Source: Eubacteriales bacterium
GTDB taxonomy: Bacteria > Bacillota > Clostridia > Lachnospirales > Lachnospiraceae
Direction: 5' to 3'
DNA: 37,145 nt
Assembly (NCBI GenBank): GCA_030524545.1
Contig: JAUNGM010000037.1
Span: forward strand, 1 to 37,145
Part shown: piece by piece, positions 1 through 37,145 of the stretch
Numbering within the stretch: position 1 is the stretch's first letter
How the letters are laid out: every line of letters starts with the position of its first letter
Notes under the pieces: generated by a model
Seen by the model: only the letters and a program-made list of their open reading frames with translations
Database searches by the model: none
What the model was told of the DNA's origin: nothing
Position numbers and translations under genes: made by a program

Positions 1-312
1 CTCTGGTCTGACGAACAGAAATCACATATAAGGTTATGCATGAGGGTAAGGCTGCAACCCAAGTCGAAGCCCTATAACTACACGGAATCATGCATGATAA
101 ATGTGGCAGATGGATGGAGAGAAGGAAACGTGTGGTACCTAGGGAGGTCTGTGTGATACGCTCCGAAAAGAGCAACCAACATTGAGAAGTGTTGCTGAAC
201 ACACAGAAGTCAGCAGAGGTCATAGTAGCCAAATAGAACAAGTTTTATTCGAGGTGAAGGACTGAATCAGTAGGAGTCTTGAGTATGACCGAGAAAGGAG
301 GAATGACCGCTC

Positions 313-1702
313 ATGACAGAAAACACAAGCAGTGGCTGTTCGCAAAGAGATAGTGCGGAACATGAAGGGTATGCGAAAGCGTCAAGGTCGTTCAATCGGA
401 TATGGAAAGAAAGAGACAGTGCACAGCCGAAGCTCTTGGAAGCGATTCTGTACAAAGATAATCTTAACAGAGCGTACAAAAGGGTGAAAGCAAACAAAGG
501 AGCGGCAGGTATTGATGGAATGACCATCGAAGAAGCCTTGCCATACCTAAAGGAACATCAACAGGAGCTGATTAACCATATACTTAGGGGAAAATATACT
601 CCATCTCCGGTAAGGAGGGTTGAGATTCCAAAACCAGATGGTGGTGTGCGAAAGCTTGGCATACCAACAGTGATAGACCGTACAATCCAACAGGCAATAA
701 CACAACAGCTAGTGCCAATCTATGAACCATTATTTGCAGAAAACAATTTCGGTTACCGCCCAAATAGGAGCGCAAAAGATGCAATCACAAAGGTCAAGGA
801 ATATGCGGAACAAGGATACACGTATGCGGTAGTTCTTGATTTATCCAAGTACTTTGACACCCTAAACCACGAAATCCTCATAAATCTGCTGAGACGGAAC
901 ATAAAGGACGAACGTGTGGTGCAGCTGATTAAGCGCTACCTGAAAAGCGGTGTAATGGAAAACGGAGTGGTCATGGAAACAAAGGAAGGCTCTGCAAGGC
1001 GGAAATCTGTCGCCACTGCTTGCAAATATCTACCTCAATGAGTTCGACCAAGAATTCTTAAAGAGAGGAGTTCCATGCATCAGATACGCAGATGATATCG
1101 TGCTTCTCGCAAAGAGTAAGCGTGCATCAGAGCGGTTGCTGGAAAGTAGTACAAAATATCTTGAGGAAAAGCTGAGATTAACAGTGAACCGAGGGAAAAG
1201 CCGTACGGTCAGCGTGTTTGCAATCCGAAATTTTAAGTTTCTTGGCTTTGCATTGGGAAGGAACGGAAGCGGGATTTATGTCCGAGTTCATCCAAAGTCA
1301 TGGAAGAAGTTCAAGTCAAAACTGAAAGACCTATCTTCCCGTAGGTCTGTACAGAGTATCAAACCAAGCCTTGAGAAAATCAAAGTGTATGCAAGAGGTT
1401 GGCTGAACTATTACGGAATAGCAAGCATGAAGAACAACATAGATGACATAAATGGATGGCTCTATCACAGAATACGCATGTGTATATGGAAACAATGGAA
1501 ACTACCCAGGACGAGGCGGAGAAATCTCATCAGCTTAGGAGTGGCAGAACACTATGCGACAACCATAGCCTATAGTCGCAGGAAATATTGGTTTATTAGT
1601 AACAATAAGGCTGTGATTTGGGCATTAAACAAAGAAAGACTGATAAACAGTGGTTTTTATGATTTAGCCACAGCCTATCAGTCAGTGCACGTCAACTATT
1701 GA
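313..1702 (+). pseudogene. ltrA: Group II intron reverse transcriptase/maturase, frameshifted
   Basis: This is an LtrA-type intron-encoded protein that would bind, splice and mobilise the surrounding intron. The first frame (313-1041) carries the N-terminal RT blocks, including the NxFGYRPNRS and VLDLSKYFDTLNH segments. The second frame continues with RYADD (about 1084-1098), the catalytic RT motif, and then the maturase X domain with ARGWLNYYG. Between them, near 993-994, the conserved G-S-P-Q-G-G segment reads GS followed by out-of-frame sequence, and restoring two bases recovers LSPLLANIYLNEFD in frame. That points to a 2-nt deletion. An AGGAGG sits just upstream of the ATG at 313. The gene is probably non-functional unless a frameshift occurs during translation. 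The intron could still be mobilised by an RT supplied in trans. Confidence 0.85.
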
Positions 1703-1773
1703 AACCGCCGTGTACCGAACGGTACGCACGGTGGTGTGAGAGGACGGGAGCTAATCACTCCCTCCTACTCGAT
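1703..1773 (+). ncRNA. Group II intron domains V and VI
   Basis: Domain V is the hairpin CCGCCGTGTACC-GAAC-GGTACGCACGGTGG (about 1705-1734), with a GNRA-like loop and a bulged 3' strand. Domain VI follows as GAGGACGGGAG ... CTCCCTCCTACTC, with an unpaired A near the 3' side as expected for the branch point. The intron ends at about GAT, 1771-1773. The ribozyme core at this end looks intact even though the RT is frameshifted. Confidence 0.75.
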
Positions 1774-1780
1774 TATAAAA

Positions 1781-1803
1781 CTTTTGGACTTTTTGTCCAG
1801 AAG
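1781..1803 (+). repeat. Dispersed 23-nt palindrome, copy 1
   Basis: The element is CTTTTGGAC, a TTTTT loop, then GTCCAGAAG. The 9-bp stem has one G-T wobble. It lies between the end of the group II intron and the ribosome binding site of the gene at 1818. Identical or loop-inverted copies occur at 2255, 4733, 9164 and 9323. Confidence 0.9.
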
Positions 1804-1817
1804 TGGAAGGAGGTCAG

Positions 1818-2243
1818 ATGAAAAAGAGGGAATTTCAGAAAAAAACAACAGCGCAACTATTGAAAAGGCTGGCGACGGTCTGTGAGGAATTGGGGGAGAA
1901 TCCCAATATTACAGTATCGTCAAAATTCCATAGTTCCTATTTCAAGCTGAGGAAGGATTACAACCTGATACAGATTTCTGTCAAGCAGACCGGGGAGCTT
2001 AGCTACCAGCTTACGGATATGCTGGGCAGCACTGGCGGGAAGCAGATTTATTATGAATATGGTGAGAACGATGATTTTACACGCATTATAGAAAAGTTCT
2101 CTGATGATTTTGCAAGGCTTTATAAAGATTTCCTGTTATCCGGCACACTGCATGATTTCTGTGACATAAAGCTGTCCTATGGGGAAGATGCAGGCGCAGG
2201 ACTGGAAGAATACGAATCCTGTATCCGTTCAGGGTGCTTATAG
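1818..2243 (+). CDS. Conserved-looking ICE hypothetical protein (141 aa)
   Basis: The ATG at 1818 is preceded by GGAAGGAGGT at a good distance. It is preferred over a GTG five codons upstream that lies inside the ribosome-binding region. The product is soluble and mixed-charge, starting MKKREFQKKTTAQLLKRLATVCEELG, with no signal peptide or membrane segment. I do not recognise a named domain. It is the first gene after the intron and precedes pcfB and virD4, so it probably belongs to the transfer operon. One palindrome copy precedes it and another follows its stop codon. The intron inserted upstream may interrupt its original leader without touching the coding sequence. Confidence 0.75.
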   Translation: MKKREFQKKTTAQLLKRLATVCEELGENPNITVSSKFHSSYFKLRKDYNLIQISVKQTGELSYQLTDMLGSTGGKQIYYEYGENDDFTRIIEKFSDDFARLYKDFLLSGTLHDFCDIKLSYGEDAGAGLEEYESCIRSGCL

Positions 2244-2254
2244 GATAAAAACAG

Positions 2255-2277
2255 CTTTTGGACTTTTTGTCCAGAAG
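2255..2277 (+). repeat. Dispersed 23-nt palindrome, copy 2
   Basis: The sequence is identical to copy 1, with a TTTTT loop. It starts 12 bases after the stop codon of the upstream gene. A Shine-Dalgarno-like AAAGGAG (2281-2287) begins 4 bases after the palindrome. Confidence 0.9.
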
Positions 2278-2292
2278 CGGAAAGGAGAGAAT

Positions 2293-2331
2293 ATGAAATA
2301 TCTGATTCACAGGCTGTACGTCCCACCCTGA
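2293..2331 (+). CDS. Possible 12-aa leader peptide upstream of pcfB
   Basis: AAAGGAG at 2281-2287 is well placed for an ATG at 2293, which opens a frame of 12 residues (MKYLIHRLYVPP) before TGA. The pcfB start lies 37 bases after this stop. Such an arrangement could serve translational coupling or leader control. The frame is too short for any coding statistics, and the ribosome binding site alone supports it. Confidence 0.25.
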   Translation: MKYLIHRLYVPP

Positions 2332-2367
2332 CGGGGGTACAGCAATCTAAGAAGAAGGAGGAAAACC

Positions 2368-2844
2368 ATGCAGGAGGAAGTGACACAGAAAACGATTGCC
2401 CTTGTGTTCAAATCTTCCCGGCTGACTGCCGACGTGCTGAAAAAAGCTATGAAGATGTATCTGGAACACCGGAAACAGGGAAAGCAGATGCCGCATGGAA
2501 AAATATCAGTGAAAGAGCTGGTCGGTCAGGGTATGGGCGCTTCGAGCATTGAGATTACGGATAACAACATTAAGTCCTTTGAGAGAGTGGCAAAGAAATA
2601 CAATGTACAGTTTGCTGTGAAGAAGGATAAGACAGAAAAGCCGCCGAAGCACATCGTATTGTTTAAGGGCAGGGATGCCGACGTGATTACGCAGGCATTT
2701 AAGGAATTTGTAAAAGTTAATGAGAAAAAGCACAACCGCATCTCCGTAAAGGAGAAGCTGGCGGAGTTCCGGGAACAGCTAGGAAAGGACAAGAACCGGG
2801 AGAGGGCAAGGGAACATTTAAAGGACAGGGGGCAGTCATTATGA
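2368..2844 (+). CDS. pcfB: PcfB family conjugation accessory protein
   Basis: This 158-aa protein matches the PcfB family, which sits just upstream of the VirD4/PcfC coupling protein in Firmicutes conjugation operons. The N-terminal half is alpha/beta and soluble (TADVLKKAMKMYLEHRKQGKQMPHGKISVKEL). The C-terminal 35 residues are highly charged and begin with [14 protein letters not shown] (R124 at base 2737), a module shared with three other proteins in this window. AAGGAGG precedes the ATG. The stop overlaps the virD4 start as ATGA (2841-2844), which implies translational coupling. The likely role is as an adaptor or substrate near the coupling ATPase; its biochemistry is not established from sequence. 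Confidence 0.88.
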   Translation: MQEEVTQKTIALVFKSSRLTADVLKKAMKMYLEHRKQGKQMPHGKISVKELVGQGMGASSIEITDNNIKSFERVAKKYNVQFAVKKDKTEKPPKHIVLFKGRDADVITQAFKEFVKVNEKKHNRISVKEKLAEFREQLGKDKNRERAREHLKDRGQSL

Positions 2845-4682
2845 GTAAAATCGTAGACGGCATTGCCAAAGACTTAAAATCTGTTCCCGAAAAGCTCAAG
2901 GCAAAGACGGGGAATGTAGATAAAAAGAAACTTTTCCTTATGAATCTCCCTTATATGCTTGCCGGGTATTTCTGCGACAAAGTAGCGTGGCTGTGGCGGG
3001 TATCGCCGGGGCAGGACGCTTCCGCAAAGATGATGGCGGTCATGGCGGGGATGGAGGACTTGTTTTCTAACCCGTTACCAAGTTTCCACCCGAAGGATTT
3101 GCTGATAGGCGCAGGATGCGGCATTGCGCTCCGCCTTGTGGTGTATTTTAAAGCCAAGAACGCCAAGAAGTTCCGGCATGGCATGGAGTACGGTTCTGCG
3201 AGGTGGGGTAATGCAAAGGATATTGAGCCTTATGTCGATCCGGTATTTGAGAACAATGTGTTACTCACAGAAACGGAAAGACTGATGATGTCGGGCAGAC
3301 CAAAACAGCCGAAGTATGCGAGGAATAAAAATATCCTTGTTATTGGCGGCTCCGGCTCCGGCAAGACGAGATTTTTTGTAAAACCGAACCTGATGCAGAT
3401 GCACTCATCGTATGTTGTTACTGATCCAAAGGGGACAGTGTTAGTAGAGTGCGGAAAAATGCTTTTAAAGAACAATTACCGGGTAAAAGTGCTGAATACC
3501 ATTAACTTCAAGAAGTCCATGCACTACAATCCTCTCGTTTATATCCGGAGCGAGAAGGATATTTTGAAACTCGTAAACACAATCATTTTAAACACCAAAG
3601 GGGAGGGACAGCAATCCGGCGAAGATTTTTGGGTGAAAGCCGAAAAGCTCTATTACACCGCACTGATCGGGTACATCTGGTATGAGTGCGTGGAGGAAGA
3701 ACAGAATTTCACTACATTGCTTGACATGATAAATGCCAGTGAAGCAAGGGAGGATGATGAGGAATTTAAAAATCCCGTTGATTTGATGTTCGATGAGCTG
3801 GAGGAAAGAGAGCCGGAGCATTTTGCGGTAAAGCAGTATAAAAAATACAAACTGGCGGCGGGCAAGACAGCGAAAAGCATTTTAATTAGCTGTGGCGCAC
3901 GTTTAGCCCCTTTTGACATCAAGGAGCTGCGTGACCTGACAAGCTATGACGAGCTTCAGCTTGATATGATCGGAGATGAAAAGACAGCGCTGTTTGTCAT
4001 TATCTCCGATACCGATGACACATTCAACTTTATCGTGTCAATTATGTACACGCAGCTTTTCAATCTGCTCTGTGACAGGGCGGACGATGTGTATCATGGC
4101 AGGCTGCCCGTTCATGTGCGCTGCCTACTCGATGAGTTTGCAAACATCGGGCAGATACCAAAGTTTGAGAAGCTGATTGCAACAATCCGGAGCCGGGAAA
4201 TATCAGCTTCCATAATCTTGCAGTCGAAGTCGCAGCTCAAAGCGATTTATAAGGATAACGCCGACACCATAGAAGGGAATTGTGATACCACCTTATTCCT
4301 CGGAGGGAAGGAAAAGACCACTCTAAAAGAGATGGCGGAAATTTTGGGTAAGGAAACGATAGACCTTTACAATACCTCTGACACAAGGGGTACGTCGCAG
4401 TCCTACGGTCTGAACTACCAAAAGACCGGGAAAGAGCTGATGAGCCAGGACGAGATTGCGGTCATGGATGGAGGGAAATGCATCATGCAGCTTAGAGGGG
4501 TAAGACCTTTCTTCTCCAATAAGTTTGACATTACAAAGCACAAGCAGTACCGCCTTCTGTCCGATTTTGATGACAAGAACGCCTTAGACATTGAAAAATA
4601 TGTAAAGAACCTGTGCAAAGCAAGAGTCAGGGACAATGACACCGTTGATGAGGTGGAAGATGCGGGCGTGATTGAAGTATGA
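2841..4682 (+). CDS. VirD4/PcfC-type coupling ATPase (CD1115-like)
   Basis: This 613-aa type IV secretion coupling protein would link the relaxosome to the mating channel and pump the DNA strand. Two hydrophobic segments lie near residues 34-55 and 87-103, followed by the cytosolic motor. Walker A is GGSGSGKT at residues 169-176 (K175). Walker B is LLDEFANIGQIP with D431-E432. The ILQSKSQL and DTTLFLGGKE segments that follow are typical of VirD4/TraG. The length is normal. The start overlaps the pcfB stop. A non-coding stretch with a palindrome follows, so this gene probably ends the first transcription sub-unit. Confidence 0.93.
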   Translation: MSKIVDGIAKDLKSVPEKLKAKTGNVDKKKLFLMNLPYMLAGYFCDKVAWLWRVSPGQDASAKMMAVMAGMEDLFSNPLPSFHPKDLLIGAGCGIALRLVVYFKAKNAKKFRHGMEYGSARWGNAKDIEPYVDPVFENNVLLTETERLMMSGRPKQPKYARNKNILVIGGSGSGKTRFFVKPNLMQMHSSYVVTDPKGTVLVECGKMLLKNNYRVKVLNTINFKKSMHYNPLVYIRSEKDILKLVNTIILNTKGEGQQSGEDFWVKAEKLYYTALIGYIWYECVEEEQNFTTLLDMINASEAREDDEEFKNPVDLMFDELEEREPEHFAVKQYKKYKLAAGKTAKSILISCGARLAPFDIKELRDLTSYDELQLDMIGDEKTALFVIISDTDDTFNFIVSIMYTQLFNLLCDRADDVYHGRLPVHVRCLLDEFANIGQIPKFEKLIATIRSREISASIILQSKSQLKAIYKDNADTIEGNCDTTLFLGGKEKTTLKEMAEILGKETIDLYNTSDTRGTSQSYGLNYQKTGKELMSQDEIAVMDGGKCIMQLRGVRPFFSNKFDITKHKQYRLLSDFDDKNALDIEKYVKNLCKARVRDNDTVDEVEDAGVIEV

Positions 4683-4732
4683 CAACTGAATATTGAAAAA
4701 CTGAATATGGAACCCGTCAACCAGCTACAAAA

Positions 4733-4755
4733 CTTTTGGACAAAAAGTCCAGAAG
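4733..4755 (+). repeat. Dispersed 23-nt palindrome, copy 3 (loop inverted)
   Basis: It has the same stem as copies 1 and 2, with an AAAAA loop in place of TTTTT. It lies 50 bases after the virD4 stop and just upstream of a CGGAG ribosome binding site and the small frame at 4772. Confidence 0.9.
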
Positions 4756-4771
4756 TGGAACGGAGTTTTGA

Positions 4772-4942
4772 ATGTACTTGGGAAAGGACAAAACAAAGCA
4801 CCCGGCACAGCCAATCGCCAAACTGAATGTGCCGGATGCCCACAGAGTTCTTCCTAAAGGATTGCCCTGTCTTTATCTTACCATAAGGCAGGGCATTTTA
4901 ACACGAAAAACTCTTTCAGAAACCAGACAAAAATTTTTTTAG
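4772..4942 (+). CDS. Small unrecognised ORF (56 aa)
   Basis: An ATG at 4772 follows CGGAG with 6-base spacing, directly after a palindrome copy as for the genes at 1818 and 2293. The predicted peptide starts MYLGKDKTKHPAQPIAKLNV and is basic, with no obvious signal or membrane segment. A terminator-like hairpin (4863-4899) lies inside its second half, which argues that the 3' part is regulatory RNA or that the ORF is a leader. I do not recognise a family. It sits between virD4 and the Maff2-type gene. Confidence 0.35.
   Translation: MYLGKDKTKHPAQPIAKLNVPDAHRVLPKGLPCLYLTIRQGILTRKTLSETRQKFF
4863..4899 (+). terminator. Terminator-like hairpin between virD4 and the Maff2 gene
   Basis: TGCCCTG (4863-4869) pairs with CAGGGCA (4889-4895), and the helix extends inward through CTT/AAGG with one wobble. 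A short T run follows (4896-4899). The tract is weak, so partial termination or attenuation before the mating-channel genes is more likely than a complete stop. Confidence 0.5.
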
Positions 4943-4960
4943 AAAGAAAGAGGTAGAAAC

Positions 4961-5176
4961 ATGGCATTTTTTACAACAGCGGTAACAGGATTAAAGACAG
5001 TCGTAACAGCAATCGGAGCAGGCGTGGGCGTATGGGGCGTCATTAACCTTCTGGAAGGCTACGGAAATGATAATCCGGGTGCAAAATCACAGGGAATTAA
5101 GCAGCTTATGAGTGGAGGGGGCATTATCATTGTGGCGCAGACGGTGATCCCACAGCTCTCCAGCCTGTTTTCATAA
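4961..5176 (+). CDS. Maff2 family small membrane protein
   Basis: This 71-aa protein consists mostly of two hydrophobic segments (about residues 10-30 and 50-66) separated by GNDNPGAKSQGIKQLM. It matches the Maff2-type proteins found just before the VirB6-like gene in Clostridia ICEs. The layout resembles a VirB2-like pilin or small channel subunit, but that role is inferred from position and topology. The ATG follows AGAAAGAGG. Only 5 bases separate its stop from the next start. Confidence 0.85.
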   Translation: MAFFTTAVTGLKTVVTAIGAGVGVWGVINLLEGYGNDNPGAKSQGIKQLMSGGGIIIVAQTVIPQLSSLFS

Positions 5177-5181
5177 GATAA

Positions 5182-6054
5182 ATGGGCGGCATCATAGACA
5201 AAATCACTGATTTCATAAAGGAGATGCTGCAAGGGTGGGTGCTTAGCAACCTTGATACCATGTTCTCTGATGTCAATGATAAGGTCGGGACGATTGCGGG
5301 GGAGGTCAGCAAGACACCCAGCACATGGAACTCCGGCATATTCAGCATGATACGGACGCTTTCGGAGAACGTGGTAGTACCCATAGCAGGCATGATAATC
5401 AGTTTTGTGCTGATCTATGAGCTGATAACAATGGTAATCGACAAAAACAATATGCATGACTTTGATACAAGCCTGTTCTTCCGTTTTCTATTTAAGGCTT
5501 GTATCGCTGTCATGCTTCTTTCCAAGACCTTTGATATAGTCATGGCGGTGTTTGACGTGGGAAGCCATGTGGTGACACAGGCGGCATCTTCCATATCAGG
5601 CTCCACAAGCCTTGACGTTCAGGCTACCCTTACAACCATGTTCAACAATCAGATTGACACGATGGGGATAGGGGAGCTTATCGGTCTTGGTCTGGAAACT
5701 ATGGTAATCAGCTTATGTATGAAAATCATGTCCGTCCTCATCACCGTCATTTTATATGGGCGCATGATTGAAATATACCTTTATGTGTCAGTTGCGCCAA
5801 TCCCGGCAGCGACAGTTACCAACCGGGAATGGGGTACAATCGGGACAAATTATTTAAAAGGGCTTGTCGCACTTGCGTTTCAGGGGTTCTTTATCATGGT
5901 GTGCGTGGCGATTTATGCTGTGCTTGTGGCGAGTGTCGCAGTGGCGGGAAATTTACACAGCGCATTGTGGTCGGTGGCGGCATATACCGTAATCCTCTGT
6001 TTCAGCTTATTCAAGACAGGTTCATCATCAAAATCCATTTTCAATGCCCACTAA
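5182..6054 (+). CDS. VirB6-like polytopic membrane protein (CD0415/CD1112 type)
   Basis: This 290-aa protein has an N-terminal amphipathic part and about five to six hydrophobic segments, including VVVPIAGMIISFVLIYELITMVI, FLFKACIAVMLLS, ETMVISLCMKIMSVLITVILYG and GLVALAFQGFFIMVCVAIYAVLVASVAVA. It would form part of the inner-membrane pore of the mating channel. The start at 5182 has a poor ribosome binding site but lies 5 bases after the upstream stop, so it is probably translated by coupling. It is followed by prgI and virB4 in the usual order. Confidence 0.85.
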   Translation: MGGIIDKITDFIKEMLQGWVLSNLDTMFSDVNDKVGTIAGEVSKTPSTWNSGIFSMIRTLSENVVVPIAGMIISFVLIYELITMVIDKNNMHDFDTSLFFRFLFKACIAVMLLSKTFDIVMAVFDVGSHVVTQAASSISGSTSLDVQATLTTMFNNQIDTMGIGELIGLGLETMVISLCMKIMSVLITVILYGRMIEIYLYVSVAPIPAATVTNREWGTIGTNYLKGLVALAFQGFFIMVCVAIYAVLVASVAVAGNLHSALWSVAAYTVILCFSLFKTGSSSKSIFNAH

Positions 6055-6114
6055 ATACAGCGGATTTATGGAAGCCGCTGGTTTGGCGGGCATTGCCCAC
6101 GAAAGGAGCAGACT

Positions 6115-6522
6115 ATGGCAATATCAGTACCAGTGCCGAAAGACCTGAGTGGAATCAAGACAAAAGTAGCGTTGAACCTTACCAAAAGGCAGATTATCTG
6201 CTTTTCGGGAGCTGCCCTTGTGGGCGTACCCTTATATTTCCTTACCAAAGGGGTATTGGGGACACAGGGGGCGGCGCTTATCATGGTGGGCGCAATGCTG
6301 CCATTCTTCTTTTTGGCAATGTATGAAAAAGACGGTTTCCCGGCAGAGAAGATTTTATACTTCATGCTCCGGCAGAAGATACTCACGCCGGGAATCAGAC
6401 CGTATAAATCGGAAAACCTCTACAAGCAGTTGGAGGAACGGGAAAGAATCAGGAGGGAGGTATGTTTCCTTGAACAAAAAGCAAAAGGCGGTGGCGGCAA
6501 AGCCAAAACCGCAGGAAAATAA
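6115..6522 (+). CDS. prgI: PrgI family membrane protein
   Basis: This 135-aa protein starts MAISVPVPKDLSGIKTKVALNLTKRQ, typical of PrgI. Two adjacent hydrophobic segments follow (about residues 28-44 and 48-67). PrgI proteins sit next to VirB4 and fill a VirB3-like position in Gram-positive type IV secretion systems. GAAAGGAG precedes the ATG. The last 53 bases overlap the start of virB4 in another frame, so the two genes are translationally linked. Confidence 0.9.
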   Translation: MAISVPVPKDLSGIKTKVALNLTKRQIICFSGAALVGVPLYFLTKGVLGTQGAALIMVGAMLPFFFLAMYEKDGFPAEKILYFMLRQKILTPGIRPYKSENLYKQLEERERIRREVCFLEQKAKGGGGKAKTAGK

Positions 6523-8968
6523 GCGGTTACCGGAAAAGTCGGGACTGACTTTTTCGGAAAAGAAACGTCTGGCGGAGCTTCGGCGTGTCCTTGCCGGGAA
6601 CAGCAGGGAGCAGGCAAAGCCGGACACCGCACAGAAAACCATTACATTCAAAAAAATGTACCGGGACGGCATCTGTCAGGTGGCGGACAATTATTATACG
6701 AAAATGGTGGAGTTTTACGACATTAACTATGACTTGCTGGAGGTGGAGGATCAGGCGGATATTCTGGAAGAATACAGCAAGCTCATTAACTATTTCGATC
6801 CGTCCATAAAGTTCCAGTTGTTTTTATTTAACAGGCAGGTCAGCGAGCAGGCTCTTGCGGAACAGTTCGACATTCCTCTGTAGGAGGATGATTTTGACGA
6901 TATTCGTGACGAGTACACGCAGATGTTAAAGCACCAGTCGGCAAAGGGCAACAACGGTATCATCAAGTCCAAGTACCTGATTTTCGGTGTGGAAAGCACC
7001 GGGTACAGGGAAGCCAAAAGCAAGCTGAACAATATCGAGAAAGACGTGATACACAATTTAAACAATATCGGCACAAACGCCAGAGGTCTTGACGGGAAGG
7101 AAAGGCTGCGTATTCTGCATGAGTATTTCAATCAGGGTACAATGGAGCCTTTCCGTTTTTCGTTTAAGGAGCTGTCAGAATCTGGGAAGTCGGTCAAAGA
7201 CTATATTGCGCCGCCGGGGTTTGACTTCCGTTATCCAAGCCGCTTTAAGTCCGGCAGCATTTACGGGAGCGTGTCTTACCTTGACATGATTGCGCCGAAG
7301 TTTACGGACGAGATGGTAAAGAAGCTGCTGGATATTGATGATAACCTTACCCTTACCATGCATATGCAGACCATTGATCCGGTGGAAGCAATCAAGATGA
7401 TAAAACGTGCGCTCACCGACATTCAGAAAATGAAGATTGAGGAACAGAAGAAAGCAGTCCGGAGCGGCTACGATATGGACATTCTGCCTACGGACATCGT
7501 GACCTATGAAAAGGATACGCTGGATTTACTTGACGATCTGAACACAAGCAACCAGAAACTTATCAAGATGACCTTTCTCATTACCTGTTATGGGAGGACG
7601 AAACGGGAGCTTGAGAACCTGACGCAGAGGGTGTCCGGCATTATTCAGCAGGCAAACTGTAACTTGCGGTGTTTGCAGTATTTACAGGAACAGGGGTTAA
7701 TGGCAAGTGCGCCGATTGGCTGTAACGAAGTGGGGATTGAAAGGAACCTTACCACGAAAAGCACCGCTGTCCTTGTGCCATTCTGCACACAGGAGCTTTT
7801 CATGCCAGCACCCGCCATTTACTATGGTCTGAACGCACTTTCCAACAACATGATTATGGCAGACCGGAAAAGGCTGCGTACACCGAATGGCGTGATTTTA
7901 GGCACACCCGGAAGCGGTAAATCATTCAGCGCAAAACGTGAGATTTTGTCCTGTTTCCTTATCACAAAGGACGATATTATTGTCTGCGATCCGGAGGGCG
8001 AGTATTTCCCGCTGGTGCAGGCGCTTCATGGGCAGGTGGTAAGGCTTGCCACCAATTCAAAAGATTTCCTTAACCCGATGGACATTCAGCTCTCCCATAA
8101 AGGGGATAAGGAGGCGCTCAAATTAAAGAGCGATTTCCTGATTACCCTGTGTGACCTGATAGCCGGAGGCAAGGACGGTCTGGAAAATGACGAGAAGGGC
8201 ATCATTGATACCTGTATCAAGCATATCTATGACGGGTATTTCAAGCACCCGAAGCCGGAGAATATGCCCATACTGGAAGATTTGTATAATGCGCTGTTAA
8301 AGTATGAGCCGAGGGACGTTGCGCCGGAGATGCAGAGGGAAGCGAAGCAGAAGGCGGTACGGATTGCCAACAGCCTTGTGCTGTATGTGCATGGCTCGCA
8401 GAATTATTTCAACCACCGTACTAACGTGGATTCCCATAACCGGATCATGTGCTTTGACATTCGTGACTTGGGAAACCAGTTAAAAGAGATTGGGATGTTG
8501 ATTGTGCAGGATGCGGTCTGGAACAGGGTGTCGCAGAACCGGGAGCGCAAAATTGCCACAAGATATTACTGTGATGAGTTCCATTTGCTTTTGAAAGAAA
8601 AGCAGACCGCCATTTACTCGGTGGAGATTTGGAAAAGGTTCCGGAAATGGGGCGGAATCCCAACAGGACTGACACAAAACGTGGGCGATTTTCTGAAATC
8701 GGAGGAAATCGAGGGCATCTTGGGGAACAGCGATTTTGTGTACCTGTTAAACCAGAACGCCAAAGACCAGCATATTTTAGCAGATAAGTTAGGACTGTCA
8801 GAAAAACAGCTCATGCACGTCACCAATTCCGAACCGGGAAGCGGTCTGATACTGTTTGATAACGTGGTTATCCCGTTCGTGGATAAGTACCCGGTAGATA
8901 CAAAGACTTATGCGATTATGAACACGAAGCCGGAGGAATCAGTGAAAAAGGAAGATGAGGACAGTTAA
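6470..8968 (+). pseudogene. virB4: VirB4-like conjugation ATPase with in-frame amber codon
   Basis: Read through the stop, this is an 832-codon VirB4 ATPase that powers the type IV secretion channel. The TTG at 6470 with AGGGAGG (6454-6460) is the likely start. A TAG at 6881-6883 (codon 138) lies in the same frame as the rest of the gene. Flanking sequence reads FDIPL-stop-EDDFDDIRDEY without any frame change, so a CAG to TAG change is the simplest explanation. The downstream part (first ATG at 6923, 681 aa) keeps Walker A GTPGSGKS (codons 478-485) and Walker B YYCDEFHLLL (D702-E703). Reinitiation at 6923 would yield a protein lacking the first 151 residues. The gene could also be a real two-gene split. 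Confidence 0.85.
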
Positions 8969-11733
8969 TGGCGCAGGATAAAAAAGGAAAAAATACCGCC
9001 TACCAGAAAAAAGCAGGATCGGAGTTCCGGAAGGGAGCCGGAAATGCTTTTACGGGCGGTGGCAGTGCTGCCTATCAGCCGAGAGATGCCAATGCCGGGA
9101 AGGATGGGCAGAGCGTGGACAGGAAAAAGCATACAGAAAAGAGAATACAGACGCATCAAGAAACTTTTGGACAAAAAGTCCAGAAGTCCGAAAAGAGCCA
9201 GCCGGGGGAAAACAGCACTTTTACAGAAAATAAAAGCATGGATTTCCAAAAGGAAGATACCGGGCAGCATAACTCAAACTATGTTTCAAAGGCTCGTGCG
9301 AAAAAGCAGATGTATCAGCCCGCTTCTGGACAAAAAGTCCAAAAGTCCGGTGCAAAGCCGGGACAGGAAGAAAAGCCGGATTTTGTAAAGGAAAGCAATA
9401 CTTTTACCGGGCAGGAGAATTTCAGCCAGCCGGAGGAAACGGAAAAAAAGCAGGCAGATACAGAGGATTACCACCGGAGGGATACATACAGGCAGTCGCA
9501 GAAAAAAGGGAAATACCATAAAAAACGGGTGCAGAAGGAACACCGGGTAAAAGGCGGCTCAGGTGAGAAACCGGAAAATAGAACCTTTACGGAAGAAACT
9601 TTTTCGGGGAATACCGGAAAGTCTTTTCAGGGGGAAGGAGGCTCTGAATTTACCGGAAGTAAAAAGCTGCAAAAGAAACAGCGGCAGGTAGAGAAAGCCG
9701 GGAAGAAAGTACAGAAAGCAAGGGCGAAGCTGCCAAAGACAAGGGAATATACCTTGCAGAGAGTGTTTGACGAGAAAACCGGGAAAGGAAAATATGTGGT
9801 TGTCCCTCTGGATAAGGAGAAAACCTTCAAGCAGGAGGGCATACCCAAAACTACCATACGCCGGGTACAGAATGAGAGCAAGAATTTTGTGCATGGGAAA
9901 ATCGCTGAAACGGAGAAAGAAAATTCAGCCGTTGAAGGCGCACACAAATCGGAGCAGAAAGGAGAGGAATTATTTTCTTTCGTCAAAAGGCAGATAAAGG
10001 GTAAAGAGCAGAAACAGCGGGCGAAAGTGGCTAAGCTGGAAAAGAAGCAGTTTAAAAAGGAAGTCAATTTCCAGTACCAGAAATTCTTGGAGGAAAACCC
10101 GCAGATGCAGAAAAAAGCATTGCAAAAGCGGCTGCAGAAACAGCGCATTAAGCGGGAGTATATCAAGGCGAGAAAGAAAGCGGCGGCAGGAAAGGCGGCG
10201 GAGCAGGCATTTGAAAAGACGAAAAACGGTGCGGTCACTGTGGCGAGGAAGTTACAGGAGTTTGCGAGGAAAAATGCAGGACTTCTTGTAACGGTGGGCA
10301 TCATGGCTCTGCTCCTTATGATGATTATGGTTTCCGTATCGTCCTGTGGGGCGATGTTTGCGGACACGCAGTCTACCATATTAGCGGCGAGTTATTTAAG
10401 CAAGCCGAAGGAGATTGACGCTGCCGATTTACAGCTTACCCGTCTGGCGCTTGACTTGCAGAATGAGATTGACCAGGTGGAAACAGATTATCCGGGGTAT
10501 GATGAATATTCCTACAATCTTGGGGCAATCGGGCATAACCCGTTTACCCTCATAAGCTATTTATCCGCTGTCCATACGGAATTTACCGCAAGTGAAGTGG
10601 AAAGCGAAATACAGGCTCTTTTTGACGAAATGTACACGCTGACGCTCACGCCGGATACGGAAACGAGGACAAGGACGGTCACAAAAACAGGAACGAGGAC
10701 GGTCACTGATCCGGTCACAGGGGAGGAAACCGAGGAAGAATATGAATACGATGAGAAAGAAGAATACGAGGTCAGTATCCTCAGAGTGACGCTTACGGTT
10801 ATTCCGCTTGAGAACCTTGTTTCCGGAAAAATGGATACGGAGCAGGCGGAGATTTTTGCCATGTACCGGGAAACAAACGGTCTGCTTCAGGAGTTCGCTT
10901 CGCCGCTTAACCTTTACTGGTATTATTATGTATCAAGCTACTACGGATACCGGAAAAATCCAAGCACAGGGAATGAGGAATTTCACCGGGGCGTGGATAT
11001 AGCAGTGCCGACAGGCACAACCGTTTATGCGGCGCATGACGGTACGGTGACAGCGGCGGCATATGACAGCCACTACGGGAATTATGTAGCGATTGAGATA
11101 GACGGTTACACAACCAAGTATGCCCATATGGATACGCTCAGTGTGAGTGCGGGGCAGGAAGTGGAAAAAGGGGCGGTCATCGGCACGACGGGGAACACCG
11201 GGAGCAGCACAGGAAGCCATTTGCATATCGAATGTTTATATGACGGGGAGTATTATAATCCGTTATTTTATTTTGACGTGGGCGAAGGCACGCTGTACGG
11301 GGAAACGCCGGGCGGTCTGCCGGGGAACGCCATACCGCCGGATGCCTATGATGACGCATCGGTGCAGGCACTTATGGAGGAAGCCGCAAAATATCTCGGT
11401 TACCCGTATGTGTGGGGCGGTTCAAGCCCTTCCACGAGTTTTGACTGTTCCGGCTTTGTCTGCTGGGTATTTACCAACAGCGGGGTGCATAACCTTCCAC
11501 GAACCACAGCGCAGGGGATTTATGACCAGTGTACTCCGGTTTCCGCGTCGGACGCAAAGGCGGGGGACATTATATTTTTTACCGGGACTTACAATTCAGC
11601 CGGGGCGGTGAGCCATGTAGGGATTTACTGCGGCAACGGGACAATGATACACTGCGGCGATCCGATCAGTTACGCAAGCATCAATTCGTCCTACTGGCAG
11701 AGCCATTTTTACAGTTTCGGCAGGTTAAATTAA
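8968..11733 (+). CDS. CD1108-type cell-wall hydrolase (M23 + NlpC/P60)
   Basis: This 921-aa protein is probably the wall-opening enzyme of the mating channel. Residues 1-430 are lysine- and glutamine-rich, charged and probably cytoplasmic or disordered. A transmembrane segment spans about 437-462. Outside the membrane comes an M23-like peptidase with HRGVD (H673, D677) and HLHIE (H751, H753), and then an NlpC/P60 domain with FDCSGF (C827), SHVGIY (H883) and H895. Both active sites look complete. The ATG overlaps the virB4 stop (TAATG). Two copies of the dispersed palindrome lie inside the coding sequence at 9164 and 9323, both encoding GQKVQKS. Related ICE proteins have the same two-enzyme layout. 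Confidence 0.92.
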   Translation: MAQDKKGKNTAYQKKAGSEFRKGAGNAFTGGGSAAYQPRDANAGKDGQSVDRKKHTEKRIQTHQETFGQKVQKSEKSQPGENSTFTENKSMDFQKEDTGQHNSNYVSKARAKKQMYQPASGQKVQKSGAKPGQEEKPDFVKESNTFTGQENFSQPEETEKKQADTEDYHRRDTYRQSQKKGKYHKKRVQKEHRVKGGSGEKPENRTFTEETFSGNTGKSFQGEGGSEFTGSKKLQKKQRQVEKAGKKVQKARAKLPKTREYTLQRVFDEKTGKGKYVVVPLDKEKTFKQEGIPKTTIRRVQNESKNFVHGKIAETEKENSAVEGAHKSEQKGEELFSFVKRQIKGKEQKQRAKVAKLEKKQFKKEVNFQYQKFLEENPQMQKKALQKRLQKQRIKREYIKARKKAAAGKAAEQAFEKTKNGAVTVARKLQEFARKNAGLLVTVGIMALLLMMIMVSVSSCGAMFADTQSTILAASYLSKPKEIDAADLQLTRLALDLQNEIDQVETDYPGYDEYSYNLGAIGHNPFTLISYLSAVHTEFTASEVESEIQALFDEMYTLTLTPDTETRTRTVTKTGTRTVTDPVTGEETEEEYEYDEKEEYEVSILRVTLTVIPLENLVSGKMDTEQAEIFAMYRETNGLLQEFASPLNLYWYYYVSSYYGYRKNPSTGNEEFHRGVDIAVPTGTTVYAAHDGTVTAAAYDSHYGNYVAIEIDGYTTKYAHMDTLSVSAGQEVEKGAVIGTTGNTGSSTGSHLHIECLYDGEYYNPLFYFDVGEGTLYGETPGGLPGNAIPPDAYDDASVQALMEEAAKYLGYPYVWGGSSPSTSFDCSGFVCWVFTNSGVHNLPRTTAQGIYDQCTPVSASDAKAGDIIFFTGTYNSAGAVSHVGIYCGNGTMIHCGDPISYASINSSYWQSHFYSFGRLN
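9164..9186 (+). repeat. Dispersed 23-nt palindrome, copy 4 (inside hydrolase gene)
   Basis: It is identical to copy 3 (AAAAA loop), but lies inside the coding sequence of the cell-wall hydrolase, where it contributes TFGQKVQKS. Confidence 0.9.
9323..9345 (-). repeat. Dispersed 23-nt palindrome, copy 5 (inverted, inside hydrolase gene)
   Basis: It is the exact reverse complement of copies 1 and 2. It lies 159 bases after copy 4 in the same gene, where it again encodes SGQKVQKS. The two coding copies fall in the same reading frame. Confidence 0.9.
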
Positions 11734-11743
11734 GGAGGCATTT

Positions 11744-12004
11744 ATGACAAAGGAACGGATTGAAAAGGAGCTTTCCAAAGTGCGGGCGCAGCTTGAAACC
11801 TTGCAGGCGAAGCAGAAGGATTTGGAAGAACAGAAATGCATGGCGGAAAGAGCCGAAAAAATGGATATTATCGAAAAGCATAAAATCTCGTCCGAGAAGC
11901 TGCAATTACTTATCAAATTCAGCGAGGACGAGATTTTGAAGTTATTGGAAGAAAAAGAAAACGCAAAGGAGATGGCAGGAAATGAAGAAAAAGTTATCAG
12001 TTAG
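11744..12004 (+). CDS. DUF4315 family coiled-coil protein
   Basis: This 86-aa protein matches DUF4315 proteins found beside the CD1107/CD1108-type genes. Its sequence, MTKERIEKELSKVRAQLETLQAKQKDLEEQK, is a heptad-rich coiled coil running through about residue 50, followed by a short second helix. It has no membrane segment. A GGAGG precedes the ATG. The last 23 bases overlap the start of the next gene. The role is unknown; it may assemble with a neighbouring transfer protein. Confidence 0.85.
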   Translation: MTKERIEKELSKVRAQLETLQAKQKDLEEQKCMAERAEKMDIIEKHKISSEKLQLLIKFSEDEILKLLEEKENAKEMAGNEEKVIS

Positions 12005-13592
12005 GGCGGCGGTGTCGCTGCTTTTATCGGCATTATTGTTCTGTATGCCCATAGGGGCGTTTATGGCGAACAGTGGGAATACGGTAGATGCTTATGCGGA
12101 GGAAAGCGGCGGAGCATCAGAGGAAAGCACCGGAGCAGAGGGGAACACTGAAACCGGGGAAACAGAAAACGAACCCGGTGACAGCAAGGAAGAAACGGAA
12201 GGCGGAACGGTATCCGGGAATGAAGTCCCGGAGCCGGAATGTACCTGTAAAGAAAAATGCACGCAGTATTCCGTTGACAAAGACTGCGAAGTCTGCAAGG
12301 GGGATTACAGCTTATGCGAATATGTGAACCCGAATGTAAAAATCACAATCTCCACTCCGTCCGGGTGGCACAATGACACCACAAAGGTACATATCTCCAT
12401 AGAGGACGTGGCACATTCCGGCAACTTTACCATAAAGACGGTACAGGCGAAAGTTGCACAGAATGGGAGCTGGACGGACATCACAGAGGATATGTATGTG
12501 GAGATTTCGGAGAATACCACTGTCTATGTGCTTGTGACAGACCAGAGGGGCAAAACCTATGAGAAAAACCGCTATATCAAGTGTTTTGACTTCACGAAGC
12601 CTACCTTAAACGCTGCGGTCAGCGACGGTCTGCTCTCCGTACAGGCGCATGATACGGATTCCGGCATCAAGGCGGTATATGTGAATGGGTATGAATTTAC
12701 GGAGCTTACAAATGGTGTCTTAAATATCCGTCTGCAACAGTTTGACGCTGGCTACCAGTATTTTACCATTTCCGCTATGGATAATGCCGGGAATATGTCA
12801 GAGATTTACAAAACAGCCAATCCTTATTACACCGATCCGGAAAAAGAGGACGGAAACGAAAAGAACCCGGCAGAGCAGCTCCCGGTAAACGCACAGGCAA
12901 CCAAGCCTTCCTCTGCCACCGCACAGGTGACGGAGCATACCAAGACGGACAGTGACGGGAATACCGTATCGGAGAACAGCCTTGCGGAGCAGAAAAAACA
13001 GGCGATGGCGGAAGCGGCGGCATCGGAGGGAAAGGAAGAATCCGGGGAGAAGGAAAAAAGTGAAACAGGAAAGGAATTTTACACAATCCAGACCGCATCG
13101 GAAAAAGTGTTCTACCTTATCATAGACCGGGACGGGGAGGAAGAAATGGTGTATTTCCTGACAGAAGTTACGGAAAATGACCTGCTTAACGTGACAGCGG
13201 ACAACAGCGAAACCTTACCGAAAAATTCCGCTGCGCTGGAATCCGCAATCCCTGTGACAGAAGGCGCACTTCCCAATAATAACGGGGAACAGGAGAAGGA
13301 AGAAGAAACTGCGGAAGAACCCACAGAGGACGGGGAGGAAGAAACTACCGAAGAACCCGAACCGGAGCCGGAGAAAACAGGGGAAAACCCGGCGGCAACC
13401 TATATCATTCTTGGGATTGTGGCGGCTGCAGCCATTGGCGGCGGTTACTATTTTAAAGTAGTCCGGAAAAAGAAAGAGGAATTTCTTGACGAGGACGATG
13501 ATGAGGACGAGGAAGAAGAATACGAAGATGACGAAGAAAATGAAGACAGTGGGGATGATTTTTTTGAAGATAAAGAAGGGGAGGACGAATAA
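11982..13592 (+). CDS. CD1107/DUF4366-type surface protein
   Basis: This 536-aa protein begins with a signal peptide (about residues 1-39, MKKKLSVRAAVSLLLSALLF). Extracellular sequence follows, with a cysteine cluster (CTCKEKC, CEVCKG) and a beta-rich domain around residues 110-280. A long acidic, Pro/Glu-rich linker precedes a transmembrane helix (AATYIILGIVAAAAIGGGYYF). The protein ends in a basic stop-transfer stretch and an extremely acidic tail of about 35 residues. It is probably a single-pass surface component of the mating apparatus. The Ig-like reading of the beta-rich region (TVQAKVAQNGSWTDITEDMYVEI) is my inference. Confidence 0.85.
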   Translation: MKKKLSVRAAVSLLLSALLFCMPIGAFMANSGNTVDAYAEESGGASEESTGAEGNTETGETENEPGDSKEETEGGTVSGNEVPEPECTCKEKCTQYSVDKDCEVCKGDYSLCEYVNPNVKITISTPSGWHNDTTKVHISIEDVAHSGNFTIKTVQAKVAQNGSWTDITEDMYVEISENTTVYVLVTDQRGKTYEKNRYIKCFDFTKPTLNAAVSDGLLSVQAHDTDSGIKAVYVNGYEFTELTNGVLNIRLQQFDAGYQYFTISAMDNAGNMSEIYKTANPYYTDPEKEDGNEKNPAEQLPVNAQATKPSSATAQVTEHTKTDSDGNTVSENSLAEQKKQAMAEAAASEGKEESGEKEKSETGKEFYTIQTASEKVFYLIIDRDGEEEMVYFLTEVTENDLLNVTADNSETLPKNSAALESAIPVTEGALPNNNGEQEKEEETAEEPTEDGEEETTEEPEPEPEKTGENPAATYIILGIVAAAAIGGGYYFKVVRKKKEEFLDEDDDEDEEEEYEDDEENEDSGDDFFEDKEGEDE

Positions 13593-15713
13593 ATGCAGTT
13601 AGTGATAGCGGAAAAACCGAGTGTTGCAAGGAGCATCGCAGAAGTAATCGGCGCAACAAAGGTCAGTGACGGATACATGGAGGGGAACGGTTATGTTGTA
13701 AGCTGGTGTGTGGGGCATCTGGTGGAGCTGGCACAGCCGGAAAGCTACGGGGAACAGTGGAAGAAATGGACATATGAGAGCCTTCCGGTAAAGCCGGAAA
13801 AATGGCAGTATGAGGTCAAGCAGGATACGAAAGCACAGTATGATGTGCTTTGCCAGTTGATGCACCGGGGAGATGTGTCGGCTACGATTTGTGCCACCGA
13901 TGCCGGACGGGAGGGCGAGCTTATCTTCCGTCTGGTGTATGAAATGGCAGGCTGTAACAAGCCGATCAAACGCCTATGGATTTCCTCAATGGAGGAAAGT
14001 GCTATTCGTGAAGGATTTGAGAATTTACAGCCGGGGAGTGATTATGATAACCTGTACCATTCCGCACTGTGCAGGCAGGAAGCGGACTGGCTTGTAGGCA
14101 TCAACGGTACAAGGCTGTTTACAGTTTTGTATGGCGGAAAAGTTTTAAAGGTGGGGCGGGTGCAGACACCCACCCTTGCGATGCTGGTAGACCGGGAAGC
14201 AAAGATTATGAACTTCCAGAAGGAAAAATATTACATGGCGCATATCCTGATGGATGGGATAGATGCCGCCACCGGGCGCATTGATGATAAAAAGAAAGCA
14301 GATGAGATTGTGGGGGCTTGCCGGGACGGGCAGGCTCTTACCACGTCTGTTGTAAAAGAGGAAAAGGCGGTCATGCCGCCGAAGCTCTATGACCTTACCA
14401 CGCTCCAGAGGGATGCGAACCGTTTATTCGGCTTTACCGCAAAGCAGACCTTAGAGTACACGCAGAGCCTTTACGAGAAAAAGTTAGCCACATATCCGAG
14501 GACGGACAGCCAGTTCTTATCCGATGATATGGGGCAGACCGCAGAGGGCGTGATTGAAGCGGTGTTCAGCTCCCTTATGTTTGAGGAAAATAAAACTTTC
14601 AGCCCGGATATAAAAAGGATTCTGAACAGCAAGAAAGTGACAGACCACCATGCCATTATCCCCACAATGGAGATAGCAAAGGCTGACCTTGCGGCACTGC
14701 CGGAAACGGAGCGCAAAATTTTATCTTTGGTTGCAAACCGTTTGTTATGCGCCACAGGGGAGAAGCATCTGTATGAAACAGTTAAGGCGGAGTTTTCCTG
14801 TAATGGACATACGTTTGCGGTTTCCGGGAAGTCTGTCACGCATAATGGGTGGAAGTCTTTTGAAGATGCCTTTAAGCGTTCTTTTAAAATCTCCGGGAAT
14901 CCGGAAGAAGAAAAAGAGGAAAGGAAGCTGCCGGAACTTTCGGAAGGACAGGCGTTTGACGGTGTACAGACGAAAATCAGCGAGCATTTCACTTCCCCGC
15001 CGAAGCACTTTACGGAAGATTTATTATTATCTGCAATGGAGCGTGCCGGGGTGGAAGATATGGGCGATGAGGTGGAACGGAAAGGCTTGGGTACGCCAGC
15101 GACAAGGGCGGATATTATCGAAAAGTTAGTCAAGGACGGATTTGTGAAGCGTGAGAAAAAGCAGATCATACCCACAGAGGACGGATTGAAGCTGATAACG
15201 GTGCTGCCCGATGTGGTGAAGTCACCGAAACTTACCGCCGATTGGGAAAATGCCCTGACATTGGTAGCAAAAGGGGAGCTTCCAATGGAGGACTTCATGG
15301 CGGATATTGAAAATATGGTGTCGGAGCTGATACACACCTACCATGAGGTCAGTGACGAGCAGAAAAAGATGTTCGCACAGGAGCAGGAGGCTCTTGGGGT
15401 ATGCCCGAACTGCGGCGGTCAGGTGGTAAAAGGAAAATTCGGTGCGTACTGCGTGAAGAAATGCGGTATGAATGTGAGCCGGGTAATGGGAGCTGTCCTT
15501 ACCGATGCACAGGTAAAAGATATGCTTGCCGGAAAGAAAATCCTGTCAAAAGGGTTAAAGAGCAAGGCGGGCAAGCCTTATGACGCTTACATCATTCCGA
15601 GTGGGACAGAGGAATACCACTATACCAAAAACGGAGAAGAAAAAAGCGGGGTACAGTTTAAGTTTATCATGGAATTTCCCAAAAAGAAAAGTTCAGGCGG
15701 GAAGAAAAAATAA
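13593..15713 (+). CDS. topB: DNA topoisomerase III (type IA)
   Basis: This 706-aa protein opens with a Toprim domain (MQLVIAEKPSVARSIAEVIG, then ATDAGREGELIFR). The type IA catalytic tyrosine is Y301 in LATYPRTDS. A short C-terminal zinc-ribbon-like segment carries CPNCGG and CVKKCG. It would decatenate or relax DNA during ICE excision, replication or transfer. Such topB genes are a standard part of this ICE type. It starts directly at the stop of the surface-protein gene and is followed after 13 bases by the XRE gene. Confidence 0.95.
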   Translation: MQLVIAEKPSVARSIAEVIGATKVSDGYMEGNGYVVSWCVGHLVELAQPESYGEQWKKWTYESLPVKPEKWQYEVKQDTKAQYDVLCQLMHRGDVSATICATDAGREGELIFRLVYEMAGCNKPIKRLWISSMEESAIREGFENLQPGSDYDNLYHSALCRQEADWLVGINGTRLFTVLYGGKVLKVGRVQTPTLAMLVDREAKIMNFQKEKYYMAHILMDGIDAATGRIDDKKKADEIVGACRDGQALTTSVVKEEKAVMPPKLYDLTTLQRDANRLFGFTAKQTLEYTQSLYEKKLATYPRTDSQFLSDDMGQTAEGVIEAVFSSLMFEENKTFSPDIKRILNSKKVTDHHAIIPTMEIAKADLAALPETERKILSLVANRLLCATGEKHLYETVKAEFSCNGHTFAVSGKSVTHNGWKSFEDAFKRSFKISGNPEEEKEERKLPELSEGQAFDGVQTKISEHFTSPPKHFTEDLLLSAMERAGVEDMGDEVERKGLGTPATRADIIEKLVKDGFVKREKKQIIPTEDGLKLITVLPDVVKSPKLTADWENALTLVAKGELPMEDFMADIENMVSELIHTYHEVSDEQKKMFAQEQEALGVCPNCGGQVVKGKFGAYCVKKCGMNVSRVMGAVLTDAQVKDMLAGKKILSKGLKSKAGKPYDAYIIPSGTEEYHYTKNGEEKSGVQFKFIMEFPKKKSSGGKKK

Positions 15714-15726
15714 GGGAGGAAAAAGT

Positions 15727-16062
15727 ATGCTTACAACCGGAGATAAGTTATTAAATGTGATGAAAGAGGAAGAAATCAGCATTATGGAGCTTTCCAGAAT
15801 GTCAGGAGTGCCGGAGAGGACAATCATGGATATTCTGGCGGGCATCAGGGAGCCGGAACTTGGCGTGGTGTGCAGGATTGCGGACGGGCTTGGCATCTGT
15901 GTCCATGAACTTCGTGCCGATGAGGAACAGTATGCCATATCTGTACAGAAAGATACCCTTGCAAAGCTGATCGTTGTCAGCGAGATAAACGGTGTGAAGC
16001 TGGAGGAACTGATACATATGATTCTGGAAAAAGGCATTGAGGAACATGGCTTCTATGAGTAA
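15727..16062 (+). CDS. XRE-type helix-turn-helix regulator
   Basis: This 111-aa protein has an N-terminal HTH of the Cro/CI type (about residues 8-60; SIMELSRMSGVPERTIMDILAGIREPELGVVCRIADGLGI). A short C-terminal helical segment follows, which could mediate dimerisation. GGGAGGA precedes the ATG at 15727, which is preferred to any start inside topB. It is the last gene before the AT-rich kinase insert. It probably controls ICE genes, but no target can be assigned. Confidence 0.85.
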   Translation: MLTTGDKLLNVMKEEEISIMELSRMSGVPERTIMDILAGIREPELGVVCRIADGLGICVHELRADEEQYAISVQKDTLAKLIVVSEINGVKLEELIHMILEKGIEEHGFYE

Positions 16063-16084
16063 TGCCGGAAAGTAACAGGAAACA

Positions 16085-16116
16085 GGCTGCGGGATACGCT
16101 TTTGTATTTTGCAGCC
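16085..16116 (+). terminator. Hairpin after the XRE gene
   Basis: GGCTGCGGGATAC pairs with GTATTTTGCAGCC over 13 positions, three of them G-T wobbles, around a GCTTTT loop. No T tract follows, so this may be an RNA-stability or regulatory hairpin rather than a full terminator. The ICE-like base composition changes to AT-rich about 20 bases downstream. Confidence 0.4.
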
Positions 16117-16133
16117 ATGTTAGGTGCAAATGA

Positions 16134-16162
16134 TTGTAATTACTATATTAATTTGATATAAT
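16134..16162 (+). promoter_or_regulatory. Extended -10 promoter of the kinase-like gene
   Basis: TTGTAA (16134-16139), a 17-base spacer and TATAAT (16157-16162) preceded by TG at the extended -10 position. Transcription would start near 16169, leaving a roughly 70-base leader before the GTG at 16240. Confidence 0.7.
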
Positions 16163-16239
16163 TCTCACATGTTTCCGAATATTATATTTAAAAAATATAA
16201 TACATAAGACATTAATGCTGTTTAGAAAGGAGTACAAAA

Positions 16240-17352
16240 GTGGGAAAAAAACAAGAACTTTTAGATAAACATAAAATAATTTTTCAAAATGGAGAACTAT
16301 TAATTGGAAAAAATAAAATTACATTTGATGATTATCTAATATTGGATATGGTTAATAATGGAGCAAATGCTATTATCCTAAAGGCTCAAGGAAATGTAGC
16401 AAAAGAAGTTGTGGCAATAAAGGTATGGATACCTGATGAAAAACCTGATAGAAATATACAAAGTATAAAAGAGATTACTAAGTTAGCAAATTTAAATAAA
16501 GAAAAGCCTAATACAAATTTGGTAAGATACTATGGAAGTGGGATAGTTAACGGTTATTACTATTGTATTATGGAATACTTAGATATGGACAGGTATGTTA
16601 CTTTAAGAGAAAAACACATAGATCGAATGTTGTTACAGGAGAGATACCAATTACTAATGCATATCGTAAGTGGATTACGGTATGCGCAGGAAAACATGAT
16701 TTTTCATGGAGATTTACATGCTGATAATATTCTTGTAAATAAAACTGATAATACTATAAAAATTATTGATTTCGGAACCAGTTTTAGAAATCAGATATAT
16801 TCCAAAAAACGTGATAATAAAATGACATTAGAATTAGGAAAAACTCTTCTGAGAGAAGAGTGGGACAAGCGTCTAATTGTTTTTTATGATACATCACTTG
16901 AACAGTTACCTCAAAATGCGATAAGGCTTCTTGTAAAAGCAGCAGCTAAGATTTTGGTATTGCTTGATTTTTGGAAATATGGAAATGTTGAAACTATTGT
17001 TGAAGATATTGCTTTATTTGCAACGTTAGTTCCCTTTTTTGATCTTAGATTTTTAGTAGATTGTTTGTTTCAACATAGGGAAGTTCCAGAACACTTTAAA
17101 CAAATATTTAAAGAAAAGATAATTACAGAATTATATCAGTCTACAAGGGATGTGGAGTTTGATGAATTAGAAGAGATGTATGCAGAACATCAAAGACGCT
17201 TTATCAAATTATGTGAAAACGAACCTCGTGAAAATTATATATATCGTGATTATCAGCAAGCAGTTTTATTTAATGGGGCATTATATGCAAGATATTTTGC
17301 AGAAGATGAAAGCGTAATAGAAAGAATTGAAATTGAACAAGCAATAGAGTAG
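16240..17352 (+). CDS. Hanks-type protein-kinase-like cargo protein
   Basis: This 370-aa protein has a kinase fold in residues about 32-185. The Gly-loop is unusual (NNGANA, 39-44). VAIK carries the ATP lysine K61, and E78 is the probable partner. The catalytic loop is HGDLHADN (D158, N163) and the metal-binding motif is DFG (177-179). The C-terminal half is helical and unrecognised, with no transmembrane helix or PASTA repeat. AGAAAGGAG supports the GTG start. Codon use is AT-rich (AGA, ATA, TTA), unlike the flanking ICE genes. It has its own promoter and terminator. It is probably a recently acquired cargo gene. Some single-gene kinases act in phage defence, but that role is only inferred here. 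Confidence 0.8.
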   Translation: MGKKQELLDKHKIIFQNGELLIGKNKITFDDYLILDMVNNGANAIILKAQGNVAKEVVAIKVWIPDEKPDRNIQSIKEITKLANLNKEKPNTNLVRYYGSGIVNGYYYCIMEYLDMDRYVTLREKHIDRMLLQERYQLLMHIVSGLRYAQENMIFHGDLHADNILVNKTDNTIKIIDFGTSFRNQIYSKKRDNKMTLELGKTLLREEWDKRLIVFYDTSLEQLPQNAIRLLVKAAAKILVLLDFWKYGNVETIVEDIALFATLVPFFDLRFLVDCLFQHREVPEHFKQIFKEKIITELYQSTRDVEFDELEEMYAEHQRRFIKLCENEPRENYIYRDYQQAVLFNGALYARYFAEDESVIERIEIEQAIE

Positions 17353-17372
17353 TAAACACATGTGTATAATAA

Positions 17373-17403
17373 GCGCTTAGGAGAAATCCTAAGTGCGTTT
17401 TTT
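17373..17403 (+). terminator. Rho-independent terminator of the kinase-like gene
   Basis: GCGCTTAGGA and TCCTAAGTGC pair over about 10 bp with one wobble around a GAAA loop, followed by TTTTTT (17398-17403). It lies 20 bases after the stop codon and closes the AT-rich insert. Confidence 0.85.
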
Positions 17404-17458
17404 ATACCAAAATCAGAGGAAAGGAGCAGACAAAAATTGAATAAAGTTTACCGTCACT

Positions 17459-17499
17459 GGTGGCAATGGCTTATGAACGAACCATAGCCGCCTTTTTTT
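17459..17499 (+). promoter_or_regulatory. Terminator/attenuator in the leader of the 3046-aa gene
   Basis: GGTGGC (17459-17464) pairs with GCCGCC, and ATGG with CCAT, separated by one A-A mismatch. T7 (17493-17499) follows. It stands 38 bases upstream of the giant gene's ATG, so readthrough would be needed for expression from upstream. It could instead be the original operon terminator. Confidence 0.5.
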
Positions 17500-17537
17500 A
17501 TTGCCCAAAAACAATAAACAGGAAATGGAGGATTGCT

Positions 17538-20500
17538 ATGAGAAAATATGATTTAATTTCCGCACTTTCCGAAGAAACTGCAAAGAGAGTGACGAGAAAT
17601 GATGAAAGCTGGAAAAAATATCTGAACACAGCATCAAGGCTCTACAAATACCCGTTCAAAGACCAGCTCCTTATTTATGCCCAAAGACCGGATGCCACAG
17701 CCTGTGCTTCCATAGAGATATGGAATGAAAAAATGCACTGCTGGGTAAACAAAGGCGCAAAGGGGATTGCCCTGCTTGATGAAGAAGGGAGTCCCTTCAC
17801 CGGACTGCGGTATGTATTTGACATATCGGACGTGCATAAGGCAAGGCGCATCGGGCGTTTTCCGCAGCTTTGGGAGATGAAGGAAGAACACCAGCAGGCA
17901 GTGATTGACCGTCTGGAAGGGATTTATGGGGACACCAACAAGGAAGCTGGGTTTACGGACAGGATCAGGGAGATCGCTTCCCGGATTGCACAGGACTGTT
18001 ATGGGGAACTTGCTTCGGATATGGAATATCTGAAAGAGGGAAGTTTTCTGGAGGAACTGGACGAACTGAATATCGCTGTGCGTGTCCGGGAAACGCTGGC
18101 GGACAGTATCGCCTACACTGTCTTAAAACGGTGCGGCATGGAAGATGCGGAACTGGCAGAGGAAATCCAGTTCCCCTATATCCATGAATTTAATACGGTG
18201 GAAACCCTGTCACACATCGGGGACAGCATATCCGATTTATCCAAGCCTGTGCTTATGGAGATTGGCAAGGCAATCGGAGCATATGACAGGGAAATTGCCG
18301 GAAAAGAAGCATCGAAAAATTTTGTTGAAAAAGGTCTTGCAAATACTACTGACACACGCTATAATGCTTTAAAGTGTGAAAGCGAAACACAGGACGTACA
18401 ACCTGACACACAGACCGGAAATGCCGGGGAAAGGGGAAATAATGATGAATCTGACTTACGAGAAGAATGGGGATTATCTGATACCGATGTTGCAGATGGA
18501 CGAGCAGCCGGAGGGGACACTGACAAAGTACGGGCTGATGAGGAAGAATTACTTACAGGAACACAAGAAGGGGATTTACACCGGACTTCTGCTGAAAGGG
18601 AAGCTGAAAGAGCATCTTCTGACCATTCAGGAACAGGCGGAGCAGAGGATGGAATTACTGACAGCGCAGATGGCGAAAGCCGAGGGCGTGACGGAGGAAC
18701 TGAAAGCAGCCGATCAGATGAAGTGGGTGGGGATGATGAACAACATCAGGCACTCAGCGGAGGAAATCGTACTGAAAGAGCTGGTATACAGCCTGTAAAT
18801 GAGGGAGAAACAACTGAAAATAAAGGACTGGTAGAGCCGGGCAGTGGAGAACCATTGTCCGGTCTTTCTTTGTCCGGGATAGAAAAGGGCATTTTGCAGT
18901 TTGATGAATTTATGGTGCATAAATGCCCGGACATTGCCGGTGTGATGCTTTTTGAACCGGATAAGGGCAAACAGACAGAATATATTAAAAACAGTTACAG
19001 GCATAAGGAGTGTACCGAGTTTTATATTGGGGAAGAAAGAGCCGGATACAGGGCGGACGAAAGTGGTCTGACGGTCTGGAAGGGGAGCTATTTAAACCGG
19101 ACAGCGGAGGCAACTGTATCATGGGAAACTGTGAGGGACAGCATCGCCTTTTACATGGAAAAGGGCGAATATCTGAAAGAGGGGCAGATACCGCAGTGGG
19201 AAGAACCGAAGGAAACGGAAGTTTACCAGCAGCTTAGTTTATTCCCCACGATAGAGGAACAGATCGGCACGATTGAAGCGGCGCAGGCAGGAGAGAAATA
19301 TATCATGCCCGCCGCTTTTTCTCTGCCGCAGGAGCAGCTTGAAGCCATTTTACGGACAGGGGGCGGACGGGATAACAGCAGGAGCCGCATTTATGCCAAG
19401 TACCAGCAGGGGAAAACGTCGGAGGAAATGGCGAAGTTCCTGAAAAATGAGTACAAGACTACCGGGAAAGGATTTGACTTCGGGGAGAATCCCATTTCCG
19501 TCTGGTTCAATGAATCCGGCATGAGCATCGGCTACGGAATGTCCGCAAGGGAAAATCCGGTTGCGGTGATGGGCTGGCAGGAAGTAGAGAGCGTTATCCG
19601 CTCTATGGTGGAAAATGGCTCCTACATGGGTGCAAACGAAGTGTTCCTTGTGGATGCGTTGGAACGCCAGAGGGTGGCAAATGACCTGTTCAATTTCTTC
19701 CGGGACGGCATCGGGGATGTGCCGGAGAATATACCGATTAAGGGTTACAACCACCCGGAGAGCATGACAAACCTCTGCGAGCTTTTATCCACGCAGGAAG
19801 GGCGTGATACGGTTGCCGGGGAGCTTTCCCACGCAAAAGAGCAGATTGAAACCGGGGAAAAGCAGATAAAGTGGCGGTATGTGAAAAATCCAGAGCATTT
19901 GCTTTCAGAGATTGCGGATTTAAGCACAGGGAAAACAGAATACCCGGCGCAGGACAGCGTGGAAGTGCTGCATGAGGATTTTATCACACAGGACGAGATA
20001 GATAACCGCCTGACGGGTGGAAGCGGCTATCATCATGGAAATTTCCGTATCTATGAATATTTTATGGAGGGGCATGACAGGAAAGAAAATATTGCTTTCC
20101 TTAAAAATGAATACGGGACAGGCGGCGGTTCTCCCGCCTTAATTGGTTCAGACCGAAGCGATGAATGGCACGATTCCAAAGGAATCAAATTAGGGAAAGG
20201 CAGGATAGGCGATCCATACGCAAAAGTGCTTTTGAAATGGAACGTGGTGGAGAAGCGCATCAGGGAGCTTGTAAATGCGGATAAATACCTTACGCCGAAA
20301 GGGAAGGAAGCCTTTGCGCAGTACAAAAAAGAACAGGCGGAGGAAGCCATGCGCCGGGAGCAGGAAAAGCTGGAGCATGGTATCCGGGTGGAGTGCAAGG
20401 ATGCCATAGAGCAGGCGATTGCGGAGAAATTTGACGGTTACACCCTTCCGAGGGATACCGCAGAGGGCGTTATCCGGCAGTATGGGAAGGAACGTGTAGA

Positions 20501-23500
20501 GATTGTCCTTGCCAACACAATCACCCATTTATCCCATGATGGGCGTTTTTCCTTTGACAATAAGGAATGGGCAGAAAGCCTTGTGCCTTCCGCTGACTGG
20601 CAGACAAGGGATTATATCGTCACTTCCCACCCGGCTGTTTTGGACGGTTTCACCAATCAGGCAAGGCGGTTTATAGAGCGTGACAGGGAGCCGGAAAAAA
20701 TGGCTGTACCAGAACAGGAAGCGGAAATTTCCGGGGAAAATATTCAGAGTCCTGAACCGGAAAATAAAGCCAGTGACAGTGAAAAGGCACTGGCTGAAAG
20801 GCTTGCGGAGATGTCCGCTGTGGTGAAAATCTGCGGTGCGCTGTCCATGAAAGATGTGGTCGGCTGGAATGAGGACACCGGGGCAGTTGCTATTGAGGAT
20901 GCTGACAGGCGGTTAGAGGGCAGGGCGGTTTATGACGCTTTGTTTTTAGAAGCCGCTGATTATGTCTTAATGCAGTCATTAAGCGGCAATACACAAAAAG
21001 CAGTGGAGATGGATGCTCTGCTGAAGGAGGCGGGGAAGTATGCGGCACGTTATGAGAGCGAGCCAAAACAGCAGAGGGAAGGACACGCTGCGGAAGTATC
21101 TGAAACAGAGCAGACAGGAGAAAAACGTGAAGAATCCCTTCCAGATGCAGAGCCGGAAAAACAGAGAGAAAAAGTAACCGTTGCCATAGAAACATCAATT
21201 CATTTTTCCGAGCCGGAGTATGGCTTTGTTACAGATGATTCAGAGGGCGGGAGTGGTATAAAATACCGCCTTGTGACACTGGACGATGAGGGTTACATGA
21301 AACCTTATCTTCCAAATCACCAGTTTTTTACGAGTGAGGAACTGGTACAGGAGTATATAGAAGCCCATGCAGAAGAAATAGAAGTCATTTCATATGATGA
21401 CATGGGATATGATTCTATCCAGATACAGAAAGCGTATCAGAAAGAACAGGAGCAGGAAACAGAAAAAGAGGATTTCTCCGACATTGATACACAGACAGTC
21501 CGGGAACGTCTGGAAAAAGCGGGCATTGTGGACGGGCAGCTTGTAGATGAAAATGCCTTAGAGAACGATCCGTTTATCCAGCAGGTCATGGGCGATGTGG
21601 AAATGCTGACCGGGGAAACGTCGGCAGAGCCGGAGAAAGCACCGGAAAAAGAGCCGGAAATTGATAAATCGGGCGCAGTCAATTACCACATTTCTTTCAA
21701 TGAAGCAGAAAGTGCCGGGAAAGGATTTGCGCCGAAAGAGAAATTCCGGCAGAACGTGGACGCCATACGAACCCTTGAAAAGATAGAGGGGGAACGCCGC
21801 ATAGCAACGCCAGAAGAACAGGAGATTTTGGCAAAGTATGTAGGCTGGGGCGGTCTTGCCGATGCCTTTGATTCTTCCAAAGCAAATTGGGCGAATGAAT
21901 ATCAGGAATTAAAAAACCTGTTATCCCCGGAAGAATACGCTTCTGCAAGGGAAAGCACCTTAAATGCCCATTATACAAGCCCGGTCATCATTCAGGCAAT
22001 CTATGACGCAGTGGGGAAAATGGGGTTTACCAGAGGGAATGTGTTAGATCCCGCAGCCGGAATCGGAAATTTTTATGGCTGTCTGCCGGAGGAAATGCAG
22101 GGAAGCAGGCTGTATGGGGCGGAGCTGGACGGGATTACCGGGCGCATCGCAAAACAGCTTTACCCTCATGCGGACATTAAAATCACTGGCTTTGAAAATA
22201 CCAATTATCCCAACGACTTTTTTGACGTGGCGGTGGGAAATGTGCCTTTTGGTCAGTATAAAGTGTCTGACAGGCAGTATGATAAGCACAACTTTCTGAT
22301 ACACGATTATTTTTTCGCAAAGACGCTGGATAAGGTCAGACCGGGCGGCATTATTGCCTTTGTCACTTCAAAGGGGACTATGGATAAGAAAAACCCGGAA
22401 GTACGGAAATACCTTGCACAGCGGGCGGAGCTTCTGGGGGCGGTCAGGCTCCCGAACACAGCGTTTAAGGAAAATGCGGGTACGGAGGTCACTTCGGACA
22501 TTCTGTTTTTAAAGAAGCGTGACCGGGTAATGGATATTGAGCCGGACTGGGTGCATCTGACGGAAAAAGACGGTATCGTGATGAACCAGTATTTCGCAGA
22601 CCACCCGGAAATGATTCTAGGAAAAATGGAAATGGTATCCGGGGCGCATGGCATGGAGAGTGCCTGTCTGCCGGACACTTCCCTTCCTTTGCCGGTACAG
22701 CTTAAAAATGCGCTTTCCCATGTGGAGGGCAGCATTGAGCAGGCGGATTTTAACGAGATTGATGATGAGCTGGCAAGGGAGAACATACCCGCCGATCCGG
22801 ACGTGAAGAATTACAGTTATACGGTTGTGGACGATAAAGTATATTACCGGGAAAATTCCATAATGAAGCCTGTAGACGTTTCGGAGAAAGCAGAGCAGAG
22901 AATTAAGGGCATGTTGGCAATCCGGGACTGTACGCAGGAGCTGATAAACTTCCAGTTAGAAGAATACCCGGATGATATGATTTCCAATAAGCAGGTGGAG
23001 TTAAACCAGCTCTATGATGACTTCTCCAAGAAATTTGGTCTTATCAGTTCACAGACCAATAAAAGAGCGTTTAATCAGGATTCCAGCTACTGCCTGTTAT
23101 GCTCCCTTGAAAGGCTGGACGATGAGGGGAACTTCATCGGCAAGGCGGATATGTTCACGAAACGCACTATTAAAAAGCAGGAAGTTGTAACGAGCGTGGA
23201 CACAGCCAGTGAAGCATTGGCGGTATCGTTAAGCGAGAAGGCGGGCGTAGACTTAGCCTATATGTCAGAGCTTGCGGGCAAAAGCGAGGAAGAAATTACA
23301 AAAGAGCTTGCCGGGGTAATCTTCCAGAACCCGGTTACAGAGGAATGGGAAACCGCAGACGAATATTTAAGCGGGAACGTGCGGGAGAAGCTGTCAGTGG
23401 CGAGAACCTTTGAGGAAAACCACCCGGAATATGCCATTAACGTATCTTCTCTGGAGGGCGTACAGCCGAAAGAGCTTGACGCATCGGAGATTGAGGTGCG

Positions 23501-26500
23501 TATCGGCGCAACATGGATTTCCACAAAATATATTGAGGACTTCATGCGTGAAACATTTGAAACGCCGGAATACCTGTTTGACCGCAACACAATGGGCGTA
23601 CAGTATTCCAATGTGACCGGGCAGTGGAACGTGAAGGGAAAAAATGCAGACAGGGGAAATGCCCTTGTCAATATGACCTATGGCACAGGCAGGGCAAACG
23701 CATACAGGATTTTAGAGGATTCCTTAAACTTACGGGATACCCGTATCTTTGATGTGATTACCGAGGACGGAAAAGAAAAAAGAGTCCTCAACAAAAAGGA
23801 AACCATGCTGGCAAGCCAGAAGCAGGAAGCAATCCGGGAAGCCTTTAAGGACTGGGTATTTCGTGATCCGGAGCGCAGGCAGGATTTATGTGCAAAGTAT
23901 AATGAGCTTTTCAACTCCACCAGACCGAGGGAATATGACGGTTCGCACTTGAAATTTCCCGGCATGACACCGGACATTGTACTCAGACCGCACCAGCTTA
24001 ACGCTGTGGCGCATCAGCTATATGGGGATAACACGCTACTTGCCCATTGCGTGGGCGCAGGAAAGACCTTTGAAATGATTGCGGCGGCTATGGAAAACAA
24101 GCGGCTGGGACTGTGCCAGAAAAGTTTATTTGTTGTGCCGAACCATTTGACGGAGCAGTGGGCGAGCGACTTTCTGCGCCTGTATCCGGGGGCAAACATC
24201 TTAGCGGCTACAAAAAAGGATTTTGAACCCGCCAACCGGAAAAAGTTTTGTTCCAGAATCGCAACCGGGGATTATGACGCTGTGATTATCGGACATTCTC
24301 AATTCGAGAAAATCCCGCTTTCCACCGAAAGGCAGATGGCGATGATTGAAAGACAGATAGAGGAAATTGAAATGGCAATCGAAGCCCTCAAAGCGGAGAA
24401 TGGCGAGCGTTACTCCATTAAGCAGATGGAAAAGACGAGGAAATCACTCTCTGCCAGATTAAGCCGCTTAAACGATTCCAGCCGGAAAGACAATGTTGTG
24501 ACCTTTGAACAGTTGGGCGTGGATCGGCTGTTTGTAGATGAAAGCCACAATTATAAGAACCTCTTTTTATACACAAAAATGCGGAATGTGGCAGGCATCG
24601 CACAGACGGAAGCGCAGAAATCCTCGGATATGTTTGCAAAGTGCCAGTATATGGACGAGCTGACAGGCGGGAAGGGCATCACATTCGCAACGGGTACGCC
24701 AATCAGCAACAGCATGACGGAATTATATACGAATATGCGCTATCTCCAGTACAATACTTTGCAGCGTTTGGGATTGGGGCATTTTGACAGTTGGGCGGCA
24801 TCGTTCGGGGAAACACAGACAGCGATTGAGCTTGCACCGGAGGGGACTGGATACCGGGCAAAAACAAGGTTTGCCAAGTTCTTCAATCTGCCGGATCTGA
24901 TTGCGTTATTTAAAGAGAGTGCGGACATTCAGACACCGGATATGTTAAAGCTGCCAGTGCCGGAAGCGGATTATGAAAATATCGTGTTAAAGCCGAGCGA
25001 ATACCAGCAGGACATGGTACAGTCCCTTGCGGACAGGGCGGAAGCGGTAAGGGACAGGAAAGTGCAGCCGAACATCGACAATATGCTAAAGATAACCAAC
25101 GATGGAAGAAAGCTGGCGTTAGACCAGCGGCTTATCAATGATATGCTCCCGGATGAGGAAAACTCCAAAGCCACAACCTGTGTGGAGAAAGCATTTGAGA
25201 TTTGGGAGCATACAAAAGAGCAGAAGTCGGCGCAGCTTATCTTCTGCGATCTGTCAACACCGAAAGGAGATGGGACATTTAATGTATATGAGGACATCAG
25301 GGATAAGCTCATGGCGAAAGGAGTGCCGGAGAATGAGATAGCTTTTATCCATGACGCCAATACGGAAACAAGGAAAGCGGAGCTGTTCGCAAAGGTAAGA
25401 AGCGGGCAGGTTCGTTTTTTGTTAGGTTCAACCGCAAAAATGGGTGCCGGAACCAACGTGCAGGACAGGCTTATTGCTTTGCACCACCTTGATGTGCCCT
25501 GGCGTCCGTCTGACATTGAACAGCAGGAAGGGCGGATTTTAAGGCAGGGCAACATGAATGACAAAGTAAAGATTTTCCGGTATGTGACGGAAGGGACATT
25601 CGACAGCTACTCGTGGCAGCTCATCGAGAACAAGCAGAAATTCATCGGTCAGATTATGACGAGCAAATCCCCGGTGCGTAGCTGTGAGGACATAGACGAA
25701 GCGGCTCTCACTTATGCGGAAGTAAAGGCTCTGGCAACAGGCAATCCCTACATAAAAGAAAAGATGGATTTAGACATTCAGGTATCCAAGTTAAAGCTGT
25801 TAAAGGCGAACCACACCAGCCAGAAGTACAAGTTAGAGGACAATATCGTGAAGCATTACCCGGTACAGATAGCCGCCATGAAAGAAAGGATTGCGGGGTA
25901 TCGTGCTGACATACAGACCTATGCACAGAATAAATTCCCAGATAAAGACACTTTTTCCATAAAAATCGGAAACCGGGCATATACGGACAAAAAGGAAGCC
26001 GGGGCAGCGCTGATTGATATGTGCCGGAGTGCAAAACAGCCGAATATGGCGGTAACAATCGGGGAGTATCAGGGATTTAAGATGAGCGTTTCCTTCGATT
26101 CGTTCTTTTCCAAGTTTACGGTCAACCTAAAGGGCAGCATCAGCCATGAGGTGGAAATCGGCACTGATCCGCTGGGAAATTTACAGCGGTTAAGCAACGC
26201 CTTAGAGGGCATGACCGGGAAAATGGAAACAGTGGCGCAGAAACTGGAAAACGTGGAGCATCAGCTTGAAACCGCAAAGATAGAGGTCACAAAGCCATTC
26301 GCACAGGAAGTGGAGCTTGCGGAGAAGCTGGAACGCCTGACAGAATTAAATGCCCTGTTAAACATGGACGAAAAGGGCGGAGATGGAATTGATATGGAGG
26401 ATGAGCCGGAAAATGACGGGGAACAGGAGGAACTGGACACAGAGGAAATGGGGCGTGATGCGGAAGCTGTGGCAGATGCGCCTTTTAAATCGCAGATTAA

Positions 26501-26678
26501 CCGGGCAGTATCGGAAAAGATAGCGGAGCATGGGAAAGAGAGGATGCTGGCAGACAGTCCGAGAGGGCGTATTTCCGTAAAAGAGAAACTTGCCGAGATG
26601 CGGGAGAAGGCATATGGGCAGAAAGCGCCGGAAAAGCCGGATATTTCAAAGGGAAAAGGAAAAGAGGAAAGCTTATAA
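17538..26678 (+). CDS. Polyvalent DNA methyltransferase / SNF2-type helicase (3046 aa)
   Basis: This is a giant multidomain anti-restriction-type protein. Its start follows GGAGG with 7-base spacing at 17538; an upstream GTG lies inside the attenuator. The N terminus resembles ArdC ([24 protein letters not shown]). Residues 302-420 are an acidic, Gly-rich linker overlapping tnpV in another frame. Two related segments (about 610-700 and 830-920) share FLKNEY and W-x-x-V-E-x-x-I-R patterns. A DUF3849-like part lies at about 940-1045. The methyltransferase part has DPAAGIGN (1504 on) and NVPF (1568-1571). The helicase has GAGKT (about 2173-2177), DESH (from 2334) and [11 protein letters not shown] (2662 on). 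The C terminus carries the shared RISVKEKL tag (3011 on). It resembles phage DarB-type proteins, and would protect entering DNA. Confidence 0.9.
18442..18798 (+). CDS. tnpV: TnpV family protein, overlapping in another frame
   Basis: This 118-aa frame lies wholly inside the giant gene in a different + frame. Its sequence is that of TnpV, a transposon-encoded protein: [37 protein letters not shown] and [12 protein letters not shown] are all family signatures at the usual length. AGGGGAA precedes the ATG pair at 18442/18445. The giant protein reads this same DNA as a low-complexity acidic linker, which suggests the tnpV frame came first and the other frame was overprinted. Known TnpV proteins occur with mobilisable transposons; a biochemical role is not established. 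It is unclear whether this frame is translated here. Confidence 0.7.
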
Positions 26679-26689
26679 GGAGGGCAAAA

Positions 26690-27532
26690 ATGGAAACAGC
26701 AGGACAGAACACAAAACAGGTCATGGAGGAAAATGACGCATTAAAGCAGTTCATGGAGCTGCTTAACCAGCAGAACATGAAAGAGCAGTCACAGGATTTT
26801 ATGGGGATTTTTTGGTATGTGGCGGGTATGCAGGTACAGCTTAGCGCAATGGTTGATGAATTACAGGGTGTCCGGGAACAGCTTTCACAGATGCAGGAGA
26901 ACCAGCCAAAATCAGTGAAAGAGAACCTCATGGATAAAGTGGCTCACCTTCAGGAAAAAATCACGAGTCTGTCGGAGCGCCTGTCAGCGGTAAGAAACCG
27001 TCTGGTGGAAACAGCGGCACAGGCGGTCAGCACCTTTAAGGAAAAAGGAAAAGCGGAGATGTGCAAGGTTCTCCAGAAAGGAATCTCCGGCGTGAAGTCC
27101 ATGCTTTCCGATTACCGGGAACGTCTGGTTGACGTGATGACGGACTTTGAAAAGACAGCCAACCAGATTGACAGCATCGGGGACGAATTAAAGCAGATCG
27201 GGAACAGCGTTTCCAACGTGGGCAGGCTGTTAGCCGGGAAAGGCACGAGAGAGGTATCGGACGAAAAGCCGGGTGTCGGTCTGACAAGGGTAATTAACAA
27301 GCCTGTAAAAAAGGCGGTGGAGAACCTTCGGAAAAAGATTGATGCGGCGGATCAGGCATTTGAAAAGCTGGATCGGCTCTCTGACCGTCTGGATGCCGGG
27401 AAGGAAGCGGAGAAAGGAGGGCGGGTGTCCGTAAAGGATAAGCTGTCACAGATGAAAGAAAAAGCAGGACAGCAGAAGAAAGCGCCGGAACCGGACAAGG
27501 CAAAGGCGAAAAGCAAAGAGGAAAGTTTATAA
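26690..27532 (+). CDS. DUF6674-type coiled-coil protein
   Basis: This 280-aa protein starts METAGQNTKQVMEENDALKQFMELLNQQNMKEQ. It has a long central helical part (about residues 70-230), with repeated amphipathic helices that look like coiled coils. The C terminus begins GRVSVKDKLSQMKEKA (R245 at base 27422) and ends KSKEESL, closely matching the end of the giant upstream protein (KGKEESL). AAGGAGGG precedes the ATG. It sits 11 bases after the giant gene and is followed by a strong terminator hairpin. Its function is unknown; the shared tail suggests a common partner with the polyvalent proteins. Confidence 0.8.
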   Translation: METAGQNTKQVMEENDALKQFMELLNQQNMKEQSQDFMGIFWYVAGMQVQLSAMVDELQGVREQLSQMQENQPKSVKENLMDKVAHLQEKITSLSERLSAVRNRLVETAAQAVSTFKEKGKAEMCKVLQKGISGVKSMLSDYRERLVDVMTDFEKTANQIDSIGDELKQIGNSVSNVGRLLAGKGTREVSDEKPGVGLTRVINKPVKKAVENLRKKIDAADQAFEKLDRLSDRLDAGKEAEKGGRVSVKDKLSQMKEKAGQQKKAPEPDKAKAKSKEESL

Positions 27533-27562
27533 AAAATTGCAGCAAATAAAAATATCCAAAAC

Positions 27563-27599
27563 GGGGACAGAGAGGGAAACTTATCTGTCCCCTGTTTTT
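27563..27599 (+). terminator. Terminator/attenuator before the ArdC-type gene
   Basis: GGGGACAGA (27563-27571) and TCTGTCCCC (27584-27592) form a perfect 9-bp stem with a 12-base loop, followed by TGTTTTT. It lies 26 bases upstream of the next ATG, inside the leader. Confidence 0.85.
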
Positions 27600-27624
27600 A
27601 TGGAGGAAAAGGAGAGATAACCAT

Positions 27625-30600
27625 ATGGCAGACGCAAGAACCGAGAAACAGAAAGTAAAGGAGATAACGGACAGGCTGGAGGAAGGCTTGAAGGAATTAT
27701 TTGAGGGGGAGAAGTACAAAAGCTACCTGAATACCATGTCAAAATTCCATAATTACAGCGCAAACAATATCCAGCTCATAGAGATGCAATGCCCGGATGC
27801 GACATATGTTGCCGGGTACAAGGCATGGCAGAGGAATTTTGAACGCCATGTAAACAAGGGCGAGAGGGGTATCCGTATCCTTGCGCCCGCACCTTATAAA
27901 ATCAAAGAGGAACAGGAAAAGATTGATCCGGTGACGAATGAGCCTGTGCTTGACCGGGACGGGATGCCCGTCATGGAGGAAGTGGAGATAAAGATACCCG
28001 CTTTTCGTGTTGTCACAGTGTTTGACTATTCACAGACGGACGGGAAAGGGCTTCCCGGACTTGGCGTGAATGAGCTGCATGGGAATGTGGAGCGTTATCA
28101 GGATTTTATGGAAGCGCTTAACAGAGTTTCCCCTGTCCCAATCCGATATGAGGGCCTGGAAGGGGACAGGAAAGGCTATTTTATTGACTTAAACCACCCT
28201 ATCGCCATTAAGGAGGGCATGAGTGAAACGCAGACCGCAAAAACCGGAGTCCATGAGGTGGCACACGCTAAACTCCACGCAAAGGAGATTGAACAGGAAA
28301 CGGGGACTATCAAAGACCGGGAAACAAAAGAGGTGGAAGCGGAGAGCATCGCCTACACTGTCTGCCAGCATTTCGGGATTGACACGTCCGATTATTCTTT
28401 CGGGTATATCGCCGGGTGGAGCAGCGGAAAAGAAATGCCGGAGTTGAAATCTTCCCTTGATACGATACGCCGGACTTCCTCGGAGCTGATAAAGGGGATT
28501 GAAGCACAGCTTTTGGAGCTTGAAAAAGAACGTGCTGCAGAACAGGCACAGGAGGATTTGATTGTGCTTGTGGCGAATACTGACCGTTCAGAATATGACC
28601 TTTTGAGTGTTAAGGGCATGGAGAGGACGGAGCTTTTTAATTCGCTGCTTGCCATGAAAGACGATGACAGGCAGAGCGTGGAAGCCTACCTTGAAAGAGC
28701 AGGGGCATGGGTAACGCTGCTTGCCAATGAACGGAGTGAGGAAGTGGGGGAATACCACTTAGATTACGCTTATAATACGGATACCCATGAGATAACCGAT
28801 TTTAAGGCATTGCAGGAAGAACGGGAAAAAGCCAATATTCCGATTGAGTATGGCGATGTGGTTGTGAGAATCTCCACGCCGGACAGCGGGGAATATGAAA
28901 CCATTAAAATCACAAATATGCAGTCAGAAGTGGCAAATGTTGTATATTCTATTCCATTTTTGCAAGAAAATGAGTGGAATGGAAATGTTCTGGACTATCT
29001 GCAGGAGAAAGGATTTGAGTTTGTCCCGATTATGAGAAGCGGGGGAGTAAATGACGGTTATCCGCAGTTCTATGATTTTGATGTGGATATGAGCGAATGG
29101 GAAGTGCATACCGCTTCGGAACTTCCGGCAACCGTACAGGCGGAGCAGCTCATTAACCGCATGGAATTTCACAGGTCGGTGTATGGCACCGATGAGCGCA
29201 ACCTGATTATGAACCACGCTTATAAGCTGGACGATATGTATAAGACCACTTCCCTTGCACATTCCCTTGCGGAGCAGAAAGACGATTTACCGCTGCTTTT
29301 GGAAACAATCAAGGCGGCGGAGGAAGAAATTGACTTTCTTCCGGATGGCATGGTGGGGCTGTCGCAGATGCACGAATACGGGTATTCGTGGGATGAAATG
29401 CTCCCTCTGACAAAGGACAGGGCATTAGAGCTGTTTAGGGAAGACGTATCAGTGTATCGGCTCCACGCAGACGGTTCGGAAACGCTTGTGGAGGACAGGG
29501 CGGCATTACAGGAGCATGACGGGCTGTTTGGCGTGGAAAAAAGCGATTGGAGCGCCTATCTGGAATACCAGTCCATGAAGCAGGGATTAGAGGACAGCGA
29601 GCCTAACCGGGAAGCACAGCTTTTATATGGAAGTGAGAGCAGGTTTGGCATTTACCAGCTTAAAGATACGGAGGAAACAAGGGATATTCGCTTTATGAAT
29701 ATGGATTACCTTGAAAAAGAAGGTATCCCGGTTTCCAGAGAGAATTACACGCTGATCTATACCGGGGAGCTGAAGGAGGGCATAAGCCTTGAAGATATTT
29801 ATACCAAGTTCAATATAGACCACCCGGCAGACTTTACCGGGCATTCCCTTTCCGTCAGTGACGTGGTGGTGTTGCATCAGGACGGGGAGAACACAAGCCA
29901 TTATGTGGATTCCGTTGGTTACAGGGAGATACCGGAGTTTACAAAGGAACTTTCCGTATCAGCGGAAGTCAGCGTAGAGAAAGCTCCGGTCATGGAAGAA
30001 ACAGCGGAAATTACAGAGGGAGCAGCAGAAGAAAATACAGCGGCGAAGCCAGACAGTGATAAGGTTTCCTATTATGTCATTGAGGATTTATCCACATGGG
30101 CGGAGAACAGCCCAGATAAAAGCAGGCTGGAACGTTTTGACAGCCTTTCGGAAGCGGTGGCGAAATTTGCGGAGTATCGGGGAAAAGATATGGAGGAAAA
30201 GCCGGATATGGCAAGGGCAACTTTCGGCTTTAACGTCAATGGCAGCGAGTTTGACCTGATCCACGTCCGAAACCATGAAAACTGTCTGTCACTGGATTTT
30301 ACGCACAGCAGGGCGGCAGGGGAAAGCAGCCGCTTCATGGACGATTTACAGATTTTATCGGATGAGGTCGGCTTTGACAAGGTGAGGGTTCACCGGGAGA
30401 TGTCACCGGAGGAAATAAAGGATTTTGTAAAGCAGAGGTTTGAGTACCAGCTAAAGAGCAGCGGGCTTGATGATATTTCCCTCTACATGGACAGGTTTGA
30501 TGCCCTCTATGAACAGGGGAAAATGGAACACCTCATGCCGACAGCAAACCAGAAGCATATCGTGGAAAATGTACCGTTCATGGAGTGGGAGAACCCGTAT

Positions 30601-32223
30601 ATAGATACCAACAGCCATACAATGGACGGGGTGGAAACGGAGCTTGCCTTCCGGCTTGCAGACCGTTATATCAGTATTCAGGAAGCCAGCGAAGGGTACG
30701 ATTATACAATTTATGATATGGATTACCGGGAATTGGACGGTGGTGTGTATGACAACCCGGATATAACAATCCAACAGGCTTTGGACGAGATTGTGACGGA
30801 CTTGAAAGAGCCGACACATAGGAGTGAACTGGAGGGAAGTATCCGTACCGATGATGAACTGATACCGATTGATTATGATGGATTGATGGAAAAAGCGGAG
30901 CATGCGGTAAAAGAGCATCTTGAGGAACGTATCAGAACCGAAGTGCCGGAAGCAGTGGAAAGCAAGGTCATAGCGGATTTTAAAGCCAAAACTGAGGAAT
31001 TATTTCATGGCATCAACGGGCAGACACAGGAAGATATAGAACTGAATGTTTACGCTTATTTACAGTCCAAGATTGACGAGTATGGAATGGATATAAAACT
31101 TGTGGATATGGCGGTATCCGGGAGCAGGTGCAGAGGTTTAGAGGGAGCTGGTTCTGACCTTGATGTGGTAGTGGAGTACCGGGGCGGGGAAAGTGAAGAT
31201 GCCCTGTTCAACGCCTTTAACGAGGACGGTTTTACAATCGGCGGCGTCAAGGTAGACATCAATCCCATTACAGAGGGAAAGACCGGGACGCTTGGGGAAT
31301 ATCTTCCGGGTGTGGAAGCCTATCTTGAGGAAAACCGTGCCGCCATGCAGGAGAAGGGCGCAGAGCAGACACAGGAGGAAAAACAGACGGTTGTCACCCT
31401 TACAGTGGCGGAGTGCGGGGAGTTCCATAATTTCGGAGAATACCATGAGAATATCGCTGGCGTGGAGGAAGCAATCGCCATTTTCAATCAGATACCACCG
31501 GAGAGGATGAACGCTATCCCAAGCATCGGCATCAATATCCATACAGAGGGGACAGAAAACTATGAGGACACGCAGATGGACATTATATCCGGGAGGGTTG
31601 CGGATTTGGAGATTCTGGACTATGTGCCGGATATTACGGACAACCCGAAGGCGGTGGAGGTCATTGCGGAGCTGATCGACAAGCTGCCGGACATTGAGGT
31701 GCGTGGTTCTCTGGAAAAGTGGCAGGCGGCTTTCCTTGCTGCGGAGATAGACCAGTTATCTTATGACTATGACACTTACCAGTACAATCATACAGTGGAG
31801 GACAGGGAAGCGCAGATTGCAAACATTACAGAGGACATCAGAGGCGGGAATACCGGGTATCTTAATGACTTCCTCAATGCGCTCATTTCAGACAGTATCC
31901 GGGAAGGCATGACGGATATTTTCGGGAAAGGTATGGAGCTTGATGACAGTGAGGGCGTACAGACCGCAAGGAAGGCGAAGGAGCTGTTAGATAAGCTGGC
32001 AGAATATAAGCCGCTTGCAAAAATTGAGGAACTGGAAGAATGTAACTATAACATGATTGATAACGTCCTGAACAATGAGAAACCGAAAGAGGAAAAGCAG
32101 ACAGGCAGAGTTTCCATAAAGGAAAAACTGGCGGAGAAAAAGGCGGTCATCGAGCAGAGGGATAAGGCAGAAAAAGAAGTCCCGGAAAAAGGAACGGAGA
32201 AAAAATCAGAGAGGGAGATATAA
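27625..32223 (+). CDS. ArdC-type polyvalent anti-restriction protein (1532 aa)
   Basis: Residues 1-160 match the ArdC N-terminal ssDNA-binding domain (FHNYSANNIQLIEMQCPDATYVAGYKAWQ, VNKGERGIRIL). A zincin follows with HEVAH (H210, E211, H214) and probable third ligand E240 in EAESIAYT. A YodL domain spans about 674-772 (FMNMDYLEKEGIPV, YTLIYTGELKEGISLEDIY). A nucleotidyltransferase-like segment has GSRCRG (from 1166), SDLD (1177-1180) and D1211. Next comes a domain I cannot name (FHNFGEYHENIAGVEEA). The C terminus carries GRVSIKEKL (R1495). ArdC-type proteins bind incoming single-stranded DNA and block restriction. The start follows GGAGAGATA. The domain order suggests several anti-defence activities fused in one protein. 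Confidence 0.88.
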   Translation: MADARTEKQKVKEITDRLEEGLKELFEGEKYKSYLNTMSKFHNYSANNIQLIEMQCPDATYVAGYKAWQRNFERHVNKGERGIRILAPAPYKIKEEQEKIDPVTNEPVLDRDGMPVMEEVEIKIPAFRVVTVFDYSQTDGKGLPGLGVNELHGNVERYQDFMEALNRVSPVPIRYEGLEGDRKGYFIDLNHPIAIKEGMSETQTAKTGVHEVAHAKLHAKEIEQETGTIKDRETKEVEAESIAYTVCQHFGIDTSDYSFGYIAGWSSGKEMPELKSSLDTIRRTSSELIKGIEAQLLELEKERAAEQAQEDLIVLVANTDRSEYDLLSVKGMERTELFNSLLAMKDDDRQSVEAYLERAGAWVTLLANERSEEVGEYHLDYAYNTDTHEITDFKALQEEREKANIPIEYGDVVVRISTPDSGEYETIKITNMQSEVANVVYSIPFLQENEWNGNVLDYLQEKGFEFVPIMRSGGVNDGYPQFYDFDVDMSEWEVHTASELPATVQAEQLINRMEFHRSVYGTDERNLIMNHAYKLDDMYKTTSLAHSLAEQKDDLPLLLETIKAAEEEIDFLPDGMVGLSQMHEYGYSWDEMLPLTKDRALELFREDVSVYRLHADGSETLVEDRAALQEHDGLFGVEKSDWSAYLEYQSMKQGLEDSEPNREAQLLYGSESRFGIYQLKDTEETRDIRFMNMDYLEKEGIPVSRENYTLIYTGELKEGISLEDIYTKFNIDHPADFTGHSLSVSDVVVLHQDGENTSHYVDSVGYREIPEFTKELSVSAEVSVEKAPVMEETAEITEGAAEENTAAKPDSDKVSYYVIEDLSTWAENSPDKSRLERFDSLSEAVAKFAEYRGKDMEEKPDMARATFGFNVNGSEFDLIHVRNHENCLSLDFTHSRAAGESSRFMDDLQILSDEVGFDKVRVHREMSPEEIKDFVKQRFEYQLKSSGLDDISLYMDRFDALYEQGKMEHLMPTANQKHIVENVPFMEWENPYIDTNSHTMDGVETELAFRLADRYISIQEASEGYDYTIYDMDYRELDGGVYDNPDITIQQALDEIVTDLKEPTHRSELEGSIRTDDELIPIDYDGLMEKAEHAVKEHLEERIRTEVPEAVESKVIADFKAKTEELFHGINGQTQEDIELNVYAYLQSKIDEYGMDIKLVDMAVSGSRCRGLEGAGSDLDVVVEYRGGESEDALFNAFNEDGFTIGGVKVDINPITEGKTGTLGEYLPGVEAYLEENRAAMQEKGAEQTQEEKQTVVTLTVAECGEFHNFGEYHENIAGVEEAIAIFNQIPPERMNAIPSIGINIHTEGTENYEDTQMDIISGRVADLEILDYVPDITDNPKAVEVIAELIDKLPDIEVRGSLEKWQAAFLAAEIDQLSYDYDTYQYNHTVEDREAQIANITEDIRGGNTGYLNDFLNALISDSIREGMTDIFGKGMELDDSEGVQTARKAKELLDKLAEYKPLAKIEELEECNYNMIDNVLNNEKPKEEKQTGRVSIKEKLAEKKAVIEQRDKAEKEVPEKGTEKKSEREI

Positions 32224-32226
32224 GCG

Positions 32227-32430
32227 ATGGGTAAATTTACAGTGGAAGAAATCAATTTGATGTGTGTGTTTGAGGGGCAGGACAGAAAGGGAATGATTGC
32301 CGATATAAAGAACGTGATTCCCCACATACAGGACAGCGATATGGTGGAGCTTGCCAGGCAGGTCTTGGGGAAACTGGAAGCCATGAGCGATGGGGAATTT
32401 GCAGAGGTGGCACTGGAAGCGGCGGAGTAA
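32227..32430 (+). CDS. Transposon-transfer assisting (TTRAP) family protein
   Basis: This 67-aa acidic protein starts MGKFTVEEINLMCVFEGQDRK and matches the small TTRAP family found at this position in Clostridia ICEs. It is helical and has no membrane segment. AGGGAG upstream lies within the preceding gene's end; only 3 bases separate the stop of the ArdC-type gene from this ATG, so it is co-translated. The molecular role is not known to me beyond the family's link to conjugative elements. Confidence 0.85.
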   Translation: MGKFTVEEINLMCVFEGQDRKGMIADIKNVIPHIQDSDMVELARQVLGKLEAMSDGEFAEVALEAAE

Positions 32431-32467
32431 ATGACGCAAATCTTTTATAGCATTATTCGACATAACG

Positions 32468-32476
32468 TGCTATAAT
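32468..32476 (+). promoter_or_regulatory. Extended -10 promoter of the small toxin gene
   Basis: TGC followed by TATAAT (32471-32476) is a perfect extended -10 element. No good -35 lies 17 bases upstream, as is common for extended -10 promoters. Transcription would start near 32483, giving a 65-base structured leader before the toxin ATG. Confidence 0.65.
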
Positions 32477-32518
32477 TCTCTTAGTCAGATTAGAGCAGGT
32501 AGGGGTAGTCTGCGGTTG

Positions 32519-32540
32519 TCCTTTCTGGAAACGGAAAGGA
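32519..32540 (+). promoter_or_regulatory. Hairpin sequestering the toxin ribosome binding site
   Basis: TCCTTTC (32519-32525) pairs with GAAAGGA (32534-32540), covering part of the GGAAAGGAGG Shine-Dalgarno of the toxin at 32548. Ribosome access would be reduced until the leader is refolded or processed, which is typical of type I toxin messages. Confidence 0.65.
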
Positions 32541-32547
32541 GGTCGGT

Positions 32548-32631
32548 ATGAATACGTTAGAAGTGCTTACGTTGGTGCTGGTGATTTTTGCAGCCTTGAC
32601 ATACATAGACAATAAACACAACCGCAAGTAA
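32548..32631 (+). CDS. Holin-like type I toxin (27 aa)
   Basis: This 27-residue peptide starts MNTLEVLTLVLVIFAALTYI and ends in a charged stretch (DNKHNRK). A short acidic or polar start, one transmembrane helix and a basic tail are the features of TxpA/Fst-like or holin-like type I toxins, which insert in the host membrane. AAAGGAGG is well placed but is tied up in a hairpin. It sits between the TTRAP gene and a convergent antisense promoter. It could also be a harmless small membrane protein; I rate the toxin reading as likely from the surrounding signals. Confidence 0.75.
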   Translation: MNTLEVLTLVLVIFAALTYIDNKHNRK

Positions 32632-32634
32632 CGG

Positions 32635-32670
32635 AAAAGGCTATCTTCTACTGCCATAGAGGATAGCCTT
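32635..32670 (-). terminator. Terminator of the antisense RNA
   Basis: Reading the - strand, AAGGCTATC ... GATAGCCTT forms a 9-bp stem (32662-32670 with 32637-32645), followed by a T4 tract. On the + strand no T run follows, so the hairpin should act mainly leftward. Confidence 0.6.
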
Positions 32671-32743
32671 GTAATCCGTAATTTTTACGCTTTATAAGTT
32701 TCCGATTGTACAACCGTCGGACGTGCAATATCCTCCGGCTTCT
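32635..32743 (-). ncRNA. Probable antisense RNA of the type I toxin locus
   Basis: A - strand promoter (32750-32778) would start RNA near 32743 and run left into a hairpin followed by TTTT on the - strand (32635-32638). The roughly 109-nt product is complementary to the 3' untranslated part of the toxin message and stops just before the toxin stop codon. This geometry is like RatA acting on txpA. No transcript evidence is available. Confidence 0.6.
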
Positions 32744-32749
32744 AAGATG

Positions 32750-32778
32750 ATTATAAACCAACACTGCGGATTTTGCAA
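32750..32778 (-). promoter_or_regulatory. Antisense RNA promoter
   Basis: On the - strand, TTGCAA (32778-32773), a 17-base spacer and TATAAT (32755-32750) form a good sigma-A type promoter pointing at the toxin gene. Confidence 0.7.
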
Positions 32779-32791
32779 GAGGGTTTAGGAG

Positions 32792-32821
32792 ATAGGGGTG
32801 CTTCGGCGCTCCTATTTTTTT
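32792..32821 (+). terminator. Terminator of the toxin message
   Basis: ATAGGGGTGC (32792-32801), a TTCG tetraloop and GCGCTCCTAT (32806-32815) form a 10-bp stem with two wobble pairs. A T7 run (32815-32821) follows. It ends the toxin transcript about 180 bases after the toxin stop. Confidence 0.9.
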
Positions 32822-32826
32822 GCGGA

Positions 32827-32997
32827 TTTGTAGACTATATTACATGAAAACAGTTCTATTGGCAATAGTTTTGTTGATGTGTAAAGAAAGAGTGTGATTG
32901 GGAGTGGCAATGCATAAATAATTGAAGGAGTAAGGGAAAAAGCAGGTTAAACAATATTTAATAGAATTGTGTGGGTTCTTATGATAGAATAAATAGC
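32827..32997. other. AT-rich intergenic region before the STAND gene
   Basis: No credible gene is seen. The stretch carries the left 17-bp flanking repeat (32883-32899). An extended -10-like element TGATAGAAT (32982-32990) is the best promoter candidate for the STAND gene. A second TATAAT at 33045-33050 lies too close to the start codon to leave a ribosome binding site. Confidence 0.5.
32883..32899 (+). repeat. Flanking direct repeat, left copy
   Basis: A 17-base purine-rich sequence (AAAGAAAGAGTGTGATT) recurs at 36818-36834 with one difference. The two copies bracket the AT-rich STAND gene and its control region. The low complexity means coincidence is possible. Confidence 0.5.
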
Positions 32998-33020
32998 GTT
33001 GAACAATTCAACAAGTTGAA
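32998..33020 (+). promoter_or_regulatory. Triple half-site operator upstream of the STAND gene
   Basis: GTTGAA, CAA, TTCAAC, AA, GTTGAA form three alternating 6-base half-sites, that is, two overlapping inverted repeats. They start 8 bases after the -10-like TAGAAT (32985-32990), over the expected transcription start, as a repressor site would. The binding protein is unknown. Confidence 0.55.
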
Positions 33021-33063
33021 ATTTGGGTGTTTTTTCAAAATGTATATAATGTGAGGTAGGATA

Positions 33064-36000
33064 ATGACATCTATAATTAAAAGTCATATATTGTCCACCT
33101 TGGAGGGTGGAGGATTTCAGGATTTATGTGATACTCTTTTGTGTGCAGAGGGATATGAAGGTATTTTTTCCTTGGGGATGAAAGCAGGAAGTTTAAAGAC
33201 TACAATAGGAAATCCAGATACTTATTTCCGAAGCAAATCGGGAAAGTATATTTTTGTGGCATATACCACAGAGCAAACAAATATAAATAAGAAAATCAAA
33301 GAAGATGTTGAAAAATGTTTAGATCAAGAGAAGACAGGTGTAGATGTAAAAGATATTGAGAAAATAATCTGTTGTCATACTTCATCGACGTTAAAAGCTG
33401 GTGATGATCAAGCATTAAGAGAATTGTGCGGCTCTTATGGTATAGAGCTGGAATTGTATGGAATAGATAGGATTGCAGATAAGATTTATAGAAACTATCA
33501 ATATATTGCAAAGGATAAATTAAATCTTTCAATAGACAGTAATCAAATATTTCCGAGGGAAGAATTTATCAAGCGATATGATAATTCAAATGGAAGAACT
33601 GCTCCCTTGACAACTACCTTTTTGTATCGTGAAAAGGAGAAGAAGGAAATTCTTGAAACTCTGGAAGAGAAAAAAATAATAGTGATTTTAGGAAAAGCTG
33701 GTGTTGGGAAGACACGCTTAGCCTTAGAAATTGCAAAAGAGTACCAAGAGAAGAATAAATGTAAAATTCTCTGTATTAAATGTAATGATCAACCTATAAT
33801 GGATGATTTGTCACGTCACATTTATACAGCGGGAAAATATCTTGTATTTGTAGATGATGCAAATGAATTGGTAGGATTATCACATCTGGTTGAATATGCC
33901 ATAAGAGATGATAAAAGATATGATATCCGTATTATTGCTACGGTCAGGGACTATGCGAGTAAATCTGTCATAAATGAAACAGAGAAGTTATCAGATATAA
34001 AATGCTTTGCTGTTTCAAAATTTACAGATCAGGAAATACGGGATTTTGTAAAAACGAATCTGAAAATAGAAAATAGTGATTATATAGAACAAATTGTCCG
34101 TATTGCAAGTGGAAATCCACGCATTGCATATATGGCGGGAAAATTAGCGATAGAAAAAAATGATTTACGGTCGATTGCCAATATGGAAGAGTTGTATAAA
34201 AGCTATTACAGTTCTTTTCTGGAAACTACTACTATTTTAACAGATATAAGACTTTGTCTGACTGTTGGAGTTACTACTATTTTTAATACCATAGATTTAG
34301 AAAATTTAGACAGAATACAAGATATTCTTGATATGATAGGAATGACAAAAGAAGAATTTACTACTAACATTCATTCTCTACATAGTATGGAATATGTAGA
34401 AATTAAATCTGAAAGAGTAGCACGTATTTCTGATCAGTGCCTATCAAATTATATGTTGTATTATGTATTTTTTGAAAAAAGGCTAATTGCATTCTCTGAT
34501 GTTTTAAGAGTTGGATTCTGGAAATATAAAAAAAGTACGATTAAATCTGTTGATATACTTTTAAATGTTTTTTACTCTGATAAAATGAAGGATTACTTAA
34601 CTGAAGAAATAAGCAAGGTTTGGGATGAGCTTAAAACAGATGATAAAGCATTTGGAGAATTTGTAAAAGCATTCCATATTTTTAAACCAGAAGAATCTTT
34701 ATTGTATGTGAGTGAAAAAATTGAGCAAGCTGAAAGTGTCCCTATTGATATCCATTTATTAGAAGATGAGGAAAAGAAATGGAATGTGGATATAAAGGAT
34801 AGTATACTTCAGTTGTTGGACGGGTATAAAAAGGATTATGGTTTAGTCGAGGCGGTAGAACTGGCGGTAAGGTATTGCATGAAAAGGCAGGACACTGTGA
34901 AGTTGGTTTATAGCCTTTTTAAATCATATTATAGTATCAATAGGTATTCTTATTATGAAGATTACTATGTTCAGAATATTATAATTGATAAAATAAGAGA
35001 AAATTTGGATTGTCCTGTTATAAAAAAATTGTTTTATAAGATGTCCAGCCATTATTTATCACTGTATTTTGATTGTGTAGAAATAGAAAGGGATAATGTG
35101 CTTACCTCATATCGGATTGGAATTGATTTGACAGAAGGTTGTAAGCAATATCGGTCTAAGATATGGATGGAGATTATTTCTTTGGCAAACGATAAAGAAA
35201 ATTTGGAGGATATTGTTTATTTATTATGTACTTATCCCAATTTGTATGCAAATAAAAGTGAATTTTCAGATGAACTGGAATTTGACTGGCAGAATATAAG
35301 TTTGGTTTTGGAACGTATAAGGGTATATATGAAGCCATTCCGCTTTGCGTATATATGTTCAAGATTTTTTAGAATGTCAGAGATGCACTCCGTTGAATTA
35401 ACTGAAAAATATAGAGAAGTATTTAATACAGAGGATTGGAATATATATAAGGTATTATCCAATCAATTTTATAGAGATACTTTGAGCTATGAGGAAAGAA
35501 AAGCTGTATTTAAAGCGAATATAAGAGGATGCTATGAAAGATACTCTGCTGACCAGATGGACGATTTAGTGCAATGCATTAGCAATATCATCAGAATAAT
35601 AGGCAGTAGAGAGGCAGATATGGGTGAGGGGATAGCAACTTTCTGCACATTCCTAGTACATGATAAAGAAAAGTTATGGGCGTTTGTTTTGGCTTTCTTT
35701 AAATTCGGAGAAAACATTGAGTTTCGGTCGGAAGCGTTGGTTGCTCCATTGTTGAAATATTTTGATTGTAAGAAAGTACAGGATAGTATATGGAATGCCT
35801 CGTTTCCGATGAAAAAACAGTGGCAGTTTACATATTATGAAATAATTGCTGAAAATGAAGTGACACAAGACGATTATCAACGATTGATGGAGCTTGTAAC
35901 GGAATCGACAGTTGTGTACGAAAAAGAGAAATTTGAAATCAATATCAGGTTACTAGATAAATTTAAAAAATATTCTTCAAATATTTATGTCAGTATTACA

Positions 36001-36795
36001 AAGACTTTATTAGGTATGGTGGAAAATAATACAAGCATATTTAGAAGATTTTTCTCGAATTTGTTTGATGCTAACTATTATACTCCTAAAGAGGTACTGA
36101 ATATCTATCAAGATGCGAAAGAAGAACTGAGGCATATATATTTTAAATGTCTGGTAGGACGCAGTTACATAGATTACAGAGGTACATTTCTTAGTGGATT
36201 TATATTGCAGGATATAGATTGGGCAAAATGGTATGCTAGATATATTCAAGAAACGCAAGAAAAATATTCAGTAAATGATGAAGAATATAGAATGGAAACT
36301 TGCTGGAAACTGGAAAATTTTTTAAATATATTTGATCTGTTTTTTGATGAATTGCTTTGCAATAAAACATTTTATTGGTATAGCAGAAGCTATTTTCGAA
36401 AACTCCTTTCATTTAATGGAAAAAAAGAAGTAGACAGCAGAAAGGAACAATGGATTATCCATTATATAAGGGAGAATTCTGATAGTGAAAATCTAATAGA
36501 GTTGTTTGGAGTTTTGCAAGAAATAAAGAAAGAGATAAGAAAAAAAGCTATTTTATGCTTTTTGGAATGTAATTCAGATTTTGAATTATTCAGTCGATTA
36601 AGTTTAGTGTCTAATTCATGGACTGGGACTTCAAGTTTGACAGATAAAATTATATTTTGTGAGGAATTGTTATCTGAAATATCTGGAGTACAGTATTTGA
36701 AACATAAAAAGCGAATTAGAGATGAAATTGCAAAGTGGAAAGCGGTTAGAAATAGAGAAGAAGTGGATGAAATTCTTATGAGATTATACCGATAG
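33064..36795 (+). CDS. STAND-like NTPase with N-terminal nuclease-fold domain (1243 aa)
   Basis: Residues 1-150 look like a restriction-endonuclease-like (Mrr/PD-(D/E)xK) domain: PDTYF (D52) followed by GKYIFVAYTTEQ. In the relatives I recall, the second motif is V-E-Y-T-T, so the acidic residue appears replaced by A66. A P-loop NTPase follows, with Walker A GKAGVGKT (210-217), Walker B YLVFVDDAN (D264, D265) and a sensor-like IATVRDYA. The rest (about 450-1243) is a long helical array, probably the target sensor. GAGGTAGG precedes the ATG. Composition is very AT-rich compared with the ICE. The layout is that of antiviral STAND (Avs-like) proteins. The closest family might be nSTAND3, but this cannot be settled by eye. 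Confidence 0.78.
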   Translation: MTSIIKSHILSTLEGGGFQDLCDTLLCAEGYEGIFSLGMKAGSLKTTIGNPDTYFRSKSGKYIFVAYTTEQTNINKKIKEDVEKCLDQEKTGVDVKDIEKIICCHTSSTLKAGDDQALRELCGSYGIELELYGIDRIADKIYRNYQYIAKDKLNLSIDSNQIFPREEFIKRYDNSNGRTAPLTTTFLYREKEKKEILETLEEKKIIVILGKAGVGKTRLALEIAKEYQEKNKCKILCIKCNDQPIMDDLSRHIYTAGKYLVFVDDANELVGLSHLVEYAIRDDKRYDIRIIATVRDYASKSVINETEKLSDIKCFAVSKFTDQEIRDFVKTNLKIENSDYIEQIVRIASGNPRIAYMAGKLAIEKNDLRSIANMEELYKSYYSSFLETTTILTDIRLCLTVGVTTIFNTIDLENLDRIQDILDMIGMTKEEFTTNIHSLHSMEYVEIKSERVARISDQCLSNYMLYYVFFEKRLIAFSDVLRVGFWKYKKSTIKSVDILLNVFYSDKMKDYLTEEISKVWDELKTDDKAFGEFVKAFHIFKPEESLLYVSEKIEQAESVPIDIHLLEDEEKKWNVDIKDSILQLLDGYKKDYGLVEAVELAVRYCMKRQDTVKLVYSLFKSYYSINRYSYYEDYYVQNIIIDKIRENLDCPVIKKLFYKMSSHYLSLYFDCVEIERDNVLTSYRIGIDLTEGCKQYRSKIWMEIISLANDKENLEDIVYLLCTYPNLYANKSEFSDELEFDWQNISLVLERIRVYMKPFRFAYICSRFFRMSEMHSVELTEKYREVFNTEDWNIYKVLSNQFYRDTLSYEERKAVFKANIRGCYERYSADQMDDLVQCISNIIRIIGSREADMGEGIATFCTFLVHDKEKLWAFVLAFFKFGENIEFRSEALVAPLLKYFDCKKVQDSIWNASFPMKKQWQFTYYEIIAENEVTQDDYQRLMELVTESTVVYEKEKFEINIRLLDKFKKYSSNIYVSITKTLLGMVENNTSIFRRFFSNLFDANYYTPKEVLNIYQDAKEELRHIYFKCLVGRSYIDYRGTFLSGFILQDIDWAKWYARYIQETQEKYSVNDEEYRMETCWKLENFLNIFDLFFDELLCNKTFYWYSRSYFRKLLSFNGKKEVDSRKEQWIIHYIRENSDSENLIELFGVLQEIKKEIRKKAILCFLECNSDFELFSRLSLVSNSWTGTSSLTDKIIFCEELLSEISGVQYLKHKKRIRDEIAKWKAVRNREEVDEILMRLYR

Positions 36796-36817
36796 ATGGA
36801 TTTTAATTTAAGAGTAG

Positions 36818-36834
36818 AAAGAAAGAGTGGGATT
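36818..36834 (+). repeat. Flanking direct repeat, right copy
   Basis: AAAGAAAGAGTGGGATT differs from the left copy (32883-32899) at one position. It lies 22 bases after the STAND stop codon, exactly where the base composition turns GC-richer. Confidence 0.5.
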
Positions 36835-36845
36835 CCGCCGCAGCC

Positions 36846-36997
36846 GGCATTGTGGGCAGTGTGTATAACTCCCCGTCTTATGGAGCTGTGGGCAACACTG
36901 TTTGCAGGATGTGGGAAAGCTGCTTTTGTTTTTCCATATGCTGTGAATAGTGTTGTCCATAGCGGAATGGGGAGTTATGCACACTGTCCACGATGCT
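36846..36997 (+). repeat. Long imperfect inverted repeat / hairpin (152 nt)
   Basis: The outer helix pairs 36846-36874 with 36969-36997 (29 positions, 4 G-T wobbles). An internal loop (36875-36884 against 36964-36968) follows. The inner helix pairs 36885-36920 with 36928-36963 (36 positions, 8 G-T wobbles, one G-G mismatch) and is capped by a 7-base loop. Every non-Watson-Crick pair but one is a G-T in the + strand, none an A-C. It may be a + strand RNA or a structured single-stranded DNA such as an oriT. Confidence 0.85.
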
Positions 36998-37033
36998 CTT
37001 TTTGCTTTTAAAGCCTTTTCAGGGCTGGATATT

Positions 37034-37057
37034 ACCGGGCAGGGTTATTGTCCCGGT
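37034..37057 (+). repeat. Short hairpin downstream of the long inverted repeat
   Basis: ACCGGG (37034-37039) pairs with CCCGGT (37052-37057) around a 12-base loop (CAGGGTTATTGT). No T tract follows directly. It may belong to the same structured region as the 152-base hairpin. Confidence 0.5.
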
Positions 37058-37145
37058 CTGGCTGTTCCTGTGCGTTTTTTGGCGGCTCTGTGGAGGATGT
37101 AAAAAATCTTGTGTCTTTGGAAAGTGAATCTTTCTGATAAGATTT

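What the first reader, a model, noticed from the sequence alone, without database searches (positions are those of the whole stretch)
2737..32220. Shared C-terminal tag on PcfB, both polyvalent proteins and the DUF6674 protein
Four otherwise unrelated proteins end with the same module, R-[IV]-S-[VI]-K-[ED]-K-L-[AS]-[EQ] plus a charged tail of about 25-30 residues. Copies start at base 2737 (PcfB R124), 26568 (methyltransferase/helicase R3011), 27422 (DUF6674 R245) and 32107 (ArdC-type R1495). Two of them also end in nearly the same KEESL. The set joins a coupling-protein neighbour with proteins that would be useful in the recipient cell. ArdC-type proteins of plasmids are known to travel with the transferred strand. 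I infer a common docking or translocation signal read by PcfB/VirD4, which would make this a co-delivered anti-restriction package.
Basis: partly seen in the sequence, partly recalled or inferred. Interest (0 to 1): 0.8.

Follow-up and report, generated by a model that had tools for sequence, protein, structure and literature searches.

The report
Shared C-terminal cargo tag in ICEs
Proteins that a conjugative element would need inside a newly invaded cell end in the same short tail as a small protein encoded beside the DNA-export motor, which suggests, without yet proving, an address label for sending proteins along with the transferred DNA.

Summary
The four tails are real, at the stated bases, 35-38 residues before each stop; leave-one-out profiles recover each. 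PcfB and the methyltransferase-helicase share [10 protein letters not shown] with only 4 of 10 codons identical. The pattern is general. In 80 loci found by VirB4 alone, a tail [KR]-x-S-[VI]-(2-3)-L plus a basic end is on 33 of 34 PcfB and 34 of 45 polyvalent/anti-restriction ORFs, and on 0 of 550 backbone ORFs; with all 115 loci, part of them picked for tails, 68 of 69, 87 of 103 and 0 of 874. A profile of PcfB tails alone finds other proteins' tails, 22 of 23 and 32 of 32 of them C-terminal. In 293 genomes of the window's class, 35 of 40 with non-PcfB tails encode PcfB. Six phage homologues lack it. No paper found in seven searches describes it. Best explanation: a recruitment/translocation tag read at the VirD4-PcfB gate (0.55). 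Translocation is untested; the relaxase lacks the tag (0 of 28); PcfB carries it, so need not be its reader; only 44 of 107 DUF3801 matches in the class sample have a detectable tail. Long-PcfB elements show a different shared ending (C-terminal Arg).

The parts
2368..2844 (+). PcfB (DUF3801), 158 aa; gene overlaps the VirD4 gene by 4 bases
   Evidence: Pfam PF12687 E 8.3e-38; coordinates
2737..2841 (+). tail copy 1 (PcfB R124 to L158): [35 protein letters not shown]
   Evidence: predicted helix 127-155 right after S126 (low-confidence model)
2841..4682 (+). VirD4-type coupling protein (CD1115 family by annotated relatives); no tail
   Evidence: PF02534, PF12696; 0 of 102 VirD4 homologues tailed
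17460..26678 (+). polyvalent methyltransferase-helicase protein, 3072 aa (DUF3849, weak Eco57I-like MTase, SNF2/ResIII/Helicase_C)
   Evidence: Pfam
26568..26675 (+). tail copy 2 (R3037 to L3072): [36 protein letters not shown]
26690..27532 (+). DUF6674 protein, 280 aa
   Evidence: PF20379 E 5.9e-74
27422..27529 (+). tail copy 3 (R245 to L280): RVSVKDKLSQMKEKAGQQKKAPEPDKAKAKSKEESL
27625..32223 (+). ArdC-type polyvalent protein, 1532 aa (ArdcN, Peptidase_M78, YodL, LPD16; NTP_transf_2 and DUF4316 below their cut-offs)
   Evidence: Pfam
32107..32220 (+). tail copy 4 (R1495 to I1532): RVSIKEKLAEKKAVIEQRDKAEKEVPEKGTEKKSEREI; directly follows the separate DUF4316 stretch (residues 1463-1498)
4961..15713 (+). 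untagged conjugation module: Maff2, TrbL/VirB6, PrgI, VirB4, M23/NlpC peptidase, DUF4315, CD1107-like, topoisomerase III
   Evidence: Pfam; homologues without tail

Best explanation
The tail is a C-terminal recruitment and translocation tag of Tn1549/CTn-type conjugative elements. It has two parts: a helix start [KR]-x-S-[VI]-(2-3 residues)-L about 30-37 residues from the end, and a basic, charged final stretch that most often ends in Leu or Arg, else Val, Ile or Glu. Polyvalent proteins (ArdA, ArdC, YodL, DUF3849, methyltransferase-helicase, LPD-domain proteins, DUF6674) use it to dock in the donor at the VirD4-PcfB entrance of the T4SS, and are then passed to the recipient with or beside the relaxase-DNA complex, where they blunt restriction and other early defences. 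PcfB carries the same tail because its C-terminal helix occupies the same receptor site, probably on VirD4, as an adaptor, placeholder or pseudo-substrate; the cargo tails copy that contact. Shown here: the shared module, its C-terminal position, its family distribution, its near-confinement to these elements, and its protein-level rather than recent DNA-level sharing. Inferred: docking, identity of the receptor, translocation and function in the recipient.
For: In 80 loci found by VirB4 alone: tail on 33 of 34 PcfB, 34 of 45 polyvalent ORFs, 0 of 550 backbone ORFs. In all 115 loci (30 of them picked because tails had been found there): 68 of 69 PcfB, 87 of 103 polyvalent, 0 of 874 backbone ORFs of 12 families (per family). 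75 of 75 non-PcfB hits at E <= 1 start 22-46 residues before the stop, a zone holding 20% of residues (that profile was seeded partly from such tails). Profile from PcfB tails only: 22 of 23 hits at E <= 1 C-terminal in 1326 other ORFs, against 0 in reversed and 2 internal hits in block-shuffled sequence; 32 of 32 in the later elements. Non-PcfB tails in 40 of 293 genomes, 35 of which have PcfB (67 in all), Fisher 1.8e-21, not corrected for phylogeny; 42 of 75 such tails lie within 60 kb of a PcfB; 3 of the 5 genomes without PcfB show other genes of such elements beside the tail. PcfB and cargo tails co-vary over 27 PcfB clusters (p = 2.4e-4; basic or non-basic residue at S+2 agrees in 40 of 48). 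Identical decapeptide with 4 of 10 identical codons. Mean net charge of the last 34 residues +6.2 (PcfB) and +3.1 (cargo) against +0.8, like the positive or hydrophobic C-terminal signals reviewed in PMC3297438 (passages read). Phage homologues untagged, 0 of 6.
Against: No binding or transfer data. Relaxases lack the tag (0 of 28 homologues of one relaxase), so it is not a general T4SS signal. PcfB has it too, which fits a binding module without secretion equally well. PcfB tails match cargo of their own element no better than cargo of the element with the nearest PcfB (p = 0.34), so the co-variation may be shared descent. 16 of 103 polyvalent ORFs lack it. Only 44 of 107 DUF3801 matches in the class sample overlap a tail hit at E <= 0.05: the wider PcfB family often has none or a diverged one. 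In the long-PcfB elements PcfB has a PSVR-type motif but the polyvalent cargo does not. pCF10 has a PcfB and an ArdC-like protein, both untagged. L242 holds a VirD4-like ORF and an untagged methyltransferase-helicase. The six phages with readable ends infect Gram-negative bacteria or a cyanobacterium, so that control is confounded by lineage.
Confidence: 0.55

Rival explanations
1. Assembly tag without export: the tail tethers polyvalent proteins to a PcfB or VirD4 hub, or to each other, in the cell that makes them, for example to methylate or protect element DNA at the membrane before or after transfer. Nothing is translocated.
For: PcfB, no known export substrate, has the tail itself; tags sit on several proteins of one element; relaxase untagged.
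Against: The tag marks proteins of the kind proposed to act in the recipient (Iyer et al. 2017, PMC5512222, abstract and passages read) and not topoisomerase III, MobC or MT-A70 methylase of these elements.
Confidence: 0.22
2. Nucleic-acid ride-along: the basic tail binds the transferred strand or the relaxosome, and carriage is electrostatic rather than receptor-mediated.
For: Positive net charge of the last 34 residues; the ArdC N-terminal domain is proposed to bind DNA (PMC5512222 passages).
Against: A specific S-[VI]-(2-3)-L pattern at a fixed place is not needed for charge; 30% of 71 cargo tails have net charge below +2; PcfB-cargo co-variation at S+2.
Confidence: 0.1
3. Shared descent or recombination of gene ends: tails spread by gene conversion or domain shuffling among neighbouring genes and have little function.
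For: Adjacent genes (methyltransferase-helicase and DUF6674) both end in KEESL and share the longest exact stretch, 14 bases; methyltransferase-helicase and ArdC-type share an N-terminal stretch; within-element likeness does not exceed that to the nearest lineage.
Against: Identical peptide in PcfB and methyltransferase-helicase with 4 of 10 identical codons; kept at the C terminus in many families; absent from 874 backbone ORFs.
Confidence: 0.06
4. Degradation or stability signal at the C terminus that limits these large proteins in the donor.
For: C-terminal position and a limited set of terminal residues.
Against: Last residues vary (Leu, Arg, Val, Glu, Ile); the small PcfB is tagged too. 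A link with a protease gene was not looked for.
Confidence: 0.05

Closest known systems
C-terminal T4SS translocation signals of Agrobacterium VirB/VirD4 and Legionella Dot/Icm substrates
   Same: Short C-terminal, positively charged or hydrophobic signal on different proteins (PMC3297438, passages read)
   Different: Those are described as simple residue clusters; here there is a defined S-[VI]-(2-3)-L helix start, in Gram-positive conjugative elements, and it is also on a protein encoded beside the coupling protein
Bartonella BID domain plus C-terminal tail; CagA signal with chaperone CagF
   Same: A transferable module on several cargo proteins of one T4SS, or a C-terminal signal next to a chaperone site (PMC3297438)
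   Different: BID is a folded domain about three times longer (length recalled); here the module is 30-38 residues
Polyvalent proteins (Iyer et al. 2017, PMC5512222)
   Same: The same kinds of protein, including Tn1549-like elements; already proposed to be delivered with DNA (abstract and passages read)
   Different: In the passages returned, no shared C-terminal tail or PcfB link is described; only term searches (12 passages each), not the whole text, were read
Protein transfer through the F plasmid pED208 T4SS (PMC8406263)
   Same: Plasmid proteins (ParA, ParB1, ParB2, SSB, PsiA, PsiB) pass to recipients (abstract start, passages)
   Different: Gram-negative; no common C-terminal tag in the passages read
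Pfam DUF3801 (PF12687) and DUF6674 (PF20379)
   Same: Both models run into the tail at their C-terminal ends
   Different: Neither is a model of the tail as a module shared between families

Membership tests
C-terminal T4SS translocation signal (VirB/VirD4 type) | located at the extreme C terminus of otherwise different proteins | tested here: met
   75 of 75 hits at E <= 1; 32 of 32 with the PcfB-only profile in later elements
C-terminal T4SS translocation signal (VirB/VirD4 type) | net positive charge | tested here: met
   mean +6.2 (60 PcfB tails) and +3.1 (71 cargo tails) against +0.8 background; 30% of cargo tails below +2
C-terminal T4SS translocation signal (VirB/VirD4 type) | confined to elements encoding the cognate T4SS | tested here: met
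   35 of 40 genomes with non-PcfB tails have PcfB; phage homologues untagged, 0 of 6; one internal copy without element genes in G371
C-terminal T4SS translocation signal (VirB/VirD4 type) | present on the established substrate, the relaxase | tested here: not met
   0 of 28 relaxases, 0 of 12 MobC; some relaxases of other systems use internal signals (PMC3297438), so this does not exclude the idea
C-terminal T4SS translocation signal (VirB/VirD4 type) | necessary and sufficient for transfer of a fused protein | not testable with these tools
   needs a reporter transfer assay
C-terminal T4SS translocation signal (VirB/VirD4 type) | binds the coupling protein | not testable with these tools
   no complex prediction offered; the single-chain PcfB model is low confidence
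Polyvalent proteins | several unrelated effector/LPD domains in one chain next to T4SS genes | tested here: met
   methyltransferase-helicase and ArdC-type of the window; relatives
Tn1549/CTn-type conjugative element (CD1110 VirB4, CD1115 VirD4) | PcfB-VirD4-Maff2-VirB6-PrgI-VirB4-peptidase-DUF4315-CD1107-topoisomerase III order | tested here: met
   searches compared with annotated records
Tn1549/CTn-type conjugative element (CD1110 VirB4, CD1115 VirD4) | relaxase, MobC and recombinase present | tested here: inconclusive
   window is a whole 37,145-base contig, so the element may be cut; none among the 21 ORFs scanned with Pfam

The most novel reading that the evidence does not exclude
Gram-positive conjugative elements run a modular protein-delivery code: each T4SS lineage has its own C-terminal address shared by otherwise different effector proteins (an S-[VI]-(2-3)-L helix with basic end in short-PcfB elements; a minimal C-terminal Arg/YER ending in long-PcfB elements), and PcfB is the coupling-protein partner whose own tail is the template that cargo imitates. 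The elements would inject a pre-made anti-defence kit into the recipient.
Probability: 0.35. Interest if true: 0.88.

Novelty: new variant of a known kind. Interest (0 to 1): 0.76.

Why it matters
[quoted passage not shown] A defined, removable 35-residue tag on named proteins would make protein delivery by Gram-positive conjugative elements directly testable, give a way to list candidate delivered proteins of gut ICEs from sequence alone, and give DUF3801/PcfB a candidate role.

Tried and rejected
Recent gene conversion of tails: disfavoured by the codon comparison. DUF4316 as the name of the tail: rejected, it is a separate stretch upstream. PcfB fold as a clue to the receptor: model pLDDT 72, pTM 0.47, no PDB match at E <= 0.001, weak KH-like and PII/ferredoxin-like hits only. 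Mimicry between the tail and the conserved internal G-[KR]-x-[ST]-[VLIM]-K-x-L of PcfB: similar, but spacing differs by one residue and several PcfB deviate; left as an idea. The first paired test (p = 0.0036, nearest-lineage p = 0.57) used a faulty motif finder and was redone. Element-specific matching beyond lineage: not supported (p = 0.34). Isolated tails in NCBIfam and Pfam (5 tails each): one weak NCBIfam hit (E 0.048) and the ends of DUF3801/DUF6674. Literature: searches listed no paper that describes the tail; titles and abstract starts were seen for listings, and passages of five papers; the library holds open-licence PMC papers only. The second structure job was not used.
Full report
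What was claimed and what is there. The four tails are at the stated bases and nowhere else in the window. Each is recovered by a profile of the other three (E 4.8e-6, 2.6e-9, 5.4e-7 and 0.011; best other ORF 0.29 or worse). PcfB and the methyltransferase-helicase share the peptide [10 protein letters not shown], but only 4 of 10 codons are identical and the longest exact DNA match between those two tails is 8 bases; the longest between any two of the four is 14 (methyltransferase-helicase and DUF6674). The likeness is therefore at protein level. One correction: the methyltransferase-helicase and ArdC-type protein share an N-terminal stretch, so the set is not wholly unrelated.

Where the window lies. 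It is a whole 37 kb contig of a 4.34 Mb draft genome, with the gene order of a Tn1549-like element: PcfB, VirD4, Maff2, VirB6, PrgI, VirB4, M23/NlpC peptidase, DUF4315, CD1107-like, topoisomerase III, then cargo (annotated relatives). No relaxase or recombinase was seen among the 21 ORFs scanned.

Annotated relatives. In plasmid-borne relatives the same kind of tail, KPSIR..L followed by a basic end, is on PcfB and on ArdA-, YodL-, DUF3849- and MutS-domain proteins and a conserved protein of about 315 aa, and not on the relaxase, MobC, VirD4, VirB4, VirB6, peptidase or topoisomerase listed (by eye on selected genes of four records; Pfam).

Position test. A profile from PcfB tails alone, run on 1326 unique non-PcfB ORFs of these loci, five annotated stretches (L025-L029) and the window, gives 23 hits at E <= 1, of which 22 start 26-37 residues before the stop (one of these, L102, lacks the S-[VI] core) and one is internal; reversed sequences give 0 and block-shuffled sequences 2, both internal. 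In 30 element stretches fetched later the same PcfB-only profile gives 32 of 32 hits at E <= 1 and 42 of 45 at E <= 10 in the zone 22-46 from the end; these elements had been picked because profile A5 found tails or tailed PcfB there, so they are a hold-out for position, not for frequency. A5 (54 tails, including 28 cargo tails, so partly circular) run on 18,280 stop-to-stop ORFs of 115 loci gives 75 of 75 non-PcfB hits at E <= 1 in that zone, which holds 20% of residues; 5 of 6 at E 1-5 and 16 of 29 at E 5-50. In 15 further stretches 19 of 22 printed hits are terminal; the internal ones are in L147 (E 0.015), L154 (0.79) and L151 (4.2).

Family test. In the 80 loci found by VirB4 alone the tail, by profile or a simple pattern, is on 33 of 34 PcfB, on 34 of 45 ORFs of nine polyvalent/anti-restriction query families and on 0 of 550 ORFs of 12 backbone families. 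With all 115 loci: 68 of 69 PcfB (E up to 0.98; the exception is L052), 87 of 103 polyvalent ORFs (81 of 97 with unique ends) and 0 of 874 backbone ORFs (0 of 722 unique ends). Per family, overlapping counts: relaxase 0 of 28, MobC 0 of 12, VirD4 0 of 102, VirB6 0 of 109, PrgI 0 of 109, VirB4 0 of 116, peptidase 0 of 100, DUF4315 0 of 30, CD1107 0 of 78, topoisomerase III 0 of 81, TTRAP 0 of 3, DUF6017 0 of 43, Maff2 0 of 96, MT-A70 0 of 16; YodL/ArdA 45 of 52, 314-aa family 7 of 7, DUF6674 4 of 4, ArdC 44 of 51, methyltransferase-helicase 23 of 26, DUF3849 33 of 39, MutS 6 of 6, ArdA-DUF3846 26 of 34, LPD34 7 of 7. The pattern alone matches 474 of 17,234 remaining, mostly spurious, frames (2.8%), which is its chance rate. 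A further 21 ORFs with tail hits at E <= 1 fall outside the query families, at least two of them short frames that may be chance. Of the 16 untailed polyvalent ORFs about ten still end in a similar basic-acidic-hydrophobic or Arg tip, by eye.

Genome test. 44 tails lie on PcfB, so fewer than half of the DUF3801 matches have a tail detectable at that level. Of the 75 tails not on PcfB, in 40 genomes, 35 genomes have PcfB (Fisher 1.8e-21, not corrected for phylogeny); 44 tails share a contig with PcfB, 42 within 60 kb. Of five genomes with tails and no PcfB I fetched four: G282, G290 and G301 show relaxase, T4SS or topoisomerase genes of such an element beside the tail, at or near a contig end; G371 (L147) is an internal copy without such genes in 20 kb. 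The fifth, G202, was not fetched. In the window's own genome A5 finds six tails: the four, one on an ArdA-YodL protein in a second element (contig 35) and one weak hit on contig 32 (E 0.011).

Phage control. The queried 1300-aa part of the methyltransferase-helicase is 38-42% identical to proteins of seven named phages that I fetched, out of 110 matching records. Six C termini could be read; none carries the tag; the seventh, Itty13, runs off the stretch and is not counted. Their hosts are Gram-negative bacteria or a cyanobacterium and the proteins extend further, so lineage is a confounder. Of four unverified contigs labelled Bacteriophage sp. from human faeces, L240 and L241 carry tag-like ends beside CD1107/topoisomerase or relaxase/MobC genes, L239 a tag-like end, and L242, with a VirD4-like ORF, none; the Listeria-labelled L243 has none in the expected zone. 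L240 and L241 look like ICE fragments.

Co-variation. Over 27 PcfB clusters, PcfB tails resemble cargo tails of their own element more than shuffled pairs (25.9 against 21.6, p = 2.4e-4), and the residue at S+2 (basic or not) agrees in 40 of 48 cargo tails. But similarity is no higher than to cargo of the element with the nearest PcfB (p = 0.34). The matching is therefore at lineage level and could be shared descent.

Mechanism. The AlphaFold model of PcfB (pLDDT 72, pTM 0.47) shows the tail as a helix, residues 127-155, right after S126; no solved fold matches confidently. Position, charge, family distribution and the beside-VirD4 position of PcfB fit a docking/translocation tag best. That PcfB itself is tagged suggests that its tail occupies the receptor site that cargo tails use, so VirD4 is my preferred reader; this is inference. 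In long-PcfB elements PcfB has a PSVR-type motif about 46-56 residues from its end (readable in G404, G178 and G207; by profile in G280, G284 and G190), but the polyvalent homologues lack it and often end in KSYER, KDYER, KTYER, GYER, DMER, REYER or EPER. In eight such elements 49 of 102 non-core same-strand ORFs end in Arg, against 245 of 2207 background ORFs (Fisher 3e-19) and 0 of 29 core ORFs; I set the element bounds by eye after seeing the endings, and two of the eight (G280, G190) are near duplicates, so this needs a planned test. pCF10 has an untagged PcfB and an untagged ArdC-like protein, which fits PcfB tail and cargo tail going together, but is one case.

Known or new. Polyvalent proteins and the idea of their delivery are known (PMC5512222; abstract and passages), as are C-terminal T4SS signals in Gram-negative systems (PMC3297438; passages). 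A tail common to PcfB and polyvalent proteins was not found in print in searches, and no Pfam or NCBIfam model was found that covers it alone. Verdict: a real, general, functionally suggestive module; a delivery role is likely but unproven.

Noticed in passing
L212-L228 (long-PcfB elements): A second T4SS class in which different cargo proteins share another ending (C-terminal Arg, often YER or MER): 49 of 102 non-core ORFs against 245 of 2207 background and 0 of 29 core ORFs, bounds set after seeing the data.
   Followed up: partly
window 6881-6883: The VirB4 frame holds one in-frame stop, so the gene is split; the relative in L032 is open there.
   Followed up: partly
window 313-1702: Group II intron reverse transcriptase and maturase domains lie in two separate ORFs near the contig edge, apparently a broken intron gene.
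   Followed up: no
window 16240-17352 and 33064-36795: A Ser/Thr kinase-like protein with PADLOC similarity to mad6 and PD-T4-6 kinases, and a STAND-type NTPase (Pfam nSTAND3), look like possible defence genes carried by the element.
   Followed up: no
PcfB residues about 44-51 (window 2497-2520): A conserved internal G-[KR]-x-[ST]-[VLIM]-K-x-L in PcfB, with some exceptions, resembles the tail start with one residue less spacing.
   Followed up: partly
L146 475-2031: A tagged 518-aa protein matches alkaline phosphatase (PF00245), an unexpected cargo a few kb from MobC- and relaxase-like genes.
   Followed up: no
L147 7776-13361: An 1861-aa ORF has an internal tail-like copy 1126 residues before its end; possibly chance or a gene fusion.
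   Followed up: no
L211 7857-12381 (pCF10): In pCF10 an ArdC-like protein is encoded directly after the coupling protein, and neither it nor PcfB has the tag.
   Followed up: partly
G000 contig 10 (L142): The same genome has a second, divergent T4SS with a 397-aa PcfB-like protein without the tail.
   Followed up: partly
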